Below are positions 1 to 64,000 of a DNA stretch of 64,000 nucleotides, piece after piece. Both the position numbers and the translations under genes were made by a program. The notes below the pieces were generated by a model that saw only the letters and a list, made by a program, of their open reading frames with translations, searched no databases and was not told the DNA's origin. The first letter of the stretch is position 1. Every line of letters begins with the position of its first letter. Origin of the DNA: Roseivivax sp. GX 12232 (GTDB taxonomy: Bacteria > Pseudomonadota > Alphaproteobacteria > Rhodobacterales > Rhodobacteraceae); the NCBI RefSeq assembly GCF_021272185.1, contig NZ_JAJSEC010000009.1:62001-126000 (forward strand). Direction: 5' to 3'.

Positions 1-204
1 CGCGCGCCCCTCTCCCGATGACATGATGTCACGAAAACTTGGCTCGTCCCGCCGCAAGCTCTCGGCTTGGTTCGGGGTGACGCGAAGTCAAGGCGGCGCA
101 TTCGCCCCATGGCAGAAAAGCGCGCATGATCCTGCGCGGCTTTCGTCCGTAGTCCCCTGTGAATGCGCGGGTGCCGCGCGTTCGGATTTCACAAGGAGAC
201 TCTC

Positions 205-708
205 ATGTTCCGCAGAACCTACCTGACGCTCGCCCTGACCGCCTCCGCCGCCGTGGCCATGTCCGGCGCGGCCTTCGCCGCCGCCCATGGCAACAAGATG
301 ACCATCCTCGAGACCGCGGCCGAGGCCGGCAACTTCACCACGCTCGCCGCCGCGATCGAGGCCGCGGGCCTGGTCGAGACGCTCGAGGGCGAGGGCCCCT
401 TCACCGTCTTCGCCCCGACCGACGAGGCCTTCGCCGCGCTGCCCGAGGGCACCGTGGAGAGCCTCCTCGAGGAAGAGAACCGCGACCAGCTGACCGCCAT
501 CCTGACCTACCACGTGGTGCCGGGCGCGGTGATGTCGGGCGACCTCTCGGACGGCATGGAAGCCGAGACCGTGCAGGGCGAGAGCATCACCGTCAGCATC
601 GACGGCGACAGCGTGATGATCGACGGCGCGACGGTGACCAGCGCCGATATCGAAGCCTCGAACGGCGTGATCCACGTCATCGACAGCGTGATCATGCCCG
701 AGATGTGA
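205..708 (+). CDS. Secreted fasciclin (FAS1) domain protein
   Basis: The protein has 167 residues. Residues 1-26 form a Sec signal peptide (two Arg near the start, Ala-rich hydrophobic core, an AFAA-type cleavage region), so it is probably periplasmic or exported. Residues 32-166 are a single FAS1 domain: the H1 box reads [15 protein letters not shown], the YHVVPG segment follows, and the C-terminal H2 box reads [16 protein letters not shown]1 domains mediate adhesion or surface interactions; no enzymatic role is implied. The start at 205 has an AAGGAG Shine-Dalgarno 7 bases upstream and gives a proper signal peptide, unlike the in-frame ATG at 163. It stands alone, followed by its own terminator. 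The family call is secure; the biological role is unknown. Confidence 0.9.
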
Positions 709-748
709 TCGGGTGGGGCGGGGCCCGTCCCCGCCTGTTGACCTGGAA

Positions 749-777
749 GGCGGCGCTCACTCGGGCGCCGCTTTTTT
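749..777 (+). terminator. Rho-independent terminator of the fasciclin gene
   Basis: A 9-bp GC-rich stem (750-758 with 763-771, one G-T wobble) and a 4-base loop are followed by six T (772-777). It lies 41 bases after the fasciclin stop codon and just before the convergent toxin gene. Confidence 0.8.
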
Positions 778-781
778 GCGC

Positions 782-1063
782 TCAGTAGCCGGTGCCTTGC
801 CGGTTGTCCCAGAGGCGCAGGATCTCAATCCGCGTCGCGGTCACGCGGTAGATCAGCGTGAAGGGCGTTCGCGGGATCGACAGCTCGCGCAAGTCTGCGT
901 GCAGCTCGCTTGGATGCCCGGCGTAGGGATTGGCCGCCAGCGTCTGCTGGATCGCCTTCAGATGCGCCCGGGCCTTGGCGCTGCCTTCGGGAAAGACCGA
1001 GACGTAATAGTAGCGGAACCACTGGATGTCCCGCGCGGCGTCCTCGAGGAAGACGATCTTCAT
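782..1063 (-). CDS. RelE/ParE-family toxin
   Basis: This 93-residue protein has the ParE-like pattern: an N-terminal beta strand and helix (MKIVFLEDAARDIQWFRYYY), a central helix with NPYAGHPS, then LRELSI, FTLIYRV and a C-terminal IEILRLWDNRQ strand. ParE toxins inhibit gyrase and RelE toxins cleave mRNA; the sequence alone does not separate the two activities, although the NPYAGHP and WDNRQ segments look ParE-like. It is second in a two-gene operon, and its ATG overlaps the antitoxin stop codon by 4 bases (ATGA), so translation is coupled. The toxin is expected to be neutralised by the upstream RHH protein. Confidence 0.85.
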   Translation of the reverse strand: MKIVFLEDAARDIQWFRYYYVSVFPEGSAKARAHLKAIQQTLAANPYAGHPSELHADLRELSIPRTPFTLIYRVTATRIEILRLWDNRQGTGY

Positions 1064-1344
1064 GCCTCGTCGGGCGTGATGTCCGCCTTCGGGGCGGGCC
1101 CTTCATCCTCGGTGTCCCAGGTGTCGATCCAGTCGTTCATCGCTTCGGCGGAAATGAAGCGTCCCTGGTCGGCCTGCCGCAGCGCGGCCTCGAGGGCGGC
1201 GCGTTTCGTGGCCTTGGCCTCCAGCATGGCGCGGATGGCGCGGACCGCGAGCTGCGCGGGCGGGCGATCCTCAAGCGCCGCTTCCCGCTCCAGCGATTGC
1301 CGAAGCTCGTCGTCGAGGCGGATCGAATAAGGTGCGGTGCCCAT
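1060..1344 (-). CDS. RHH (CopG/ParD-like) antitoxin
   Basis: This 94-residue protein has a short N-terminal ribbon-helix-helix (YSIRLDDELRQSLEREAA followed by LAVRAIRAMLEAKA, about residues 6-45). The C-terminal part is acidic (DTWDTEDEGPAP near the end) and would wrap the toxin. It is first in the operon, as is usual for RHH antitoxins that repress their own promoter. Upstream, on the coding strand, two GTAT half-repeats 10 bases apart lie within about 1365-1385 and could be the operator; this is a guess. The pairing and domain order make the type II toxin-antitoxin call firm, but the exact subfamily is not resolved. Confidence 0.82.
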   Translation of the reverse strand: MGTAPYSIRLDDELRQSLEREAALEDRPPAQLAVRAIRAMLEAKATKRAALEAALRQADQGRFISAEAMNDWIDTWDTEDEGPAPKADITPDEA

Positions 1345-1580
1345 GGGTGCGTCCCCTGTTGCGCAGTGTCATACAGAGTAATACGCCGTCCGGCGTGTCG
1401 CAAGCCGCACCCGGAAGGGCGGCGCATGGCGACGTCTGCGCCCACCACCCCCGCCGCGCCCAAAGGCCCCAGCCCCCTTCACATCCCGCGCCCGCGTGGC
1501 CACCTCTGCCCCTCGGGGTCCGAACCCATGGCATCTCCCCGCCGCCATGGTGTAGAGGGGGCCCCGCAAACGGAGGCGCC

Positions 1581-2681
1581 ATGCTCACCCAGACAGAACT
1601 CGACAACCAGCTTGTGATCCACGTCTTCGGCGAGACCGACTTCACGTCCTTCGCCATCGACAAGTCGGCCTTCGACACCAGCGCCGAGCCGGTCTTCGAC
1701 ACGCCGGCGGGCGAGGATTACGTGCAGGTCCTGGGTACGCTCTTCGGTGGCGGCAACTGGCAGAGCCTCAAGGATCGCGTGGCCGAGAACGGGCTGCGCT
1801 ACGAGGAGCTGGTGGCGCGCTCCATCGTCAGCCTGGTGGCCGGGACCGAGACCCTGCGCGCGGCGCTCGAGCGGGGCTACAACCTGATCGCCATCGGCGT
1901 CTTCCGGGCGCCGGACCGCGACGGAGCGGCGGGCTTCACCGCGCGCTTCCTCGGCACCTCGCTGACCAGCACCGCCGATCCGCATGCGCATCTCGAACTG
2001 GTGAAGGAGGGCAGCCGCGCCATGGCGCCCTTCCTGCAGGAGGACATCGACGCGGGCCGTCTTTCGGCGAAAAGCGTCGTCGCGCGGCTGATCTCCGAAG
2101 GTGACGAGGTCGAGACCGACGGCGAGGGCGCGCCCGGTGACGAAGACGACTGGGAAGGCGAGGCCGGCTTGCAGACCGCCACCTTCTTTCACGAGATGGT
2201 CACCGAGAAGGGACTCGAAAGCGTCATCATCTGCGCCTGCGATCCCGACATCGCCGAGGCCGCCGCGGGGGTCGACCGGCTGAACGTCGGGCTGGTCTCG
2301 GGCATCATCCCGACGCCTTTCGGCAGCGTCGGCTACTGGCTCTGGCAGGTCGCGCCGGACAGCGAGGCGGGTTTCCTGCAGGAGCAGTTCATCGACCTCT
2401 CGGAGTTCCCCGATCCGACCTACGACCGGATGAAACGCGCCGAGATGGTGCGCTTCCTGGTGGTCGACCGCAGCACCCAGGAGAACACCCGCGGGGTCTT
2501 CCTCGGCACCGAGAGCCTCGGGCTCGCGGGTTTCGAGGAGATGGCGCGCGAGGTCTCCGCCTCGGAGAGCGGCGTCGATTTCGAGGCCGCCTGCGCGCAT
2601 GTGCTGGAGACGGTGGAGCCGCGGGATTTCCTCGACCGCGCGCAGGCGCAGGAGGCGAGCGGGAAGACGAATTTGCATTGA
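1581..2681 (+). CDS. Hypothetical protein, 366 residues
   Basis: I do not recognise this family. The start at 1581 has a CGGAGG Shine-Dalgarno 5 bases upstream. The protein is acidic, has no signal peptide and no membrane segment, and looks cytosolic. It has an N-terminal part with alternating strands and helices (about 1-160), a highly acidic linker near residues 170-195 (many Glu/Asp), and a second half with beta-rich segments (ESVIICACDPDIAEA, NVGLVSGIIPTPFGSVGYW). Codon usage and GC match neighbouring genes, so it is a genuine gene. No operon partner is evident; it is flanked by the divergent toxin-antitoxin pair and a repeat-rich intergenic region. Confidence 0.75.
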   Translation: MLTQTELDNQLVIHVFGETDFTSFAIDKSAFDTSAEPVFDTPAGEDYVQVLGTLFGGGNWQSLKDRVAENGLRYEELVARSIVSLVAGTETLRAALERGYNLIAIGVFRAPDRDGAAGFTARFLGTSLTSTADPHAHLELVKEGSRAMAPFLQEDIDAGRLSAKSVVARLISEGDEVETDGEGAPGDEDDWEGEAGLQTATFFHEMVTEKGLESVIICACDPDIAEAAAGVDRLNVGLVSGIIPTPFGSVGYWLWQVAPDSEAGFLQEQFIDLSEFPDPTYDRMKRAEMVRFLVVDRSTQENTRGVFLGTESLGLAGFEEMAREVSASESGVDFEAACAHVLETVEPRDFLDRAQAQEASGKTNLH

Positions 2682-2733
2682 AGGGCGGGGCGGTCGCTGG
2701 CTGCCTGCGGTGACGCGGGTCATGCTGCAGAAG

Positions 2734-2787
2734 CGGGTCCTACCGGAGATTCGGGTCCTACCGGAGACGCGGGTTCTGCCGGAGACG
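2734..2787. repeat. Three tandem copies of an 18-bp repeat
   Basis: Three head-to-tail 18-base units (2734-2751, 2752-2769, 2770-2787) have the consensus CGGGTCCTACCGGAGACG and differ at only a few positions. The period is a multiple of three, so any reading frame through it repeats a six-residue unit, but no credible gene contains it. Confidence 0.85.
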
Positions 2788-2863
2788 CGGGGCGTCGTGT
2801 CAGTAAAGGCCGACCCGCAATAATCCCGTGCCCCTCTTGCGCCCGAATAGCACCGAAGGTGCC

Positions 2864-3000
2864 GGGCGCGCGCCGGACCGGCCCCTTGGGCCGGCGCTCC
2901 TTGGAATGGTGCGCCTAACTCACCCCTAGTCCTGACCTTGCATGGATAAAGCGCTTCGCTCGAAGGGCAGCAGCGCCGGCCCCCGGTCCGGCGCGCGCCC
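2864..3000. repeat. Dispersed inverted-repeat element, copy A
   Basis: A 137-bp element is bounded by perfect 18-bp inverted arms, GGGCGCGCGCCGGACCGG at 2864-2881 and its complement at 2983-3000. The stem can extend inward through GGCCGGCGCT with a bulge. Similarity to copy B at 16869-17005, which has the same length, arms and a near-identical core, extends outward to about 2839 and 3016. It has no coding capacity and no obvious target-site duplication. It could be a REP/BIME-like or MITE-like element. Confidence 0.85.
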
Positions 3001-3073
3001 TCTGGTGTGCGGGGTGATAGGTGGTGGAGCGGACTTCGCCACGCCCCTCCGGTGCATAGGGTGATGGGTGGGG

Positions 3074-3254
3074 GGGAGCCGGGTTTCCAAACGCTGGTGC
3101 TTGCAGTGACAGGTCGGGAGCCGGGTTTCGGGACTCTGGTGCCTGGAGTGACAGGTAGGGAGCCGGGTTTCGGACTCAGGTGCCTGGTGTGACAGGTAGG
3201 CAGCCGGGTTTCGGGACTCTGGTGCTTGGAGTGACAGGTCGGGAACTGGGTTTT
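3074..3254. repeat. 42-bp minisatellite, about 4.3 copies
   Basis: Tandem units run 3074-3115 (42), 3116-3157 (42), 3158-3198 (41), 3199-3240 (42) and a partial unit 3241-3254. Each begins GGGAGCCGGGTTTC and ends GAGTGACAGGT with minor substitutions. There are no unique spacers, so this is not a CRISPR array. Such a block is a likely site of copy-number variation between strains. Confidence 0.88.
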
Positions 3255-3555
3255 GCCGAGGCGGACGCCATCTTCGGCTCACCGCCAGCTTCCAGCCACC
3301 AACACCCGAGCCACCTCTCGCCAGCGCACCTGCATGCGCACCCATGCCCCCGCTCATCCCCCTCCCAACCCCGAACAATCCCCGCCACGCAACACCCGTT
3401 GTCGCCACCCGCCCCCTGCAAACCCGGCCTGCGGGCCGCCGCTCTTGAAACCCCACCCCGGGGAGCGCAGATTGCGCGGCAGGCGGGGACGGCCCCGCTT
3501 GGCCCGGAGGGGTCCGCAGGCGGGACGGCCCGACAGTCAGAAGGAGCCGCTCCCC

Positions 3556-3984
3556 ATGCGCACCACCGCAGACCGCATCCGCCAGGCCGTCAGCTTCGAG
3601 ATCATCGGGCTCGCCATCGTCACCCCGCTTTTCGCGCTGATCTTCGACCATTCGCTGGCCGAGACCGGCGTGCTCGCGCTCCTGGGCGCGACCGCGGCGA
3701 CCGCCTGGAACTACCTCTTCAACCTGGGCTTCGACCATGCGCTGAAGCGCTGGCGCGGGGATCTTCACAAGACGCTGCCGCTGCGGATCCTGCATGCGGC
3801 GCTCTTCGAGGCGACGCTCCTGGTGCTGCTCCTGCCGATCTTCGCCTGGTGGCTGGCGATCTCGCTCTGGCAGGCGCTGCTGCTCGACCTGTCCTTCGCG
3901 GTCTTCTACATGGGGTATGCTTTCGTCTTCACCTGGGGCTACGACACGCTGTTCCCGCCGCAGGGCAAGGAAGGGCTGGCCTGA
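3556..3984 (+). CDS. PACE-family (chlorhexidine efflux type) membrane protein
   Basis: The 142-residue protein has four predicted membrane helices arranged as two repeated pairs, the bacterial transmembrane pair architecture of PACE proton-coupled efflux proteins (AceI type). Each half opens with the family signature: RIRQAVSFEIIGLAIVTPLF near residue 7 and RILHAALFEATLLVLLLPIF near residue 77, giving the conserved Arg, Phe-Glu and downstream Pro twice. Length matches the family (140-150 residues). The start at 3556 follows AAGGAG at 3541. PACE members export biocides such as chlorhexidine or short diamines; the natural substrate here is unknown. It stands alone. Confidence 0.85.
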   Translation: MRTTADRIRQAVSFEIIGLAIVTPLFALIFDHSLAETGVLALLGATAATAWNYLFNLGFDHALKRWRGDLHKTLPLRILHAALFEATLLVLLLPIFAWWLAISLWQALLLDLSFAVFYMGYAFVFTWGYDTLFPPQGKEGLA

Positions 3985-4109
3985 GCGGGAGGCCCGATGG
4001 CGGCGACGCCCGGGCAGGGTTCTGATGCGCGGGCAAGCGCACCAGTGGCGGTGCGCTAAGACCGGCGAAACCCGAGCCACCCGCACCAAGATTGCCACCG
4101 ACAAGACAC

Positions 4110-4135
4110 AAAAAAGGGCACCCCCTCCGGTGCCC
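4110..4135 (-). terminator. Rho-independent terminator of puuD
   Basis: On the minus strand a 7-bp stem (4129-4135 with 4116-4122) and a 6-base loop are followed by six T (complement of 4110-4115). It lies about 50 bases past the puuD stop codon, and the tract orientation fits only minus-strand transcription. Confidence 0.8.
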
Positions 4136-4183
4136 TCTCACGCCTCACGAACCCAACACCGCGAAACCAACCCAGCCCCGCGC

Positions 4184-5416
4184 TCACCCCCCAGTCGCCG
4201 CGCGATACCAGGTGACGATCTCCGCGCGCGCCTCCTCGGACATGGCGAAGGCGCCCGGGGGCGGCATGGCGTGGCTGCGCCCGGCCTGCAGGTAGACCTC
4301 CTGGGCGTGGCGCGCGACATCGCCCTCGGTCTCGAGCACCACGCCCTTGGGCGGCCAGTGCATCCCCTCCCAGGAGGGCTCGCGGGCGTGGCACATGGAG
4401 CAATTGCCGATGACGGCGAAATAGGCGGCCTCGAAGCCCTCGGCCTCGGCAAACTGCGCCTCGGCGGGGCTGAGCGGGCGGGCCTGCGCCTCCTCGTAGC
4501 TCTCGCCCCCGGGCACGGTCGAGAGCCAGGCGATCACCAGCATGATCAAGACCGTCACGCCCCAGGTCCAATGCGGCCCCCGCCCGGTGGCATGCATGGT
4601 GTTGAAGTAATGCCGGATGGTGACCCCGGTCAGGAAGATCAGCGAGGCGATCACCCAGGCGTATTCCGTGCCGAAGGCCAGCGGGTAGTGGTTCGACAGC
4701 ATCAGGAAGACCACCGGCAGCGTCAGGTAGTTGTTGTGGGTCGAGCGCAGCTTGGCGATCTTGCCGTATTTCGGATCGGGCTTGCGGCCGGCCTTGAGGT
4801 CGGCGACCACGATGCGCTGGTTCGGCATGATGATGAAAAAGACATTGGCCGTCATGATCGTCGCGGTGAAGGCGCCGAGATGCAAAAGCGCCGCGCGGCC
4901 GGTGAAGACCTGGTCGTAGCCCCAGGCCATGACCACCAGGATCGCGAAGAGGATCAGCATCAGCGCCGTCGGTGTCTCGCCGAGCCGCGACTTGCAGAGC
5001 GCGTCATAGGCCAGCCAGCCGATGGTCAGCGAGCCGCCCGAGATCAGCACCCCCTGCCAGAGCGCGAGGTCCACCTTGCCGGGATCGAGAAGGAAAAGCT
5101 CGCCGCCGACCCAGTAGACGATCATCAGAAGCGCCGCGCCGGAAAGCCAGGTCGTGTAGCTCTGCCACTTGTGCCAGGTCAGATGCTCGGGCAGCCGGTC
5201 GGGGGCCACGAGATACTTGGTGGTGTGGTAGAAACCGCCGCCATGCACCTCCCATTCCTCGCCCGAGGCGCCCTCGGGCAGGTCCGGGGCCTCGCGCAGC
5301 ATGAGGTCGAGCGCGATGAAATAGAAGGAGGCCCCGATCCAGGCCATGGCGGTGATGACATGCAGCCAGCGGACCGAGAAGGCCAGCCAGTCCCAGATGA
5401 TCGCCAGATCGTACAT
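4184..5416 (-). CDS. puuD: Urate hydroxylase PuuD, membrane-bound with C-terminal cytochrome c domain
   Basis: The 410-residue protein starts the route from urate by oxidising it to 5-hydroxyisourate, passing electrons to the respiratory chain through its own cytochrome c domain rather than to O2 directly (known for this family). Eight or so hydrophobic helices span residues 10-310 (for example VRWLHVITAMAWIGASFYFI near the N-terminus). The C-terminal domain carries a c-type haem site, Cys339-Ser-Met-Cys342-His343. Length matches PuuD. It is read divergently from the LysR gene at 5522 and lies beside hydroxyisourate hydrolase and allantoinase genes, which supports the assignment. The ATG at 5414-5416 is the only plausible start. 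Confidence 0.93.
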   Translation of the reverse strand: MYDLAIIWDWLAFSVRWLHVITAMAWIGASFYFIALDLMLREAPDLPEGASGEEWEVHGGGFYHTTKYLVAPDRLPEHLTWHKWQSYTTWLSGAALLMIVYWVGGELFLLDPGKVDLALWQGVLISGGSLTIGWLAYDALCKSRLGETPTALMLILFAILVVMAWGYDQVFTGRAALLHLGAFTATIMTANVFFIIMPNQRIVVADLKAGRKPDPKYGKIAKLRSTHNNYLTLPVVFLMLSNHYPLAFGTEYAWVIASLIFLTGVTIRHYFNTMHATGRGPHWTWGVTVLIMLVIAWLSTVPGGESYEEAQARPLSPAEAQFAEAEGFEAAYFAVIGNCSMCHAREPSWEGMHWPPKGVVLETEGDVARHAQEVYLQAGRSHAMPPPGAFAMSEEARAEIVTWYRAATGG

Positions 5417-5521
5417 CGTCGCGCGCTCCCTCTCGGCTTCGGAATCACCGTCACCCTAGTGCAAAGCTCTTTGTTCTGGTATTTCTGACGAAAGCCAAGC
5501 AGCATCAAAAATTGCCGAATA
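5417..5521. promoter_or_regulatory. Divergent promoter region puuD / LysR
   Basis: A 105-base region separates the two divergent genes and is clearly less GC-rich than its flanks (TTTGTTCTGGTATTTCTG near 5470 and CAAAAATTGCCGAATAATG just before the LysR start). By analogy with LysR regulators, it should hold both promoters and the regulator's binding site. No exact box can be defined by eye. Confidence 0.5.
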
Positions 5522-6451
5522 ATGTCCTATCTCGACAACGTCCGCACCTTCGTCCGCGTCTACGAGCTGGGCAGCATGTCGGCGGCGGGGCGCGACCTGC
5601 GCGTCTCTCCGGCGGTGACCTCGGCGCGGATCTCGCAGCTCGAGGATCACCTGGGCGTGCGGCTCTTCCAGCGCACCACCCGCAGCCTCGCGCCGACCGA
5701 ACAGGGCAATGCCTTCTACCGCGGCGCGACCGACATCCTGGCGGCGGTGGAAAGCGCCGAGGCGCAGATCATGGACATCACCGAGAACCCGCGCGGCTCG
5801 CTTTACGTGGCCGCGCCGCTCGGCGTGGGCCGGCGGCTGATCGCGCCCCGGGTGCCGGAGTTCCTGGCCGAATACCCGCAGGTCAGCGTGCGGCTGCGGC
5901 TGACCGACCGCAAGGTCGACCTGACCACCGAAGGGCTGGACCTGGCCTTCTTCCTGGGCCAGCCCGAGGACAGCAACCTGCGCATCCGCAAGATCGCCGA
6001 CGTGGAGCGGGTGCTCTGCGCCGCGCCCGACTATATCGCCGCGCGCGGGCTGCCCCGGCAGGGCGAGGACCTGGTCTCGGGCGCGCATGAATGTCTGAAC
6101 CTGCGCTTTCCGGGCGCGACCGAGTTCCAGTGGCGGCTCGCCACGCCCGAGGGGCCGAAGCGCTTCCGGGTCTCGGGGCGCTACGAATCCGACGACGGGG
6201 ACGTGCTGACCGACTGGGCGCTGGCGGGCCATGGCATCGCGATGAAACCGGTCTTCGAGATCGCCGAACACCTGGCTTCGGGGGCGCTGGTCCCGGTGGT
6301 GACCGAGACCCCGCCCGAGCCGATCCAGATGGCCTGCCTTTACACCCACCGGCGCGGGCAGGACCCCAAGACGCGGCTCTTCATGGATTTCGTGATCGCG
6401 CGCATTGGCGATCTGATCCGCGCGCCCGGGGCGGGCGCGCCCGCGACCTAG
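5522..6451 (+). CDS. LysR-family transcriptional regulator, probable purine catabolism regulator
   Basis: The 309-residue protein has an N-terminal winged helix-turn-helix (about residues 1-62, with [20 protein letters not shown] as the HTH and [20 protein letters not shown] completing it) and a C-terminal periplasmic-binding-fold effector domain. Its placement between divergent puuD and convergent uraH suggests it controls urate degradation, with urate or a downstream intermediate as inducer (inference). There is no clear Shine-Dalgarno before the ATG. Its stop codon overlaps the 3' end of uraH by 4 bases on the opposite strand. Confidence 0.88.
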
Positions 6452-6801
6452 CTGCCGCGATAGGTCGAATAGCCGAAGGGCGAAAGCAGCAGCGGCACGT
6501 GGTAATGCGCCGCCTCCGACATGCCGAAGCGGATCGGGATCACGTCGAGAAAGCGCGGCTCTTCCGGCGGCACGCCCGCGGCGTCGAGATAGGCCCCGGC
6601 GTGGAACACCAGCTCGTAGCTGCCCTTGGCAAACTCCGCGGCCGGCAGGATCTGTTCGTCCGTGCGCCCGTCGTCATTGGTGGTCAGCGTCTTCAGGTGC
6701 TGCCGCGCCTCACCCTCGATGCGGTAGAGGTCGATCCTGAGCCCCGCCGCGGGGCATCCGCGTGCGGTGTCGAGCACATGGGTCGTCAGATATCCACTCA
6801 T
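6448..6801 (-). CDS. uraH: 5-Hydroxyisourate hydrolase (transthyretin-like)
   Basis: The 117-residue protein hydrolyses the PuuD product 5-hydroxyisourate to OHCU. Family hallmarks are the N-terminal [17 protein letters not shown] with the active-site His, the central Arg in [10 protein letters not shown], and the C-terminal YSTYRGS tetrapeptide signature (YRGS) preceded by [13 protein letters not shown]. Length is typical for a cytosolic HIUase without a signal peptide. AGGAG lies upstream of the ATG at 6801. It is divergent from the allantoinase/OHCU decarboxylase gene that acts next, so the pair shares an intergenic control region. Confidence 0.95.
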
Positions 6802-6888
6802 CGGCGTCTCTCCTCGCAGCTGGGACCGTTCTATGGTGGAGAGGTGGCACAGGCCAAGCGCCGGCGCCAGAAGGCTGCTTTTAGATTT

Positions 6889-6914
6889 TTTTGATAATGG
6901 CGCGGCATTTTTCG
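6889..6914. promoter_or_regulatory. Candidate operator shared with the allE promoter, copy 1
   Basis: The 26-base segment reads TTTTGATAATGGCG, then CGGC, one base, then TTTTTCG. The same order of blocks occurs at 18105-18133 upstream of allE with only 3 extra bases. Here it lies 88 bases upstream of the minus-strand uraH start and about 35 bases upstream of the plus-strand puuE start. Identity of the binding protein is unknown; the LysR at 5522 is the nearest candidate. Confidence 0.5.
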
Positions 6915-6948
6915 TCATATGAACGCAAGAAACCGGAGGAGTGCCAAT

Positions 6949-8361
6949 TTGACCCGCTATCCCCGCGACATGACCGGATATGGTGCCACCCCGCCCAAGG
7001 CCGACTGGCCGGGCGGCGCGAAGATCGCCGTGCAGATCGTGCTGAACTACGAAGAGGGCGGCGAGAACAACATCCTGCACGGGGATGCGGCCTCGGAGGC
7101 CTTCCTGTCGGAGATCACCGGCGCCCAGCCCTGGCCGGGCCAGCGGCACTGGAACATGGAGACGATCTACGACTACGGCGCGCGGGCCGGGTTCTGGCGG
7201 GTGCACCGGATGCTCTCGGACCTGCCGGTCACGGTCTATGGCGTGGCCACCGCGCTGGCGCGCGGGCCCGAACAGGTCGCCGCGATGCAGGCCGCCGGCT
7301 GGGAGATTGCGAGCCACGGGCTGAAGTGGGTCGAACACAAGGACATGCCCCCCGAGGAGGAGCGCGCCCAGATCCGCGAGGCGATCCGGCTGCACACCGA
7401 GGTCACCGGGCGCGCGCCGCGCGGCTGGTACACCGGGCGCTGTTCGATGAACACCGTGGAGCTGGCCGCCGAGGAGGGCGATTTTGCCTATATCTCCGAC
7501 AGTTACGCCGACGACTTGCCCTATTGGGTGAAGGCGGGCGGCAAGGATCAGCTGATCCTGCCCTACACGATGGATTGCAACGACATGCGCTTCGCGATCC
7601 AGGCGGGCTTCACCACCGGCGAGCAGTTCGAGAGCTACCTCAAGGACAGCTTCGACATGCTTTATGCCGAGGGTGAGGCGGGCGCGCCGAAGATGCTCTC
7701 GATCGGGCTGCACTGCCGGCTGATCGGGCGGCCGGGCCGGGCCATGGCGCTGAAGCGCGCCCTCGATCACATGCGCGCCCACGAGGGTGTCTGGTTCGCC
7801 ACCCGCGAGGACATCGCCGAGCATTGGGCGCGCGCGCATCCCCCCGAGCACCGCGCCCGCCCCTCCGAGATGGACCGGGAGACCTTCGTCGCCGAGTTCG
7901 GCGGCATCTTCGAGCACAGCGCCTGGATCGCCGAGGGCGCCCATGCGCTGGAGCTGGGCCCCGCGCATGACAGCGCCACGGGCGTGCACAACGCGCTGGC
8001 GCGGATCTTCCGCAGCGCCGACGACAGCCGCCGCATGGGCGTGCTGACCGCGCACCCCGACCTTGCCGGCAAGCTCGCCGCCGCCAAGCGGCTGACGGCC
8101 GAATCGACCGCCGAACAGGCCTCGGCGGGGCTCGATGCGCTGACCGACGCGGAGCGCGCGGGCTTCACCGAGCTGAACGACGCCTATACCGCCAAATTCG
8201 GCTTCCCCTTCATCATCGCGGTGCGCGACCACGACAAATCCTCGATCATGGCGGCCTTCCGCGCCCGGCTCGACAACGACCGCGCCACCGAGTTCGAGAC
8301 CGCCTGCGCCCAGGTCGAGCGCATCGCCGAGCTGCGCCTGCGCGAGAAGCTCGGCACATGA
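6949..8361 (+). CDS. puuE: Bifunctional allantoinase PuuE / OHCU decarboxylase
   Basis: The 470-residue protein fuses two enzymes of urate breakdown. Residues about 15-300 are a polysaccharide-deacetylase-fold allantoinase ([42 protein letters not shown]), which opens allantoin to allantoate. Residues about 315-465 are 2-oxo-4-hydroxy-4-carboxy-5-ureidoimidazoline decarboxylase, with the catalytic HPDLAGK at 369-375, the [10 protein letters not shown] segment and [14 protein letters not shown]. It therefore performs the step before and the allantoinase step after (S)-allantoin formation. I prefer the TTG at 6949, which has a strong GGAGGA 8 bases upstream; an in-frame ATG at 6919 would destroy that spacing. 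It overlaps allA by 4 bases. Confidence 0.93.
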
Positions 8362-8843
8362 GCCGCGAGATCACCCTCGAGCCGCTGACCGCGGCGGCTT
8401 TCGCCCCCTTCGGCGACCTCTTGGAGGTCGCGGGGCCGCCGGACAAGCTGATCAACCAGGGGCTCTGCGGGCGGCACCATGACCGCGCGCGGCTCGATTT
8501 CGGGGACGGTCGGGCGGGCATCAGCCTCTTCGACGCCGAGCCCCGCGCGCTGCCGCTCGACCTCGAGATGGTGGAACGCCACCCCGAGGGCAGCCAGGCT
8601 TTCCTGCCGATGACGCAGGCGCCCTTCCTGGTGGTGGTGGCGCCCGACGCAGGCGGCGCGCCGGGCCAACCGCGGGCCTTCCTGACCAGCCCGGGGCAGG
8701 GCGTGAACTATCACCGGGGCACCTGGCACGGGGTGCTGACGCCCCTGTCCGCCCCGGGGCTTTTCGCGGTCGTCGACCGCATCGGCGCGGGATCCAACCT
8801 GGAGGAACATTGGTTCGACGCGCCTTATCGCATCGTCGCCTGA
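8358..8843 (+). CDS. allA: Ureidoglycolate lyase
   Basis: The 161-residue protein belongs to the AllA cupin-like family, which splits ureidoglycolate into glyoxylate and urea. Visible signatures are [14 protein letters not shown] at the N-terminus, [17 protein letters not shown], the [12 protein letters not shown] segment, [15 protein letters not shown] and [14 protein letters not shown] with the conserved His residues. Length is typical (160-170). The ATG at 8358 overlaps the puuE stop codon (ATGA), so translation is coupled. The glyoxylate released here is the entry substrate of the bhc operon 6 kb away, which gives the region a continuous logic. Confidence 0.94.
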
Positions 8844-8894
8844 CGAGAACCGCCGGTTGAGGAGCCGGCTGCCGCATCAAAGGGAGGGAACACC

Positions 8895-10319
8895 ATGGCT
8901 GATGCATCCATCGGGACCGCGGAGGAGCTGCGCGACCCCAATTACACGCCGCCCATCGCACAGGCGGTGCCGCTCGGCATCCAGCACGTGCTGGCGATGT
9001 TCGTCTCGAACGTCACCCCGGCGATCATCGTCTGCGGCGCGGCGGGCTTCGGCTTCGGCTCGAACAGCCCCGACTTCCCCGAGATGATCTACATGATCCA
9101 GATGAGCATGTTCTTCGCGGGCATCGCCACGCTCTTCCAGTCGATCGGCGTGGGCCCGGTGGGCGCGCGGCTGCCGATCGTCCAGGGCACGAGCTTCGCC
9201 TTCATCCCGATCATGATCCCGCTGGTCGCGGGCAAGGGCGTCGACGCCATCGCGGTCTTGATGGGCGGCGTGCTGGTCGGCGGCCTCTTCCACGCGGTGC
9301 TGGGCCTGTTCATCGGGCGCATCCGCTTCGCGCTGCCGCCCCTGGTGACCGGCCTCGTGGTGACCATGATCGGCCTGGCGCTGGTGAAGGTCGGCATCCA
9401 GTATGCCGCGGGCGGCGTCCCGGCGATCGACACGCCGGAATACGGCTCGGCGCTGAACTGGTCGATGGCGGGCGTGGTGATCCTGGTGACCCTGGCGCTG
9501 AAGTTCTTCGCCCGGGGCATGCTGTCGCTTTCGGCTGTGCTGCTGGGGCTTCTGGCGGGCTATGCCTTCGCCTTCGTCATGGGGCAGGTGAACCTCGGCA
9601 ATGTCGGCCGCGCGGCGAGCTTCGCGCTGCCCGATCCGCTGCACTTCGGGCTCGAGTTCTCGGTCGCGGCGATCCTGGGCTTCTGCCTCATGGCCTTCGT
9701 CTCGGCGGTCGAGACGGTGGGTGACGTCTCGGGCATCACCAAGGGCGGCGCGGGCCGCGAGGCCACCGACCGCGAGATCCAGGGCGCGACCTATGCCGAC
9801 GGTTTCGGCACCGCGATCTCGGGGCTCTTCGGGGCGCTGCCCAACACCTCCTTCAGCCAGAACGTCGGGCTGATCGCCATGACCGGCGTGATGAGCCGCC
9901 ACGTGGTGACCATCGGGGCGCTCTTCCTGATCGCCTGCGGGCTGGTGCCGAAGATCGGCGCGGTGATCTCCTCGGTGCCGATCGAGGTGCTGGGCGGCGG
10001 CGTGATCGTGATGTTCGGCATGGTGGTCGCGGCGGGCATCTCGATGCTGTCGGATGTGACCTGGAACCGCCGCAACATGGTGATCTTCGCGATTGCCCTG
10101 TCGCTGGGCCTGGGCCTGCAGCTCGAGCCCAACGCGCTGCAATACCTGCCGGGCACGCTGAAGGTGCTGGCGACCTCGGGCATCCTGCCCGCGGCGCTGA
10201 TCGCCATCGTGCTGAACCTGGTGCTGCCCGAGGAGCTGTCCGGTGAGAGCACCGAGGAGGTCTCGGGCGGCATGTCCGGCCACGCGCGCGGCAGCTTCAC
10301 CCGCGACGAACGCGGGTGA
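8895..10319 (+). CDS. uacT: NCS2-family urate/xanthine:proton symporter
   Basis: The 474-residue inner-membrane transporter has about 12-14 hydrophobic helices and the NCS2 signature QNVGLIAMTG at residues 322-331, plus the N-terminal LGIQHVLAMFVSNVTPAIIV block with the conserved Gln-His and the VQGTSFAFIP motif. NCS2 proteins of this subgroup import urate or xanthine with protons. The start at 8895 follows GGGAGGG. It lies 51 bases after allA and completes the plus-strand puuE-allA-permease operon. The C-terminal tail after residue 450 is hydrophilic (SGESTEEVSGG). Substrate is inferred from context; urate is most likely, but xanthine is possible. Confidence 0.9.
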   Translation: MADASIGTAEELRDPNYTPPIAQAVPLGIQHVLAMFVSNVTPAIIVCGAAGFGFGSNSPDFPEMIYMIQMSMFFAGIATLFQSIGVGPVGARLPIVQGTSFAFIPIMIPLVAGKGVDAIAVLMGGVLVGGLFHAVLGLFIGRIRFALPPLVTGLVVTMIGLALVKVGIQYAAGGVPAIDTPEYGSALNWSMAGVVILVTLALKFFARGMLSLSAVLLGLLAGYAFAFVMGQVNLGNVGRAASFALPDPLHFGLEFSVAAILGFCLMAFVSAVETVGDVSGITKGGAGREATDREIQGATYADGFGTAISGLFGALPNTSFSQNVGLIAMTGVMSRHVVTIGALFLIACGLVPKIGAVISSVPIEVLGGGVIVMFGMVVAAGISMLSDVTWNRRNMVIFAIALSLGLGLQLEPNALQYLPGTLKVLATSGILPAALIAIVLNLVLPEELSGESTEEVSGGMSGHARGSFTRDERG

Positions 10320-10457
10320 GGTCAGGGCGGGGGGCCTTTCGAGGGCCCTCGCTTGCGCCGGGGTGCGGTGGTGGTGCGGTTTAGGCCGGGCGGGAGACGA
10401 TGGGTGCTGATCTCTCACGCTTGGCCCGGCGCGCGCCGCACCCCGCGCCTTGGCGCC

Positions 10458-10498
10458 AACGACAAAAGGCGGCGCTCTGTGCGCCGCCTTTTGTCGTT
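10458..10498. terminator. Perfect 18-bp stem bidirectional terminator
   Basis: An 18-bp perfect stem (10458-10475 with 10481-10498) has a 5-base loop. The arms contain GACAAAAGGCGGCGC, so an A-tract precedes and a T-tract follows the GC core, as in bidirectional Rho-independent terminators. It lies 139 bases after the uacT stop codon and faces the bhc operon on the other side. Confidence 0.8.
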
Positions 10499-10644
10499 CT
10501 GGGGCTGCTTTCACGGCCCACTGAGCGTGGACTGCGGCGAAGTGCGGACCGCTGCCCTTCGTCGCGACCACAAGCGATTGAACATTCGCTTAGCTCCACC
10601 CGCCGTCAGGCCGCCCTAACCACAACCACCCCATTCAGTGCATC

Positions 10645-10993
10645 GCGCCGTCCCATCCACCCGCTGCGCCCGGACCGCGCCGCAGGCGCAGGGCGCGCGC
10701 CGGACCGACCCGGCGGTCTGGCGCTCTTGTGGGCGGTCTGCGCCGTTCGACGGGCGGAGGAACATGGCATCCATAAATCGCATCGCTCAGAGGTCGGCCG
10801 CGCCGTCCCATCCACCCGCTGCGCCCGGACCGCGCCGCAGGCGCAGGGCGCGCGCCGGACCGGCCCGGCGGTCTGGCGCTCTTGTGGGCGGCGCGCGCCA
10901 TTCGTCCGATAGAGGAACATGGCCGCCATAAAGCGCGTCGCTCAGAGGTCGGCAGCGCCAGCCCCCGGTCCGCCGCGCGCCCTGCGCCTGCGG
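10645..10993. repeat. 155-bp tandem duplication of a dispersed inverted-repeat element
   Basis: A unit of about 155 bp occurs twice (10645-10799 and 10800-10954), followed by a third right-hand arm. The second copy has 29-bp inverted arms, 10835-10863 and 10965-10993, with a single mismatch; the first copy's left arm is 10680-10708. The arm core GGGCGCGCGCCGGACCGG and the right-flank block TCGCTCAGAGGTCGGCAGCG are shared with the elements at 2864-3000 and 16869-17005, so this is the same repeat family in a longer-armed form. Confidence 0.8.
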
Positions 10994-11082
10994 CTGGCGT
11001 GGGATGTGCTGCGCGGTCTAAGCGGGTTGCTGACGGATGAGCGGGACACCCACGGTAGGCCATCGTCCAAACCCGTCCCCCT

Positions 11083-11114
11083 CAAAAACAAAACGGCCGG
11101 GCATTCGCCCGGCC
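11083..11114 (-). terminator. Rho-independent terminator of the bhc operon
   Basis: On the minus strand an 8-bp perfect stem (11107-11114 with 11095-11102) and a 4-base loop are followed by a T-rich run (complement of AAAAACAAAA at 11084-11093). It lies 38 bases past the bhcD stop codon. Confidence 0.85.
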
Positions 11115-11151
11115 ATCCCGCCTCGCTCCAAACCGCGAGAAAGCCTCCGCG

Positions 11152-12117
11152 TCAGACCTCCACCTCGATCGCCACGCCTTTCTCCACCGCCAGGTCCACC
11201 ACGGCGGCGGCGACGGCGAGGTCCTGCAGCCCGACCCCGGTGCCGTCGAACAGCGTGATCTCCTCGTCCGAGCGGCGCCCGGGGTCGTCGCCGTTGATCA
11301 CCGCACCGAGCGTCTGGATGTCGCCCTCGCCGATCAGCCCCGAGGCCACCGCGTGCTGCGCCTCGCCGAGGCTCACTGCCTGCGCCACCTCGTCGGTGAA
11401 GACCCGGGCACGGGCCAGGAGCGCCGGGTCGACCTCCTGCTTGCCCTTGGTGTCGGTGCCCATGCAGGCCAGATGCGTGCCGGGCGCCACCTGGTCGGCC
11501 CCGAGGATCGCCGCGAAGGAGGAGGTGATCGAGACGATCACATCCGCCGCATGCATCTCGTCCAGCTCGACCGCCTGGAAGGGCACGCCGGCGCCGCGGG
11601 CGACCTCTTCGAGGCCGGGCAGCATCTCGGGGTGCAGGTTCCAGCCGATCACCTTCTCGAAGGCGCGCTGTTCGAGCGCCGCGCGCAGCTGGAACTTCGC
11701 CTGGTGGCCCGCGCCGATCATGCCGAGGACCCGCGCGTCGCGCCGCGCCAGGTGCCGGATCGAGACCGCCGAGGCCGCCGCCGTCCGCAGCGCGGTCAGA
11801 AGATTGCCGCCGACCATGGCCCGGGGCCGCCCGGTGTCGGGATCGAAAAGGAAGACCGTCGACTGGTGGTTGATGATCCCCTTTGTTTCGAGATTGTTCG
11901 GCCAGTAGCCCCCGGCCTTCAGCCCCAGCGTCAGGCCCGAGCGGTCGAAACCGCCCTTGAAGCCGTAGAGCGCGTCCTCGTGGCCCAGGGCCTCGCGCAC
12001 CACGGGGAAGTTGTAGGCCTGGCCCGCGGCCATGGCGGCGAAGACCGCCTCGACGGCGTCAAAGGCCGCCTCGCGGGTCATCAGGTCGGCGATCTCGTGC
12101 TCGGGCACGATCAGCAT
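11152..12117 (-). CDS. bhcD: Iminosuccinate reductase BhcD
   Basis: The 321-residue protein belongs to the ornithine cyclodeaminase/mu-crystallin family. In the beta-hydroxyaspartate cycle it reduces iminosuccinate to L-aspartate with NAD(P)H, regenerating the amino donor. The N-terminal substrate domain contains Lys54 and Lys67 (YGFKGG, LGLKAGGYWPNN). The Rossmann part carries VLGMIGAGHQAKFQ near residue 132 and the later CMGTDTKGKQEV. The ATG at 12117 has GGAGG upstream; longer readings run into the intergenic gap. It is last in bhcABCD. Family membership alone would allow an amino-acid dehydrogenase or cyclodeaminase; the operon decides the call. Confidence 0.92.
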   Translation of the reverse strand: MLIVPEHEIADLMTREAAFDAVEAVFAAMAAGQAYNFPVVREALGHEDALYGFKGGFDRSGLTLGLKAGGYWPNNLETKGIINHQSTVFLFDPDTGRPRAMVGGNLLTALRTAAASAVSIRHLARRDARVLGMIGAGHQAKFQLRAALEQRAFEKVIGWNLHPEMLPGLEEVARGAGVPFQAVELDEMHAADVIVSITSSFAAILGADQVAPGTHLACMGTDTKGKQEVDPALLARARVFTDEVAQAVSLGEAQHAVASGLIGEGDIQTLGAVINGDDPGRRSDEEITLFDGTGVGLQDLAVAAAVVDLAVEKGVAIEVEV

Positions 12118-12232
12118 GTCTGTCCTCCGTCCGAAATTCGTGCGTCCGCGCGCCACCGCCGGAGGGCGGGCATACGCCGCGGACGGCTTCCCGGCCCCTC
12201 GCGGGCCGGGCCCTCCAGATTGCGCGGGGGCC

Positions 12233-13396
12233 TCAGTAGGCCTTGCCGCGCGCCGAGACCGGCCAGAGCGTCTCGACCTTGCCGCCCCGCACGCCGACGT
12301 ACCAGTCGTGCACATTGGCGGTCGGGTCGCAGTGGCCGGGCACCAGGCGCAGCTTCTCTCCGACCTTGAGGACGCCCTCGGGGTCGGCGATCACCCCGTG
12401 TTCGTCCGAGCATTTCACGTATTCCACGTCGGTGCGGCCGAAGATCACCGGCAGCCCGCTGTCGACCGATTGCGCCTTGAGGCCGGCGTCACAGATCGCC
12501 TTCTCCGCCTTGGCGTGGCTCATCACCTGCGTCAGGAGGAACATCGCGTTCTCCCATTCGCCCTGGTCGATGCGCTTGCCCTCGGCGTCGAGGATGCGGC
12601 CGTAATCGGCATCCATGAAGGCATAGGAGCCGCATTGCAGCTCATTGTAGACGCCCGAATTGCTCTCGAAATAATACGACCCGGTACCGCCGCCGCCGAC
12701 GATGTCGCAGGAGAGGCCCTTGTCCTTCAGCCCGTCCACGGCGTCCTTTACCATGGCGACCGCCACGTCGATCTTGGCCTTGCGATCCTCGTAGCTGTCG
12801 AGGTGTTGCATGGCACCCTGGTAGGCCTGGATGCCGGCGAACTTCAGCCCCGGCGCGGCGTCGATGGCCTCTGCGATCTCGATCACCGCAGGCGTGGTGG
12901 TCACGCCGCAGCGGCCCGCGCCGCAGTCGATCTCGACCAGGCATTCGATCTCGGTGCCGTGCTTTTCGGCCGCCGCCGAAAGCTCGGCCACATTGGCCAG
13001 GTCATCGACGCAGCAGATCGTCCGCGCGCCGAGCTTCGGCATCCGCGCCAGCCGGTCGATTTTCTGCGGGTCGCGCACCTGGTTCGAGACCAGCACGTCG
13101 GTGATCCCGCCCCGGGCGAAGACCTCGGCCTCGGAGACCTTCTGGCAGCAGACCCCGCAGGCGCCGCCCAGCTCGACCTGGAGCTTCGCCACGTCGACGG
13201 ATTTGTGCATCTTGCCGTGCACCCGGTGGCGCATGCCATGGGCGCGGGCGTAATCGCCCATCTTCTTGATGTTGCGTTCGAGCGCGTCGAGGTCGAGCAC
13301 CAGGCAGGGGGTCTGGATCTCGTCCGCCGACATGCCGGGCAGGGCGGGGACGTCGAAGCCGACCTCGAGGTCGGAAAGCGAGAGGGGGGCGTTCAT
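12233..13396 (-). CDS. bhcC: beta-Hydroxyaspartate aldolase BhcC
   Basis: This 387-residue PLP enzyme has the D-threonine-aldolase (fold type III, alanine-racemase-like) architecture. In the cycle it condenses glycine and glyoxylate into (2R,3S)-beta-hydroxyaspartate. The N-terminal IQTPCLVLDLDALERNI begins the barrel, and the cofactor Lys is probably Lys62 in HRVHGKMHKS. The EIDCGAGRCGV segment binds cofactor phosphate, and GGGGTGSYYFES follows. The C-terminal beta domain holds the metal-binding His and Cys (LVPGHCDPTANVHDWYV). AGGAG lies 7 bases before the ATG. In isolation it would be called a D-threonine or 3-hydroxyaspartate aldolase; the operon makes BhcC the best call. Confidence 0.94.
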   Translation of the reverse strand: MNAPLSLSDLEVGFDVPALPGMSADEIQTPCLVLDLDALERNIKKMGDYARAHGMRHRVHGKMHKSVDVAKLQVELGGACGVCCQKVSEAEVFARGGITDVLVSNQVRDPQKIDRLARMPKLGARTICCVDDLANVAELSAAAEKHGTEIECLVEIDCGAGRCGVTTTPAVIEIAEAIDAAPGLKFAGIQAYQGAMQHLDSYEDRKAKIDVAVAMVKDAVDGLKDKGLSCDIVGGGGTGSYYFESNSGVYNELQCGSYAFMDADYGRILDAEGKRIDQGEWENAMFLLTQVMSHAKAEKAICDAGLKAQSVDSGLPVIFGRTDVEYVKCSDEHGVIADPEGVLKVGEKLRLVPGHCDPTANVHDWYVGVRGGKVETLWPVSARGKAY

Positions 13397-13477
13397 GGGG
13401 CGTCTCCTGTTGTCAGGTCTGTCTCGGTTTGCGCGGGGCCCGGGCGCGAAGCCCGGCCCTCGCTTTGGAAAGAGTGC

Positions 13478-14446
13478 TCAGCCCGCCATCCAGGGCAGGC
13501 GGTCGAGGTCGACATTGCCGCCGGTCACGACCACACCGACGCGCTTGCCGGCGAAGCGCTCGCGGTTCTTCAGGATCACCGCCAGGGGCACCGCGCAGGA
13601 GGGCTCCATGACGATCCGCAGGTATTTCCACGTGATCTTCATGGCCTCGACGATCTCTTCCTCCGAGGCGGTGAGGATGTCGCTGACGTGGTTCGACACG
13701 AAGTGCCAGGTCAGGTCCTTGAGCGGCACCTTCAGCCCGTCGGCGATGGTCTCGGGCGCGTCGTCGGCGATGATATGCCCGGCCTTGAAACTGCGCATCG
13801 CGTCGTCGGCCTGCTCGGGCTCGGCGGCGATGATCTGCACCTCGGGCGCCAGGGTCGAGAGCGTCAGGCAGGTGCCCGAGATCATGCCGCCGCCGCCGAT
13901 CGGCGCGGTGACGATGTCGAGCCCCTCGGTCTGTTCCATCAGCTCCTTCGAGCAGGTGCCCTGGCCCGCGATCACGCGCGGATCGTTGTAGGGATGCACG
14001 AACTCGCCGCCGGTCTCCTGCTGGACGCGGGCGAAGACCTCCTCGCGCGAGGAGGTCGAGGGCTCGCATTCGGTGACCTGGCCGCCGTAGCGCCGCACCG
14101 CGTCCTTCTTGGCCTGGGGCGCGGTCTTCGGCATGACCACGTTGCAGGGGATGCCGCGCCGCCCGGCGGCATAGCTCAGACAGAGCGCGTGGTTGCCCGA
14201 GCTGTGCGTCGCCACGCCCAGCCTGGCCTGGTCCTCGTCGAGGCCGAAGACCGCGTTCGAGGCGCCGCGCACCTTGAAGGCGCCGGGCTCCTGCAGGTTC
14301 TCGCATTTGAAGAACAGCTTCGCGCCGGTCAGATCGTCCAGGTGATCCGAGGTCAGCACCGGGGTGCGGCGGATATGCGGGCGGATGCGGTCGTGCGCGG
14401 CCAGCATGTCCTCGTAGGTCGGGATATACATCGGGGCATCCTTCAT
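13478..14446 (-). CDS. bhcB: beta-Hydroxyaspartate dehydratase BhcB
   Basis: This 322-residue fold-type II PLP enzyme of the serine/threonine dehydratase family removes water from beta-hydroxyaspartate to give iminosuccinate. The Schiff-base lysine is Lys58 in EPGAFKVRGA, substrate loop SSGNHA follows at about residue 83, and the phosphate-binding GGGGMISG lies near residue 185. Single-domain length excludes biosynthetic IlvA, which has a regulatory ACT domain. The ATG at 14446 shares one base with the bhcA stop codon (TGATG), so translation is coupled. An alternative in-frame ATG lies at 14431. Order A-B-C-D matches characterised bhc operons. Confidence 0.94.
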   Translation of the reverse strand: MKDAPMYIPTYEDMLAAHDRIRPHIRRTPVLTSDHLDDLTGAKLFFKCENLQEPGAFKVRGASNAVFGLDEDQARLGVATHSSGNHALCLSYAAGRRGIPCNVVMPKTAPQAKKDAVRRYGGQVTECEPSTSSREEVFARVQQETGGEFVHPYNDPRVIAGQGTCSKELMEQTEGLDIVTAPIGGGGMISGTCLTLSTLAPEVQIIAAEPEQADDAMRSFKAGHIIADDAPETIADGLKVPLKDLTWHFVSNHVSDILTASEEEIVEAMKITWKYLRIVMEPSCAVPLAVILKNRERFAGKRVGVVVTGGNVDLDRLPWMAG

Positions 14447-15636
14447 CAGGCGGCGTCCTTGTGCAGCAGCGCCGGGTGGCCGCGGTAGTAGTCCTGCGCC
14501 GCCGCGACGCCGGAGCCCAGGGTAATCTCGAGCCCGAGGTCCTTCATGCACATCTCCGCCGTGGCGATGCCCGAGAGGGTCATCACGTCGGTGAGGCTGC
14601 CGAGGTGGCCGATGCGGAAGACCTTGCCCGCGACCTCGCCGAGGCCGACGCCGAAGGCCACGCCATAGGTCTCGGCGGCATGGGTGACGATGCGCGTGGC
14701 GTCGAAGCCATCAGGCGTGCGGATCGCGCTGACGGTGTCGGAATAGACCTCGGGCGAGGTGGCACAAAGCTCGAGCCCCCAGGCCGCGACCGCGGCGCGG
14801 ACACCCTCGGCGATGCGGTGGTGACGGGCGAAGACATTCTCCAGCCCCTCTGCGAGCAGCATCCCGCAGGCCTCGTTCAGCCCGTTCATCAGCCCCACGG
14901 CGGGGGTATAGGGATAGGCGCTGTTGGCGTAGCCCTTGGCCATGTCGTGCACGTCGAAGAAGGTGCGCGGCAGGCGGGCGGTCCTGGTGGCCTCCATGGC
15001 GCGCGCCGAGAAGCCGGTGATCGCGAGGCCCGCGGGCAGCATGAAGCCCTTCTGCGAGCCGGTGACCGCGACATCGACGCCCCAGTCGTCGAAGCGGAAG
15101 TCCATCGAGCCGATGGAGCTGACGCCGTCGACGAAAAGGAGCGCGGGATGGCCCGCCGCATCCATCGCCCGGCGCACCGCGCCGATGTCCGAGCGCACGC
15201 CGGTCGCCGTCTCGTTGTGGGTGGCGAGCACGGCCTTGATCTCATGGCCTGTGTCGGCGCTCAGGATCTCTGCGTAGCGGTCGGCGGGGATGCCCGCGCC
15301 CCAGGGGGTCTCGACGATCTCCACCTCGAGCCCGTGGCGCTGGCACATGTCGATCCAGCGGTGGCTGAACATGCCGTTCCGCGCCGCCAGCACCTTGTCG
15401 CCGGGCGAGAGCGTGTTGCTCAGCGCCGTCTCCCAGCCGCCGGTGCCGGTCGCGGGGAAGATGAAGACCTCGGCGCTGTCGCTCTTCAGGATCCGCCGCA
15501 CACCCGCGCGGGCGGGGTGCAGGATCTCGCCGAAGAGCGGCGAGCGGTGGTCGATCGTCGGCATGTCGCAGGCCTTGCGCAGCCGTTCGGGGATATTGGT
15601 CGGCCCCGGAATGAAAACCGGATTCTGAAAGCTCAT
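14446..15636 (-). CDS. bhcA: Aspartate:glyoxylate aminotransferase BhcA
   Basis: This 396-residue class V aminotransferase, of the serine-glyoxylate aminotransferase type, transaminates glyoxylate to glycine with L-aspartate as donor, giving oxaloacetate as the net product of the cycle. Visible features are the N-terminal FIPGPTNIPERL, the ATGTGGWE phosphate-binding segment at residue 62, the VDGVSSIG loop with the cofactor-binding Asp170, and the PLP lysine Lys196 in TGSQKGFMLPAGL. GGAGGGAG lies upstream of the ATG. First gene of the minus-strand operon, divergent from bhcR. Alone it could be serine-glyoxylate or alanine-glyoxylate aminotransferase; the full cluster supports BhcA. Confidence 0.94.
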   Translation of the reverse strand: MSFQNPVFIPGPTNIPERLRKACDMPTIDHRSPLFGEILHPARAGVRRILKSDSAEVFIFPATGTGGWETALSNTLSPGDKVLAARNGMFSHRWIDMCQRHGLEVEIVETPWGAGIPADRYAEILSADTGHEIKAVLATHNETATGVRSDIGAVRRAMDAAGHPALLFVDGVSSIGSMDFRFDDWGVDVAVTGSQKGFMLPAGLAITGFSARAMEATRTARLPRTFFDVHDMAKGYANSAYPYTPAVGLMNGLNEACGMLLAEGLENVFARHHRIAEGVRAAVAAWGLELCATSPEVYSDTVSAIRTPDGFDATRIVTHAAETYGVAFGVGLGEVAGKVFRIGHLGSLTDVMTLSGIATAEMCMKDLGLEITLGSGVAAAQDYYRGHPALLHKDAA

Positions 15637-15804
15637 CGGTGACTCCCTCCGTCGATGCAGACAGGATACGCCGGGGCGCGTCTCGGGGAAATTTTTTTAA
15701 AACCATTTTTCAGAAATGCGGGTGGCGGGATTTTTCGCCCGTTGTCAGGGGTTTGCGTTTTTCATATCGTGGGGGCGTTTTTCAGGGAAATGCGAAGGTG
15801 TGTC
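15637..15804. promoter_or_regulatory. Divergent bhcA/bhcR control region with repeated TTTTTCAG motif
   Basis: The 168-base intergenic region is unusually AT-rich for this genome. It has a direct repeat: TTTTTCAGAAATGCG at 15706-15720, and TTTTTCAG, GG, AAATGCG at 15778-15794. Further TTTTTC occurrences lie near 15731 and 15758. BhcR of Paracoccus is a glyoxylate-responsive IclR regulator acting on this promoter, so these repeats are candidate BhcR sites. The second repeat sits directly before bhcR and would fit autoregulation. Confidence 0.55.
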
Positions 15805-16641
15805 ATGGAGAACCCGAAGACCGGCGCCCGGCGGGCCCGGGGGCGGCCGCGCCACTGGGACGACAAGACCGATCAGAACGTCATCAAGTCGCTCGATCGG
15901 GCGATGGAAGTCTTCGAGTTCCTGAGCGAGGCCCAGGGCAAGGCGCTGACCGTGATCGCCGCCGAGATGGGCCAGTCGCCGGCCACGGTCTACCGCATCC
16001 TGATCACCCTCGAGGGGCGCGGGCTGGTCGAATTCGACGCCGAGGAGCAGCTCTGGCACATCGGCCCGCGCGCCTTCGTGATCGGCGCGCGTTTCCTGCG
16101 CCGCACGAGCCTGGTCGACCGCGCCCGCCCGGTCCTCCGCAAGCTCATGGAGACCACCGGCGAGACCGCCAACCTCGGGGTCGAACGCGAGGGCTCGGTG
16201 CTCTTCCTGAGCCAGGTCGAGACCCATGCCAGCATCCGCGCCTTCTTCCCACCGGGGACGCTTTCGCCGATGCATGCATCGGGGATCGGCAAGGCGCTCC
16301 TGGCGCATATGGACGCCGCGCGGCTCGACCGGCGGCTGGCCGAGGGCGGTCTCGGGGCCTTCACCGGCCGGACGATCACCGCGCCCGAGGCGCTGCGGGC
16401 GGATCTGGCCGAGATCCGCGCCCGGGGCTACGCGGTGGACGACGAGGAGAAGAACGCCGGGATGCGCTGCATCGCGGCGCCGGTCTTCGACATGACCGGC
16501 GAGGCGGTGGCCGGGATCTCCGTCTCCGGCCCGACGAGCCGGGTCGCGCGGGAAGAGATCGCCCGCTTGAGCGCCGCCGTCATGGCCGCCGCGCGCGAGC
16601 TGAGCGCCGCGGTGGGCGGGACGGTTGGGGGTGAGGGGTGA
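15805..16641 (+). CDS. bhcR: IclR-family regulator BhcR
   Basis: The 278-residue protein has an N-terminal winged helix-turn-helix (residues about 28-90, VIKSLDRAMEVFEFL and SPATVYRILITLEGRGLVEF) after a basic leader (GARRARGRPRHWDD). A C-terminal IclR effector domain follows (NLGVEREGSVLFLSQVE, the FFPPGTLSPMHASGIGKALLA block and GMRCIAAPVFDMTGEAVAGIS). BhcR proteins bind glyoxylate and control the cycle. It is read divergently from bhcABCD, as in Paracoccus. The ATG at 15805 follows GAAGGTG; an upstream in-frame start at 15790 is possible but has a poorer ribosome site. Confidence 0.93.
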   Translation: MENPKTGARRARGRPRHWDDKTDQNVIKSLDRAMEVFEFLSEAQGKALTVIAAEMGQSPATVYRILITLEGRGLVEFDAEEQLWHIGPRAFVIGARFLRRTSLVDRARPVLRKLMETTGETANLGVEREGSVLFLSQVETHASIRAFFPPGTLSPMHASGIGKALLAHMDAARLDRRLAEGGLGAFTGRTITAPEALRADLAEIRARGYAVDDEEKNAGMRCIAAPVFDMTGEAVAGISVSGPTSRVAREEIARLSAAVMAAARELSAAVGGTVGGEG

Positions 16642-17176
16642 GGGCGGGGCTCCAAGTGAGGTGAGATAGCGCTGGCTATGCGGAGTGAATCGCGGCTGGC
16701 TGCCCGGAGGATGCCGAGGAAGCGGAAGCGCGCGAGTAGCGATGAGTGAGGGTTTCCGAGGGGGCTTGAAACGAAGCCCTCCAGCGCGAGGCAGCCCTGC
16801 CAACCTAGGAGCAGCTTGGTCCCGCAGTCACCGCGCTCCCCTTGCGCCCGAATAGCATCGAAGATGCCGGGCGCGCGCCGGACCGGCCCCTTGGGCCGGC
16901 GCTCCTGTGAGTGGTGCGCCTAACTCACCCCTAGCCCTGACCTTGCCGGGATAAAGCGCCTCGCTCAGAGGTCGGCAGCGCCGGCCCCCGGTCCGGCGCG
17001 CGCCCTCTGGTGTGCGGGGTGAGAGGGGGCGGGCGTTGAGGTCTCGCCTGCCTTGTGGCGGTTCTTCTGCGTTTGCATTGGGTCGGAGTTGGGCTTCTGC
17101 TCTTTGGCAGGCAAAAAGCATCAAAGGCGACGGCCACGACGCTCAAGCGAGCACCAAAACCGCCCCCGCTACCCCC
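16642..17176. other. Intergenic region between bhcR and allE
   Basis: This 535-base gap separates the convergent bhcR and allE genes. It contains the inverted-repeat element copy B. A weak hairpin pairs CTT..AAG ends of the segment GAGGGGGCTTGAAACGAAGC near 16756-16780 and may terminate bhcR. Otherwise I see nothing supportable; open frames here read through repeats and lack ribosome sites. Confidence 0.65.
16869..17005. repeat. Dispersed inverted-repeat element, copy B
   Basis: A 137-bp element has perfect 18-bp inverted arms (16869-16886 and 16988-17005), identical in arm sequence and total length to copy A at 2864-3000. The core matches with few differences, including the shared block GGTGCGCCTAACTCACCCCT. 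Similarity reaches outward to about 16845 and 17021. Two near-identical copies 14 kb apart, plus the related unit at 10645-10993, define a repeat family of this genome. Confidence 0.85.
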
Positions 17177-18010
17177 TCACCGCCCTCCGCGCGGCCGCAG
17201 CGGCATGTGCCGGTTCACGTCCTTGTAGAGCAGATACCGGAACGGCCCCGGGCCGCCGGCGTAGCAGGCCTGCGGGCAGAAGGCGCGCAGCCACATGAAG
17301 TCGCCGGCCTCGACCTCGACCCAGTCGCGGTTCAGCCGGTAGACCGCCTTGCCCTCGAGCACGTAGAGCCCGTGCTCCATCACATGGGTCTCGAGGAAGG
17401 GGATCACCGCGCCGGGCTGCAGCGTGACGATGGTCACATGCATGTCGTGGCGCAGATCGGTGGGATCGACGAAGCGCGTGGTGGCCCAGCGGCCCTCGGT
17501 GCCGGGCATGGGCGCGGGGGCGATGTCGGCCTCGTTCAGGACCAGCGGCTCGGGCGCCGAGAGCCCCGGCGCGGGCTCATAGGCCTTGCGGATCCAGTGG
17601 AAGCGCAGCGTCTCCGTCCCCCGGTTCCAGAGCGTCCATCCCGAGGAGGGCGGCAGATAGGCGTAGCCCCCCGGGGTCAGCTCGTGGGTCTCGCCGCCGA
17701 CCTCGAGAAGCGCGCTGCCTGCGACGACGAACAGCACACCCTCGGCCTCGGGATCGCTTTCGGGGGCGTCGGAGCCGCCGGCAGGGGCGACCTCCATGAT
17801 GTATTGCGAGAAGGTCTCGGAGAAGCCGCTCATCGGGCGGGCCAGCACCCAGAGGCGGGTGCCCTCCCAGCCGGGCAGGAAGCTCGTCACGATGTCGCGC
17901 ATGGTGCCGCGGGGCAGCACGGCATAGGCCTCGGTGAAGACCGCGCGGTCGGTCAGGAGCTGGTCCTGGCCGGGGTGGCCGCCGGTCGGGGCGTAATAGG
18001 GGACACTCAT
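17177..18010 (-). CDS. allE: (S)-Ureidoglycine aminohydrolase
   Basis: The 277-residue bicupin protein releases ammonia from (S)-ureidoglycine to give (S)-ureidoglycolate, the substrate of AllA. The N-terminal cupin (about 60-130: EGVLFVVAGSALLEVGG, GGYAYLPPSSGWTLWN) and C-terminal cupin (about 190-265) are both visible. The metal site lies in the latter: IPFLETHVMEHGLYVLEG provides Glu, His and further ligands. Length is typical for AllE. The start at 18010 follows GGAGC. It is separated from the other purine genes by the bhc operon but shares an upstream motif with uraH, which supports co-regulation. Confidence 0.9.
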   Translation of the reverse strand: MSVPYYAPTGGHPGQDQLLTDRAVFTEAYAVLPRGTMRDIVTSFLPGWEGTRLWVLARPMSGFSETFSQYIMEVAPAGGSDAPESDPEAEGVLFVVAGSALLEVGGETHELTPGGYAYLPPSSGWTLWNRGTETLRFHWIRKAYEPAPGLSAPEPLVLNEADIAPAPMPGTEGRWATTRFVDPTDLRHDMHVTIVTLQPGAVIPFLETHVMEHGLYVLEGKAVYRLNRDWVEVEAGDFMWLRAFCPQACYAGGPGPFRYLLYKDVNRHMPLRPRGGR

Positions 18011-18104
18011 CGCGGCTCCGGGCTTGGGGGATGGATGTGCCCGATAATGGCCCCCGCGCGCGCGGGCTGCCACCCGGCGCGGGGCGGGAAGTCTTTTCGG
18101 GAAG

Positions 18105-18133
18105 TTTTGATAATGGCGGGCGGCTCTTTTTCG
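18105..18133. promoter_or_regulatory. Candidate operator shared with the uraH/puuE promoter, copy 2
   Basis: The 29-base segment reads TTTTGATAATGGCG, GG, CGGC, TC, TTTTTCG. It matches the segment at 6889-6914 block for block. It is 95 bases upstream of the allE start, in the same orientation and at nearly the same distance as copy 1 is from uraH (88 bases). Shared position and orientation suggest a common regulator for uraH and allE. Confidence 0.5.
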
Positions 18134-18310
18134 ACGCCTAAGAATGTGGGCGGGCCGTGAGGCGGGCTTTGAGTGCGTGAGGTACTTTGAAATTCAGGCA
18201 CCCAGCCGACCGTGAGGCGGACGGCGGTGCAGTCCAGAAGCCAAAACCAAACGCCTGCCAATTCTCAGCCTGCCGAAGGCGAACCCCTTACCGCCCGCAC
18301 AAATCAAACC

Positions 18311-18338
18311 GCGCGCCCGAGGCTCCCCCCGGGCGCGC
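18311..18338 (-). terminator. Probable terminator of the SDR/IclR operon
   Basis: A 9-bp perfect stem (18311-18319 with 18330-18338) and a 10-base loop are followed on the minus strand by a T-rich stretch (complement of AAATCAAACC at 18301-18310). It lies 8 bases past the SDR stop codon. The T-tract is interrupted, so efficiency is uncertain. Confidence 0.6.
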
Positions 18339-18346
18339 AAATCCCC

Positions 18347-19267
18347 TCAGACCGGATCCCAGGAGAACACATCCGCCGAGACGTCCAGCGGCAGGAAGTT
18401 CGACCGGAGCGCCGGGATCGCCCGGGCGCCGACGCTGTCGATGTCCCAGCCCGCGTCGCCCGCATGGACCGAGCGCATCGGCCGCGGCTGCGACATCAGG
18501 AAGATCTCGTTGTTGCGCACCGCGAAGATCTGCCCGGTGACGTCCTCGGCGGCATCCGAGGCGAGATAGAGCGCGAGCGGCGCGATCTTCGCGGGCACCA
18601 TCTCCCGCAGCTTGGCCACGCGGGCCTCCTGCTCGGGGCTGTCGACCTTGATCGAAGAGGTCATCCGGCTCCAGGCAAACGGCGTGATGCAGTTCGAGCG
18701 CACGTTCCAGCGCTTGAGGTCCAGCGCCATGCTCTTGGAGAGCGCCGCCACGCCCAGCTTGGCGGCCGAGTAATTCGCCTGGGCGTAGTTGCCGATCAGC
18801 CCCGAGGCCGAGGTCATGTTGATGATCGAGCCGGAATACTGCTCGCGAAAGACCTCGGAGGCGGCGCGGCTGACGTTGAAGGCCCCGTAGAGATGCACCT
18901 TCACCACTGCGTCGAAGTTCTCGTAGGTCATCTTGTGGAAGAAGCCGTCGCGCAGGATGCCGGCGTTGTTGATCACCGCGTCGAGCCGCCCAAAGGCCTG
19001 GGTGGCCTGGGCGACCATGGCCTGCGCGCCTTCGGGGTCCGAGACGTCGTCGCCATTGGCGACCGCGCGCCCGCCGGCGGCCTCGATCTCGGCGACCACC
19101 TCGTCGGCGGCGCTGGTCTCGGCCTCGCCGGTCAGCGAGGCGCCGAGGTCGTTGACCACCACGCTGGCGCCGGCCTTGCCGGCCTCGGTGGCCAAGGCGC
19201 GGCCGATCCCGGCGCCCGCGCCGGTGATGAGGATGACCTTTCCGGTCAGCGGCAGTTGATTGGACAT
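18347..19267 (-). CDS. Short-chain dehydrogenase, hydroxyacyl-CoA dehydrogenase type
   Basis: The 306-residue cytosolic protein has the classical SDR signatures: the TGAGAGIG nucleotide-binding loop at about residue 15, NNAG at about residue 100, catalytic Ser in IINMTSASG, and YSAAK with the catalytic Tyr and Lys at about 170. The C-terminal extension (about residues 230-306) is longer than in simple SDRs. The VVNDLGASL and DDVSDPEGAQAM pattern resembles the hydroxyacyl-CoA dehydrogenase domain of peroxisomal multifunctional enzyme type 2. That fits the MaoC-type (R)-specific hydratase encoded in the neighbouring operon. GGGAGG lies upstream of the ATG. It is followed upstream by the IclR gene, 29 bases away, in the same direction. 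Confidence 0.83.
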   Translation of the reverse strand: MSNQLPLTGKVILITGAGAGIGRALATEAGKAGASVVVNDLGASLTGEAETSAADEVVAEIEAAGGRAVANGDDVSDPEGAQAMVAQATQAFGRLDAVINNAGILRDGFFHKMTYENFDAVVKVHLYGAFNVSRAASEVFREQYSGSIINMTSASGLIGNYAQANYSAAKLGVAALSKSMALDLKRWNVRSNCITPFAWSRMTSSIKVDSPEQEARVAKLREMVPAKIAPLALYLASDAAEDVTGQIFAVRNNEIFLMSQPRPMRSVHAGDAGWDIDSVGARAIPALRSNFLPLDVSADVFSWDPV

Positions 19268-19296
19268 GGTTCCTCCCTGGACGTCCTGCAAAAGGC

Positions 19297-20094
19297 TCAT
19301 TCGGCGGCCTGGCCCGCGCGCGAGGGCGCGCGGCGGCCGAAGATGTTGCGTTCCACCTGGCCGGCGGCGTCGACCAGCTGGGCCGCGACGGCTGTCAGGT
19401 CCGCGGGCTCGTGCTGGCCGGTGATGGTGATGCTGCTCATCCCGAGCCGCGGCGTGCCCTCGGCGTCGCGGGCCACGGCGGCGACGATCTCGAGCCCGCG
19501 GAAGAGGTTGCCGTGGTCGAAGGCCGCGCCGCTCTCGCGGGCCTGGGCGACATCGGCCCAGTAGCTCTCGAAGCCCGGGGCCTTCTGCCAGCGCACGCTG
19601 TCGTAGCCGCGCCGCGCCTCGGCCTCGGAGAGATCCAGCGCGGCGGCATAGCAGCGCCCGATGGCGCCCGCGAAGACCGGCAGGCGGCTGTTCTGCGACA
19701 TCATCGCCTGCACGATGCGCGGGGCGGTGAAGCGGTCGATCAGCACGATGCGCTCCGAGGCGGTGATCTGCCAGAGCGCCAGCATGACCTGCTGGCTCTG
19801 GGCGATCTCGTTCATCAGCGGGCGAATCAGGTCCGCGGGATTGGCCCCGAGGATCGGCGCGACGACCTCCATGAGGCCCATGCCGATCCGGTAGGTCTTG
19901 TCCTCGGGGTCGAAGCTCAGCAGCCCCTCGTGGCTGAGCGTGCGCAAGATGTTGAAGGCAGACGAGACGTTCAGCCCGGTCTCGCGGGCGATCTGCGTGG
20001 CTCCCATGGGCGCGCCGCGCGCCGCCAGGAGCCGCAGGATGGCGGTCGCGTTCTGGACGGCGGGCACGGATTTTTGACGCGGCTGATCGGCCAT
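19297..20094 (-). CDS. IclR-family transcriptional regulator
   Basis: The 265-residue protein has an N-terminal winged HTH (PAVQNATAILRLLAARG, MGATQIARETGLNVSSAFNI, LSHEGLLSFDPEDKTYRIG, about residues 10-75) and a C-terminal IclR ligand domain (DRFTAPRIVQAMM, LPVFAGAIGRCYAAAL, RLGMSSITI). It is divergent from the acyl-CoA dehydrogenase operon starting at 20184 and lies in an operon with the SDR, so it probably controls both in response to the acid or CoA ester degraded here (inference). I use the ATG at 20094 (AAGGA 9 bases upstream); an in-frame ATG at 20118 exists but has no ribosome site. Confidence 0.88.
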   Translation of the reverse strand: MADQPRQKSVPAVQNATAILRLLAARGAPMGATQIARETGLNVSSAFNILRTLSHEGLLSFDPEDKTYRIGMGLMEVVAPILGANPADLIRPLMNEIAQSQQVMLALWQITASERIVLIDRFTAPRIVQAMMSQNSRLPVFAGAIGRCYAAALDLSEAEARRGYDSVRWQKAPGFESYWADVAQARESGAAFDHGNLFRGLEIVAAVARDAEGTPRLGMSSITITGQHEPADLTAVAAQLVDAAGQVERNIFGRRAPSRAGQAAE

Positions 20095-20183
20095 GATATT
20101 TTCCTTGCGAAATTGCATTCAATATACAGAATGGCACCGAGCGCACAAGTGGCGGTCGCCCCGCCGGACAAGGGAGAGGTTTC

Positions 20184-21350
20184 ATGGCGAAGGATGTGGA
20201 TGCGGATGTCTTCGGGCAGCTCGTCGCGACGGTGGAGCGGTTCGTCCGCGAGCGGCTGATCCCGGCCGAACGGAAGGTCGAGGAGGACGCCGAGGTGCCC
20301 GCCGAGATCGTCGCCGAGATGCGCGAGATGGGGCTTTTCGGCCTGTCGACGCCCGAGGCCTACGGCGGCATCGGCCTCTCGGCCTCCCAGGAGGCGCGCA
20401 TCGTCGAGGCGCTTTGTTACGCCTCGCTGTCCTTCCGCTCGCTGCTCGGCACCAATGTCGGCATCGGCGCGCAGGGCATCGTCATGGATGGCACCGACGC
20501 GCAGAAGGACCGCTGGCTGCCGGGCATCGCCTCGGGCGAGACGGTGGCCTCTTTCGCGCTGACCGAACCGGACAACGGCTCGGACGCCGCGGGCATCCGC
20601 ACCGCCGCGCGCCGCGACGGCTCGGACTTCGTGATCAACGGCACCAAGCGCTACATCACCAACGCGGTCTATGCGGGCGTCTTCACGGTCTTCGCCCGCA
20701 CCGATCCCGAGAGCCGGGACGCGAGCGGCGTCTCGGCCTTCCTGGTGCCCGCCGACACTCCCGGCATCACCGTCGCCACCCCCGACCGCAAGATGGGCCA
20801 GCGCGGCACCAAGACCTCGGACGTGATCTTCGAGGACGTCCGCGTGCCCGAAAGCGCGATCATCGGCGGGCCCGACAAGCTCAACAAGGGGTTCCGCACC
20901 GCGATGAAGGTGCTCGACCGGGGCCGCATCCACGTCGGCGCCATGGCCGTGGGGCAGGGGCAGCGGATGCTCGACATCGCCACCGACTACGCGCTCGAGC
21001 GCAAGCAGTTCGGCAAGCCGATCGGCGAGCACCAGCTGGTGCAGGGTCTCCTGGCCGACTGCCAGGCCGACCTGCAGGCCGCCCGCGCGCTGGTGCGCGC
21101 CACCGCCGAGACCTTCGACCGCGAGGGCAAGGCGATCCTCGAGGCCTCCTGCACCAAGTATTTCTGCACCGAGGCCGCCGGGCGCATCGCCGACCGCGCG
21201 CTGCAGGTGCATGGCGGCGCGGGCTACATGTCGGAATACGATATCGAGCGCTTCTACCGCGACGTGCGGCTCCTGCGGATCTACGAGGGCACCTCGCAGA
21301 TCCAGCAGCTGATCATCGCGCGCCGGACCCTCGCGGACCGGGCGGCCTGA
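20184..21350 (+). CDS. Acyl-CoA dehydrogenase
   Basis: This 388-residue FAD flavoprotein oxidises an acyl-CoA to the 2-enoyl-CoA and passes electrons to ETF. Visible family motifs are FALTEPDNGSDAAGIRT (signature 1), DRKMGQRGTKTSDVIFEDVRVP, RKQFGKPIGEHQLVQ, and VHGGAGYMSEYDIERFYRDVR, followed by the catalytic base Glu368 in IYEGTSQIQ, so this is the MCAD/SCAD type rather than the isovaleryl-CoA type. Length is typical. It opens the plus-strand operon and is separated by 2 bases from the thioesterase. Substrate is unknown; neighbours suggest a carboxylic acid activated to its CoA ester. Confidence 0.92.
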   Translation: MAKDVDADVFGQLVATVERFVRERLIPAERKVEEDAEVPAEIVAEMREMGLFGLSTPEAYGGIGLSASQEARIVEALCYASLSFRSLLGTNVGIGAQGIVMDGTDAQKDRWLPGIASGETVASFALTEPDNGSDAAGIRTAARRDGSDFVINGTKRYITNAVYAGVFTVFARTDPESRDASGVSAFLVPADTPGITVATPDRKMGQRGTKTSDVIFEDVRVPESAIIGGPDKLNKGFRTAMKVLDRGRIHVGAMAVGQGQRMLDIATDYALERKQFGKPIGEHQLVQGLLADCQADLQAARALVRATAETFDREGKAILEASCTKYFCTEAAGRIADRALQVHGGAGYMSEYDIERFYRDVRLLRIYEGTSQIQQLIIARRTLADRAA

Positions 21351-21352
21351 GC

Positions 21353-21784
21353 ATGGAGGGAGCCCCCGAGGACGATGCCCCGCGCGGGCCCGCCGACCTG
21401 CCGCCGCAGTCCGAGTTCGCCAAGCTCGCCGGGATCCGGCTGGTGGAGGCGACGCTCGACCGGGTGATCTGCGAGATGGAGGTGACGCCGCAGCTGACCA
21501 ACCGCAACGGCGTGCTGCACGGCGGGGCGATGATGACCCTGGCCGACAACGCCGCGGGCAGCGTGGCCTTCATCAATATCCCCGCCTCGAAGTCGAACAC
21601 CACGGTGGAGGCCAAGACCAACTTCCTGCGCGGCGTGAAGGTCGGCGACACGGTGCGCGCCACCTGCACCGCGCTGCACCGGGGGCGGACCACCATGGTC
21701 CTGCAGGTCGTGATGACCCGGGGCGACGGCAAGCAGGCGGCGGTGACCACGCAGACGCATCTGATCCTCGACTGGAACGGCTGA
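21353..21784 (+). CDS. PaaI-type hotdog thioesterase
   Basis: The 143-residue single-hotdog protein carries the PaaI-family core NRNGVLHGGAMMTLADNAAG (residues about 50-69), with HGG preceding the active-site helix, and a typical SNTTVEAKTNFLRGVKVGD strand. It would hydrolyse acyl-CoA esters, likely clearing a stalled intermediate. The first 20 residues are an acidic, Pro-rich extension. The ATG lies 2 bases after the dehydrogenase stop codon, so the genes are cotranscribed. The substrate is unknown. Confidence 0.87.
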   Translation: MEGAPEDDAPRGPADLPPQSEFAKLAGIRLVEATLDRVICEMEVTPQLTNRNGVLHGGAMMTLADNAAGSVAFINIPASKSNTTVEAKTNFLRGVKVGDTVRATCTALHRGRTTMVLQVVMTRGDGKQAAVTTQTHLILDWNG

Positions 21785-22139
21785 GGCGCGGGGCAGGGCC
21801 GTCCGCGCTGCCCGGCTTTGGAGAGAGGCGCGGCGCCATGGGCTGAGAGTGCCGCGAAGGGGAGACCCATAGGGCGGCGCTAAGACAGCCGGGGGAAGCA
21901 CAGCGCCAAGAGGGGGAGATCCACGGCGGCGCGCTGAGACCACCGGGAAAGCGCGCCAAGAGGAGGGCTGACCGGCAGAGGGCTCGGATAGTGGGAGCGG
22001 AGACGCAGAGGAGGAGACGCCACCCCGCCACCGCTCTGCCCCCCGCACAGCCCCAAGGCCCCGCGCCGCCCACCACATTCTGCCCGGCCCGCCGGCCGGG
22101 GACACGAGACGAACCGAAACCAAGGGAGAGAGACACGCG
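21785..22139. other. Intergenic region with an imperfect tandem duplication
   Basis: This 355-base gap interrupts an otherwise same-strand gene series. Two diverged units lie at about 21859-21912 and 21913-21962, sharing GGGGAGA, CGGCG, AGAC, CCGGG and GCGCCAAGAG blocks (period about 54). GAGAGAGACACGCG just before 22140 supplies a weak ribosome site. I see no gene and no clear terminator. Confidence 0.6.
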
Positions 22140-22520
22140 ATGACCGCGCCCGAGACCGGGGCATCCGGCCCCGAAGCCACCTACAACGCCTTCCTCGCCG
22201 AGGGCCGCTTCATGATCCAGCACGCGCCGAGCACCGGCGAATACGTCTTCTATCCCCGGGTGGTCACGCCCGAGGGCGCCACCGACCTTGAATGGGTCGA
22301 GGCCAAGGGGACGGGCACGCTCTATGCGATCACCGTCAACCGCTCGCGCCAGGGCGCCTACAACGTCGCGCTGGTCGAACTCGACGAGGGCGTGCGCATG
22401 ATGTCGACCCTGCCCGGCGTCGAGACCGCCGAGATCGGCACCCGCCTCACCGCCCGCATCGAAGAGGCCGAGGCCGGCCCGCGGGTGGTCTTCGACATCG
22501 CGGAAGGAGGTGCGGCATGA
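22140..22520 (+). CDS. DUF35 OB-fold protein lacking its zinc-ribbon cysteines
   Basis: The 126-residue protein matches the DUF35/ChsH2-type OB-fold family that partners thiolase-like proteins: FLAEGRFMIQHA, YVFYPRVVTPEGATDLEWVEAKG, GTLYAITVNRSRQGAYNVALVEL. In typical members the N-terminal rubredoxin-like ribbon has four Cys; here none of those four positions holds Cys, so zinc binding is probably lost. It overlaps the downstream thiolase-fold gene by 4 bases, the arrangement known for DUF35-thiolase complexes. Its role is likely structural or CoA-binding support for that partner. Confidence 0.8.
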   Translation: MTAPETGASGPEATYNAFLAEGRFMIQHAPSTGEYVFYPRVVTPEGATDLEWVEAKGTGTLYAITVNRSRQGAYNVALVELDEGVRMMSTLPGVETAEIGTRLTARIEEAEAGPRVVFDIAEGGAA

Positions 22521-23677
22521 GCGCGAATGGCAAGGATCTGCGCGGCAAATCCGCGATCGTGGGCATGGCGACCGCCGGCATGGGCGAGGCGCATGGCTTC
22601 TCCGCCATGGAGCTTCTGGGCCAGGCCGCCGTGGGCGCGCTGAAGGACGCCGGGCTGGGCCTCAAGGACGTCGACGGCGTCTTTGCGGCGACCTCCTCGC
22701 ATGCCTTCCCGACCATGAGCGTGGTGGAATACCTCGGGCTGCGGCCGCGCTTCTTCGACGGCACCAATGTCGGCGGCTCGAGCTTCGAGATGCATCTGCT
22801 GCAGGCGACCATGGCGCTCGAGGCCGGGCTCTGCGACGTGGCGCTGGTCTGCTACGGCTCGAACCAGCGCACCGCGGGCGGCAAGCTTGTCTCCATGTCC
22901 GAGCCGCAGTGGCACGAGACGCCCTACAAGCCGCGCCACCCGATCACCGCCTATGGTCTCGCGGCGAGCCGGCACATGGCGGAATACGGCACCACCCGCG
23001 GGGATCTCGCCGATGTGGCGCTGGCGGCGCGGGACTGGGCGAACCTCAACCCCGAGGCTTTCGCGCGCGGGCCCCTGACCAAGGAGGAGGTGCTCGACGC
23101 GCGGATGATCTCGGACCCGCTGACCAAGGCCGACTGCTGCCTGGTCACCGATGGTGCCGCCGCGGTGGTGCTGACCCGCGCCGACCGCGCCAAGGACCAC
23201 CACGAGAGGCCCGCCTATGTGATGGGTGTGGGCGCCGCGAACTATCACCGCTCCATCGTGGAGATGCCGGACCTCGCGACCACCGCCGCCGTGGACAGCG
23301 GCAACCGCGCCTTCGAGATGGCCGGGGTCAGCCGCGCCGACATGGACGTGGTGATGCTCTATGACGCCTTCACCATCAACACGATCCTCTTCCTCGAGGA
23401 CCTGGGTTTCTGCCCCAAGGGCGAGGGCGGGCGCTTCGTGCAGGACGGCCGCATCGCGCCGGGTGGCGAGCTGGCGGTGAACACCAATGGCGGCGGGCTC
23501 TCCTGCGTGCATCCCGGCATGTACGGGCTCTTCCTGATCGCCGAGGCGGTGACCCAGCTGCGCGGCGCGGGTGGCGACCGGCAGGTGGCCGACGCGACGC
23601 TGGCGCTCTGTCACGGCAACGGCGGGACGCTCTCGAGCCAGTGCACCGCGATCCTCGGGACGGAGGCCGCGCTGTGA
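22517..23677 (+). CDS. Thiolase-fold protein (SCP-x/Ltp2-like) without catalytic Cys
   Basis: The 386-residue protein has the lipid-transfer-protein thiolase fold: IVGMATAGMGEA at the N-terminus, GVFAATSSHAFPTM, ALEAGLCDVALVCYGS, and C-terminal VNTNGGGLSCVHPGMYG with the conserved Gly-rich loop and His. At the position where true thiolases have Cys-Ala-Ser-Gly, this protein reads NVGGSSFEMH, so the nucleophilic Cys is absent. DUF35-partnered members without that Cys, such as Ltp2 of steroid degradation, are retro-aldolases. An aldolase-type C-C cleavage is therefore as likely as thiolysis (inference). Translation is coupled to the DUF35 gene upstream and to the CoA ligase downstream. Confidence 0.82.
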   Translation: MSANGKDLRGKSAIVGMATAGMGEAHGFSAMELLGQAAVGALKDAGLGLKDVDGVFAATSSHAFPTMSVVEYLGLRPRFFDGTNVGGSSFEMHLLQATMALEAGLCDVALVCYGSNQRTAGGKLVSMSEPQWHETPYKPRHPITAYGLAASRHMAEYGTTRGDLADVALAARDWANLNPEAFARGPLTKEEVLDARMISDPLTKADCCLVTDGAAAVVLTRADRAKDHHERPAYVMGVGAANYHRSIVEMPDLATTAAVDSGNRAFEMAGVSRADMDVVMLYDAFTINTILFLEDLGFCPKGEGGRFVQDGRIAPGGELAVNTNGGGLSCVHPGMYGLFLIAEAVTQLRGAGGDRQVADATLALCHGNGGTLSSQCTAILGTEAAL

Positions 23678-25770
23678 CCTCGCTTCCCGACATCGACGGG
23701 CTGCTCGCGCCCCGGAGCGTGGCGATCATCGGCGCCTCCGACGACCCGACCCGCATCGGCGGACGGCCCATCGCGGCGATGCTGCGCTCGGGTTACGCCG
23801 GAAAGATCCTGCCGGTGAACCCCAAGCGCGAGAGCGTGCAGGGCATTCCCTGCTTCGCCTCGGTCGCCGATCTGCCCGAGGCACCGGATGCCGCGCTGAT
23901 CGCCGTGCCCGCCAAGCTGGTGCCCGAGACGATCACCGCGCTGGGCGCCAAGGGCTGCAAGGCCGCGACGCTCTTCTCGGCGGGTTTCGCCGAGACCGGC
24001 GAGGACGGCGAGGCGGCGCAGCGCGACCTTCTGGAACTCGCCCGCGCCCAGGGCGTGCGGCTTCTGGGGCCCAACACGCTGGGCGTCTACAACGTCGACC
24101 TGGGCTATTACGGCACCTTCTCCTCCTCGCTCGACACCGGCCACCCGCGGCCCGGCAACATCGGCATCGCCAGCCAGTCCGGCGCCTTCGGGGCGCATCT
24201 CGGCGCGCTGGCGCGGGACCGGGGGCTCGGCTCCTCGATCCTGATGACCACCGGCAACGAGGCCGACATCTCGGTCGCCGAGGCGATCCGCTGGATGGCC
24301 GAGAGCGACACCACCGAGGTGATCTGCGCCTACATGGAGGCGATCAACGACGCGCCGGCCTTCCTCTCCGCGCTCGACGCGGCGCGGGACGCGGGCAAGC
24401 CGGTCTTCGCGCTGAAGGCCGGGCGCTCGGCGGTGGGGGCGCGGGCGGCGGCCTCGCATACCGCCTCGCTGACCGGCGACGCGGCGGTGGCCGACGCGGT
24501 GCTCGAGGATCACGGCGCCATCGTGGTGCGCGACCCCGAGACCATGATGGATTACGCCTATGTCGCCTCGAAGAAGGTCTTTCCCGACCGCCATTCGCTG
24601 GGGGTGATCACCATCTCGGGCGGCGCGGGCATCGTGATCTCGGACGAGGCCGAGCGCATCGATTTCCCCATGCCCGCCGTGCCCGCGCCGACGCAGGCGC
24701 GGTTGAAGGAGGTGCTGCCCTATGCCTCGCCCGCCAATCCGCTCGATTGCACGGCGCAGGCGCTGAACGATCCGACGCTGCTCGAGACCTTCACCCGGGC
24801 GGCGCTGGAAGAGGGCGGCTACGGCGCGATCCTGAGCTTCCTGACCTATGTCGCGGGCAGCCCGGCGCTCTGTGACACGATCCTGGCCGCCACGAAGACC
24901 CTGCGCGAGGCATACCCTGACCGCATCATCGCCTTCTGCGCGCTGGGCGACCCGGAGGTGCTGCGCCGCTACGACGAGGCGGGCATCCTGGTCTTCGAGG
25001 ACCCCTGCCGCGCGGCCCGGGCGCTCGACATGGCCTGCCGCCTCGGCGCGGCCCGCGCAGAACCCCGGCGCGCGCTGCCGGAGCCGGCCAAGGTCACGCT
25101 GCCCGCGCGCACCCCGAACGAGGCCGAGGCGCAGCGCCTTCTGGGCGAGGCGGGCCTTCCCGCCGCCCCGCAGGAGGCCGTGAGCGATCCCGAAGCAGCC
25201 GTCGCGGCGGCTGAGGCCATGGGCTACCCGGTGGTGATGAAGGTGCTCTCGCCCGACATCCTGCACAAATCCGACATCGGCGCGGTGAAGCTGAACCTCT
25301 CCGACGCAGGCGCCGTCCGCGCCGCCTATGCCGAGATCGCCGAGGCCGTGGCACAGAGGGCGCCCGAGGCGCGGATCGAGGGCACGCTGGTGGCCAGGCA
25401 GCTCTCGGGCGGGGTGGAATGCCTCATGGGCATCAGCCGCGACCCGACCTTCGGGCCGGTGGCGGTCTTCGGGCTGGGCGGCATCTACGTCGAGATCCTG
25501 AACGACGTGGCGCTGAAGCCCTGTCCCTTCGACGAGGCGACCGCGCGCGAGATGATCCTCTCGATCCGGGGCGCGGAGATCCTGACCGGCGCACGCGGGC
25601 AGGGGGCGGTCGACATTCCCGCGCTGGCGCGGATGCTCTCGGACCTGTCGCGCTTTGCGGCGGGCGCGGGCGAGCGGCTGACCTCGATCGACCTCAACCC
25701 CGTCGTCGCCATGCCCGAGGGTCAGGGCGCATACGCGCTCGATGCCGTAATCGAGATCGAGGAGGGCTGA
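23674..25770 (+). CDS. ADP-forming acyl-CoA synthetase, fused alpha and beta domains
   Basis: The 698-residue protein activates a carboxylic acid to its CoA ester with ATP, giving ADP and phosphate. Domain order is CoA-binding Rossmann domain (about 1-140, VAIIGASDDPTRIGG), succinyl-CoA-ligase flavodoxin-like domains (about 150-460) with the phosphorylated His262 in AASHTASLTGD, then a C-terminal ATP-grasp domain (about 480-698, MGYPVVMKVLSPDILHKSDIG and FGLGGIYVEIL). The start is a GTG at 23674 whose GTGA overlaps the thiolase stop codon, with GGAGG 8 bases upstream. It is probably the pathway's entry enzyme. Substrate specificity cannot be read. Confidence 0.9.
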   Translation: MTSLPDIDGLLAPRSVAIIGASDDPTRIGGRPIAAMLRSGYAGKILPVNPKRESVQGIPCFASVADLPEAPDAALIAVPAKLVPETITALGAKGCKAATLFSAGFAETGEDGEAAQRDLLELARAQGVRLLGPNTLGVYNVDLGYYGTFSSSLDTGHPRPGNIGIASQSGAFGAHLGALARDRGLGSSILMTTGNEADISVAEAIRWMAESDTTEVICAYMEAINDAPAFLSALDAARDAGKPVFALKAGRSAVGARAAASHTASLTGDAAVADAVLEDHGAIVVRDPETMMDYAYVASKKVFPDRHSLGVITISGGAGIVISDEAERIDFPMPAVPAPTQARLKEVLPYASPANPLDCTAQALNDPTLLETFTRAALEEGGYGAILSFLTYVAGSPALCDTILAATKTLREAYPDRIIAFCALGDPEVLRRYDEAGILVFEDPCRAARALDMACRLGAARAEPRRALPEPAKVTLPARTPNEAEAQRLLGEAGLPAAPQEAVSDPEAAVAAAEAMGYPVVMKVLSPDILHKSDIGAVKLNLSDAGAVRAAYAEIAEAVAQRAPEARIEGTLVARQLSGGVECLMGISRDPTFGPVAVFGLGGIYVEILNDVALKPCPFDEATAREMILSIRGAEILTGARGQGAVDIPALARMLSDLSRFAAGAGERLTSIDLNPVVAMPEGQGAYALDAVIEIEEG

Positions 25771-25771
25771 G

Positions 25772-26638
25772 ATGGCGATCGACTACGACCACCTGATGAA
25801 CTTCGACATTCCCGAGGTGCGGCAGGGCTACGGCCCCCGCGACTGGGCGCTCTACGCGCTCTCGGTGGGCATGGGGCAGGACCCGATGGACCGCGCGCAG
25901 CTGGCCTATGCGGGCGCGCTCTCGGACGACGCCAGGGTCATGCCGGCGCTCGTCAACGTGCTGGGCCACCCGGGCTTCTGGCTCAGCGATCCGGCCACCG
26001 GCGTCGACGCGCTGAAGCTGGTGCACGGCGAGCAGGGCATGACGATCCACGCCGATCTGCCCGAGGCCGCGACGGTGATCGGCAAGACCCGGGTGACCGG
26101 ACTGGTCGACAAGGGCGAGGGCAAGGGCGCGCTGCTCTACTACGAGAAGACCCTGCACGACGAGGCGACCGGCACCCATCTGGCCACCTGCCGGGGCACC
26201 ACCTTCCTGCGCGGTGACGGTGGCTTCGGCGGGCCCGAGGGGCCGGTGAAGAAACCGCATGTGTTGCCGGACACCCCGCCCGACCATGTCTTCGAGACCC
26301 CGACCCGGCCCGAGCAGGCGCTCCTCTACCGCTGGAACGCCGACCCGAACCCGCTGCACCTCGACCCCGCCGTGGCCGAGAAGGCGGGCTTCGAGCGGCC
26401 GATCCTGCACGGGCTCGCGACCTTCGGCGCGGCGGCGCACGCGCTTCTGGCGGTGCTCTGCGGCTACGACGCGCGGCGCTTCGGCAGCATGGACGCCCGC
26501 TTCACCGCGCATGTCTTCCCCGGCGAGACGCTGCGCACGGAAATCTGGACCGACGGCTCTTTCCGCACCATCGCGGTCGAACGCGACAAGCAGGTGATCG
26601 GCAACGGGCTGTTCCAACCCCGACAGGAGACGAGATGA
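25772..26638 (+). CDS. MaoC-family (R)-specific enoyl-CoA hydratase, double hotdog
   Basis: This 288-residue protein has two hotdog domains, like hydratase 2 of peroxisomal MFE-2. The C-terminal half carries the hydratase 2 motif YRWNADPNPLHLDPAVAEKA (Asp and His catalytic) followed by FERPILHGLATFG. The N-terminal half lacks the motif and is the substrate-binding domain (VRQGYGPRDWALYALSVGMG). It would hydrate a 2-enoyl-CoA to the (R)-3-hydroxyacyl-CoA, which the MFE-2-like SDR of the divergent operon could oxidise. The ATG is 1 base after the ligase stop codon. Confidence 0.9.
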   Translation: MAIDYDHLMNFDIPEVRQGYGPRDWALYALSVGMGQDPMDRAQLAYAGALSDDARVMPALVNVLGHPGFWLSDPATGVDALKLVHGEQGMTIHADLPEAATVIGKTRVTGLVDKGEGKGALLYYEKTLHDEATGTHLATCRGTTFLRGDGGFGGPEGPVKKPHVLPDTPPDHVFETPTRPEQALLYRWNADPNPLHLDPAVAEKAGFERPILHGLATFGAAAHALLAVLCGYDARRFGSMDARFTAHVFPGETLRTEIWTDGSFRTIAVERDKQVIGNGLFQPRQETR

Positions 26639-27396
26639 GCCTGAAGATCACCACCGAGGAGGCCGGCATCCGCGTCCTCACCCTGAGCGACCCCGACCGC
26701 CGCAACCCGCTGGGCCACGCGGTCCGCATCGAGCTGGCCCGCGCCCTGGCCGAGGCCGAGGGCGACGCCGCGGTGCGGGGTGTCGTGCTGACCGGCGCGG
26801 GCGGGCATTTCTGCGTCGGCGGCGACATCCGCGACCAGGGTGAGCGCAGCGCCGCCGAACACCGCGAACGCTTCGCGGTGATCAAGGACATGGTCGGCCG
26901 CATGGTGCGGTTCTCCAAGCCCCTGGCCGCGGCGGTCGAGGGCTGGGCCGCGGGTGGCGGCATGGCCCTGGCCATGGCCTGCCCGCATGTTGTCGCGAGC
27001 CGTGAGGCGCGCTTCGTCGCGAGCTTCACCAAGATCGGGCTGATCCCCGACATGGGGCTTCTCGCGACCCTGCCGGCGCGCATCGGCGCCGCCCGCGCGC
27101 GGCGGCTGATCCTGAACAACCGCGCCGTGACCGCCGAGGAGGCCGAGCGCCTCGGCATGGTCGAGGAGCTGGCCGAGCCGGGCGCCGCGCTTGACGCCGC
27201 GCTGGCCCAGGTCCGCGCCGAGGCCGAGGCCGCCCCCCTGCCGCGCCACTACGTGATCGACTGGTTCGCCCGCGAGGTGGACGCCGCGCTCGACTACGAG
27301 CGGCAGGTGCAGCCCGATCTTCTGAACAGCGCCGATGCCGCCGAGGGCCGCGCCGCCTTCTTCGAGAAGCGCAAGCCCGCCTTCACGGGCCGCTGA
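26635..27396 (+). CDS. Enoyl-CoA hydratase/isomerase (crotonase family)
   Basis: The 253-residue crotonase-fold protein has both oxyanion-hole segments, GHFCVGGDIRDQG near residue 58 and AVEGWAAGGGMALAMA near residue 100, and the helix with FTKIGLIPDMGLLATLP near residue 128. The second acidic catalytic position shows Asp in IPDMG. Length is typical. Having both a crotonase and a MaoC hydratase in one operon suggests that the two act on different intermediates or with opposite stereochemistry. ATG overlaps the preceding stop codon by 4 bases. Confidence 0.88.
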   Translation: MSLKITTEEAGIRVLTLSDPDRRNPLGHAVRIELARALAEAEGDAAVRGVVLTGAGGHFCVGGDIRDQGERSAAEHRERFAVIKDMVGRMVRFSKPLAAAVEGWAAGGGMALAMACPHVVASREARFVASFTKIGLIPDMGLLATLPARIGAARARRLILNNRAVTAEEAERLGMVEELAEPGAALDAALAQVRAEAEAAPLPRHYVIDWFAREVDAALDYERQVQPDLLNSADAAEGRAAFFEKRKPAFTGR

Positions 27397-27413
27397 GGCC
27401 GGAAAGGAGCCAT

Positions 27414-28868
27414 ATGACCGACAGCACGGCTGCGCGCGCGGCGGACCGCCCGGGGCCCGAGGTGAGGCACCGGGGCCTGCGCGCGGGTCTCATGGGCCTG
27501 GTGATCGCCACGGCGATCCTGCTGGTCTTCGTGGATGCGCTCTGGCTCGACGCGCTGGGGGCGGTGGCGCTGGCGGGTTTCCTGGTGCTGGGCTGGCGGC
27601 AGTTCAGCGTCGGCACCTGGGTGCCGCTGATCCTGTCGCTCGGGGCGCTGGTCACGGCGCTCCTGCGCGAGGTGCCGACCGAGGTGCTGATCGCCGCGGT
27701 CGAGCGGATGATCTTCCTCGCCGCGCTGATCGCGGTCCTGAACGCGCTGCGCTCGGCGGCGCTGATCGCCCCCGAGGTGGCGCGGGCGGGCGCCTTCCTG
27801 ACCGGCCAGCCGGCCTCGCGGCGCTATATCTCGCTGGTCCTCGGCGGGCATCTTTTCGGGGTGCTGATCAACTTCGGCGGGCTGGCGCTCCTGCTCGACC
27901 TGACCAAGCGCTCGATGGAGAGCGCCGCCACCCGCGCGCTGCCCGAGGAGATCCGCGAGGTGAAGCTGCGGCGCATGTCGCTGGCGGTGGTGCGCGGCTT
28001 CGGGCTCATTTCGCTCTGGTCGCCGCTGGGCTTTGCCACCAATGCGCTGCTGATCACCCTGCCGGGGCTCGACTACCTCGAGTTCGGGCCCATCGGCTTT
28101 GCCATGTCCTTCGTCTTCGTGGGCATCGGCTGGCTCTTCGACCGTTTCGCCGGGCGGCGCTACCGCAACCTGCCGCTGCCGCGCCCGAGCCCACCCGAGG
28201 GCGCCTGGCGCGGGGCGGCGCTGCTGGTGGGCCATGTGCTTGTGGTGGGCGGCTCGGTCTTCCTGCTGCACGCGCTTTCGCCCGTGACCTTCCAGGAATC
28301 GCTGATCCTGGTGGTGCCGAGCTACGCGCTGATCTGGGCCGCGGCCTCGGGGCTGCGCACCGGCGGCGGTGCGCTTGGCGGCGCGCGGGCGGCGATCCGG
28401 GACTACCGCGGGCGGCTGCCGCTCATGGGGGCCGAGGTCGGGGTCTTCGCCTCGGCGGGCTTCCTGCCGGTCCTGCTGCTGGCGCTGATCCCCACCGAGG
28501 CCATCCAGGCGCAGGTGGCGCTCCTGGGGCTCGGCGCGGTGCCGATCGCCATGATGGTCTCGGTCGGCATCCTGGTCTTCGCGCTGATCGGCATCAATCC
28601 GATCGTCTCGACCTCGGTCCTGGGCTCCATGGCGCTGCAGCTCGAGGTCGCGGGGCTCGGGCCCCAGGCCATCGCGCTGGCGGCCATCGGCGGCTGGACC
28701 GCGGTGATCGGGCTCTCGCCCTTCATCACCACGATCATCCTCGCCTCGACCATCGTCGGCCGCTCGGTCTGGCGGGTGGGGCCGGGCTGGAACGGCGCCT
28801 ACTGCGCGACGATCCTCGTCGTCTGGCTGGTCTTCATGGCGGTGCTCATGGGGTCCGGGCTTGTCTGA
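27414..28868 (+). CDS. Polytopic membrane protein, possible transporter
   Basis: I do not recognise the family with certainty. The 484-residue protein is strongly hydrophobic, with 11-13 predicted helices grouped in two halves separated by a basic cytosolic loop (about 245-265, RFAGRRYRNLPLPRPSP). The C-terminal half contains a Pro/Gly-bearing hairpin-like segment GINPIVSTSVLG and GLSPFITTI, reminiscent of ion-transporter superfamily carriers. It is last in the CoA-ester operon, 17 bases after the crotonase gene with GGAAAGGAG upstream, so it may import the operon's acid substrate. Its 3' end overlaps the convergent CoA-transferase gene by 23 bases. Confidence 0.7.
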   Translation: MTDSTAARAADRPGPEVRHRGLRAGLMGLVIATAILLVFVDALWLDALGAVALAGFLVLGWRQFSVGTWVPLILSLGALVTALLREVPTEVLIAAVERMIFLAALIAVLNALRSAALIAPEVARAGAFLTGQPASRRYISLVLGGHLFGVLINFGGLALLLDLTKRSMESAATRALPEEIREVKLRRMSLAVVRGFGLISLWSPLGFATNALLITLPGLDYLEFGPIGFAMSFVFVGIGWLFDRFAGRRYRNLPLPRPSPPEGAWRGAALLVGHVLVVGGSVFLLHALSPVTFQESLILVVPSYALIWAAASGLRTGGGALGGARAAIRDYRGRLPLMGAEVGVFASAGFLPVLLLALIPTEAIQAQVALLGLGAVPIAMMVSVGILVFALIGINPIVSTSVLGSMALQLEVAGLGPQAIALAAIGGWTAVIGLSPFITTIILASTIVGRSVWRVGPGWNGAYCATILVVWLVFMAVLMGSGLV

Positions 28869-30024
28869 GGGGCGGGCCATCCATCGCATCGGCTGCGGGG
28901 GCGAACTCGGCGCGGATCGCTGCGCCGTGCTGGTCCAGCGCGGGGCTTTCGCCCGCCTCCAGCCGCCGCGCCCCGTCGACCAGCGCCGGCGGCGCGGGCA
29001 GGGGGATGCGCGCGCCGCCCGGCACGCCGACCTCGGCGGTGGTGGTCTGCGGATGCGCGATCAGCCCGTCGAGGTCGTTGACCCGCGCGAAGGCGATGTT
29101 GCTTTCCATGAGCCGCTCGGTGATCCGCGCCACCTCGAGCCCCGCGAAGACCTGCGCCACGGCGGCATCGACCTCGGAGCGATGCGCGACACGGGCGGTG
29201 TTGGTGGCCATCTCGGGGGCCTCGATCAACTCGGACCGGGCCAGCACCTCGCGGGCGAAGATCGCCCATTCGCGGTCGTTTTGGATCGAGATCAAGACCG
29301 GCACGCCATCGGCGCTGTCGAAGACGCCGTAGGGCGAGATCGAGGGATGCGCGAGCCCGATGCGCTTCGGCGGCTTGCCCGCGGCGGCGTGCAGATAGGG
29401 CACCGCCAGCCAGTCGGCGATGACGTCGAACATGGAGATATGGATGTCGCAGCCGCGCCCGGTCACGCCGCGCTGGATCAGGCTTTCAAGGATCGCCGAC
29501 TGCGCCGCCGCGCCGGTGGCGATGTCGACCATGGAGATGCCGACGCGGGCCGGGGCCTCGGGGCCGCCGGTGATGCTCGAGAGGCCCGACTCGGCCTGGA
29601 TCAGCAGGTCATAGGCCTTGCGCTGCGCGTAAGGGCCGGTCTCGCCGTAGCCGCTGATCCCGCAGGTGATGAGCCTTGGGTTGCGCTGGCGCAGGACCTC
29701 GGGGCCCAGCCCCTTGCGGGCCAGCGCGCCGGGCTTGAGGTTCTGCACGAAGACATCGGCGCGGTCGGTCAGCGCCAGAAGCAGCGCGCGGTCTTCCTCC
29801 TGTCCGAGGTCCAGCGCGAGCGATTCCTTGCCCCGGTTGAGCCAGACGAAATAGCTGCTCTCGCCGCCCGCGACGCCATCGTAGCCCCGGGCGAAATCGC
29901 CCTCGGGCCGTTCGACCTTGATCACCCGCGCGCCGGCATCGGCCAGCCGCGAGGTGCAATAGGGTGCGGCGACGGCCTGTTCGATCGAGACGACCAGGAG
30001 GCCCTCGAGTGGTCTGCCTGACAT
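28846..30024 (-). CDS. Class III (CaiB/BaiF) CoA-transferase
   Basis: The 392-residue protein moves CoA between acyl groups. Family signatures are the N-terminal PLEGLLVVSIEQAVAAPYCT, DAGARVIKVERPEGD, YFVWLNRGKESLALDL, and the catalytic Asp in KAYDLLIQAESGLSSITG, with SPYGVFDSADG further on. Length is typical. GGGAGG precedes the ATG. It faces the preceding operon tail to tail and lies 149 bases from the LysR gene, both on the minus strand. It could prepare the substrate of either flanking cluster; which one is not clear. Confidence 0.88.
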   Translation of the reverse strand: MSGRPLEGLLVVSIEQAVAAPYCTSRLADAGARVIKVERPEGDFARGYDGVAGGESSYFVWLNRGKESLALDLGQEEDRALLLALTDRADVFVQNLKPGALARKGLGPEVLRQRNPRLITCGISGYGETGPYAQRKAYDLLIQAESGLSSITGGPEAPARVGISMVDIATGAAAQSAILESLIQRGVTGRGCDIHISMFDVIADWLAVPYLHAAAGKPPKRIGLAHPSISPYGVFDSADGVPVLISIQNDREWAIFAREVLARSELIEAPEMATNTARVAHRSEVDAAVAQVFAGLEVARITERLMESNIAFARVNDLDGLIAHPQTTTAEVGVPGGARIPLPAPPALVDGARRLEAGESPALDQHGAAIRAEFAPAADAMDGPPLRQARTP

Positions 30025-30173
30025 GATATCCTCCCTTCGCGGGGCCTGACCGGCCCCCTTGAAGGGCACGCTAGCGCGCCGCCTGTCATGCCGCAAAGGC
30101 TATGGCGGTATTTCAGTCATGCTTTTGTGGCATGTCACGCAGAGGGCGCGCCGGCGTCGGACCAGGCGCGCGC

Positions 30174-31100
30174 CTACATGGTGGTTCCCGGCCAGGCGCC
30201 CGAGGTCGAGAGCCGGTGCACCTCGGAAATCAGGAAGTCCGAAAAGCCCGAGGTCAGCCGCGAGGTCGGCCGGTTTAGCGGGCTCATCAGGATCAGCGTG
30301 CGGTCGATCGGACGGCGCACGATGGGCCGCGCGATCAGCCGCCCCGAGGCCACCTGTTCGTTGACCGACATGAGCGGCAGGATGGTCGATCCGAGCCCGC
30401 GATCGACGAAGGCCAGCATGGTCGGCAGGATGTCGATCTCGAGCCGCACGTCGAGCGGAATGCCCTGGCTTTCCGAGATATGGTCGATGCGCTTGCGCAG
30501 CCCGTGTTCGGGGTTGGGCAGGATCAGGGGCAGGCTCAGCGCCTCTTCCGAGGTGATCGGCGTGCCGTCGGCCACGGCGCCTTCGCCGCCGCGCTGGATC
30601 AGGAAAAGCTGTTCGATAATAATGGCCTGGCTCTTGATGGCCGAGGATTTCTGGCCCTCGTAGGCGACCCCGAGGTCGATGGTCCCGCGCTGCAGCCAGT
30701 CCTGCACATGGCCCGAGAAGCCCGAGACGATGCGCAGCTTGACCTGCGGGTGGGTCTGCATGGTCCGCTCGATCAGATGGGTCGCCAGCACCTCGGCCAC
30801 GGTGGGCGGCAGGCCCAGGGTCACGGTGCCCGAAAGGGTCTTCTGCGCGCCCGAGACATCGGTCGCGAGATCGTCGATATCCTCGAGGATCACCCGCGCG
30901 CGGGCGGCGAGCCTCAGGCCCTCTTCGGTGGGCATGACGCCCCGCCCGTGGCGGCGCAGGAGCGGCACCGCCAACGCCTCTTCCAGCGCCTTGACCTGGC
31001 GGCTGAGCGCGGGCTGGGCGATGTTCAACCGCTCGGCCGCGGCGGTGATGCTGCTCAGCTCGACGATCTGGATGAAGTTGCGAAGCTGCCGGATGTCCAT
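30174..31100 (-). CDS. LysR-family regulator of the TRAP/CoA-transferase cluster
   Basis: The 308-residue protein has an N-terminal HTH (MDIRQLRNFIQIVELSSITA, AERLNIAQPALSRQVKALEE, LLRRHGRGVMPTEEG, residues 1-65) and a C-terminal effector domain (GTVTLGLPPTVAEVLATHL onwards). The HTH is of the Nac/CbbR-like subgroup. It is divergent from the TAXI-TRAP gene across a 179-base AT-rich region (for example GATATATTTATAATGCATTT near 31122), which should contain its box and both promoters. Regulation of the downstream operon by its transported acid is inferred from position. Confidence 0.87.
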   Translation of the reverse strand: MDIRQLRNFIQIVELSSITAAAERLNIAQPALSRQVKALEEALAVPLLRRHGRGVMPTEEGLRLAARARVILEDIDDLATDVSGAQKTLSGTVTLGLPPTVAEVLATHLIERTMQTHPQVKLRIVSGFSGHVQDWLQRGTIDLGVAYEGQKSSAIKSQAIIIEQLFLIQRGGEGAVADGTPITSEEALSLPLILPNPEHGLRKRIDHISESQGIPLDVRLEIDILPTMLAFVDRGLGSTILPLMSVNEQVASGRLIARPIVRRPIDRTLILMSPLNRPTSRLTSGFSDFLISEVHRLSTSGAWPGTTM

Positions 31101-31279
31101 GTCATGCCGTTTCGGTATCGCTGATATATTTATAATGCATTTGCAACATATGCGCCGACCCGACAGGCTCCCGTCAAGGGCAAACCCGCCCGGAGGCGCG
31201 ATCCTCCGGAGACGGCCCGGCAGAGGAGGCCGGGCGCCGCGCGGGGGACCGGACCCTTGGACATTTGGGAGGAACTACC
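31101..31279. promoter_or_regulatory. Divergent LysR / TAXI-TRAP promoter region
   Basis: The 179-base gap contains an AT-rich core at about 31118-31150 with the near-palindrome TGCATTTGCA, unlike its GC-rich surroundings. A divergent LysR arrangement makes this the expected regulator site. GGGAGGA at 31267-31273 is the ribosome site of the downstream gene. Confidence 0.5.
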
Positions 31280-32407
31280 ATGGTCTTCAGCAAGAAACTC
31301 GGCGTCGCCGCCGCGGCGCTCATGGCCTTCGCGGGCACCGCGCAGGCGCAGGAGCTGCCGGGCACGATGGTCTGGACAAGCTACGACGTCGGCTCGGCCG
31401 GCTACGCCGAAGCCTCGGCCATCGCCGACGCCTTCGGCAAGGAATACGGCACCCGCGTGCGCATCCAGCCCTCGGGCAGCGGCATCGGCCGCCTGCAGCC
31501 GCTCCTGCAGGGACGGGCGGATTACGCCTTCCTCGCCACCGAGGCCTTCTTCCTCGGCGAGGGCGCCTATGACTTCGCCACCCCCGACTGGGGCCCGCAC
31601 CAGCTGCGCGCCGTGGCCGGCCGCCCGGCGGGCATCACGCTGATCGCCGCCGGCGACGCGGGCATCGAGACCGTCGAGGACGCGCGCGGCAAGCGCATCG
31701 CCTTCGTGGCGGGCAACCCCTCGGTCAACGTGAAATGCGAGGCCATCCTGGCCTTCGGCGGGCTGACGCTCGACGACGTCGAGGTGATCACCTTCCCGAC
31801 CTACAGCGCCGCCATGTCTTCCATGACGCGCAACGAATCGGATGCGACCTGCACCACGCCGACCACCAGCCAGCTCTACGAACTGGCCGAAAGCCCGCGC
31901 GGCATCCACTACGCGCCGCTGCAGGCCGACAACGAGCAGGGCTGGGACCAGCTGCTCAAGGTGCTGCCGATCATGAGCCCCTCCGACGAGGACGTGGCCG
32001 CGGGCCTGGCCGAGGGCGAGACCGCCAAGATGGCCGCCTACCGCTACCCGGTGATCACCACCACCTCGGACAAGGGCGCGGACGAGGTCTATGCCTTCAT
32101 CAAGGCGCTCGACGAGACCTTCGACATGTACAAGGACGGCACCGCCGCCATGTCGCGCTGGACGCTCGAACGCTCGGGCAAGCCCGCGATCGACATTCCC
32201 TTCCACGAGGGCGCCGTGCGCTACCTCGAGGAGATCGGCGTCTGGACCGAAGAGGATGAAGCCTGGAACCAGCAGCGGCAGGCGCGCATGGACGCGCTGA
32301 CCGAGGCCTGGGACAGCTTCAAGGCCGAGAACGGCGAGCTCTCCGAGGAGGCCTTCGCCGAGGCCTGGATGGCGCGCCGCGGCGAGGTCCTGGCCTCCCT
32401 GAACTAA
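31280..32407 (+). CDS. TAXI-family TRAP transporter solute-binding protein
   Basis: The 375-residue periplasmic binding protein captures the substrate for the adjacent fused permease. Residues 1-23 are a signal peptide (KKLGVAAAALMAFAGTAQAQ). The mature part has the TAXI-like features MVWTSYDVGSAGYAEASAIA, VRIQPSGSGIGRLQPLLQGRADYAF and FVAGNPSVNVKCEAILAFGGL. The long acidic C-terminal helix (DEAWNQQRQARMDALTEAWD) is unusual relative to shorter TAXI proteins. The ATG at 31280 has GGGAGGA 7 bases upstream; an in-frame ATG at 31265 lies before that site and is rejected. Ligands of TAXI systems are often C4/C5 dicarboxylates or glutamate. Confidence 0.85.
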   Translation: MVFSKKLGVAAAALMAFAGTAQAQELPGTMVWTSYDVGSAGYAEASAIADAFGKEYGTRVRIQPSGSGIGRLQPLLQGRADYAFLATEAFFLGEGAYDFATPDWGPHQLRAVAGRPAGITLIAAGDAGIETVEDARGKRIAFVAGNPSVNVKCEAILAFGGLTLDDVEVITFPTYSAAMSSMTRNESDATCTTPTTSQLYELAESPRGIHYAPLQADNEQGWDQLLKVLPIMSPSDEDVAAGLAEGETAKMAAYRYPVITTTSDKGADEVYAFIKALDETFDMYKDGTAAMSRWTLERSGKPAIDIPFHEGAVRYLEEIGVWTEEDEAWNQQRQARMDALTEAWDSFKAENGELSEEAFAEAWMARRGEVLASLN

Positions 32408-32423
32408 GCCGCCGCGCTTCTCT

Positions 32424-32456
32424 GCCCCCGGCGTTGCACCCGCGCCGGGGGCGTTT
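32424..32456 (+). terminator. Intercistronic hairpin with T-tract between TAXI binding protein and permease
   Basis: A 10-bp stem (32424-32433 with 32443-32452) and a 9-base loop are followed by G and four T (32454-32457). It lies 16 bases after the binding-protein stop codon and 26 bases before the permease ATG. Partial termination or 3' stabilisation here would give the excess of binding protein over permease common in such systems. Confidence 0.65.
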
Positions 32457-32482
32457 TGACACCTTCAGCCCAGGACCGTCCC

Positions 32483-34459
32483 ATGAGTGCCGAGAGCGAC
32501 CGCGACGGCGCCGAGAAGGCGCCCCTTGCAGCCCCCGGGCATCTTGCCGAGGCCCAAGACGACCACCCCCTGCCGGCGCGCCACCGCGCCCTGCGCATCG
32601 CGATCATGGTGCTGGGGGGGCTGGGCGTCCTTCTGGCGGTGAACCAGCAGTTCCTGCTGAACCTCTTCGGCTTCCAGCCGCTGGGCAACTCCTACCTTTA
32701 TTACCTGATCGGGATCTTCCTCGCGACGGCCTTCCTGACGCTGCCGATCTCCACGGCGCTGACCGGAAAGCTGATCTGGCTGAACGTGATCCTGGCGCTC
32801 CTGGCGCTGGTCAGCGCGGGCTGGCTGGGCCACCACGGGCTCGACATCATCCAGAAGGGCTGGGAATACGACGCGCCGCTGACCGCCGACATCATGGCCT
32901 CGATCCTGATCGTGCTGGTCCTCGAGGGCGTGCGCCGCGCGGGCGGGCCGATCCTGCTGGCCACCGCGCTTCTCTTCGGGACCTTCCCGCTTTACGCGGG
33001 CCACATGCCGGGCTTTCTCTGGGGCACCCAGTTCGCCCCGATCGAGACCGTGCGCGCCCATGTCCTGGGCGTCGAGAGCATCATCGGCATCCCCATGCAG
33101 GTCGTGGCCGAACTGGTCATCGGCTTCGTGATCTTCGGCTCGGTCCTGGTCATCACCAAGGGCAGCGACTTCTTCATGGAGCTGGCCTCGGCGCTTCTGG
33201 GTCACAGCCGTGGCGGGCCCGCCAAGGTGGCGGTCATGGGCTCGGGCATCCTGGGCTCGCTCTCGGGCAGCGTGATCTCCAACATCCTGACCTCGGGGCC
33301 CTTCTCGATCCCGACCATGCGGCGGGTGGGCTATCCCGCCACCTATGCCGCCGCGATCGAGAGCTGCGCCTCCACCGGGGCCACGCTGATGCCGCCGGTC
33401 ATGGGCACCGTGGCCTTCGTCATGGCCTCGTTCCTGGGCGTGCAATATTCCACCATCGTCATCGCGGCGATCATCCCGGCGCTGCTGTTCTACGCGGCGC
33501 TGCTTTTGCAGGTGGACATGTTCGCCGCCCGCCGCGGGCTGCACGGCCTGCCGAAAAGCGAGACCCCCGACATCTGGCCGGTCTTGAAGCGCGGCTGGCC
33601 TTACCTTCTGTCGCTGGGCGTCTTGATCTTCGTGCTCATGGGCCTGCGGCTCGAGGCGCGCTCGCCCTATTACGCCTCGCTGGTGATGCTGGTGGCGACC
33701 GCCTTCAACCGCGAGACCCGGCTGACGCTCTCCCGCGCCAAGGAGCTGGTCTTCGACGTGGCCAAGAACGTCTCGAACCTGGTGGCGGTGCTCTGCGGCA
33801 TCGGCCTGGTGGTGGGCGGACTGTCCTACACCGGGGTCGCCGGGGCCTTCTCGCGCGAGCTTCTGCTTTATGCCGGCGGCAACACCGCGCTGATGCTGAT
33901 CGCGGGCGCGGTGACGAGCTTCGTCCTCGGCATGGGGATGACGGTCACCGCCTGTTACATCTTCCTGTCGATCCTGCTCGCGCCGGCGCTGGTGCAGGCC
34001 GGGCTGAACCCGATCGCCAGCCACCTGTTCATTCTCTACTGGGGCATGCTCAGCTACATCACTCCGCCGGTGGCGCTGGCCGCGATCACGGCGGCGAATG
34101 TGGCTGGCTCGAAGCCCATGCAGACGGGCTTCACCTCGATGCGGCTCGGCCTGCCGCTCTTCGTGCTGCCCTTCATCTTCGTCTACGACCCGGCGCTGAT
34201 CATGGTCGGCGACTGGCTCTCCATCGCCGAGCGCGTCGGGATCACGCTGGTCGCGCTCTGGGCGGTGACCTCGGCCTTCGAGAGCTGGATCTACAAGGTC
34301 GGCCGCATCGACTTGCTGAGCCGGGTGGTCTTCGGCGCGGGCGGTCTGCTGATCATCGTGCCGGAACTGCTGACCAGCCTGATCGGGGCCGGGCTGCTGG
34401 TCGCGGTCATCGCCATCAATCTCATGGTGCAGCGCCGCGGGCGCGACGCCGAGGCCTAA
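32483..34459 (+). CDS. TRAP transporter fused permease (TAXI type)
   Basis: The 658-residue inner-membrane protein fuses the small (4TM-type, about residues 35-155) and large (12TM-type, about 165-560) TRAP subunits, followed by further helices, as usual for TAXI systems. Signature segments are GSLSGSVISNILTSGPFSIP, GYPATYAAAIESCASTGATL, MPPVMGTVAFVMA and LGMGMTVTACYIF. The N-terminal 30 residues are hydrophilic and cytosolic. It drives Na+- or H+-coupled uptake with the periplasmic protein encoded just upstream. The ribosome site before the ATG is weak (CAGGA), perhaps keeping permease levels low. Confidence 0.93.
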   Translation: MSAESDRDGAEKAPLAAPGHLAEAQDDHPLPARHRALRIAIMVLGGLGVLLAVNQQFLLNLFGFQPLGNSYLYYLIGIFLATAFLTLPISTALTGKLIWLNVILALLALVSAGWLGHHGLDIIQKGWEYDAPLTADIMASILIVLVLEGVRRAGGPILLATALLFGTFPLYAGHMPGFLWGTQFAPIETVRAHVLGVESIIGIPMQVVAELVIGFVIFGSVLVITKGSDFFMELASALLGHSRGGPAKVAVMGSGILGSLSGSVISNILTSGPFSIPTMRRVGYPATYAAAIESCASTGATLMPPVMGTVAFVMASFLGVQYSTIVIAAIIPALLFYAALLLQVDMFAARRGLHGLPKSETPDIWPVLKRGWPYLLSLGVLIFVLMGLRLEARSPYYASLVMLVATAFNRETRLTLSRAKELVFDVAKNVSNLVAVLCGIGLVVGGLSYTGVAGAFSRELLLYAGGNTALMLIAGAVTSFVLGMGMTVTACYIFLSILLAPALVQAGLNPIASHLFILYWGMLSYITPPVALAAITAANVAGSKPMQTGFTSMRLGLPLFVLPFIFVYDPALIMVGDWLSIAERVGITLVALWAVTSAFESWIYKVGRIDLLSRVVFGAGGLLIIVPELLTSLIGAGLLVAVIAINLMVQRRGRDAEA

Positions 34460-34470
34460 GGGAGGTTTCT

Positions 34471-35136
34471 TTGGACAAGAGGGTAGGGGATCTGGCCACC
34501 GCGGTGGCGCCCATCACCGACGGGGCATCGATCATGATCGGGGGGTTCGGCTCCTCGGGCATTCCCTTCGGGCTGATCGACGCGCTGCTCGAGCAGGGGG
34601 CCAGCGGGCTCACCGTGATCTCGAACAACGCCGGCGCCGGGGAGACCGGCATCGCCAAGCTCCTGAAGGCGGGGCGGGTGGCGCGGGTCGTCTGCTCCTA
34701 CCCGCGCTCGCCGGGCTCGATCTGGTTCGAAAAGCGCTACGAGGCGGGCGAGATCGACCTCGAGGTGGTGCCCCAGGGCACGCTGGCCGAACGCATCCGC
34801 GCCGCGGGCGCGGGCATCGGCGGCTTCCTGACGCCCACCGGCTACGGCACGCGGCTCGCCGAGGGCAAGGAAACCCGCGAGATCGAGGGTAGGGGCTACG
34901 TCATGGAGATGCCGCTCGCGGCGGATTTCGCGCTGGTCCGCGCCGAGGCGGGCGACCGCTGGGGCAACCTCAGCTTCCACGCCACCGCGCGGAACTTCAA
35001 TCCGGTCATGGCCATGGCCGCCGATCACGCCATCGCCGAGGTGCGGCAGGTGGCGACCGGGGCGCTCGATCCCGAAAGCGTCGTCACCCCCGGCATCTTC
35101 GTCGATTGCGTCGTCGAATACGGAGCGCGCCCATGA
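34471..35136 (+). CDS. Class I CoA-transferase subunit A
   Basis: The 221-residue protein is the alpha subunit of a 3-oxoacid-type CoA-transferase: ITDGASIMIGGFGSSGIPFG, LTVISNNAGAGETGIAKLL, SYPRSPGSIWFEKRYEAGE, TPTGYGTRLAEGKETREI. It pairs with the next gene. I place the start at TTG 34471 because GGGAGG lies 5 bases upstream and no ATG or GTG is available nearby. Stop and start codons of subunits A and B overlap (ATGA), so the complex is made by coupled translation. Substrate by context is the dicarboxylate imported by the TRAP system, with succinyl- or acetyl-CoA as donor (inference). Confidence 0.9.
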   Translation: MDKRVGDLATAVAPITDGASIMIGGFGSSGIPFGLIDALLEQGASGLTVISNNAGAGETGIAKLLKAGRVARVVCSYPRSPGSIWFEKRYEAGEIDLEVVPQGTLAERIRAAGAGIGGFLTPTGYGTRLAEGKETREIEGRGYVMEMPLAADFALVRAEAGDRWGNLSFHATARNFNPVMAMAADHAIAEVRQVATGALDPESVVTPGIFVDCVVEYGARP

Positions 35137-35819
35137 CCCAGAGCCAGACCCAGACCAAACCGCAAGCCGCGGGCGCCGACGGGCTGACCCGGCTGAGCGA
35201 CGCCCAGCTGGCGGCCCGCGTGGCCCAGGACATCCCCGATGGCTCCTACGTGAACCTCGGGATCGGCAAGCCCACCCATGTGGCGGGCTATGTGCCCGAG
35301 GGCCGCGAGGTGATCTACCACTCCGAGAACGGCATCATCGGCGTCGGCCCGACCCCGCCCGAGGGCGAGGAAGACCTCGAGCTGATCGACGCCAGCAAGC
35401 GCTATGTCACCGCTGCCCCCGGCGCGGCCTATTTCGACCACCCCGACAGCTTTGCCATGATGCGCGGCGGCCATATCGATATCGCCGTCCTCGGCGCCTA
35501 CCAGGTGGCCGAAAGTGGCGACATCGCCAACTGGGCGACGCTGGACGAGAAGTTCCCGCCCGCCGTCGGCGGCGCCATGGACCTTGTCGCGGGGGTGAAG
35601 ACCATCCTCGTGATGATGCGCCACGTGAACAAGGACGGCAGCCCGAAGCTCCTGGAACGCTGCACCTACCCGCTGACCGGGCTGGGCGTGGTGAGCCGCG
35701 TCTACACCGACCTCGCGGTCCTCGACGTCACCCCCGAGGGCTTCCGCCTGGTCGAGCTGACCCCCGGCAACGACCTGGAGGCGGTGCAGGCGCTGACCGG
35801 CGCCAAGATTCTGACCTGA
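35133..35819 (+). CDS. Class I CoA-transferase subunit B
   Basis: The 228-residue beta subunit carries the catalytic glutamate in the SENGIIGVGPTP motif (residue about 65) that forms the thioester intermediate, preceded by DGSYVNLGIGKPTHVAGYVP. Further family blocks are GGHIDIAVLGAYQVAESGDIANW, split here as GGHIDIAVLGAY then GDIANW, and a C-terminal GFRLVELTPG. The N-terminal 20 residues are Gln/Thr-rich and not part of the fold. It overlaps subunit A by 4 bases. A strong GC hairpin follows the stop codon. Confidence 0.91.
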   Translation: MTQSQTQTKPQAAGADGLTRLSDAQLAARVAQDIPDGSYVNLGIGKPTHVAGYVPEGREVIYHSENGIIGVGPTPPEGEEDLELIDASKRYVTAAPGAAYFDHPDSFAMMRGGHIDIAVLGAYQVAESGDIANWATLDEKFPPAVGGAMDLVAGVKTILVMMRHVNKDGSPKLLERCTYPLTGLGVVSRVYTDLAVLDVTPEGFRLVELTPGNDLEAVQALTGAKILT

Positions 35820-35832
35820 GACCGGAGCGGGC

Positions 35833-35875
35833 CCCGCCCGCCGCCCCGGCGCAATTTCGCGCCGCGGCGGGCGGG
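35833..35875 (+). terminator. Long GC hairpin after the CoA-transferase genes
   Basis: A perfect 12-bp arm pair (35833-35844 and 35864-35875) encloses a second small stem-loop. There is no T-tract, so it is more likely an mRNA stabiliser or attenuator than a full terminator. It lies in the 96-base gap before the dehydrogenase gene. Confidence 0.5.
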
Positions 35876-35915
35876 CCCCCCATGCTCCTGGCCAACGACG
35901 AAGGACGACGAGACC

Positions 35916-37079
35916 GTGAAGACCAGTGCCCCCGATACCCATGACGACCTCCGCGACGCGCTGCGCGCGCTCTGCGCCGAGTTCCCGGCGGAATACCACC
36001 GCAAGCACGGCGCCGCCGAGACCTACCCCGAGGAGTTCATCGAGGCCCTGACCAAGGCAGGCTGGCTCGCCGCGATGATCCCCGAGGAATACGGCGGCTC
36101 GGGGCTGGGGCTGACCGAAGCCTCGATCGTCATGGAAGAGATCAACCGCTGCGGCGGCAACGCCGGGCATTGCCACGGCCAGATGTACAACATGGGCACG
36201 CTCCTGCGCCACGGCTCGGAGGCGCAGAAGCAGCGCTACCTGCCGAAGATCGCCTCGGGCGAGCTGCGGCTGCAGTCCATGGCGGTGACCGAGCCCACCA
36301 CCGGCACCGACACGACCAAGCTGAAGACCACCGCGCAGCGCAAGGGCGACCGCTACGTCGTCAACGGCCAGAAGGTCTGGATCAGCCGGGTGCAGCATTC
36401 CGACCTGATGATCCTTCTGGCGCGCACCACGCCGCTGGCCGAGGTGAACCGCAAGTCCGAGGGGCTGTCGGTCTTCCTGGTCGAGCTCGACCAGGTCATC
36501 GGCAAGGGCATGGAGGTCAAGCCGATCCCCAACATGGTCGGCCATGAGACCAACGAGCTGTTCTTCGACGACCTCGAGATCCCCGCCGAGACGCTGATCG
36601 GCGAAGAGGGCAAGGGCTTCCGCTACATCCTCGACGGGCTCAACGCCGAACGCTCGCTGATCGCGGCGGAATGCATCGGGGACGGCTACTGGTTCGTCGA
36701 GAAGGCGGCGCAATACGCCGGTGAGCGGCAGGTCTTCGGCCGGCCCATCGGGCAGAACCAGGGCATCCAGTTCCCGATCTCGCGGGCCTTCGTGAACCTC
36801 GAGGCGGCGAACCTGATGCGCTTCGAGGCCTGCCGCCGCTTCGACGCGCATGAGCCCTCGGGCGCCCAGGCCAACATGGCCAAGCTCCTGGCCGCCGATG
36901 CCTCCTGGGAGGCGGCCAATGCCACGATCCAGACCTTCGGCGGCTTCGGCTTCGCCGAGGAATACGACATCGAGCGGAAGTTCCGCGAGACGCGGCTCTA
37001 TCAGGTGGCGCCGATTTCGACCAACCTGATCCTGTCGTATGTGGCCGAGCACATCCTCGGCATGCCGCGCAGTTTCTGA
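35916..37079 (+). CDS. Acyl-CoA dehydrogenase, isovaleryl-type catalytic base
   Basis: The 387-residue flavoprotein shows QSMAVTEPTTGTDTTKLKTT, KPIPNMVGHETNELFFDDL and RQVFGRPIGQNQGIQ. The usual C-terminal Glu of the EGTS motif is replaced (RLYQVAPISTNLILS), but Glu245 in LNAERSLIA occupies the helix-G position used as catalytic base by isovaleryl-CoA dehydrogenase. It should therefore be active, probably on a branched or otherwise substituted acyl-CoA (inference). The start is GTG 35916 with AAGGA about 10 bases upstream. It belongs to the TRAP/CoA-transferase operon and is followed 7 bases later by the CitE-like gene. Confidence 0.9.
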   Translation: MKTSAPDTHDDLRDALRALCAEFPAEYHRKHGAAETYPEEFIEALTKAGWLAAMIPEEYGGSGLGLTEASIVMEEINRCGGNAGHCHGQMYNMGTLLRHGSEAQKQRYLPKIASGELRLQSMAVTEPTTGTDTTKLKTTAQRKGDRYVVNGQKVWISRVQHSDLMILLARTTPLAEVNRKSEGLSVFLVELDQVIGKGMEVKPIPNMVGHETNELFFDDLEIPAETLIGEEGKGFRYILDGLNAERSLIAAECIGDGYWFVEKAAQYAGERQVFGRPIGQNQGIQFPISRAFVNLEAANLMRFEACRRFDAHEPSGAQANMAKLLAADASWEAANATIQTFGGFGFAEEYDIERKFRETRLYQVAPISTNLILSYVAEHILGMPRSF

Positions 37080-37086
37080 GGGGCCG

Positions 37087-37911
37087 ATGGACGCAATCAA
37101 GGATTCTTTCGCCACGCTGAGCTTCCCGCTCTTCGTGCCCGCCGACCGGCCCGAGCGCTTCGCCAAGGCCTGCGCGGCGGGCAGCGACAGCGTGATCATC
37201 GACCTCGAGGACGCGGTCGCCTCGGACCTCAAGACCTCGGTGCGGCGCATCCCGCGCGACGCGCTGCCCGCCGACCGGCAGGTGACGCTGATGCTGCGGG
37301 TCAATGCGCCGGGCACCGAGTGGTATCGCGACGACGTGGCCTTCGCCCGCGCCATCGGCTTCGACGCCGTGGTGCTGCCCAAGGCCGAAAGCGCCCAGCA
37401 GATCGCCGAGCTGCGCGCCGCACTCGATCCCGGGCAGAAGGTGCTCGGGCTGATCGAGACGGTGCGCGGGGTGGCACGGATGACCGAGCTGGCCGAGGCC
37501 GCCGACCGTCTGGCCTTCGGCTCGATCGACCTGGCCGCCGACCTCGGCTGCGAGAACACCCAGACCGCCTTCCTGCCGATCCGCAGCCAGATCGTGCAGG
37601 CCGCGCGGCTGGCCGGGCGGCCGGCGCCTCTGGACGGGGTGACCACCGCCACCCGCGACCCCGAGGTGATCGCCGGAGACGCACGCCACAGCCACGAGAT
37701 GGGCTTCGGCGGCAAGCTCCTGATCCATCCGGTGCAGATCGAGCCGGCCCGCGCCGCCTTCCGGCCCGCACCCGAGACCGTGGACTGGGCCGAGCGCGTG
37801 GTCGCGGCCTCGGTGCATGGCGGGGCGGGGCTGGTCGACGGCGCGATGATCGACGCGCCGGTCCTGAAACAGGCGCGCCGCATCCTCGACCGGGCGAGGG
37901 CCCTGGCATGA
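37087..37911 (+). CDS. HpcH/CitE-family acyl-CoA lyase (citramalyl/malyl-CoA type)
   Basis: The 274-residue TIM-barrel protein has the CitE pattern: LFVPADRPERFAKACAAGSD, SVIIDLEDAVASDLK with the metal-binding Glu and Asp, LMLRVNAPGTEWYRDD, VVLPKAESAQQI, LGLIETVRGV, AFGSIDLAADLGC and a final GGKLLIHPVQIEPA. Members cleave malyl-CoA or citramalyl-CoA to acetyl-CoA plus glyoxylate or pyruvate. Together with a CoA-transferase and an HTD2-type hydratase this is the enzyme trio of itaconate degradation, which makes (S)-citramalyl-CoA lyase the preferred guess. Overlaps the hydratase gene by 4 bases. Confidence 0.87.
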   Translation: MDAIKDSFATLSFPLFVPADRPERFAKACAAGSDSVIIDLEDAVASDLKTSVRRIPRDALPADRQVTLMLRVNAPGTEWYRDDVAFARAIGFDAVVLPKAESAQQIAELRAALDPGQKVLGLIETVRGVARMTELAEAADRLAFGSIDLAADLGCENTQTAFLPIRSQIVQAARLAGRPAPLDGVTTATRDPEVIAGDARHSHEMGFGGKLLIHPVQIEPARAAFRPAPETVDWAERVVAASVHGGAGLVDGAMIDAPVLKQARRILDRARALA

Positions 37912-38756
37912 GCGCGCTCGACGATCTCGACATTCCCGCGCTCGAAGCCTGGATCGGTCGCGAGGAGGTGATGACCGACATCCTCACCCCGGCGCTGGTC
38001 TCGCGCTTCGGCGCGACCTTCGGCGACTGGGTGATGACCCCCGACGAGGGTGTCGCGCCGGGGCTGCACTGGTGCATCGCCCAGCCCGCGGTGGATCACG
38101 CAGGCCTCGGCCCCGACGGCCACCCCAAGCGTGGCGGCTTCCTGCCGCCGGTGCCCTTCCAGAACCGCATGTGGGCGGGCGGCGAGGTCACCTTCCGCGC
38201 CCCCCTGCGCGCCGGCGACGAGGTTACCCGCAGCTCGCGGATCGAAAGCCTGAAGCCCAAGGAGGGCCGCTCGGGCCCGCTCGTGTTCGTGGCCGTCCGG
38301 CATCTCTATTCGGTCGCCGGCGAGACCGCGATCGAGGAGCGGCAGGACATCGTCTACCGCCCCGCCACCCGCAGCGACACGCCCAAGGGCGCGGGCGGCG
38401 ACGGCCCTGCAAGCCCCGAGAGCTTCACCGGCGATCCGGTCACGCTTTTCCGTTACTCGGCGATGACCTTCAACGGCCACCGCATCCACTACGACTACCC
38501 TTACGTGACCGAGACTGAGGGCTACGCCGGGCTCGTGGTGCACGGCCCGATCCAGGGCACGCTCCTGATCAATGCCGCCGCCCGGGCCTTCGGGACAACC
38601 GGGCTGACGGTCGCCTACCGCGGCCTCGCGCCGCTGATCGCGGGCCAGCCGGTGACGCTCCACCGCGAGGGCGCGCGTTTCTGGCTCGAGAAGACCGACG
38701 GCACCGTGACCTTCGAGGCCCGCGCCACCTCCGAGACAGACAAAGGACAGGCATGA
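37908..38756 (+). CDS. HTD2/mesaconyl-C4-CoA hydratase-type dehydratase
   Basis: The 282-residue protein has an N-terminal FAS1-like dehydratase hotdog (about 10-150, HWCIAQPAVDHAGLGPDG, GGFLPPVPFQNRMWAGGEVT) and a C-terminal hotdog with the catalytic motif FRYSAMTFNGHRIHYDYPYV and YAGLVVHGPIQG. This arrangement is shared by mesaconyl-C4-CoA hydratase, itaconyl-CoA hydratase and fungal Htd2. Position between a CitE-type lyase and a CoA-transferase favours hydration of itaconyl- or mesaconyl-CoA to citramalyl-CoA (inference). Its ATG overlaps the lyase stop codon, and its stop overlaps the next start. Confidence 0.87.
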   Translation: MSALDDLDIPALEAWIGREEVMTDILTPALVSRFGATFGDWVMTPDEGVAPGLHWCIAQPAVDHAGLGPDGHPKRGGFLPPVPFQNRMWAGGEVTFRAPLRAGDEVTRSSRIESLKPKEGRSGPLVFVAVRHLYSVAGETAIEERQDIVYRPATRSDTPKGAGGDGPASPESFTGDPVTLFRYSAMTFNGHRIHYDYPYVTETEGYAGLVVHGPIQGTLLINAAARAFGTTGLTVAYRGLAPLIAGQPVTLHREGARFWLEKTDGTVTFEARATSETDKGQA

Positions 38757-39724
38757 CAGATCCCAACGCCATCGCCGCGCTCAAGTCCCGGCTTTCCCTG
38801 CCGCTCATCGGGGCGCCGATGTTCCTGGCCTCGGGCGTCGACCTCGTGGTCGCCCAGTGCTGCGCGGGGATCATCGGGACCTTCCCCTCGCTGAACGCCC
38901 GGCCCGCCGAAGAGCTCGACCGCTGGCTGACCGAGATCGAGCGCCGCCTCGCGGCCTTCGAGGCGGAGACCGGCAAGACCCCCGCGCCCTACGGCGTGAA
39001 CCTCATCGTGAACGAGTACAACGAGCGGCTGGAGGGCGACCTCGAGACCTGCGTGCGCCACAAGGTGCCGCTGGTGATCACCTCGCTTTCGGCGCCCGAC
39101 AAGGTGGTCGAGGCGGTGCATGGCTACGGCGGGCTGGTCTTCCACGACGTGATCAAGGCCCGCCACGCGCGCCGGGCGGCGAAATCCGGGGTCGACGGGC
39201 TGATCCTGGTGGCCGCGGGCGCGGGCGGCCACGCGGGCACGCTCAGCCCCTTTGCGCTCGTCGAGGAGGTGCGCGCCTTCTGGGACGGGCCGCTGGTCCT
39301 CTCGGGCGCGGTGGCCAACGGCCGCTCGGTCCTCGCCGCCGAGGTGCTGGGCTGCGATTTCGCCTATGCGGGCACGGTCTTCATCCCCTCGGCCGAGGCC
39401 ATCGCGCCCGACCCCCACAAGGAGATGATCACCCGCGCCGAGGCCGATGCCATCGTCTACACGCCGCTCTTCTCGGGCACCCATGCCAACTACCTGGCCG
39501 AAAGCGTGAGCCTGGTGGGCGTCGACCCCGAGGAGGCCCGCCGCGCCGAGCCGCGCAAGATGAAGTCCAAGGACGACCCCGACCGGCCCAAGGCCTGGAA
39601 GGACGTCTTCTCGGCGGGCCAGGCGGTCGCCCAGTCGCGCGGCGTCGAACCCGCGGGCGAGATCGTGGACCGGCTGGCGCGCGAATACCGCGCGGCCCGC
39701 GCGGCGATCACCGGGACAAGCTGA
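38753..39724 (+). CDS. Nitronate monooxygenase / 2-nitropropane dioxygenase-like flavoprotein
   Basis: The 323-residue TIM-barrel FMN protein belongs to the NMO/FabK superfamily: LPLIGAPMFLASGVDLVVAQ at the N-terminus, LVFHDVIKARHARRAAKSGVDG, LVAAGAGGHAGTLSPFALV with the FMN phosphate and active-site His, and VLSGAVANGRSVLAAEVLG. In catabolic clusters such proteins are often misnamed; the real activity could be an enoyl-CoA-directed flavin reaction instead. It is cotranscribed with the hydratase (4-base overlap) and followed 17 bases later by the long acyl-CoA dehydrogenase. Confidence 0.82.
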   Translation: MTDPNAIAALKSRLSLPLIGAPMFLASGVDLVVAQCCAGIIGTFPSLNARPAEELDRWLTEIERRLAAFEAETGKTPAPYGVNLIVNEYNERLEGDLETCVRHKVPLVITSLSAPDKVVEAVHGYGGLVFHDVIKARHARRAAKSGVDGLILVAAGAGGHAGTLSPFALVEEVRAFWDGPLVLSGAVANGRSVLAAEVLGCDFAYAGTVFIPSAEAIAPDPHKEMITRAEADAIVYTPLFSGTHANYLAESVSLVGVDPEEARRAEPRKMKSKDDPDRPKAWKDVFSAGQAVAQSRGVEPAGEIVDRLAREYRAARAAITGTS

Positions 39725-39741
39725 CAGCGAGGAGGGGCCCC

Positions 39742-41463
39742 ATGGCCGGTGCGAGCGAGAACAACATCCCCGACAGCCGCGGCGTGAACGCCTATCGCGC
39801 CGATCCGGCGCTGGCGGCGCTGATCGAGGTCTACCTGCCGCGCGAGTTGCAGGCCCGGATCACCCCCGAGCTCGACCGCATGGGCGCGCTGGTGGGCGAC
39901 AGGCTGGAGGAGCTGGCGCTCGTCGCTGATCACAATCCGCCGAGCCTGAAGCTCCGCAGCCGCACCGGGGCCCGCGCCGAGACGGTGGAGAAACACCCCG
40001 CCTACCGCGAGCTCGAGCGCTACGCCTTTTCGGAGTTCGGCCTGGCCGCCATGTCGCATCGCGCCGGCGTCTTCGGCGCCGAGGACAAGCTGTATCCGCT
40101 GGCGAAATACGCGCTGGTCTATCTCTTCGTGCAGGCCGAGTTCGGGCTGTGCTGCCCGCTCTCGATGACCGACAGCCTGACCCGGACGCTGGTGAAATTC
40201 GGCGATCCCGCGCTGGTCGCGCGCTACATCGACCGGCTGACCAGCCAGGACATGGAAAGCCTCTTCCAGGGGGCGATGTTCATGACCGAGCAGGCGGCGG
40301 GTTCGGACGTCGGCGCGATCGAGACCACCGCCCGGCCCGACGGCGAGGCCTGGCGGCTGACCGGCGACAAGTGGTTCTGCTCCAACCCCGACGCCGAACT
40401 GGCCATGGTCCTGGCCCGGCCCGAGGGGCAGGGGGCCGAGGGCACGCGCGGGCTCTCGCTGTTCCTGCTGCCCCGGCATCTGCCCGACGGCAGCCTGAAC
40501 GCCTACCGGATCCTGCGGCTGAAGGACAAGATGGGCACGCGCTCCATGGCCTCGGGGGAGATCTCGCTCGAAGGCGCCACCGCCTATCTCGTCGGCGAGG
40601 CCGGGCAGGGCTTCAAGCAGATGACCGACATGATCAACATGTCGCGGCTCGCCAACGGCGTGCGCAGCGCGGGGCTCATGCGCCGCTCGGTCGCCGAGGC
40701 GCTGTTCATCGCGCGGCACCGCACGGCCTTCGGGCGGGCGCTGGTCGACATGCCGCTGATGCGGCGGCAGCTCGCCAAGATGCTGGTCACCGCCGAACAG
40801 GGCCGCAGCATGGTCTTCCACACCGCCCGCGCGCTGGCGGCCGCCGACGGCGGAGAGGCCACCATGGCCCGCGTGCTGCGCATCCTGACGCCCTTGGTGA
40901 AGTTCCGCACCTGCCGGGACGCCCGCAAGGTCGCGGGCGACGCCATGGAGGTGCGCGGCGGCTGCGGCTACATCGAGGAGTTCTCCGACGCCCGGGTCCT
41001 GCGCGACGCCCACCTTGGCTCGATCTGGGAGGGCACCTCGAACATCATCGCCCTCGACGTGGCCCGCGCGATCAAGCGCGAAGGCGCGCTGGAGGCGTTG
41101 ACGGACTACCTGCGCGCGCTCCTTTCCGAGGCCGAACCGGCGCTGGCGGCGGAGCTGGAGGCGGCGCTGACCCGCGCCGCGGCGCTGGCCTCCGCGGTCG
41201 CCGAGGACGGCTCGGGCGGAGAGGCCCGCCGCGCGGCTTCGGCGCTCTATCACGTCGCCTCGGCGAGCTTCATGGCCTGGGAGGCGGCGCAGCTCTCCGG
41301 CCAGCCCGCCCAGGACCGCGCCGCGCTCGCGCGGCTGGTGCTGGCGCACCGGCTGACGCCCCGCGACCCGCTCGCCCCGCGCGAGGACGAAGACACCGCG
41401 CTGGCGGGGCTCCTGGCCCGCGCCGGCATCGACCCCGAAGACCAGGCCATGGCTGCAGAATGA
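39742..41463 (+). CDS. Long acyl-CoA dehydrogenase (AidB/FadE-like, 573 residues)
   Basis: The protein is about 180 residues longer than standard acyl-CoA dehydrogenases, with an extra N-terminal segment and a C-terminal helical domain (about 450-573) as in AidB and FadE5-like proteins. Core motifs are FMTEQAAGSDVGAIETTAR, GDKWFCSNPDAELAMVLAR, LKDKMGTRSMASGEISLEGA, and GGCGYIEEFSDARVLRDAHL followed by SIWEGTSNI with the catalytic Glu. GAGGAGGGG precedes the ATG. It gives the operon two dehydrogenases with different catalytic-base positions, suggesting two distinct oxidation steps or one non-classical member. Overlaps the PrpD-like gene by 4 bases. Confidence 0.88.
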   Translation: MAGASENNIPDSRGVNAYRADPALAALIEVYLPRELQARITPELDRMGALVGDRLEELALVADHNPPSLKLRSRTGARAETVEKHPAYRELERYAFSEFGLAAMSHRAGVFGAEDKLYPLAKYALVYLFVQAEFGLCCPLSMTDSLTRTLVKFGDPALVARYIDRLTSQDMESLFQGAMFMTEQAAGSDVGAIETTARPDGEAWRLTGDKWFCSNPDAELAMVLARPEGQGAEGTRGLSLFLLPRHLPDGSLNAYRILRLKDKMGTRSMASGEISLEGATAYLVGEAGQGFKQMTDMINMSRLANGVRSAGLMRRSVAEALFIARHRTAFGRALVDMPLMRRQLAKMLVTAEQGRSMVFHTARALAAADGGEATMARVLRILTPLVKFRTCRDARKVAGDAMEVRGGCGYIEEFSDARVLRDAHLGSIWEGTSNIIALDVARAIKREGALEALTDYLRALLSEAEPALAAELEAALTRAAALASAVAEDGSGGEARRAASALYHVASASFMAWEAAQLSGQPAQDRAALARLVLAHRLTPRDPLAPREDEDTALAGLLARAGIDPEDQAMAAE

Positions 41464-42764
41464 CATCACTTGCCCAGACCCTCGCCCGTTTCGCCACCGG
41501 CCCCGCGCCCCGGGACGAAGACCTCGCCCGGATCGTCACGCTGTCGCTCTTCGACTGGGCGGCGGTGGGGCTTGCGGGCCGCGACGAGCCGGTCGCCCGC
41601 GCGGCGCTGCGGCTCGCCGGCACCGAGCCCGGCGGCGCCACGCTCTTCGGCGGCGGCGGGGCCGCGCCCCGCGCCGCGGCGCTGGCCAATGGCGCGGTGA
41701 GCCATGCGCTCGACTACGACGACACGCATTTCGGCCATATCGGCCACCCGAGCGTCGCCGTCATGCCCGCGGCACTGGCTCTGGCCGAGACGCGCGGCGC
41801 CTCGGGCGGCGATCTGCTCGCGGCGCTGGGATACGGGCTCGAGACCGCCTGCCGCATCGGCGACTGGCTGGGCCGGGCGCATTACGAGGCGGGCTTCCAC
41901 CAGACCGGCACCTCGGGCGCCTTCGGCGCGGCGGTGGCGGCGGGCCGGCTGATCGGGCTCGACGCGGCGGGCATGGAGGCGGCGCTTGCGCTGACCGCGA
42001 CCCGCGCGGCGGGGCTGAAAAGCCAGTTCGGCACCATGGGCAAGCCACTGAATGCGGGCTTCGCCGCCGAGGTCGGCGTGACTTGCGCGCTCCTGGCCGA
42101 GGCCGGCGCGGGCTCTGCCGCCGCGGCGCTGGAAGGGCCGCAGGGCTTCGGGCCGACGCATGCGGGCGAGGCGCGGGACGCGGCCTTCGAGGATCTCGGC
42201 ACGCGCTGGGTCTTCCCGGCGGTCTCCTACAAGTTCCACGCCTGCTGCCACGGGCTGCACGCCATGCTGGAGGCGCTGCGCGAGCTGACGCCGGGTCTGG
42301 AGACGGACACGGTCGAGGCGCTGGAGGTCACCACCCATCCGCGCTGGCTCAAGGTCTGCAACCAGCCTTCGCCCGAGACCGGGCTTGGCGCGAAGTTCAG
42401 CTACCGGGTCACCGCCGCCATGGCGCTGGCGGGCGTCGATACCGCGGCGCTCGAGAGCTATTCCGCCGAGACCTGCCAAAGGCCCGACATTCAGGCGCTG
42501 CGCGACCGGGTGCAGGTGCGGACCGACGAGGGCCTGAGCGACACCGAGGCGCATCTGCGCCTGCGGCTTTCGGACGGAGCGGAGAGGACCGCGCGGTACG
42601 ACCTTCTGACCGACGCGCGCCCCGAGGAGACCGCGCCGCGGCTCCGCGCCAAGGCCGAGGCGCTTCTGGGCGCCGAGGGCGCCGGGGCGCTCTGGCAGGC
42701 GGTGGAGGATCTGCCCGGGGCGGGGGATGTCTCGGGGCTCGCCGCGCGCATGGGTGGGGGCTGA
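41460..42764 (+). CDS. MmgE/PrpD-family protein
   Basis: The 434-residue protein belongs to the fold shared by 2-methylcitrate dehydratase, cis-aconitate decarboxylase and iminodisuccinate epimerase. Visible blocks are SLFDWAAVGLAGRDEP, AALANGAVSHALDYDDTHFG with the conserved Asp-Asp-Thr, HIGHPSVAVMPAALALAE, GTSGAFGAAVAAGRLIGLD, KPLNAGFAAEVGVTCALLA and KFHACCHGLHAMLEAL. All conserved surface and active-site segments are intact. Its final place in a cluster resembling itaconate catabolism makes a C5/C6 di- or tricarboxylate substrate attractive, but the reaction is undecided. Translation is coupled to the preceding dehydrogenase. Confidence 0.85.
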   Translation: MTSLAQTLARFATGPAPRDEDLARIVTLSLFDWAAVGLAGRDEPVARAALRLAGTEPGGATLFGGGGAAPRAAALANGAVSHALDYDDTHFGHIGHPSVAVMPAALALAETRGASGGDLLAALGYGLETACRIGDWLGRAHYEAGFHQTGTSGAFGAAVAAGRLIGLDAAGMEAALALTATRAAGLKSQFGTMGKPLNAGFAAEVGVTCALLAEAGAGSAAAALEGPQGFGPTHAGEARDAAFEDLGTRWVFPAVSYKFHACCHGLHAMLEALRELTPGLETDTVEALEVTTHPRWLKVCNQPSPETGLGAKFSYRVTAAMALAGVDTAALESYSAETCQRPDIQALRDRVQVRTDEGLSDTEAHLRLRLSDGAERTARYDLLTDARPEETAPRLRAKAEALLGAEGAGALWQAVEDLPGAGDVSGLAARMGGG

Positions 42765-42992
42765 CCGGGTCGCGCCCGAGTTTTTCTCGCTGAGGCAAGC
42801 GGTTACACGACAAACCTGATGTTGGCGGACTCGCCGTGGCGCGGCCCATCCGCCCGCGCGTAACGGAAACCACCATGACGTGTTCGCTAAGCAATTTACT
42901 CCGCGTCAATTTGCGCCGATAAAGACTGTGAGGGGGCACCGCCGGGTCATCAGGCCCGGCGCGGCGACCCTATTCATCAGGGTTGCGGTGGA

Positions 42993-44255
42993 ATGCACAC
43001 CGAGCTTGCGCATCGAGGGCCAGGCGGCCCGGGCGATTGGCCCGGGGCCGGGGGGCTTTGGCGCGTGTTTCGTGGGGGATTGCCTGGGGCTGAGCGGCTC
43101 TGGCCCGCGTGTCGGGGGCTTGGGCGCGAGGCTGAGGGGGCTTTGGAAGGTGTCCGGCGGCTTCGGCACGAGGCTGAGACATCGCCGCGCAAGACCCTTG
43201 GGCGGTGTCGCACCCCCAAGTCTTTCCCCACGGCACTGACGCCCGCCCTTGCGGCAACCCTCAGCCTCCTGCCTCTGCCGACCCTCGCGCAGGGCACCGA
43301 ACCGCTGCTCGGCTCGCGCGGGCCTGGCCTCCTGCTCATGGCGCTCCTGGTGCTGGCGGTCCTCGCGCTGGCCTTCGGCAGCCGGATCAAGCGCCGTCCG
43401 AAGCGGCCCGCGACACCCGCGCCCGCCCCGGAACCCGAGGCCCCGCGCCCTGCGGGCGATCCGGCCCTGCGGCGGCGGCTCCGCAGCATCGAGGCGCGTT
43501 ACGAGCTGGCCTGGAAGACCGCCATGCGCCGCGACCTCTCGGCCCGGAACGCGCTGGAGGCCCTGACGCCCGAGCTCGACGCCCTGCGCCGCGCCGTCTC
43601 GACGGGCCCCGAGGGTGATGAGGCCGAGGCGCTCTCCCCCCGGCTCCAGCGGCTCGAGGCCCGGATCGAGGCGCTGCTTGGCCCCGCCACGCCCGAGGCG
43701 CGCCCCGGCCCGGATCTGACCGGGCCCGGCAGCCCCCAGACCGAGGGCGCCGACATGGGCCTGCCGGACATCCTCGCCACCGTGCACGAGATGTTCCTGC
43801 CCGAGGCCGAGGCCAAGGGCCTGCGGCTCGACTACGTGCCGACCAGCGCCCGCCCCGAGCTGCCGCCGCTCGCGATGATGCGGATCGCGGCCAACCTGGT
43901 GTCCAACGCGGTGAAATTCACCGACCACGGGCGCATCCTTCTGGGCGTGCGGCGGCGCGCCAGCGGGGTGCGTGTCGAGGTACATGACACCGGCGCGGGG
44001 CTCGACGCCGCGGCCTTCCGGCGCGCCAGCGCGCGCTCGGTGCGGCTGGCGGGCAGCGAGGGCGCGCAGGGCGGGCAGGGCCTGGGGCTGGCGGTGGTCA
44101 TGGACCTCGCCCGACGGCACGACCTGCAGGTGACGGTCAGCGACAGGCCGGGCGGGGGGACCTCGATCGGGGTGCTGATCCCGGGCCCGCGCGGCAGCTG
44201 GGCCGCTGATGCGCCGGGCCCCGCGCGCCGCCGCGCGGGCGGGCGGTTGGGATAG
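42993..44255 (+). CDS. Membrane-anchored HATPase protein lacking a phosphoacceptor His
   Basis: From the ATG at 42993 the protein has 420 residues, but the first 50-70 residues translate from a repeat-like stretch and may not be real; an in-frame TTG at 43143 is an alternative start. A hydrophobic signal-like segment and a membrane helix follow (TALTPALAATLSLLPLP, GLLLMALLVLAVLALAF). Next come a helical region (RRRLRSIEARYELAWKTAMR) with no His-Glu-x-x-Thr-Pro motif and an HATPase domain with N box ANLVSNAVKFTDHG, G1 box DTGAGL and G2 box GQGLGLAVVM. It would bind ATP but lacks the usual autophosphorylation site. It heads the signalling/polysaccharide locus. Confidence 0.7.
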   Translation: MHTELAHRGPGGPGDWPGAGGLWRVFRGGLPGAERLWPACRGLGREAEGALEGVRRLRHEAETSPRKTLGRCRTPKSFPTALTPALAATLSLLPLPTLAQGTEPLLGSRGPGLLLMALLVLAVLALAFGSRIKRRPKRPATPAPAPEPEAPRPAGDPALRRRLRSIEARYELAWKTAMRRDLSARNALEALTPELDALRRAVSTGPEGDEAEALSPRLQRLEARIEALLGPATPEARPGPDLTGPGSPQTEGADMGLPDILATVHEMFLPEAEAKGLRLDYVPTSARPELPPLAMMRIAANLVSNAVKFTDHGRILLGVRRRASGVRVEVHDTGAGLDAAAFRRASARSVRLAGSEGAQGGQGLGLAVVMDLARRHDLQVTVSDRPGGGTSIGVLIPGPRGSWAADAPGPARRRAGGRLG

Positions 44256-44649
44256 GCTCAGGGCAGCCGCAGAGATCACAATAGCGTGCGCAGGCAAGGG
44301 GTTGCGCGGCAGAGTTGAGGTGGGGCTGGGGTGAAATACCGCCTCGACATCCATCGTCTCAGAACCCGAGGTCACGCCCTAAAACCATGCCCTAAACGTC
44401 CCCGAAGGCTCCCGGAACTACGCCAGAGCAACCCGGGGCGCATCCCAAGGCACAAATGCGCCGCACAACCCCGCGCCACACCCCGGCAACACCCCCGGCA
44501 CCCCCCGCCAATCGCACACATTTTCACCACAATTACATCATATTGCAGATTCCCAGCAGATGCTGCACTCGGGTCGAACGGCGACGGGGACGGCCCCCAT
44601 GTTTTGGACCCTGCGCCGGGTGTGTGTGAGTACTTCCGGAGGGAACGCG
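44256..44649. other. Intergenic region before the GAF-PAS kinase
   Basis: The 394-base gap contains no supportable gene. It includes an A/C-rich, low-G stretch (about 44370-44560) with CACAATTACATCATATTGCA near its end, the most promoter-like sequence in the gap. GGAGGGAA just before 44650 is the ribosome site of the kinase. Confidence 0.6.
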
Positions 44650-46230
44650 ATGTTGAAGGCCTTGCTCGAGGTGACGGATAATTCCGATACCGACAGGGTG
44701 ATCGACCGCTCCCTGCGCCAGCTCTACCTGGTCGCCGCCGATCCCGACAAAGCCTTCGAGGACAAGGCCAACGAGCTTCTGGCCATCGGGCTCGACTGCC
44801 TGGGCCTGAGCCTCGGCATCGTCAGCCGGGTCGAGGCCGGGCGCTACATGGTGGTGCATTCCGAAGGGCCGGGGGCGCCCGATCCGGGCACCATCTTCGA
44901 CCTTGCGCAGACCTACTGCTGCCACACGCTGGCCGCCGAGGACGTGGAGAGCTTCCACCACGCGGGCCGCTCGCGCATCGCCACGCATCCCTGCTACCAG
45001 AGCTTCGGGCTCGAGAGCTACATCGGCACGCCGCTTGTCGTGCGCGGCAAGGTGCTGGGCACGCTCAATTTCTCGGCCGCCGAGGCGCGGCGCCAGCCGT
45101 TCAGCGAGAAGGAGCACGAGTTGGTGCGCTTCTTCGGGCGCTGGATCTCCAAGGAATGGGAGCGCGCCGAGGACGCCCGCGAGCTGGAGAAGAAGACCGC
45201 GCTTCTGGAGGCGATCTTCGACGCCATGCCGGGCTCCTTGATCGTGGCCGACCTGAACCGCCGCATCACCATGACGAACGAGACCATGACCGAGATGTTC
45301 GGCTATTCCGCCGAGGATCTCGAAGGGCGGCAGACCTCGGTCCTTTATTCCGACTTCGAGCAGTTCCGCGAGACCGGGGCCACGCGCTACAACCCCGCCG
45401 CCTCGGGGGCGCTCGATGCCTACGAGATGAGCTACCGCCGCCGCAACGGCGAGGATTTCATCGGCGAGACCAATGCCACCCGGCTCAAGACCCGCGCCGG
45501 CGTGCCGCTCGGCTATCTCGCGGTGATCCGCGACATCACCCGCCGCAAGCGCGTCGAGCGCCAGCGCGACCACGCGATTTCCGTGGTCAGCCACGAGCTG
45601 CGCACGCCGGTCTCGCTGATCGCGGGCTCGCTGCAGCTTCTGGGCCGCTTCTCCGCCGCGCTGCCGGAGCGGGGGCGCGAGCTTCTGGAGGTCTCGGGCC
45701 GCAACGCCGAACGGCTGGGGCGGCTGATCGACGACATCCTCGATTCCGGGCGGCTGCAATCGGGCCAGTCGGCGATGGATTTCGCCGAGCTCGACCTCGG
45801 CCACCTCCTACGCCAGAGCGCCGAGGACGCCCGGCATTTCGCCGAGGAACACGGCGTCGGCGTCACGGTCAGCGACACGCCCGAGGCCCCGGTGCTGGTG
45901 CGCGGCCATGCCTCGCGGATCCAGCAGGTGATCGACAACCTGACCACCAATGCCATCAAGGCCTCGCCCAAGGGCGCGAGCGTCGAGCTGGGGCTCCTGC
46001 CCGAGGGCGGCTTCTGGGTGCGCGACGCCGGTCCCGGCATTCCCGAGAAGCTGCAGCCGGTGCTCTTCGAGCGCTTCACCCGCAGCGATGCCGAGAGCTT
46101 CCGCTTCGGCGGCGGCACCGGGCTGGGGCTCAGCATCGTGAAGGCGATCCTCGACCAGCACGATGCCGAGATCAACTTCGCCACCGCCGAGGGGCAGGGC
46201 ACCACCTTCCGGGTCCGCTTCCCGGGCTGA
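44650..46230 (+). CDS. Cytosolic sensor histidine kinase, GAF-PAS-HisKA-HATPase
   Basis: The 526-residue protein has a GAF domain (about 20-165, LAIGLDCLGLSLGIVSRVE, DLAQTYCCHTLAAEDVESFH, IGTPLVVRGKVLGTLNFSA), a short coiled linker, a PAS domain (about 190-300, AIFDAMPGSLIVADLNRRI, EMFGYSAEDLEGRQ), the dimerisation domain with phosphoacceptor His315 in VVSHELRTPVSLI, and an HATPase domain (DNLTTNAIKASPKGA, DAGPGIPEKL, GGTGLGLSIV). There is no membrane segment. The DLAQTYCCH GAF type is seen in cytosolic kinases that sense small ligands or redox. GGAGGG precedes the ATG. The HPt protein just downstream is a likely relay partner. Confidence 0.9.
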   Translation: MLKALLEVTDNSDTDRVIDRSLRQLYLVAADPDKAFEDKANELLAIGLDCLGLSLGIVSRVEAGRYMVVHSEGPGAPDPGTIFDLAQTYCCHTLAAEDVESFHHAGRSRIATHPCYQSFGLESYIGTPLVVRGKVLGTLNFSAAEARRQPFSEKEHELVRFFGRWISKEWERAEDARELEKKTALLEAIFDAMPGSLIVADLNRRITMTNETMTEMFGYSAEDLEGRQTSVLYSDFEQFRETGATRYNPAASGALDAYEMSYRRRNGEDFIGETNATRLKTRAGVPLGYLAVIRDITRRKRVERQRDHAISVVSHELRTPVSLIAGSLQLLGRFSAALPERGRELLEVSGRNAERLGRLIDDILDSGRLQSGQSAMDFAELDLGHLLRQSAEDARHFAEEHGVGVTVSDTPEAPVLVRGHASRIQQVIDNLTTNAIKASPKGASVELGLLPEGGFWVRDAGPGIPEKLQPVLFERFTRSDAESFRFGGGTGLGLSIVKAILDQHDAEINFATAEGQGTTFRVRFPG

Positions 46231-46384
46231 TCGGGCGCGCCCCGCGGCGCGTGACGTAAGGGCAATTGTGGCTCGGCGGTGACAACCGGCGCGGAAGCGA
46301 CGCGGCGGAACGGGTGCAGGACGGAACACAACTCGACGGAGAGCCGCCTTGGCGGCAGGTTCTGGACAAAAATGGAGAGCAGGC

Positions 46385-46717
46385 TTGGCTGATTATTCAC
46401 AAAAGGTGCGTGACATACGCAGGCGGTTCCTCGAATCGCTCGACGCCCGGGTCGGGGATATCGACTCGGTGCTGCGCCAGGTGGAGACGGGCGCCCCCGG
46501 CGCGGCGGATGAGCTGCACCTCAGGTTGCACGACCTGAGCGGCAATGCCGCGATGCTGGGCTTCGACGGCATGGCGCGCGAGGCCCGCCGCGGTCTCGAC
46601 GCGATCGACAACGGCTACGGCGAGGCCTCGGGCAACAGCCCCGAGGCCACGGCCATCGTGCGGTCCTCGATCGCGCGGATCAGGGAATTGAAGGCAGAGG
46701 GCGAGACCTCGGAATGA
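46385..46717 (+). CDS. HPt phosphotransfer protein
   Basis: The 110-residue helical protein carries the HPt motif: HLRLHDLSGNAAMLGF with phosphoacceptor His49, followed by amphipathic helices. HPt proteins pass phosphoryl groups between a receiver and another receiver. I use TTG 46385 (GGAGAG 8 bases upstream); TTG at 46349 is a possible longer start. The gene overlaps the BcsB-like gene by 4 bases, directly linking phosphorelay and polysaccharide genes in one transcript. Partners are probably the receivers at 52021 and 55002. Confidence 0.78.
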   Translation: MADYSQKVRDIRRRFLESLDARVGDIDSVLRQVETGAPGAADELHLRLHDLSGNAAMLGFDGMAREARRGLDAIDNGYGEASGNSPEATAIVRSSIARIRELKAEGETSE

Positions 46718-48711
46718 CACGACACGTCCCGATCGCGCTGGCGCTGGCGGCGCTGGCTCCCGGCTATCTGTGGGCGCAGGAGGCGGTCACGCCGGCCGTC
46801 GAGGTGCGCGCCCCCGCCGCGGAGGAGGGCGCCCCGGCAGCGGAGGCTCCCGCCGGTGCGGTCCTGCGCGAGGTCGACCTGGCCGAGATCGGCTTTGCCG
46901 CGGGCTTCGAGTTCGAACAGCTCTCGGGCAGCGCGGTGGCCTTCTTTCCGGTCGGCGCCGAGGAGGCGATCCGGGGCATGACCCTGACCCTGCGGCTGCG
47001 CCACGGAGAGGCCATGCCGGTCGAGCGGCATCTGAAGCTGCGGATCAACGACCGGGTCGTGCATGTCGAGCGACTGGACGAGGGCCGCGAGGCGCTCGAG
47101 GTCAGACTGCCGGTGCCGCCCGAGGCGGCGCAGGGCGGCTTCGTGAAGCTTGGGCTCGAATACGCCGGGGCCAGCTCCGACAACATCTGCATCGACGAAC
47201 GCGCCTCGGGCGACTTCCTGACCGTGCTGCCGGAGTCGGCGCTGGCGCTGAGGCTCGACCGCGCCGCGCTCGACACCGTGGACCGGGTGGCGCAGGTCAT
47301 GCCGCCCTTGAAGGTGCTCGAGGCCGGGGCGGACAGCGATCCCGCCCGCGCGCTGCCCTTCGCGCTGCGCGCCGCGGCGCTGTTCGATGCCGAATACGGC
47401 ATGCTGCAGGCCGGGCAGGGCGGTCTGCCCGCGGGCGAGACCTGGGAGGCCGTGACCCTGGGGCTCAACGGCCGGCCCGACACCGCCGAGACCGGCACCG
47501 TGTCGCTGGGCGCGGGCCCCGCGCCGAGCCTGGAGTTTGGCGGCGCGGAGCCGGGCCTGGGCCTCGCGCTGGCCACCAGCCGCTGGCGCGCGCTTGGCGG
47601 CGGCACCATCGCCGCCCAGGCGGTGAGCCCGGACATGGGCGGGGACGACGACCGGGTGAGCTTTGCCACCCTCGGCGCGCCCGAGCTGCGCCAGGACGTG
47701 GTGGGCAGCTCGACCTTTGAATTCTCGGTGCCCGCCGATGCCTTCGCGCCGGGGCGCCTGCCCTCGGAGGTGGAGCTGCTGATCGGCGCGGGGCGTTCGG
47801 TCAACGGGCGGGGCGTGACCGTCTCGGCCTATCTCAACAACACGCTTCTGGGCAGCCGGCCGCTCGACAGCGACGTGCCGGTCTGGATGGATTTCCCGAT
47901 CCCCGAGGGGCTCGTGGGCCGCGACAACCTGATGACCGTGGTGGTCCAGCGCCAGACCGAGGGCGGCAACTGCCTGTTCGCGCCGCAGGGCTACCCGGTG
48001 CAGATCCTGCCGCAGAGCCGCTTCGTCACCGCCGAGGCCCCCGCGCCCGAGAGCGACTTCTTCCTGATGCGCCAGGCCTTCGGCCAGGGCGCCGACGTGA
48101 TCCTGGGCGAGGGCGAGACGCTGGAAGGCTTCCTGCCCTGGCTCCTTCCGGTGGCCGGCGCGCTGCTCCCTGACAGTGCCGAGGTGCGGCTGGCGAGCAG
48201 CCTCGAGGCATCGCTGCCCGACGAGGACACGGAGGAGACCGCGACCCCGCGGCCCTTCCTCTACATCGGTGCCGAGGCGCCCGAAGGCAGCGACCCGGGC
48301 CTGCGCTTCGACCGCGGCCGGGTGGAGCTGCGCGACAGCGCCGGCGAGGTGATCTTCGCGGGCGCCGCGCTCGACGAGGTGGGGCTCGTCCAGATCGTCG
48401 AGGCCGGGGGCCGGCCGGGCGTCTGGCTGCGCCCCGGACGCGGCCCCGCGCCGAGCCCGAGCCAGGCGCAGCCGCTGCTGCTCGACCGGGGCGACCTGGC
48501 CTTCCTCGACGGTGAGGGGCTGGCGCTGGCCGCCTCCACCGCGCGAAATGATCTTGTCGAGGTGCGCTACCCCGACCGCATGGACCTCTGGCAGGTGGCG
48601 GCGAAATACCGCCCCTGGATCGTCGGCGCGCTCTGGCTGGCGCTGACCCTGGTCATCATCCGCGTGCTGAGCGGCATCTACCGCCGGTCGCGCGGCACCC
48701 AAGAGGGCTGA
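46714..48711 (+). CDS. BcsB-like periplasmic polysaccharide synthase subunit
   Basis: The 665-residue protein has a signal peptide (residues 1-21, ALALAALAPGYLWAQ), a large periplasmic beta-rich region and one C-terminal membrane helix (about 634-655, WIVGALWLALTLVIIRVLSGI). Blocks such as FFPVGAEEAIRGMTLTLRL, LKLRINDRVV, PSEVELLIGAGRSVNGRG, VSAYLNNTLLGSRPL and NCLFAPQGYPVQIL match the BcsB-type carbohydrate-binding subunit of cellulose synthase. It should sit on the periplasmic face and guide the chain made by the glycosyltransferase encoded next. There is a 4-base gap to that gene. Confidence 0.84.
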   Translation: MTRHVPIALALAALAPGYLWAQEAVTPAVEVRAPAAEEGAPAAEAPAGAVLREVDLAEIGFAAGFEFEQLSGSAVAFFPVGAEEAIRGMTLTLRLRHGEAMPVERHLKLRINDRVVHVERLDEGREALEVRLPVPPEAAQGGFVKLGLEYAGASSDNICIDERASGDFLTVLPESALALRLDRAALDTVDRVAQVMPPLKVLEAGADSDPARALPFALRAAALFDAEYGMLQAGQGGLPAGETWEAVTLGLNGRPDTAETGTVSLGAGPAPSLEFGGAEPGLGLALATSRWRALGGGTIAAQAVSPDMGGDDDRVSFATLGAPELRQDVVGSSTFEFSVPADAFAPGRLPSEVELLIGAGRSVNGRGVTVSAYLNNTLLGSRPLDSDVPVWMDFPIPEGLVGRDNLMTVVVQRQTEGGNCLFAPQGYPVQILPQSRFVTAEAPAPESDFFLMRQAFGQGADVILGEGETLEGFLPWLLPVAGALLPDSAEVRLASSLEASLPDEDTEETATPRPFLYIGAEAPEGSDPGLRFDRGRVELRDSAGEVIFAGAALDEVGLVQIVEAGGRPGVWLRPGRGPAPSPSQAQPLLLDRGDLAFLDGEGLALAASTARNDLVEVRYPDRMDLWQVAAKYRPWIVGALWLALTLVIIRVLSGIYRRSRGTQEG

Positions 48712-48715
48712 ACCC

Positions 48716-50605
48716 ATGGCACTCGACGTCGACAGCATGGCAATCGGCGAGCTGCTGCTCGACCGGGGCCTGCTGTCGGCGGCCCAGCTCGACGAGGCGG
48801 TGGCCCTGGCCGAGGAGTGGAACGTCGGGCTGATCGACGTCCTGCAAAGCCGCCGCTGGCTGAAGCCCGGTGAGCTCTATCGCCAGCTCGGCTATTACTA
48901 CGACCTTCCGCAGATCGACCTGATCGCCGATCCGCCCGACCGCGCGCTGATCCGCGCCCAGGACGTGGGTGCCATGACCGACGCGCTGACCGTGCCGGTC
49001 AGGCGCACGCCCGAGGGCGCGCTCCTGGTGGCCACGGCGCGGCCCGGTCCCAGCACGCTCCTGCACATCCTCGACACCTATCCCGGCCAGGTCGAGATCG
49101 CGGTCGCCCCGCAGCTCGACATCTCGCTGGCGCTGCAGAAGGCCTTCCGCGAGGAGCAATCCCGCCAGGCGGTCTTTGGGCTGGCCGACACCGACCCGGT
49201 GATGTCGGCGAAAAGCGTCATCACCCCGCCGCAGATCGTGGTGCTCTACCTGCTCGGCAGCCTGTTCCTGGCGGGCATGGCGACGGCGCCGGTGACCACG
49301 CTGATCGTGCTGAACCTCTTCATGACGGTCTTCTACACCGGCAATTTCCTGTTCAAGGCGGTGCTGGTCTGGGTCGGCGGCGAGGTGCAGGAGCGTTCCT
49401 CCCGCGCCATCGCGGCGGAAGCGGCGGCCATGCGCGACGACGACCTGCCGGTCTACACCGTGCTGGTGCCGATGTTCCGCGAGCCCGAGGTGCTGCCGAT
49501 CCTGACCGCGGCGCTGCGCAAGCTCGACTACCCGCTGGCCAAGCTCGACATCAAGATCGTCCTCGAGGAGACCGACGACGAGACCATCGCCGCCGCGCGG
49601 GCGCTGGAACTGGAGGGCGTCTTCGAGATCGTCGAGGTGCCGCAGTCGCACCCCCAGACCAAGCCCAAGGCCTGCAACTACGCGCTGCAATACGCCCGCG
49701 GCGATTTTCTGGTGATCTACGACGCCGAGGACAAGCCCGAGCCCGACCAGCTCAAGAAGGTGCTCGCCGCCTTCCGCCAGCGCCCCGAGAACACCGCCTG
49801 CATCCAGTGCCGGTTGAACTACTACAACGCCCGCGAGAACTGGCTGACGCGGATGTTCACGCTGGATTATTCGCTCTGGTTCGACCTGATGCTGCCGGGG
49901 CTGGAATACCTGGGCGTGCCGATCCCGCTGGGCGGCACCTCGAACCACTTCCGCATGGACGTGCTGCGCGAGCTGAACGCCTGGGACCCCTTCAACGTGA
50001 CCGAGGACGCCGACCTCGGCATCCGGCTCACCCAGAAGGGCTACCGCGTGGGGGTGATCGACAGCACCACCTTCGAAGAGGCCAACGTCTCGATCCCGAA
50101 CTGGATCCGCCAGCGCTCGCGCTGGATCAAGGGCTACATGCAGACCTTCCTGGTCCACACCCGCCGCCCGGTGCACCTGGTGCGCAGCGTCGGCCTGGCC
50201 GGGGTGATCGGCTTCGTCTTCTTCATCGGCGGCACCTTCCTTTCTGGGCTGTTGAACCCGATCTTCTGGGGCGTCTTCATCGTCTGGATGCTCTTCGGAG
50301 CGGCGCTGATCGAGCCCTTCTTCCCGCCGATCCTTCTTTATCTGTCGCTGTTGAACCTGCTCGCCGGCAACAGCCTGTTGATCTACCTGACCATGGTCGC
50401 GCCCTTCCGGCGGCGCTGGACCGACCTGGCGCCCTGGGGCGTCAGCGTGGTCGGCTACTGGGTCCTGATGACCATCGCCTCCTACAAGGCGCTGAAGCAG
50501 CTGATCAGCAATCCCTTCTACTGGGAGAAGACGCAGCACGGGCTTTCCAAGCACACCGCGGACGAGTTGGACGCCGCCAAGTCGGAAAGCGAGGCCCTGG
50601 CATGA
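48716..50605 (+). CDS. Family 2 glycosyltransferase with MshEN-like N-terminal domain
   Basis: The 629-residue membrane synthase starts with a domain resembling MshEN/GspE-N (residues about 5-150, IGELLLDRGLLSAAQLDEAV, RRWLKPGELYRQLGYYY), a known c-di-GMP-binding module; its motif lacks the leading Arg and the final Gln, so binding is uncertain. Two helices (about 175-230) precede the GT2 domain with DAED at 336-339, TED at 429-431 and QRSRW at 466-470, the processive synthase signature. Further helices follow from 490 to 620. The arrangement resembles XagB/NfrB-type glycosyltransferases. It overlaps the next gene by 4 bases. Confidence 0.88.
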   Translation: MALDVDSMAIGELLLDRGLLSAAQLDEAVALAEEWNVGLIDVLQSRRWLKPGELYRQLGYYYDLPQIDLIADPPDRALIRAQDVGAMTDALTVPVRRTPEGALLVATARPGPSTLLHILDTYPGQVEIAVAPQLDISLALQKAFREEQSRQAVFGLADTDPVMSAKSVITPPQIVVLYLLGSLFLAGMATAPVTTLIVLNLFMTVFYTGNFLFKAVLVWVGGEVQERSSRAIAAEAAAMRDDDLPVYTVLVPMFREPEVLPILTAALRKLDYPLAKLDIKIVLEETDDETIAAARALELEGVFEIVEVPQSHPQTKPKACNYALQYARGDFLVIYDAEDKPEPDQLKKVLAAFRQRPENTACIQCRLNYYNARENWLTRMFTLDYSLWFDLMLPGLEYLGVPIPLGGTSNHFRMDVLRELNAWDPFNVTEDADLGIRLTQKGYRVGVIDSTTFEEANVSIPNWIRQRSRWIKGYMQTFLVHTRRPVHLVRSVGLAGVIGFVFFIGGTFLSGLLNPIFWGVFIVWMLFGAALIEPFFPPILLYLSLLNLLAGNSLLIYLTMVAPFRRRWTDLAPWGVSVVGYWVLMTIASYKALKQLISNPFYWEKTQHGLSKHTADELDAAKSESEALA

Positions 50606-52017
50606 CCGCGCTGACCCGCGCCGCGACGGTGCTGATCCCGCTTTTCGCGCTCCTGTTGGTGCCGCTTGCCTGGGTCGAGGCGCAAGGCTTCCTCTCGGGC
50701 GCGGTGATCGACATGTGGGCCAAGGCCATCGTCCAGATCGAGGGGCCGGGCGTCTTCCGCGCCAGCGATGCCTTCTACCCGCCCTTGCCCTTCTCGCTGG
50801 CGCTGATCCTGCAGATGATCGCCCCCGAGGCGGATGTGGCGCTGCCGCTCCTGATCGGGGCGGCGGCGGCGGCGCTGCTCCTCTACACCTGGTATCTGAA
50901 CCTGCGCGAGCGCGGCGCCTACGATCGGGGCTCGGCGGGGCTCCTGGTGGTGCTCCTGGCGCTCAACCCCTTCTTCCTGCGCGCCCTGGCCGAGGGGCCA
51001 AGCGCGGTGCTTCTGCTTCTGGGCTTCTGGATCTACGCGCGGGGGCTTCTGAACCTGCGGCTGAACGGGGCGGCGCCGGACATGATGAAGGTCGCGGTGG
51101 GCCTGCTGATCCTGCCGCTGTCGCATGCCTACGGGATGCTCCTGGCGCTGGGAACGCTGCCCTTTATCGTGCTGGCCGCCCGGCCGAGCATGCTGGCGGC
51201 CTCGTCTTTCGGCTACCTGATGTCGATGTTCTTCCCGGTGGTGGCGGCCATCGGCTCGCTGCTTTTCGTCAACGCGGTCCTGAAGACCGAGTTCATCTCG
51301 GCCCAGGTGGTTCAGGGCGGCGCCGGGCCCGAGGCCTGGGCGCTGCTGCCGACGCTCTGCGGGCTGCTGGTCGCGGGGCTGGCGCTGCTGCGGCTGATGT
51401 GGCGGGCCCGGCTGGCGCTGCCGATCCTCGCCGGGGCGGGCAGCCTTCTGGGCGGGGCCTGGCTCAACGCGCAATACGGCTTCGAGGGCGATGCCGCGGT
51501 TGTCGCCCTGCCGAGCTTGGGCCTTGCGGTGGTGGCGATCCGCGCCTGGCCGCCGGGGCGCTTCCGGGTGCCCATGGTGGTCCTGGGGCTTCTCGCCTCG
51601 GTGCCGCTGGCGCTTTTTTCGATGCAGGCCGCGGGCGGGCCCGGCACCCGCGCGCTTCTCGACATCGCGCGCGGCGAAAGGGTGACAGGCCCCCATGCCG
51701 CCGACGCGGAACTGGCCGAATTTCTTGACAACCGCAGCGGGATTCTCGCCGATGTAGAGCGCAACCCCGGACTGGTGGCCGCGCTCGGAGACGTCGAGGG
51801 TTTCCTGGTCGCGGGCCAGCCGGCATATGACATCACCGTGCTGGGCGGGCGCCCGCGCGGACAGTATATCGCGGTGCGGCTCCCCGAGGCGGGCGAGATC
51901 CCGAGGGACCGTTTGCTCCGGGCCTATCCGCAACTTGAAAAGGGGGCTCCGCCGCCGTTCCGACTGCGCTATGACCGCGGCGGCTGGCGGGTGTTTGAGA
52001 TCGTGGGACAGGATTGA
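50602..52017 (+). CDS. Polytopic membrane protein of the polysaccharide locus
   Basis: I do not recognise a named family. The 471-residue protein has about 10 membrane helices (first at 7-27; others spread to about residue 370), a short hydrophilic N-terminus and a soluble C-terminal domain of about 95 residues (ERVTGPHAADAELAEFLDNR onwards). The overall pattern resembles glycosyltransferase C/GT39-type membrane enzymes, with an early periplasmic loop containing Asp (VIDMWAKAIVQIEGPGVFRA), but the catalytic motif is not convincing. Translation is coupled to the GT2 gene and the response regulator follows after 3 bases, so it very likely works in polymer assembly or modification. Confidence 0.75.
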   Translation: MTALTRAATVLIPLFALLLVPLAWVEAQGFLSGAVIDMWAKAIVQIEGPGVFRASDAFYPPLPFSLALILQMIAPEADVALPLLIGAAAAALLLYTWYLNLRERGAYDRGSAGLLVVLLALNPFFLRALAEGPSAVLLLLGFWIYARGLLNLRLNGAAPDMMKVAVGLLILPLSHAYGMLLALGTLPFIVLAARPSMLAASSFGYLMSMFFPVVAAIGSLLFVNAVLKTEFISAQVVQGGAGPEAWALLPTLCGLLVAGLALLRLMWRARLALPILAGAGSLLGGAWLNAQYGFEGDAAVVALPSLGLAVVAIRAWPPGRFRVPMVVLGLLASVPLALFSMQAAGGPGTRALLDIARGERVTGPHAADAELAEFLDNRSGILADVERNPGLVAALGDVEGFLVAGQPAYDITVLGGRPRGQYIAVRLPEAGEIPRDRLLRAYPQLEKGAPPPFRLRYDRGGWRVFEIVGQD

Positions 52018-52020
52018 CGC

Positions 52021-52962
52021 ATGGCTAGAAAGATCGTCGCCGTTGACGATTCCGACATCGCGAGAGAGCTGATCGTCGCCACCCTGGCGGACTTCGGCTA
52101 CGACACGGTCGAGACCTTCTCGGACAGCCGGGCCGCGCTCGAGGCGCTCTCGGCCCAGCCCGAGACCGCCGACCTGGTGCTTCTCGACATCATGATGCCC
52201 GAGATGGACGGGATCGAGCTTTGCGCCCGGTTGCGCCAGCTCTCGGCCTGGCGCGACGTGCCGATCGTCATGCTGACCAGCCGCACCGACAAGGCGGCGC
52301 TGTCGCGGGCCTTCATGGCCGGGGCCAACGACTACCTGATGAAACCCTTCGACCGGGTGGAGTTCCAGGCCCGGCTGAAGGCGCAGCTCCGCCTCAAGGC
52401 CGAGCTGGACCGCCGCAAGAACCCCGCCGCGCCGGGCGCCGGGGTGCGCGGGGCCGAGCCGCGGCGCAAGCGGGTGCCGGGGCTCCTGGGCGACCAGAAC
52501 ACGCTTCTCGACGCGCTGACCACGGTGGACCAGAGCGAACGGCTGAGCGTTTTCACCCTGACCATCAACGCGCTTTCGGCCAATGCGGCGGATTTCTCCG
52601 AGGCCGAGCAGGAGGCGCTGATCGGCGCGGTCTCGCGCAGCCTCGCCGCGGCGCCGATGCCCGCGGGCGACCTCCTGGTGCGCTGGGAGGGCGAATGTTT
52701 CTGCGGCGCGGCCCTGGGGCGCAGCCCCGGCGAGGTGCTCGAGATGGTCGAGGCCCTGGCCGACCGCGCCGAGGCGGCGCTTGCCGCCATGCCCGAGGCG
52801 TTGAAGGGCGCCGAGCCATCGGTGCGCGGCGCGCTGGCCGACAGCGAGGGCAGCCTCGGCCCCTCGGAGGTGCTGGGCAATGCCTTCCGGGCGCTCGAAG
52901 CCGGCGAGGCCCCGGCGCGGGGCCGCATCCACCTCGCGAGCCGCCATGGCCCGTCTCATTGA
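52021..52962 (+). CDS. Response regulator with degenerate GGDEF output domain
   Basis: The 313-residue protein begins with a complete receiver: acidic pocket Asp9-Asp10, phosphoacceptor Asp56 in LVLLDIMMPEMDG, Thr/Ser switch in VMLTSRTD and Lys108 in DYLMKPFD. A basic linker (about 135-155) leads to a C-terminal domain of about 150 residues that follows the GGDEF secondary-structure order (FTLTINAL, FSEAEQEALIGAVSRSL, LLVRWEGECFCGAAL). The signature loop reads RWEGECF at 221-227 instead of RYGGDEF, so diguanylate cyclase activity is unlikely; a GTP- or c-di-GMP-sensing or partner-binding role is more plausible. It is in the polysaccharide operon. Confidence 0.8.
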   Translation: MARKIVAVDDSDIARELIVATLADFGYDTVETFSDSRAALEALSAQPETADLVLLDIMMPEMDGIELCARLRQLSAWRDVPIVMLTSRTDKAALSRAFMAGANDYLMKPFDRVEFQARLKAQLRLKAELDRRKNPAAPGAGVRGAEPRRKRVPGLLGDQNTLLDALTTVDQSERLSVFTLTINALSANAADFSEAEQEALIGAVSRSLAAAPMPAGDLLVRWEGECFCGAALGRSPGEVLEMVEALADRAEAALAAMPEALKGAEPSVRGALADSEGSLGPSEVLGNAFRALEAGEAPARGRIHLASRHGPSH

Positions 52963-55024
52963 TCCGCAGTTCTTCGTAGAGGTCGGCGGCGTCGCCTATG
53001 CCGCCCTCCGGCGCTCGCGTCGGATGTTCCTGGGCGGCGCGCTCCTGACGGTCGGCACGGTGCTCTTCGTGGGGCTGGTGGTCTATGTCGACTACCAGCG
53101 CACGCTCGACAGCGGCCGGGCGCGGCTCGCGCATGTGGCGACGCTTTTCAACCAGACCTTCGCCTCGTCGATGGAACTGGCGAGTGCGCAGATCTCCGGC
53201 GTGGCGGGCGAGCTCGCCCGCGCGCCGATCGGCAGCCCCGAGGACGTCGAGGCGCAATTCGGCGGCCGGCTGCGCGCCATCGCCGCCAGCTCCGAGCAGA
53301 TCGACGAGATGCTGATCGCCGACCCCGAAGGCCGGGTGGTCTGGGCCAGCACCGCGCCGCTCATCGGCGTCGACGTGGGCGACCGGGCCTATTTCCGCGA
53401 CGCCACTGCGCTGCCCGCCGGGCGGCACACGCTGGGGGTGCCGATCACCGCGCGCACGCTCGACACCCAGGTGACGCCGGTCGCCTGGCCGATCCGCTCG
53501 CCGGACGGCGGGCTGCGCGGGGTCATCGCCTCCTCGCTCGACGCGGCCTATTTCGAGGCGCTCCTGGCGCGCACGCGGCTCGACCCCGAGATGCTGGTCG
53601 AGATCGTCTCGGCCCAGGGGCCCATCGCCTTCTCCTCGGCCGGGCCCGAGATCGCCCCCGAGGGCGCGGCGCTGATCGAAAGCCAGCGCGGCATCCCCGG
53701 TTCGGACCTTTCGACCCGGGTCGCGGTGCCGCGCGGCGAGGCGCTCGAGGGCTTCTGGCTGCGCTCGGTCTCCTTCGCGGCCATCGCGCTGTCGCTCTAT
53801 GCCTGCGCGCTTGCCGCCGCCTTCATCGCCGAGAAACGCGCCGTGGCCCTGGCCCGGGCGCTGGCGCGGCTGCGCGACGAGGCCGCCCGCGCGGTGGCCG
53901 CCGGCAACCAGTTCCAGGCGATCTTCCAGAACGTCGACGACGGCATCGTGGTCTTCGACGAGGCCGGCGCCGTGGCCAATGCCAACCGCCGCGCCCGGGA
54001 ACTCTTGGGCGTCAGGAACGCCGAGGCCGCCGTGGCGCTGGTCAAGCCGCACCGCCCGGGCCAGGACGCGGGCCAAGTGTCGGGCCAGCCCGCCGACCAG
54101 AACGCGGGCCAGGGCCGCAAGCGCACCACCGTGGCGCTCTCGCGCCGGGTCGAGGGCCAGACGCGCGAGCTGCGCTGCCGCATCAGCCATGTCGGAAATG
54201 TCGAGGGCGACGCCTATTACTGCGTCCTGAGCGATGTCACCGCCGAGGAGCGGCTGGCGCGCACGCGGGGCCGTTTCGTGCAGTCGATCAACCACGAGCT
54301 GCGCACGCCGCTGACCGCCATGGCGGGCTCGCTCGACCTGTTCCTGACCCGCTTCGGCGGCGAACTGGTCCCGAGCGGGCGCAAGCTGGTGGAACTCTCC
54401 AAGGGCAACGCCGACCGCATGCTGATGCTGGTCGACGACATCCTGACGCTGCAGGCCATCGACCAGAACCAGCTGGTGATCGAGCCCGCCCCGACCCGCG
54501 CGACCGAGATCGTGACCGATGTGGCCGCCGCGCTCGCGGGCTACGCCGAGAACTTCAGCGTCACCCTGCGGGTCGAGCCCGGCGCCGAGGGACGGCTGAT
54601 CTCCGTCGACCGCCGGCGGGTGCAACAGGCGCTGGTCAACCTTGTGACCAATGCCATCAAGTATTCCCCGCCGGGCGGCGAGGTGGTGCTGGGTGCCAGC
54701 GCCCGCCAGGGCGGCGCGCTGGCGCTCTGGGTGCGCGACCAGGGGCCGGGCATCCCAGACCACGCCCGCGCCGCGATCTTCGAGCGTTTCGCCCGGCCCG
54801 CCCATGCCCCCGGCGTGCAGGTCACCGGCACCGGGCTGGGCCTGGCCATCGCCCGCGAGCTGGTCGAGCGGCAGGGCGGGGCGGTCGAGCTCGACACGCG
54901 CCACGCCGAGGACGGCGCATCGACCGAGACCCAGGGCTCCACCTTCCGGCTGGTCTTTCCCGCTGCCGCGCCGGACACCCCCGAGATTGACGAGGCACGC
55001 CATGAAGATCCTGTTGGTCGATAA
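52946..55024 (+). CDS. Membrane sensor histidine kinase with CACHE-type sensor and PAS
   Basis: The 692-residue kinase has two membrane helices (about 30-50 and about 270-290) flanking a periplasmic double-CACHE-like sensor (MLIADPEGRVVWASTAPLIG, DRAYFRDATALPAGRHTLG, GGLRGVIASSLDAAYFEAL). After a PAS domain (about 315-435, QAIFQNVDDGIVVFDEAGA) with a Gln/Gly-rich insertion comes the HisKA domain with His450 in INHELRTPLTAM and an HATPase domain (NLVTNAIKYSPPGGEV, DQGPGIPDHA, TGTGLGLAIA). The ATG at 52946 lies inside the preceding gene (17-base overlap). Ligand unknown. Confidence 0.9.
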   Translation: MARLIDPQFFVEVGGVAYAALRRSRRMFLGGALLTVGTVLFVGLVVYVDYQRTLDSGRARLAHVATLFNQTFASSMELASAQISGVAGELARAPIGSPEDVEAQFGGRLRAIAASSEQIDEMLIADPEGRVVWASTAPLIGVDVGDRAYFRDATALPAGRHTLGVPITARTLDTQVTPVAWPIRSPDGGLRGVIASSLDAAYFEALLARTRLDPEMLVEIVSAQGPIAFSSAGPEIAPEGAALIESQRGIPGSDLSTRVAVPRGEALEGFWLRSVSFAAIALSLYACALAAAFIAEKRAVALARALARLRDEAARAVAAGNQFQAIFQNVDDGIVVFDEAGAVANANRRARELLGVRNAEAAVALVKPHRPGQDAGQVSGQPADQNAGQGRKRTTVALSRRVEGQTRELRCRISHVGNVEGDAYYCVLSDVTAEERLARTRGRFVQSINHELRTPLTAMAGSLDLFLTRFGGELVPSGRKLVELSKGNADRMLMLVDDILTLQAIDQNQLVIEPAPTRATEIVTDVAAALAGYAENFSVTLRVEPGAEGRLISVDRRRVQQALVNLVTNAIKYSPPGGEVVLGASARQGGALALWVRDQGPGIPDHARAAIFERFARPAHAPGVQVTGTGLGLAIARELVERQGGAVELDTRHAEDGASTETQGSTFRLVFPAAAPDTPEIDEARHEDPVGR

Positions 55025-55367
55025 CGAACGCGACATCATCTCGCTCGTGGAGATCGCGCTCGAGATCGAGGACGACATCGAGCTGACCACCGCCACCTCG
55101 GGCCGCGAGGGGCTTGCGCTGATCGAGGCGCAGCGCTTCGACGGGTTCCTCTTCGACCTAATGATGCCGAAGCCCGACGGCCACGACCTGCTGGCGGGCG
55201 TGCGGGCCTCGGCGCTCAACGCCGACCGCCCGGTGATCATTTGCACCGCGAAATCCGAGGCCCATGCCTCGGCCGAGCTGCAGGCGGCGGGGGCGACGAA
55301 GATCCTGCCCAAGCCCTTCGACCCGCGCCGGCTGGCCGATGTGATCCGTTCGGTGGTGGCGGGCTGA
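55002..55367 (+). CDS. Single-domain response regulator (receiver only)
   Basis: The 121-residue protein is a CheY-like receiver: acidic pocket Asp7 with Glu9 in VDNERD, phosphoacceptor Asp52 in FLFDLMMPKPDG, Thr82 in IICTAKSE and Lys104 in ILPKPFDPRR. There is no output domain, so it probably passes phosphate to the HPt protein or binds a partner in the membrane. It overlaps the kinase gene by 23 bases and ends the operon. Confidence 0.9.
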   Translation: MKILLVDNERDIISLVEIALEIEDDIELTTATSGREGLALIEAQRFDGFLFDLMMPKPDGHDLLAGVRASALNADRPVIICTAKSEAHASAELQAAGATKILPKPFDPRRLADVIRSVVAG

Positions 55368-55897
55368 GGGCTAGGGTGGTGGCCGGGCCGAAGAGGGTCG
55401 GGCAGGGCGGTTGCTCTCTCGGGATTCGGTGAGGCGCGCGGTGACGCTCGGAAAAGGGTCCACCTGCCGCCCCCGGAGCGGCTGATTTTCTGAGAAAATC
55501 ATGCGCGCCCCGCCGTCACGCGATGCGGGATCGGCGCGCCGCGCACCGCATTCTCACCCCGCGCCATGCGCAACCCGTGGCGCCGTGTCCGTCGTTCGCA
55601 CCCCGCGCCATAAGCGACCCGCCGCTGTGCGCCCGGCCGCTGCGCTCCGCGCCATGCGCGACCCGCAAGGCCGCGCGGCCCCGCTGCTCCCCGCACCCCC
55701 GCCGCGTTTGGTTGCAGCCGCCCCGGCGCCTGTGCTCTATTTGCGCCGGACGAGAAACGACCACGCGATTTGCCATGTGCACCGTTCTGGGAAGATGTCC
55801 GGGCCATCCGCATGCGAAGGCCCACGAGTGGTGGCCGCCCCCGCGGGCGGCCCGTCTTCACGCGCCCTGAACGCACTCACAGACAAATGGACAAATC
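55368..55897. other. Intergenic region with weak 44-bp periodicity
   Basis: This 530-base gap holds a perfect short palindrome GATTTTC-TGA-GAAAATC (55484-55500) and three copies of CGCGCCATnnGCnACCCG spaced exactly 44 bases apart (starting about 55558, 55602 and 55646). No gene with a ribosome site is seen. The region just before 55898 is relatively AT-rich and may carry the dioxygenase promoter. Confidence 0.6.
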
Positions 55898-57004
55898 ATG
55901 CAACCGACTCTCACCACCGGGGCCGAGGGCCTCGACCTCGTCTGGCCTGACGGCACCGCGGGCTTTTTCCCCTACATCTGGCTGCGCGACACCGATCCCG
56001 CGGGCTTCCACCCGCAGACCGGCGAACGTGCCTTTGATCTGACGAGCGTGCCGCTCGACGTGGCGCCCGAGAGCGCCGAGCTGGCGCCCGACGCGCTGGT
56101 CCTGACCTGGCCCGGCCAGGAGGCGCCGAGCCGCTTCGACCTCGACTGGATCAAGGCCCACCGCCCCGGCCAGCGCCGCGCAGATCCCGCCGACCTCGCG
56201 CCGGTGATCTGGCGCCGCGACCTCGGCGCCGCGGGCATCCCGCGCGTCTCGGCTGAGGAGGTGCTGACCACCGAGGAGGGGCTGGCCCACTGGCTGGCCG
56301 AGACCAAGCGCTACGGGCTCTCGATCGTGACGGGCCTCGCCGACACCACCGAGGCGGGCATGGATGTCGCCCGCCGCGTCGGTTTCCTGCGCGAGACCAA
56401 CTTCGGGCGCACCTTCGAGGTCGTCTCCAAGCCCGATCCGAACAACCTGGCCTATACCTCGGACGCGCTGCCGCTGCACACCGATCTGACCAACCAGGAG
56501 CTGCCCCCGGGCTACCAGTTCCTGCATTGCCTCGCGAACGAGGCCGAGGGCGGCGGTTCGGTCTTCTGCGACGGCCGCGCCGTGGCCGAGGACCTCAAGG
56601 CTGAAGACCCCGAGGCCTTCGAAGTGCTCAGCACCGTCACCGTGCCCTTCCGCTTCCACGACGCGGAGACCGACATCCGGGGCCGCAAGACGGTGATCAC
56701 CCTCGATGCCCGCGGCGAGGTCTCGGAGATCTGCTTCAACGCGCATCTGGCGGACATCCTCGACCTCGATCCCAAGGACATGGTGCCCTTCTACCGCGCC
56801 TACCGCCGCTTCATGGAGCTGACCCGCGACCCGGCCTATTCGGTCTCGCTGAAGCTCTCGGGCGGCGAGATGGTGGTCTTCGACAACCGCCGGGTGCTGC
56901 ACGGCCGCGAGGCCTTCGACCCGGGCACCGGTTTCCGCCACCTGCACGGCTGCTACGTCGACCGCGGCGAATGGGACAGCCGGCTGCGGGTGTTGTCGCG
57001 GTAA
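55898..57004 (+). CDS. Gamma-butyrobetaine hydroxylase-like 2-oxoglutarate dioxygenase
   Basis: The 368-residue protein has an N-terminal GBBH-like domain (LVWPDGTAGFFPYIWLRDTD) and a C-terminal TauD/GBBH Fe(II)/2-oxoglutarate domain. Iron ligands are His194 and Asp196 in LPLHTDLTNQELPPGYQ and distal His335 in NRRVLHGREAF; an Arg near 345-350 would bind 2-oxoglutarate. The zinc-binding Cys of the eukaryotic N-terminal domain are absent. Family activity is hydroxylation of gamma-butyrobetaine or a related trimethylammonium compound, but the substrate is unproven. No carnitine genes lie nearby. The Shine-Dalgarno is weak. Confidence 0.85.
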   Translation: MQPTLTTGAEGLDLVWPDGTAGFFPYIWLRDTDPAGFHPQTGERAFDLTSVPLDVAPESAELAPDALVLTWPGQEAPSRFDLDWIKAHRPGQRRADPADLAPVIWRRDLGAAGIPRVSAEEVLTTEEGLAHWLAETKRYGLSIVTGLADTTEAGMDVARRVGFLRETNFGRTFEVVSKPDPNNLAYTSDALPLHTDLTNQELPPGYQFLHCLANEAEGGGSVFCDGRAVAEDLKAEDPEAFEVLSTVTVPFRFHDAETDIRGRKTVITLDARGEVSEICFNAHLADILDLDPKDMVPFYRAYRRFMELTRDPAYSVSLKLSGGEMVVFDNRRVLHGREAFDPGTGFRHLHGCYVDRGEWDSRLRVLSR

Positions 57005-57075
57005 GGTTTTGGTTCGTCCCTTGAGTGGGGTTTTGCGCCCCGGCGGCGGGGATGTGTCGCCGGGGTGAGAAGGAT

Positions 57076-57140
57076 CGGCCCGGCCTTGCGGCCGGGCCGA
57101 CCCGTGCGAGGGCGCTGCCCTCGCGCTCCCGGAGTATTTT
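57076..57140 (+). terminator. Double hairpin followed by CCCGGAGTATTTT
   Basis: Two perfect hairpins, 10-bp (57076-57085 with 57090-57099) and 8-bp (57106-57113 with 57117-57124), are followed by CTCCCGGAGTATTTT. A GC hairpin plus CCCGGAGTATTT is a pattern I associate with intergenic repeats and terminators in Rhodobacteraceae (from memory). It lies 72 bases past the dioxygenase stop codon. Confidence 0.6.
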
Positions 57141-57290
57141 GGGCCCGGTCAGGCCTGTATTGGGGGGCGCTTTTTTGGCGGGCTCTGTGCGGGGGATGCT
57201 GACCGTGGGAGCCGTGGGAGGCAGAAGGGCGGCGCCAGGTGGTCGGGGCTTGGGGGTGTTCCTGGGCGTTTTTTGTCGGGCGGCGGGCCG

Positions 57291-57791
57291 TCAGGCGGGC
57301 GTGGCGTCGCGGGCGGGGGGCAGTTTGCGCAGGAGGCGCACACCCTCGCGGGTGAAGGCCACGACGCGGCGCTCGCCGCCGGGCGAGGGGCGCAGGACAT
57401 GCACCCGGGCATCCCCCGCGAAGAGCGGGCCGCGGATGTCGCGCAGGACCGGTTTCAGCGCCGGGCCCTCGGCGATGATGCTCAGGAGCCAGAGATCCGG
57501 CCCCGAGGTCCAGGCGGCGAGGTTCGGCAGGCGGCCGTTCTCCAGGTATTCCTCGGTCATCTCGGCATCGAGCCGGGCCCAGATCAGCGCCGCGGCGGGG
57601 CGGCCGCGGGGATCGGCATAGAGCCGGAACTGCCCGCTCATCATCGCGCCGTGCAGGATCGAGATCGCGTGATCGAGCCTGTGACGGCCGAAGCTTTCCG
57701 TGGTGGCCGCCAGAAGCGCCAGCTGACCGAGGGTCCGGTCGTAGTCCGCGAGCGAGCCCCGCGGATCCGGGGAAAGCGCCGTGAGCGACAT
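57291..57791 (-). CDS. HlyC-like toxin-activating lysine acyltransferase, catalytic residues altered
   Basis: The 166-residue protein matches the HlyC/RtxC family over residues 22-110: an N-terminal LGQLALLAATTESFG, the HGAMMSGQFRLYADPRGRP strand pair, AALIWARLDAEMTEEYLENG and WTSGPDLWLL. In HlyC the WANLS, DWTSGD and W..D.IAPFG elements align with these. By eye, the HlyC catalytic His aligns with Gly35 (His37 is close) and the catalytic Asp with Ser104, so activity is doubtful or the alignment shifts. It is divergent from a 49-residue protein across an 88-base promoter region. No RTX toxin gene is in the window. Confidence 0.68.
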   Translation of the reverse strand: MSLTALSPDPRGSLADYDRTLGQLALLAATTESFGRHRLDHAISILHGAMMSGQFRLYADPRGRPAAALIWARLDAEMTEEYLENGRLPNLAAWTSGPDLWLLSIIAEGPALKPVLRDIRGPLFAGDARVHVLRPSPGGERRVVAFTREGVRLLRKLPPARDATPA

Positions 57792-57879
57792 GGGTGAAGT
57801 TCAAAAGACTTTGTTTTGCGGCCATTCTAGGCCAAACTGCCCGCGCGATCCATGTTCAGAAGTAAGGGGGGATACTTTC

Positions 57880-58029
57880 ATGTCTGACAGCACATCGCGC
57901 AGCGAGGCCTACCTGGAAATTCTCAACAAACCCTTGGCCTTTCCATTTCCCAAGAAGGAAGCCCGGATCGAGACCGGGCTGACGGCGGAGCAGCGGTCCG
58001 AGCTTCTCGGAATGACCGGTCGCGCCTGA
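57880..58029 (+). CDS. Small protein, 49 residues, divergent from the HlyC-like gene
   Basis: The gene has a good ribosome site (AAGGGGGGAT) before the ATG at 57880 and its own terminator at 58088-58112, so it is very likely real. The product is hydrophilic with a central LNKPLAFPFPKKEARIETGL segment and no membrane helix or signal peptide. I recognise no family. Its position opposite an acyltransferase-like gene makes it a candidate partner or substrate (three Lys residues), but this is only suggestive. Confidence 0.65.
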   Translation: MSDSTSRSEAYLEILNKPLAFPFPKKEARIETGLTAEQRSELLGMTGRA

Positions 58030-58087
58030 GGGCGGCCGGCCAGGTGACCCGGGCGGGCATCTGCCCTGCACGGCGGTGATGGTGACG

Positions 58088-58112
58088 GGCGGGCCTTGGG
58101 CCCGCCTTTTTT
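58088..58112 (+). terminator. Rho-independent terminator
   Basis: A perfect 8-bp stem (58088-58095 with 58099-58106) and 3-base loop are followed by six T (58107-58112). It lies 58 bases past the small-protein gene. Confidence 0.85.
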
Positions 58113-58249
58113 GTTGCCGGGCGGGGTGTTGGCGGGGGTTCGCCTCTGGGCCGGGCGGGTTTGTGCGGGGAGATGCGGCCAGCGCCTCTTTTCCGGGCAG
58201 CATGGTCTTCCGTGGCGGGGTGTGAGGCGGAAAATGCCCCGGGATAAAA

Positions 58250-58265
58250 TTTACCGTTTGATAAA
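58250..58265. promoter_or_regulatory. Possible RutR operator upstream of preT
   Basis: TTTACCGTTTGATAAA matches 10 of 14 specified positions of the known RutR consensus TTGACCAnnTGGTCAA. It lies 53 bases before the preT ATG in an AT-rich stretch. The better match at 62380 supports pathway-wide control by the RutR-like protein. Confidence 0.45.
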
Positions 58266-58317
58266 AAAATAATCCGTGCCAAGCTTCCCGAAAAAGAGAC
58301 CAACAGGAGGGAACACC

Positions 58318-59646
58318 ATGGCCGACCCGTTGACACCGGGCATCACCGCCGGCCGTCTGCCGGCCGCGGCGCTTGCGGAGAACTTTGCCGATCTGCACGC
58401 GCCGCTCGATCCGCACGAGGCGTCCGTCGCCGCGGATCGCTGCTATTTCTGCTACGACGCGCCCTGCGTCACCGCCTGCCCGACGGAGATCGACATCCCG
58501 CTCTTCATCCGGCAGATCGCCACCGGCCAGGCCGAGGCGGCGGGGCGGACGATCTTTGACCAGAACGTCCTGGGCGGCATGTGCGCCCGGGTCTGCCCGA
58601 CCGAGGATCTCTGCGAGGGCGCCTGCGTCCGCGAGATCGCCGAGGGCAAGCCGGTGGAGATCGGCCGGCTGCAGCGTCATGCCACCGATGCGCTCATGGC
58701 GCGCCAGAGCCATCCCTATGCGCGGGCGGCGGAGACCGGCAAGCGCGTGGCGGTGGTCGGCGCGGGCCCGGCGGGCCTCGCTTGCGCGCATCGCCTGGCG
58801 ATGAAGGGCCACGACGTGGTGGTCTATGAGGCCCGCGAGAAGCCGGGCGGGCTCAACGAGTTCGGCATCGCCGCCTACAAGTCGGTCGAGGATTTCGCCC
58901 AGCGCGAGGTCGCCTGGCTGGTCCAGGTGGGCGGCATCACGCTGGACTACGGCAAGGCGCTTGGCCGGGAGATCACGCTCGACGGGCTGAAGGCCGAATA
59001 TGACGCGGTCTTCCTGGGGCTGGGCCTGGGCGATGTGAACGCGCTTGGCATCCCCGGCGACGATCGCGACGGCGTCGAGGACGCGGTGCGTTTCATCGCC
59101 GATCTGCGCCAGGCCTCGGATCTGGCCAGCCTGCCCGTGGGCCGCAACGTGGTGGTGATCGGCGGCGGCATGACCGCCATCGACGCCGCGGTGCAGTCGA
59201 AGCTTCTGGGCGCCGAGACGGTGACCATCGCCTACCGCCGGTCGCAGGACCGCATGGGCGCCTCGGAGTTCGAACAGGACCTGGCGACCTCGAAGGGGGT
59301 GCGCATCCTCTGCAACGTCCAGCCCAAGGCGGTGCATGGCAACGGCGCGGCGGTGGAGCTTGAGCTCGAGTATACCGCCGATGACGGCAGCGGGCTGAAG
59401 GGCACCGGCGAGAGCCTGCGCCTGCAGGCCGACCAGGTCTTCCGCGCCATCGGCCAGACGCTGGTGCCGGTTGCGGGGCTCGAGATGGAGGGCCGCAAGA
59501 TCCGCGTCACCGGCGCGGGCCGCACCTCGGAGGCGGGCATCTGGGCCGGCGGCGACTGCACGCCGGGCGAGGACCTGACCGTGGTCGCCGTCGCCGAGGG
59601 GCGCGACGCGGCCGAGGACATTCACAGCGCGCTAAGCGGCGCCTGA
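58318..59646 (+). CDS. preT: NAD-dependent dihydropyrimidine dehydrogenase subunit PreT
   Basis: The 442-residue flavoprotein is the electron-input subunit for reduction of uracil and thymine. It has an N-terminal alpha-helical Fe-S domain with Cys42, Cys45, Cys50, Cys54 (CYFCYDAPCVTACP) and the second set GGMCARVCPTEDLCEGAC near 87-104, then a glutamate-synthase-type FAD domain (VAVVGAGPAGLACAHRLAMK, about 143) and an NAD(P) domain (VVIGGGMTAIDAAVQSK, about 280) ending with AGIWAGGDCTPGEDLTVVAVAEG. The ATG at 58318 follows AGGAGGG. PreA follows 24 bases later. Length and domain order match E. coli PreT. Confidence 0.94.
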   Translation: MADPLTPGITAGRLPAAALAENFADLHAPLDPHEASVAADRCYFCYDAPCVTACPTEIDIPLFIRQIATGQAEAAGRTIFDQNVLGGMCARVCPTEDLCEGACVREIAEGKPVEIGRLQRHATDALMARQSHPYARAAETGKRVAVVGAGPAGLACAHRLAMKGHDVVVYEAREKPGGLNEFGIAAYKSVEDFAQREVAWLVQVGGITLDYGKALGREITLDGLKAEYDAVFLGLGLGDVNALGIPGDDRDGVEDAVRFIADLRQASDLASLPVGRNVVVIGGGMTAIDAAVQSKLLGAETVTIAYRRSQDRMGASEFEQDLATSKGVRILCNVQPKAVHGNGAAVELELEYTADDGSGLKGTGESLRLQADQVFRAIGQTLVPVAGLEMEGRKIRVTGAGRTSEAGIWAGGDCTPGEDLTVVAVAEGRDAAEDIHSALSGA

Positions 59647-59670
59647 GCCAGGACAAGGGAGATCAGCGAC

Positions 59671-60978
59671 ATGGCCAATCTCGAAACCGATTTCGTGGGC
59701 ATCAAGAGCCCGAACCCCTTCTGGCTCGCCTCGGCGCCGCCGACCGACAAGGAGTACAACGTCCGCCGCGCCTTCGAGGCCGGCTGGGGCGGGGTGGTCT
59801 GGAAGACGCTCGGCGCCGAGGGCCCGCCGGTGGTCAACGTCAACGGGCCGCGCTACGGCGCGATCTACGGCGCGGACCGGCGGCTCCTGGGGTTGAACAA
59901 CATCGAGCTCATCACCGACCGGCCGCTGGAGGTGAACCTCGAGGAGATGGCGCGGGTCAAGGCGGATTATCCTGACCGGGCGCTGATCGCCTCGATCATG
60001 GTGCCCTGCGAGGAGGCCGCCTGGAAGGCGATCCTGCCGCGGGTGGCGGAGACCGGCGCGGACGGGATCGAGCTGAACTTCGGCTGCCCGCACGGCATGT
60101 CCGAGCGCGGCATGGGCTCGGCCGTGGGCCAGGTGCCGGAATACATCGAGATGGTCACCCGCTGGTGCAAGCAGTATTACGACCGGCCGGTGATCGTGAA
60201 GCTCACGCCCAATATCACCGATGTGCGCAAGCCCGCGGCGGCGGCCCGGAACGGCGGGGCCGACGCGGTGTCGCTGATCAACACGATCAACTCGATCACC
60301 TCGGTCGACCTCGACCTGATGGCGCCGCAGCCGACGATCGACGGCAAGGGCAGCCACGGCGGCTATTGCGGGCCGGCGGTGAAGCCCATCGCGCTCTCGA
60401 TGGTCTCGGAGATCGCGCGGGATCCGGCGACGCATGGCATGCCGATCTCGGGCATCGGCGGGGTGACCACCTGGCGCGACGCGGCGGAGTTCCTGTCGCT
60501 GGGCGCGGGCAACGTGCAGGTCTGCACCGCGGCCATGACCTACGGCTTCCGCATCGTCGAGGAGATGGCGCGCGGGCTCTCGGCCTGGATGGACGAGAAG
60601 GGCTACAGCTCGGTCTCCGAGGTGGTCGGCCGCGCGGTGCCCAATGTCACCGACTGGCAGTATCTGAACCTCAACTACGTGACCAAGGCGCGCATCGACC
60701 AGGAGGCCTGCATCCAGTGCGGGCGCTGCTACGCGGCCTGCGAGGACACCTCGCACCAGGCGATCGCGATGAAGGAAGGCCGGGTCTTCGAGGTGATCGA
60801 CGAGGAATGCGTGGCCTGTAACCTCTGCGTGGACGTCTGCCCGGTGGAGGATTGCATCACCATGGTCGAGATGGCGCCCGGGGCGGTGGATCCGCGGACC
60901 GGCAAGACGGTCGAGAAGGACTACGCCAACTGGACGACGCATCCGAACAACCCCGCGGCGGTGGCTGCGGCGGAGTGA
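59671..60978 (+). CDS. preA: Dihydropyrimidine dehydrogenase catalytic subunit PreA
   Basis: The 435-residue protein has a dihydroorotate-dehydrogenase-like FMN barrel (residues 1-310; NPFWLASAPPTDKEYN, ELNFGCPHGMSERGMGSAVG with the catalytic Cys, KLTPNITDVRKPA, SGIGGVTTWRDAAEFLSLG) and a C-terminal domain with two [4Fe-4S] motifs, CIQCGRCYAACEDT from Cys347 and CVACNLCVDVCPVEDC from Cys380. It reduces uracil/thymine to the 5,6-dihydro forms using electrons from PreT. GGGAG precedes the ATG. The operon ends with a strong terminator. Confidence 0.95.
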   Translation: MANLETDFVGIKSPNPFWLASAPPTDKEYNVRRAFEAGWGGVVWKTLGAEGPPVVNVNGPRYGAIYGADRRLLGLNNIELITDRPLEVNLEEMARVKADYPDRALIASIMVPCEEAAWKAILPRVAETGADGIELNFGCPHGMSERGMGSAVGQVPEYIEMVTRWCKQYYDRPVIVKLTPNITDVRKPAAAARNGGADAVSLINTINSITSVDLDLMAPQPTIDGKGSHGGYCGPAVKPIALSMVSEIARDPATHGMPISGIGGVTTWRDAAEFLSLGAGNVQVCTAAMTYGFRIVEEMARGLSAWMDEKGYSSVSEVVGRAVPNVTDWQYLNLNYVTKARIDQEACIQCGRCYAACEDTSHQAIAMKEGRVFEVIDEECVACNLCVDVCPVEDCITMVEMAPGAVDPRTGKTVEKDYANWTTHPNNPAAVAAAE

Positions 60979-60987
60979 GCGGTGAGG

Positions 60988-61019
60988 ACCGGCGCGGCGG
61001 CGGTCGCGCCGGTTTTTTT
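60988..61019 (+). terminator. Rho-independent terminator of preTA
   Basis: A perfect 9-bp stem (60988-60996 with 61005-61013) and 8-base loop lead into a seven-T run (61013-61019). It lies 9 bases past the preA stop codon. Confidence 0.88.
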
Positions 61020-61103
61020 GATGAGGGTTGGGGTTGTGTGTTGGATGCGTTTTTCGTTGGGCTGAGGTGTTCGGCTCTACCCAGCACTTGTGGACTTTTG
61101 CTT

Positions 61104-61184
61104 GGGCGCGCACGCATCTTCGCGCCCTTAAGTCGAGAAAATTAGATAATTTTCTCGACCACGATGTTAGATAACATCGTGGTC
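61104..61184. repeat. Three adjacent hairpins, two with identical AGAT loops
   Basis: Hairpin 1 has 7-bp arms (61104-61110 and 61121-61127). Hairpin 2 has perfect 12-bp arms GTCGAGAAAATT (61132-61143) and its complement (61148-61159) around AGAT. Hairpin 3 has perfect 12-bp arms GACCACGATGTT (61157-61168) and its complement (61173-61184), again around AGAT. Hairpins 2 and 3 share the GAC at 61157-61159. The block is AT-richer than the genome. It might be a structured RNA end, a recombination or protein site, or a bidirectional terminator. Confidence 0.75.
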
Positions 61185-61316
61185 TAGTCAGCTGGGCAGA
61201 GGAAGACGGGCTCCGGCCAGATCGCAATCTGCCTTGCCTGACCCGTAACCGATAGCCTGCCACCCCGGAACCGCGCACGCCCCGGGCCAACCATCCTCCC
61301 TCTTACACCTCACCCC

Positions 61317-61553
61317 TCACACATGCAGCTTCACCTTCCCGCTATTGCAGATCACGATGAACTGCCCGCCGCATTCCACAAGGTGAAATCCCCGCATCCG
61401 CACCTCGCGCAAAAACGCCTCCCGCCCGATCATCCGCTGCACGTCCCGGACCGAGCGGCGCACCACGCCGCCCTTGGCGACCGCCTTGGCGCCAAACAAT
61501 TGCGCCAGCCATTGATCCCGCGTGGGATGCGCATTGATACGGGGCATATCCAT
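61317..61553 (-). CDS. Small conserved-looking protein, 78 residues
   Basis: The function is unknown. The basic 78-residue protein has the blocks RINAHPTRDQWLAQLFGAKA, VVRRSVRDVQRMIGREAFLR and GFHLVECGGQFIVICNSG, giving a helical N-terminus and a beta C-terminus that ends with GKVKLHV. The compact sequence and good codon use suggest a real gene. It is 36 bases downstream of the RutR-like gene on the same strand and may be cotranscribed. No membrane or signal segment. Confidence 0.72.
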   Translation of the reverse strand: MDMPRINAHPTRDQWLAQLFGAKAVAKGGVVRRSVRDVQRMIGREAFLREVRMRGFHLVECGGQFIVICNSGKVKLHV

Positions 61554-61589
61554 GCCCGCGATCCTGCCGCGCGCAGGGTGAATATTGCG

Positions 61590-62267
61590 TTAAGCCTTGG
61601 GCGTAGCCGGGGGCGCAGGCACATCGGGCGGCGTCAGCATCTGGCGGAACATCGCGTCCACATGCGCCGTGGCGGTGGTCCAGCGCGGCCGCTCCTCGGG
61701 CATCAGGACCGCGATCTGCGCCTCGAAGTCGGCGTAATGCTGGGTCACCGCCCAGATCGTCATCAGGAGGTGCTCGGGCGCCACCGGCGCGATCCGGCCG
61801 GCCTCGATCCACTGGCGGATCAGCGCGCATTTCTCCTCGAACAGGGGCTTCAGCCCGCGCTCGAGATGCGGACCCATGCGCGGCGCGCCCTGCAGCACCT
61901 CGTTGGCGAAGAGCCGGCTCTGGCGTGGCATGGTGCGGCTCATTTCGAGCTTCTTGTGCACATAGCCCATCAGCGCCTCGAGCGGCGGATCATCCGCCCC
62001 GAGCGCGCGCAGGGGCGCCACCCAGCTTTCCATCAGCGCGTTCAGAAGCGCCACGTGGATCGCCGCCTTGCTGTCGAAGTAATACAGCATGTTGGGCTTC
62101 GACATCTCCGCCCGCGCGGCGATCTGGTCGAGCGTCGCGCCGCGGAATCCCTCGGCCGCGAAGACGTCGAGCGCGGCATCGAGGATGCGCTTGCGGTTCT
62201 TCTCCTGGATCCGGCTGCGGCGCTTGCCGGAGCGGGCAGGGATCGGGGCAGTCCCGTCTTCGGCCAT
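61590..62267 (-). CDS. rutR: TetR-family regulator, RutR-like
   Basis: The 225-residue protein has an N-terminal TetR HTH (RKRILDAALDVFAAEGFRGA, LDQIAARAEMSKPNMLYYFDSKAA) that closely resembles the RutR pattern SKTNLLYYF, with an N-terminal basic extension. The C-terminal domain includes FANEVLQGAPRMGPHL and WAVTQHYADFEAQI, like RutR's ligand domain. RutR senses uracil or thymine and controls pyrimidine and purine catabolism. It lies between preTA and the amidohydrolase, and a near-consensus RutR palindrome sits in the divergent promoter at 62380. The start is ATG 62267. Confidence 0.87.
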   Translation of the reverse strand: MAEDGTAPIPARSGKRRSRIQEKNRKRILDAALDVFAAEGFRGATLDQIAARAEMSKPNMLYYFDSKAAIHVALLNALMESWVAPLRALGADDPPLEALMGYVHKKLEMSRTMPRQSRLFANEVLQGAPRMGPHLERGLKPLFEEKCALIRQWIEAGRIAPVAPEHLLMTIWAVTQHYADFEAQIAVLMPEERPRWTTATAHVDAMFRQMLTPPDVPAPPATPKA

Positions 62268-62379
62268 AGGCGTCGTCCCGTCGATGCCTTACTGTGCAGC
62301 AAGGGGGTGGTTTTCGCGATGATCCGGCGCTTGGGGACGACGCTCGCTTGACAGGGGCGCGACCCGTTGCAATCGTGAC

Positions 62380-62395
62380 TTGACCAAATGGTAAA
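62380..62395. promoter_or_regulatory. RutR operator
   Basis: TTGACCAAATGGTAAA matches 13 of 14 specified positions of the RutR consensus TTGACCAnnTGGTCAA. It lies 57 bases before the amidohydrolase start and 113 bases upstream of the divergent rutR-like gene, so it could control both. A further GGTCAA half-site lies at 62412-62417. Confidence 0.75.
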
Positions 62396-62451
62396 AAACC
62401 GACGCGAGAAAGGTCAAGAAGGCCGCGCGCGACAAAAGACAGGGATGTGAC

Positions 62452-63702
62452 ATGGCAGCACCGGGAGAGAACCTCCGCATCGACGGGGATCGGCTCTGGG
62501 AGAGCATAATGGAGATGGCCAAGATCGGCCCCGGGGTCGCGGGCGGCAACAACCGCCAGACCGTGACCGACGAGGACGGCGAGGGGCGCGCGCTCTTCCA
62601 GTCCTGGTGCGAGGCCGCGGGCTGCTCCATGGGGCTCGACCAGATGGGCAACATGTTCGCCCGCCGCGAGGGCACCGACCCCGAGGCCCTGCCGGTCTAT
62701 GTCGGCAGCCACCTCGACACCCAGCCGACGGGGGGCAAATACGACGGCGTCCTGGGGGTGCTCGGCGGGCTCGAGATCCTGCGCACGCTCAATGACCTGG
62801 GCATCAAGACCCGCCACCCGATCGTGGTGACCAATTTCACCAACGAAGAGGGCACGCGCTTCGCCCCGGCCATGCTGTCCTCGGGCGTCTTCGCCGGCGT
62901 CCACAGCCAGGACTGGGCCTATGAGCGCGAGGATGCCCAGGGCAAGCGCTTCGGCGACGAGCTCAAGCGCATCGGCTGGCGCGGCGAGGAAGAGGTCGGC
63001 CAGCGCAAGATGCATGCCTTCTTCGAGCTGCACATCGAACAGGGTCCGATCCTCGAGGCCGAGCGCAAGGACATCGGCGTGGTCACCCACGGCCAGGGCC
63101 TCTCCTGGACCCAGGTCACCGTGACCGGCAAGGAAAGCCACACCGGCTCCACGCCCATGCCGATGCGCAAGAACGCCGGGCTCTGCATGGCGCGCATCCT
63201 CGACAAGGTCGACGAGATCGCCTGGTCGCACAAACCCCATGCGGTGGGCGCCGCGGGCCATATCGACATCTACCCCAACTCGCGCAACGTGATCCCCGGC
63301 AAGGCGGTCTTCACCGTCGACTTCCGCTCGCCCGACCTGTCGGTGATCGAGGACATGGAACGGCGCCTGCGCGACGAGGGCGGCCAGATCGCCAAGGACA
63401 TGGGCCTCGAGATCGCCTTCGAGAAGGTCGGCGGCTTCGACCCGGTCGAGTTCGACAAGACCTGCGTGACCGCGGTGCGCGATGCCGCCGAACGGCTCGG
63501 TTACTCGCACCAGGACATCATCTCGGGCGCGGGCCACGACGCCTGCTGGATCAACCAGGTGGCGCCCACGGCGATGATCATGTGCCCCTGCGTCGACGGG
63601 CTGTCGCACAACGAGGCCGAGGAGATCACCAAGGACTGGGCGCGCGCCGGGGCCGATGTGCTCATGCATGCGGTGGTCGAAACCGCGGGGATCGTCGAGT
63701 GA
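62452..63702 (+). CDS. Zn-dependent carbamoyl amidohydrolase (beta-ureidopropionase type)
   Basis: The 416-residue M20-family hydrolase has the metal ligand pattern of N-carbamoyl-amino-acid amidohydrolases: SHLDTQPTGGKYDG (His, Asp), NFTNEEGTRFAPAM (Glu pair), ELHIEQGPILEAE (His) and a C-terminal VDGLSHNEAEEI (His). The central dimerisation domain contains GKESHTGSTPMPMRKNAG. In this pyrimidine cluster it most likely converts N-carbamoyl-beta-alanine to beta-alanine, the step after dihydropyrimidinase. Allantoate amidohydrolase is the main alternative within this family. GGGATG... is weak as a ribosome site; the ATG at 62452 fits the family start. Confidence 0.9.
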   Translation: MAAPGENLRIDGDRLWESIMEMAKIGPGVAGGNNRQTVTDEDGEGRALFQSWCEAAGCSMGLDQMGNMFARREGTDPEALPVYVGSHLDTQPTGGKYDGVLGVLGGLEILRTLNDLGIKTRHPIVVTNFTNEEGTRFAPAMLSSGVFAGVHSQDWAYEREDAQGKRFGDELKRIGWRGEEEVGQRKMHAFFELHIEQGPILEAERKDIGVVTHGQGLSWTQVTVTGKESHTGSTPMPMRKNAGLCMARILDKVDEIAWSHKPHAVGAAGHIDIYPNSRNVIPGKAVFTVDFRSPDLSVIEDMERRLRDEGGQIAKDMGLEIAFEKVGGFDPVEFDKTCVTAVRDAAERLGYSHQDIISGAGHDACWINQVAPTAMIMCPCVDGLSHNEAEEITKDWARAGADVLMHAVVETAGIVE

Positions 63703-63923
63703 GACCCGCGCTCATCCTCCTTCTCGCGCTTGGCGCCGCGGCCTGCGGACGCGGCGGGGTGGGGGATGCGCTGCGGGTTCTGCCCGACGGCACCGCGATC
63801 CTGAACGACACCAGCGACGCCCAGCTCATCGTCGACGCGCGGGGCTGCCAGAGCGTCGTGCCCGCCAGCGGCGGCCCGGCCGAGCCGGTCACCGACGCCG
63901 ACGGCAACCAGGTCTGCGCCTGA
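63699..63923 (+). CDS. Small lipoprotein, 74 residues
   Basis: The protein begins with GTG 63699, which overlaps the amidohydrolase stop codon (GTGA). Residues 1-16 are a lipoprotein signal (ALILLLALGAAAC with the lipidated Cys in a LGAAAC lipobox). The remaining 58 residues are a small polar domain with two more Cys (ARGCQSVVPASGG and the terminal NQVCA) that could form a disulfide. No known family is recognised. Tight coupling to the pyrimidine operon suggests a minor role there or simple read-through expression. Confidence 0.7.
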   Translation: MRPALILLLALGAAACGRGGVGDALRVLPDGTAILNDTSDAQLIVDARGCQSVVPASGGPAEPVTDADGNQVCA

Positions 63924-64000
63924 GCCCGCCTCCGGGCCGCGCGCGCCGAAGATCAACGACCGGGGCCACCCCGGCAGACAAGACAACAGGGAGTATTCAC
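63924..64000 (+). other. Window end: leader of a truncated downstream gene
   Basis: After the lipoprotein stop codon the last bases read AACAGGGAGTATTCAC, a ribosome site with no start codon before position 64000. The next gene lies outside the window; dihydropyrimidinase would be expected from the cluster (inference). Confidence 0.4.

Follow-up and report, generated by a model that had tools for sequence, protein, structure and literature searches.

In Roseivivax sp. GX 12232, the genes of a complete β-hydroxyaspartate (BHA) cycle lie within a urate/allantoin cluster, and this locus probably forms a urate-to-oxaloacetate supercluster under relay control, in which the bhc genes would also act as a general glyoxylate sink. 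The BHA cycle has so far been studied as a glycolate route; the arrangement described here suggests that purine-derived glyoxylate, beside glycolate, feeds it. The window analyzed was a stretch of 64,000 nt (NZ_JAJSEC010000009.1, positions 62,001-126,000), and all coordinates count within this window.

Gene content of the locus

As shown in Table 1, positions 4184-18010 contain puuD, a lysR-type gene, uraH, a puuE-uraD fusion, allA, an NCS2 permease gene, bhcDCBA-bhcR, and allE, each intact as an open reading frame. The purine and bhc genes named in an earlier note on this DNA were thus present, with BhcA-D, BhcR, UraH, PuuE, AllA, and AllE scoring above curated cut-offs, and the LysR gene was a cluster member missing from its list. 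The two gene sets had been described as interleaved. Their co-location was confirmed, but the genes are not mixed one by one; bhcDCBA-bhcR forms a single block with the permease on one side and allE on the other. PuuE and OHCU decarboxylase are both encoded, not by separate genes, but within one polypeptide matched by both models.

Table 1. Features of the purine-bhc locus, in window coordinates
Feature	Position	Strand	Evidence or remark
puuD, membrane-bound urate hydroxylase forming 5-hydroxyisourate, cytochrome c at the C terminus	4184..5416	-	Urate_ox_N, 440 bits (cut-off 27), residues 6-299
lysR-type regulator gene	5522..6451	+	HTH_1 and LysR_substrate; divergent from puuD
uraH, hydroxyisourate hydrolase	6448..6804	-	TIGR02962, 127.8 bits (cut-off 87)
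purine promoter motif, CTTTC, spacer, TTTTTTGAAAA type	6875..6898	+	between uraH and puuE; 28.3 bits
puuE-uraD fusion, allantoinase PuuE and OHCU decarboxylase	6919..8361	+	one ORF; TIGR03212, 503 bits (cut-off 425); TIGR03164, 205 bits (cut-off 96)
allA, ureidoglycolate lyase, yielding glyoxylate plus urea	8358..8843	+	NF002952, 298 bits (cut-off 260)
NCS2 permease (uacT), urate/xanthine type	8895..10319	+	TIGR03173 xanthine-permease subfamily, 430 bits (cut-off 414)
spacer	10320..11151	.	155-bp direct repeat and inverted repeats
bhcD, iminosuccinate reductase	11152..12120	-	NF045643, 580 bits (cut-off 500)
bhcC, 3-hydroxy-D-aspartate aldolase	12233..13396	-	NF045642, 764 bits (cut-off 690)
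bhcB, beta-hydroxyaspartate dehydratase	13478..14449	-	NF045641, 591 bits (cut-off 550)
bhcA, L-aspartate-glyoxylate aminotransferase	14446..15636	-	NF045640, 758 bits (cut-off 650)
bhc promoter motif, consensus TGAAAAANNTTTTCAAAAAAATTG, candidate BhcR site	15689..15712	-	bhcA/bhcR intergenic region; 26.4 bits
bhcR, IclR-family regulator	15805..16641	+	NF045644, 407 bits (cut-off 350); longest ORF begins at 15655
allE, (S)-ureidoglycine aminohydrolase	17177..18010	-	NF008373, 519 bits (cut-off 445)
purine promoter motif upstream of allE	18091..18114	+	22.9 bits, second-best match in window

PuuD carries both the membrane domain and a CXXCH cytochrome; the haem motif, CSMCH, is visible by eye, and the C-terminal cytochrome profile matched at 21.5 bits, under the Pfam cut-off of 27. 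The real start of puuE-uraD is, judged by eye, probably a TTG near 6949-6952. From urate to glyoxylate, the cluster encodes an enzyme for each step except a clear AllC at the allantoate step. Three M20 homologues in the same genome each scored under the AllC cut-off, and an M20 match beside bhc or allA was observed once in 146 regions (L126, 33% identity). AllE also matched NF040771, a model named bifunctional allantoicase/ureidoglycine aminohydrolase (496 bits, cut-off 350); among the papers listed by a literature search, none was a source for the "bifunctional allantoicase" name.

The four bhc enzyme genes are all intact, and BhcC and BhcD aligned end to end with the solved structures 6qkb (689 bits) and 6rqa (474 bits), respectively. 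The divergent bhcR shares with bhcA a conserved promoter region containing the bhc motif. BhcR belongs to the IclR family and its gene adjoins the sink genes; it scored 146 bits on the AllR model against a cut-off of 406, and was not called AllR. The lysR gene was a recurrent cluster member across regions, and a 57% identical homologue adjoins xdh genes elsewhere in the genome, which suggests the cluster LysR protein as a candidate regulator of the purine units.

Conservation of the bhc-purine linkage

We next compared 78 other complete bhcABCD regions from 77 genomes of the family, sampled at one per genus, and scored six urate/allantoin genes as linked when within about 10 kb of bhc. Such genes were observed in 30 of the 78 regions, with at least three of the six in 25 and all six in 14. 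PuuE lay beside bhc in 25 of the 78, compared with ~0.4 predicted by a simple uniform model of chance. Among linked loci of the family, allA (26/26), puuE-uraD (25/25), and uacT (19/19) were always on the bhcD side and transcribed towards bhc. Linkage was also found in 20 of 70 complete named loci, including Marivita (a set of four loci), Roseivivax jejudonensis, Palleronia sediminis, and Roseovarius albus, and in 10 of 20 hand-picked plasmid regions. The check in relatives that the earlier note had called for was thus positive, and the linkage was not absent from related genomes.

On plasmids of Leisingera methylohalidivorans, L. caerulea, and Ruegeria sp. AD91A, the gene order of the locus was recovered from NCBI's own gene names. 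Two annotated Paracoccus plasmids carry bhcABCD, a permease, 8-oxoguanine deaminase, and uraH, all in one direction, and the bhc-purine neighbourhood of Methylobacterium plasmids is built differently from that of the window.

In the other 48 of the 78 regions, all six purine genes were absent from the fetched stretch, some stretches ending at contig ends; one of these regions carries guaD, xdhC, and a permease. A puuE-centred purine cluster occurred in 14 of 18 regions from BhcC-less genomes, and allA presence did not follow bhcC presence (98/106 genomes with bhcC versus 83/92 without). In a census of bhc neighbours, the strong recurrent families were the seven genes of the cluster and a GAPDH-like gene. 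Assignment of the latter, beside bhcD, as a PLP-supplying erythrose-4-phosphate dehydrogenase was not supported; for the three tested, GAPDH-I was the best model and all models were below cut-off. No GAPDH-like gene was seen in the window's spacer.

On the bhc tree, linked loci were scattered, requiring 19 changes by parsimony. Because puuE, allA, and the permease keep one side and orientation wherever present, a single old bhc-purine arrangement that was lost many times is likely. Repeated independent insertion of bhc into a purine cluster within the family is disfavoured by this invariant orientation, though the tree alone gives 19 changes.

A further reading holds that the BHA cycle was first assembled to carry off the carbon of purine breakdown, starting from an aldolase gene beside allE, and later became available for glycolate. 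This reading is tentative and on balance doubtful. It is based on the single orientation of the family linkage across the bhc tree, and on lone allE-linked BhcC-like genes and their tree position. Five loci have a lone BhcC-like gene just 3′ of allE, without bhcA, bhcB, or bhcD, and catalytic motifs are kept in the four complete ones. In the aldolase tree, two of them (L122 and L115) diverge immediately outside the full-cycle clade, where long branches meet; the lone gene of L102, which is not near purine genes, is closer to that clade, and another lone gene (L123) falls inside. The four lone-aldolase loci that could be placed in the PuuE tree do not group together; each has its own position, one of them next to the clade of the window, a scatter that also fits secondary reduction.

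Promoter motifs and the source of glyoxylate

Two distinct motifs were found in the promoters of the locus. A motif match was defined as a score beating at least 98% of 50 shuffles of the same sequence, so that 2% is expected; linked sets include the window. The purine motif model was trained on 32 other puuE promoters, and its top match in the 64 kb window lies before puuE. It matched before puuE in 25 of 31 linked loci (21/32 in its own training set) and before allE in 16 of 25 (4/7 in independent loci); a match also precedes the probable xdhA. Before bhcA, it was found in 3/31 linked and 12/46 unlinked loci. For the bhc motif model, the training set was 46 loci lacking linkage to urate/allantoin genes. 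The model's next best match in the window, overlapping shifts aside, scored 4.5 bits versus 26.4. It matched before bhcA in 30 of 31 linked loci and in 43 of 46 within its training set, and before puuE in 7/31, or 10/31 with a linked-trained model. These cross-matches are above the 2% expectation, a TTTCA/TGAAA half site is common to both motifs, and a weak relation between them may exist.

Since the motifs before puuE/allE and before bhcA are distinct, one regulator for both gene sets was rejected, and coupling through glyoxylate, not a common switch, is most likely. In Paracoccus denitrificans, bhc expression is described as requiring BhcR and rising with glyoxylate (parts of PMC11323563).

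In the proposed relay, the NCS2 permease would bring in urate, which PuuD, UraH, UraD, and PuuE would convert to allantoate. AllE, which may be bifunctional or may work with an AllC from elsewhere in the genome, and AllA would then yield glyoxylate and urea. Aspartate would donate its amino group to one glyoxylate, giving glycine, which would combine with a second glyoxylate to form β-hydroxyaspartate, and dehydration to iminosuccinate followed by reduction would regenerate aspartate, so that BhcA-D would assimilate two glyoxylates into one net oxaloacetate. The earlier note had proposed that the bhc enzymes convert glyoxylate to oxaloacetate, in agreement with the established pathway, and that nitrogen is conserved as aspartate; in that pathway, however, the amino group is reused inside the cycle and oxaloacetate is the net product. 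Control would start from a purine signal that, probably by way of the cluster LysR protein, turns on puuE-allA-uacT, uraH, allE, and probably xdhAB, and glyoxylate from the purine enzymes would be sensed by BhcR, which would switch on bhcABCD. Glyoxylate derived from glycolate could enter the same sink.

Glycolate might instead be the real input, as in P. denitrificans, with the position of bhc in a purine cluster an inherited historical accident. We consider this unlikely. A glcD homologue is present in 180 of 198 genomes, including this one (C33), although none scored above the E. coli-tuned cut-off, and it is weakly commoner with BhcC (101/106 versus 79/92 genomes). In addition, the bhc motif is retained in linked and unlinked loci alike, and glcDEF adjoins bhc on Sinorhizobium and Methylorubrum plasmids and in one of 80 named loci (L201). 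GlcF lies near bhc in L226, and hydroxyacid-oxidase-like genes do so in three of the 80 (L246, L262, and L269) and on one plasmid (L281). An aldolase-less strain is described as obtaining only energy from glycolate (parts of PMC7574528). However, glcD, glcE, glcF, and hydroxyacid oxidase gave zero matches in 108 fetched family bhc regions, compared with urate genes in 30 of the 78 complete ones. The differently arranged linkages of Paracoccus and Methylobacterium also argue against accident, as do the co-directional purine genes downstream of bhcD in Paracoccus, with no terminator seen between.

It is likewise improbable that purines serve as a nitrogen source only, the scant glyoxylate passing to malate synthase and bhc being at most a detoxifier. 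A malate synthase G is encoded in the genome (1048 bits, cut-off 989), and nearly all genomes of the family carry purine genes, with or without bhc (allA 181/198, puuD 188/198 genomes). However, malate synthase requires acetyl-CoA and permits no net assimilation from glyoxylate alone, and this reading leaves unexplained why bhc is the sole multi-gene sink recurring beside purine genes. Co-mobility, in which both modules are carried by shared plasmids or chromids and lie close together through joint transfer, not joint function, appears very unlikely. In its favour, BhcC occurs in 119 plasmid records, of which 21 are typed as conjugative, and linked loci are dispersed over the bhc tree. Against it, puuE, allA, and uacT always keep their side and orientation in the linked family loci. 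Moreover, five linked loci (L041, L063, L085, L089, and L097) sit on contigs of 1 to 4 Mb, and purine genes are absent from some plasmid bhc loci. A urate-to-oxaloacetate relay remains the preferred reading, but the separate motifs, the lack of bhcC-allA tracking, the glcD homologue, malate synthase G, and plasmid glcDEF are evidence against an exclusive bhc-purine link.

Comparison with known systems

If a large share of bhc clusters is built into uric-acid breakdown, those of the model organism's relatives included, nucleic-acid purines would be a second carbon stream through the BHA cycle, and bacteria thought to draw only nitrogen from purines may draw carbon too. The analysis also provides candidate promoter sites for BhcR and the purine regulator, and gene-level predictions for bhc mutants on urate and allantoin. 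In the parts of PMC11323563 covered, purines are named only as a general glyoxylate source. No paper joining the two gene sets was found in a literature search, which did not cover the founding 2019 Nature paper; an earlier report is possible.

The BHA cycle of P. denitrificans was described for glycolate and glyoxylate (parts of PMC11323563). The locus resembles its bhcABCD-bhcR cluster in that curated models recognize every one of the four enzymes as well as BhcR, the IclR-type regulator encoded divergently; in contrast, the bhc genes here are embedded in a urate/allantoin cluster. In Agrobacterium fabrum, PuuD is a membrane-bound urate oxidase that carries a cytochrome c domain (parts of PMC4562309). 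The window shares with PuuD-type urate catabolism a PuuD with the CSMCH motif, UraH, UraD, and PuuE, but its locus runs on to allA, allE, and a glyoxylate sink.

In the E. coli K-12 allantoin cluster (allS-allA-allR-gcl-hyi-glxR-allW-allB-ybbY-glxK-allE-allC-allD), purine-ring genes similarly enclose a glyoxylate-assimilation block and an IclR-family regulator; AllR is reported to respond to glyoxylate (parts of PMC11323563). However, the sink of the locus is the BHA cycle, not the glycerate pathway, and its route begins at urate with PuuD. None of the 198 family genomes, this one included, gave a glyoxylate carboligase (gcl) match at E up to 1e-150, with a positive E. coli control; therefore, the locus is not a member of the E. 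coli-type all-gcl regulon. It is the BHA-cycle counterpart of the E. coli all-gcl cluster and would work in a similar way.

Organization of the purine and bhc genes

We observed that the purine and bhc genes reported in the earlier note were all present and intact in the window (G000:C38:62001-126000), and the products of bhcA to bhcD and BhcR scored above curated cut-offs. The purine side of the cluster contained puuD, lysR, uraH, a puuE-uraD fusion, allA, an NCS2 permease gene and allE. However, the description of the two sets as interleaved was not borne out; bhcDCBA-bhcR formed a single block between the permease gene and allE, bracketed by the purine genes. Because gene directions are opposed, as shown in the table, the two sets are not a single transcript in this genome. 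Furthermore, a 155-bp direct repeat, whose copies are 91% identical, and inverted repeats lie between the permease gene and bhcD, a position occupied in some relatives by a GAPDH-like gene.

Positions and directions of the features in the window and elsewhere in contig C38 of the same genome
Feature	Position	Direction	Remark
Purine and bhc cluster	4184-18010		
puuE-allA-permease		rightward	
bhcDCBA		leftward	towards puuE-allA-permease
bhcR		rightward	
allE		leftward	
Direct and inverted repeats	10644-10953		
Pyrimidine-type region	58318-63702		
Purine motif	6875-6898		28.3 bits, model trained on other loci
Purine motif	18091-18114		22.9 bits, model trained on other loci
bhc motif	15689-15712		26.4 bits, sole strong match of the bhc model in the window
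Purine motif, third match	L150 1414-1437 (G000:C38)		17.8 bits, between a LysR gene and probable xdhA
xdhB	C38:3067-5340		preceding ORF resembles xdhA by eye

No AllC was found in the cluster. M20 homologues are encoded at three sites elsewhere in the sequence of this genome, each scoring far below the AllC cut-off. One of these sits at 62.5 kb, and across 146 bhc or allA regions M20 gave one match (L126, 33% identity). AllE matches a curated model that carries the name bifunctional allantoicase/(S)-ureidoglycine aminohydrolase, as which NCBI also annotates the Leisingera and Ruegeria proteins. If AllE is bifunctional, also converting allantoate to ureidoglycine, the locus would be gapless from urate to oxaloacetate. 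Separately, the region around 62.5 kb resembles reductive pyrimidine catabolism, with a PreA dihydropyrimidine dehydrogenase subunit above its cut-off, a glutamate-synthase-small-subunit-like partner, a RutR-like TetR regulator below its cut-off and the M20 amidase.

Linkage in the family and on plasmids

Among 198 Rhodobacteraceae genomes, each from a different genus, BhcC was found in 106 at E up to 1e-100 (84 above the curated cut-off), AllA in 181 and PuuD in 188. Up to 20 kb was fetched around 108 BhcC places in 105 other genomes, some regions ending at contig ends. At the thresholds used, 78 regions (77 genomes) contained complete bhcABCD, and the remaining 30 were truncated or incomplete or held a lone aldolase gene. 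One or more of puuD, uraH, puuE-uraD, allA, uacT and allE was present in 30 of the 78, at least three in 25 and all six in 14; among the 48 others, L064 carried guaD, xdhC and a purine permease gene. Linkage in relatives, checked in this way, was thus present in more than a third of the complete regions, and in 25/62 when limited to those with long flanks on both sides. puuE occurred in 25/78, compared with ~0.4 expected by chance under a simple uniform model that ignores relatedness. On the bhcD side and pointing at bhc were allA (26/26), puuE-uraD (25/25) and uacT (19/19); for allE, 19 regions had the gene on the bhcA side and 5 had it on the bhcD side. In an unsupervised census of the 78 regions, the strong recurrent neighbours were the seven cluster genes, each present in 16 to 25 regions, and a GAPDH-like gene, present in 20; two similarly ranked families were judged by eye to be shadow ORFs of the bhc genes, and beyond these no real family exceeded 5/78.

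The GAPDH-family gene immediately follows bhcD, in the same direction, in 18 of these regions, whether linked or not (L032, L037, L041, L043, L047, L049, L067, L081, L085-L088, L091, L092, L096, L099, L100 and L109), and beside bhcD on plasmids L271, L276 and L281. Three of the proteins encoded beside bhcD scored below the cut-off of every GAPDH and erythrose-4-phosphate dehydrogenase model.

In named genomes, 70 of the best 80 loci (more exist) had complete bhcABCD, with at least one purine gene in 20/70 and at least three in 17/70; linked ones include Marivita, Roseivivax jejudonensis, Rhodophyticola, Palleronia sediminis, Planktomarina (MAG), Roseovarius albus and Roseibacterium/Roseicyclus. 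BhcC was also found in 119 plasmid records. Purine genes adjoined bhc in 10 of 20 plasmid regions, which were hand-picked for variety and give no frequency; two unannotated ones were read by tblastn. The window's gene order recurred on two Leisingera plasmids and one Ruegeria plasmid and was rearranged in SC52; a Pseudosulfitobacter plasmid carried xdhC-permease-guaD-allE adjoining bhc. Three Paracoccus and two Methylobacterium plasmids had purine genes beside bhc, the latter in another order. glcDEF adjoined bhc in 3/20 (two Sinorhizobium, one Methylorubrum), and one Agrobacterium region had an alpha-hydroxy acid oxidase gene two genes from bhc. Neither purine nor glc-type genes were seen in 5/20, including one lone aldolase gene and one with bhcB and bhcC only. 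The last, a 30-kb conjugative plasmid of Roseovarius mucosus (L290), has these two genes following RidA and FAD-oxidoreductase genes, with mercury-resistance genes near. The Limimaricola variabilis plasmid L276, counted apart from these five, carries bhcABCD and the GAPDH-like gene beside two NCS1 permease genes and an Asp/Glu racemase-family gene, with urea-transport and gcvP genes close by; it is perhaps an allantoin or hydantoin variant.

Linked loci were scattered over a tree built from concatenated BhcABCD sequences (79 rows); the label needs 19 changes, 13 of them forced by well supported branches, compared with a mean of 24.5 for shuffled labels. Taken with this tree, the invariant orientation suggests that one old linkage followed by many losses would be the simplest history within the family. 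allE was outside/inside the purine operon in 21/4 loci with bhc or an aldolase gene adjacent and in 6/22 without (Fisher p 6e-6, excluding 10 rows in which allE was not placed; groups chosen by different routes). In L115, L122, L128, L134 and L136 (cut), a BhcC-like gene lies just 3' of allE on the same strand, without bhcA, bhcB or bhcD. No BhcA match in these five genomes came near the cut-off; the best (~1e-81 to 1e-83) are on a par with the second aminotransferase encoded in two complete genomes. The four complete lone proteins keep what we take to be the PLP-lysine region and the PGHCDP site motif. The aldolase tree places L122 and L115 immediately outside the clade of full cycles (with long-branch warnings), and four lone-aldolase loci fall in four places in the PuuE tree. 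Such genes beside allE bear on the origin of bhc.

Promoter motifs and predicted control

Motif searches yielded a purine motif (CTTTC, spacer, TTTTTTGAAAA) upstream of puuE and of allE, which is transcribed separately. They also gave a bhc motif, TGAAAAANNTTTTCAAAAAAATTG when read towards bhcA, upstream of that gene. The two were largely distinct in cross-tests with shuffled controls, some cross-matches exceeding the 2% expected. The two strong purine matches in the window flank bhc on both sides, the next best reaching 12.8 bits. In 20 random 104-kb copies of the same dinucleotide make-up, no purine match reached the scores of these two or of the third match near probable xdhA. The motif also precedes probable xdhA, which suggests that xanthine dehydrogenase, puuE and allE belong to a single regulon. 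The third site reads TTTCA-N9-TGAAA, a spacing typical of LysR-type sites, and a LysR gene adjoins both purine units; LysR control of these units is, on these grounds, a reasoned guess. In L240, L263, L266 and L235 (Marivita), bhcR is absent from the allE-bhcA interval and bhcA retains its motif.

According to PMC11323563, BhcR of Paracoccus denitrificans activates bhc in response to glyoxylate. Because the purine and bhc promoter motifs differ, control is most probably a relay, in which a purine signal would switch on the purine enzymes, and glyoxylate would act on BhcR, which would then activate bhc. Unlike the window, two annotated Paracoccus plasmids have bhcA-B-C-D, a permease gene, an 8-oxoguanine deaminase gene and uraH co-directional, separated by short gaps at most. 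A stem with a T-run was not evident 3' of bhcD on the Paracoccus plasmids, but one was visible 3' of uraH in strain SMMA_5. Judging by direction, tight spacing and the absence of a visible terminator after bhcD, the purine genes may therefore even be transcribed from the bhc promoter in Paracoccus, the genus in which the cycle was elucidated.

Sources and sinks of glyoxylate and the E. coli allantoin cluster

The genome also encodes malate synthase G (C1) and a glcD homologue (C33), whose 440 bits fall short of the 568-bit cut-off. glcD homologues were found in 180/198 family genomes at E up to 1e-110, none reaching the cut-off tuned on E. coli. No match to glcD, glcE, glcF or the tested hydroxyacid oxidase types was found within the 108 family bhc regions. 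Among the best 80 named loci, glcDEF adjoined bhc in one (L201), L226 had glcF, and L246, L262 and L269 a hydroxyacid-oxidase-like gene; the glcD matches of L203 and L267 were distant (31% identity). Across the family, allA was present in 98/106 genomes with bhcC and in 83/92 without (Fisher p 0.62), showing no dependence, and glcD in 101/106 and 79/92 (p 0.026), a weak association uncorrected for relatedness. This argues against purines as the sole reason for bhc retention.

gcl was not found in any of the 198 genomes, including this one, at E up to 1e-150, with a positive E. coli control. We also examined 38 allA- or puuD-centred regions lacking adjacent bhc, of which 18 belong to genomes that lack BhcC and 20 to genomes that carry bhc elsewhere; no other glyoxylate sink was recognised among their recurrent families. 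Together with the neighbour census, this leaves bhc as the one sink module repeatedly observed next to purine genes. The proposed coupling of purine breakdown to bhc was supported in part, in that linkage is conserved, other layouts recur (Paracoccus, Methylobacterium) and the chemistry fits; purines as its physiological input are what we infer.

The BHA cycle and every purine enzyme singly are already known; no earlier description of their conserved joining was found in the literature searched, which did not include the cycle's founding paper. In E. coli K-12, gcl-hyi-glxR and the gene for the regulator AllR sit inside the allantoin gene cluster. The plan is the same in the window, but the sink and the IclR-family regulator differ; the cluster therefore works like the E. 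coli allantoin cluster without being a member of that type.
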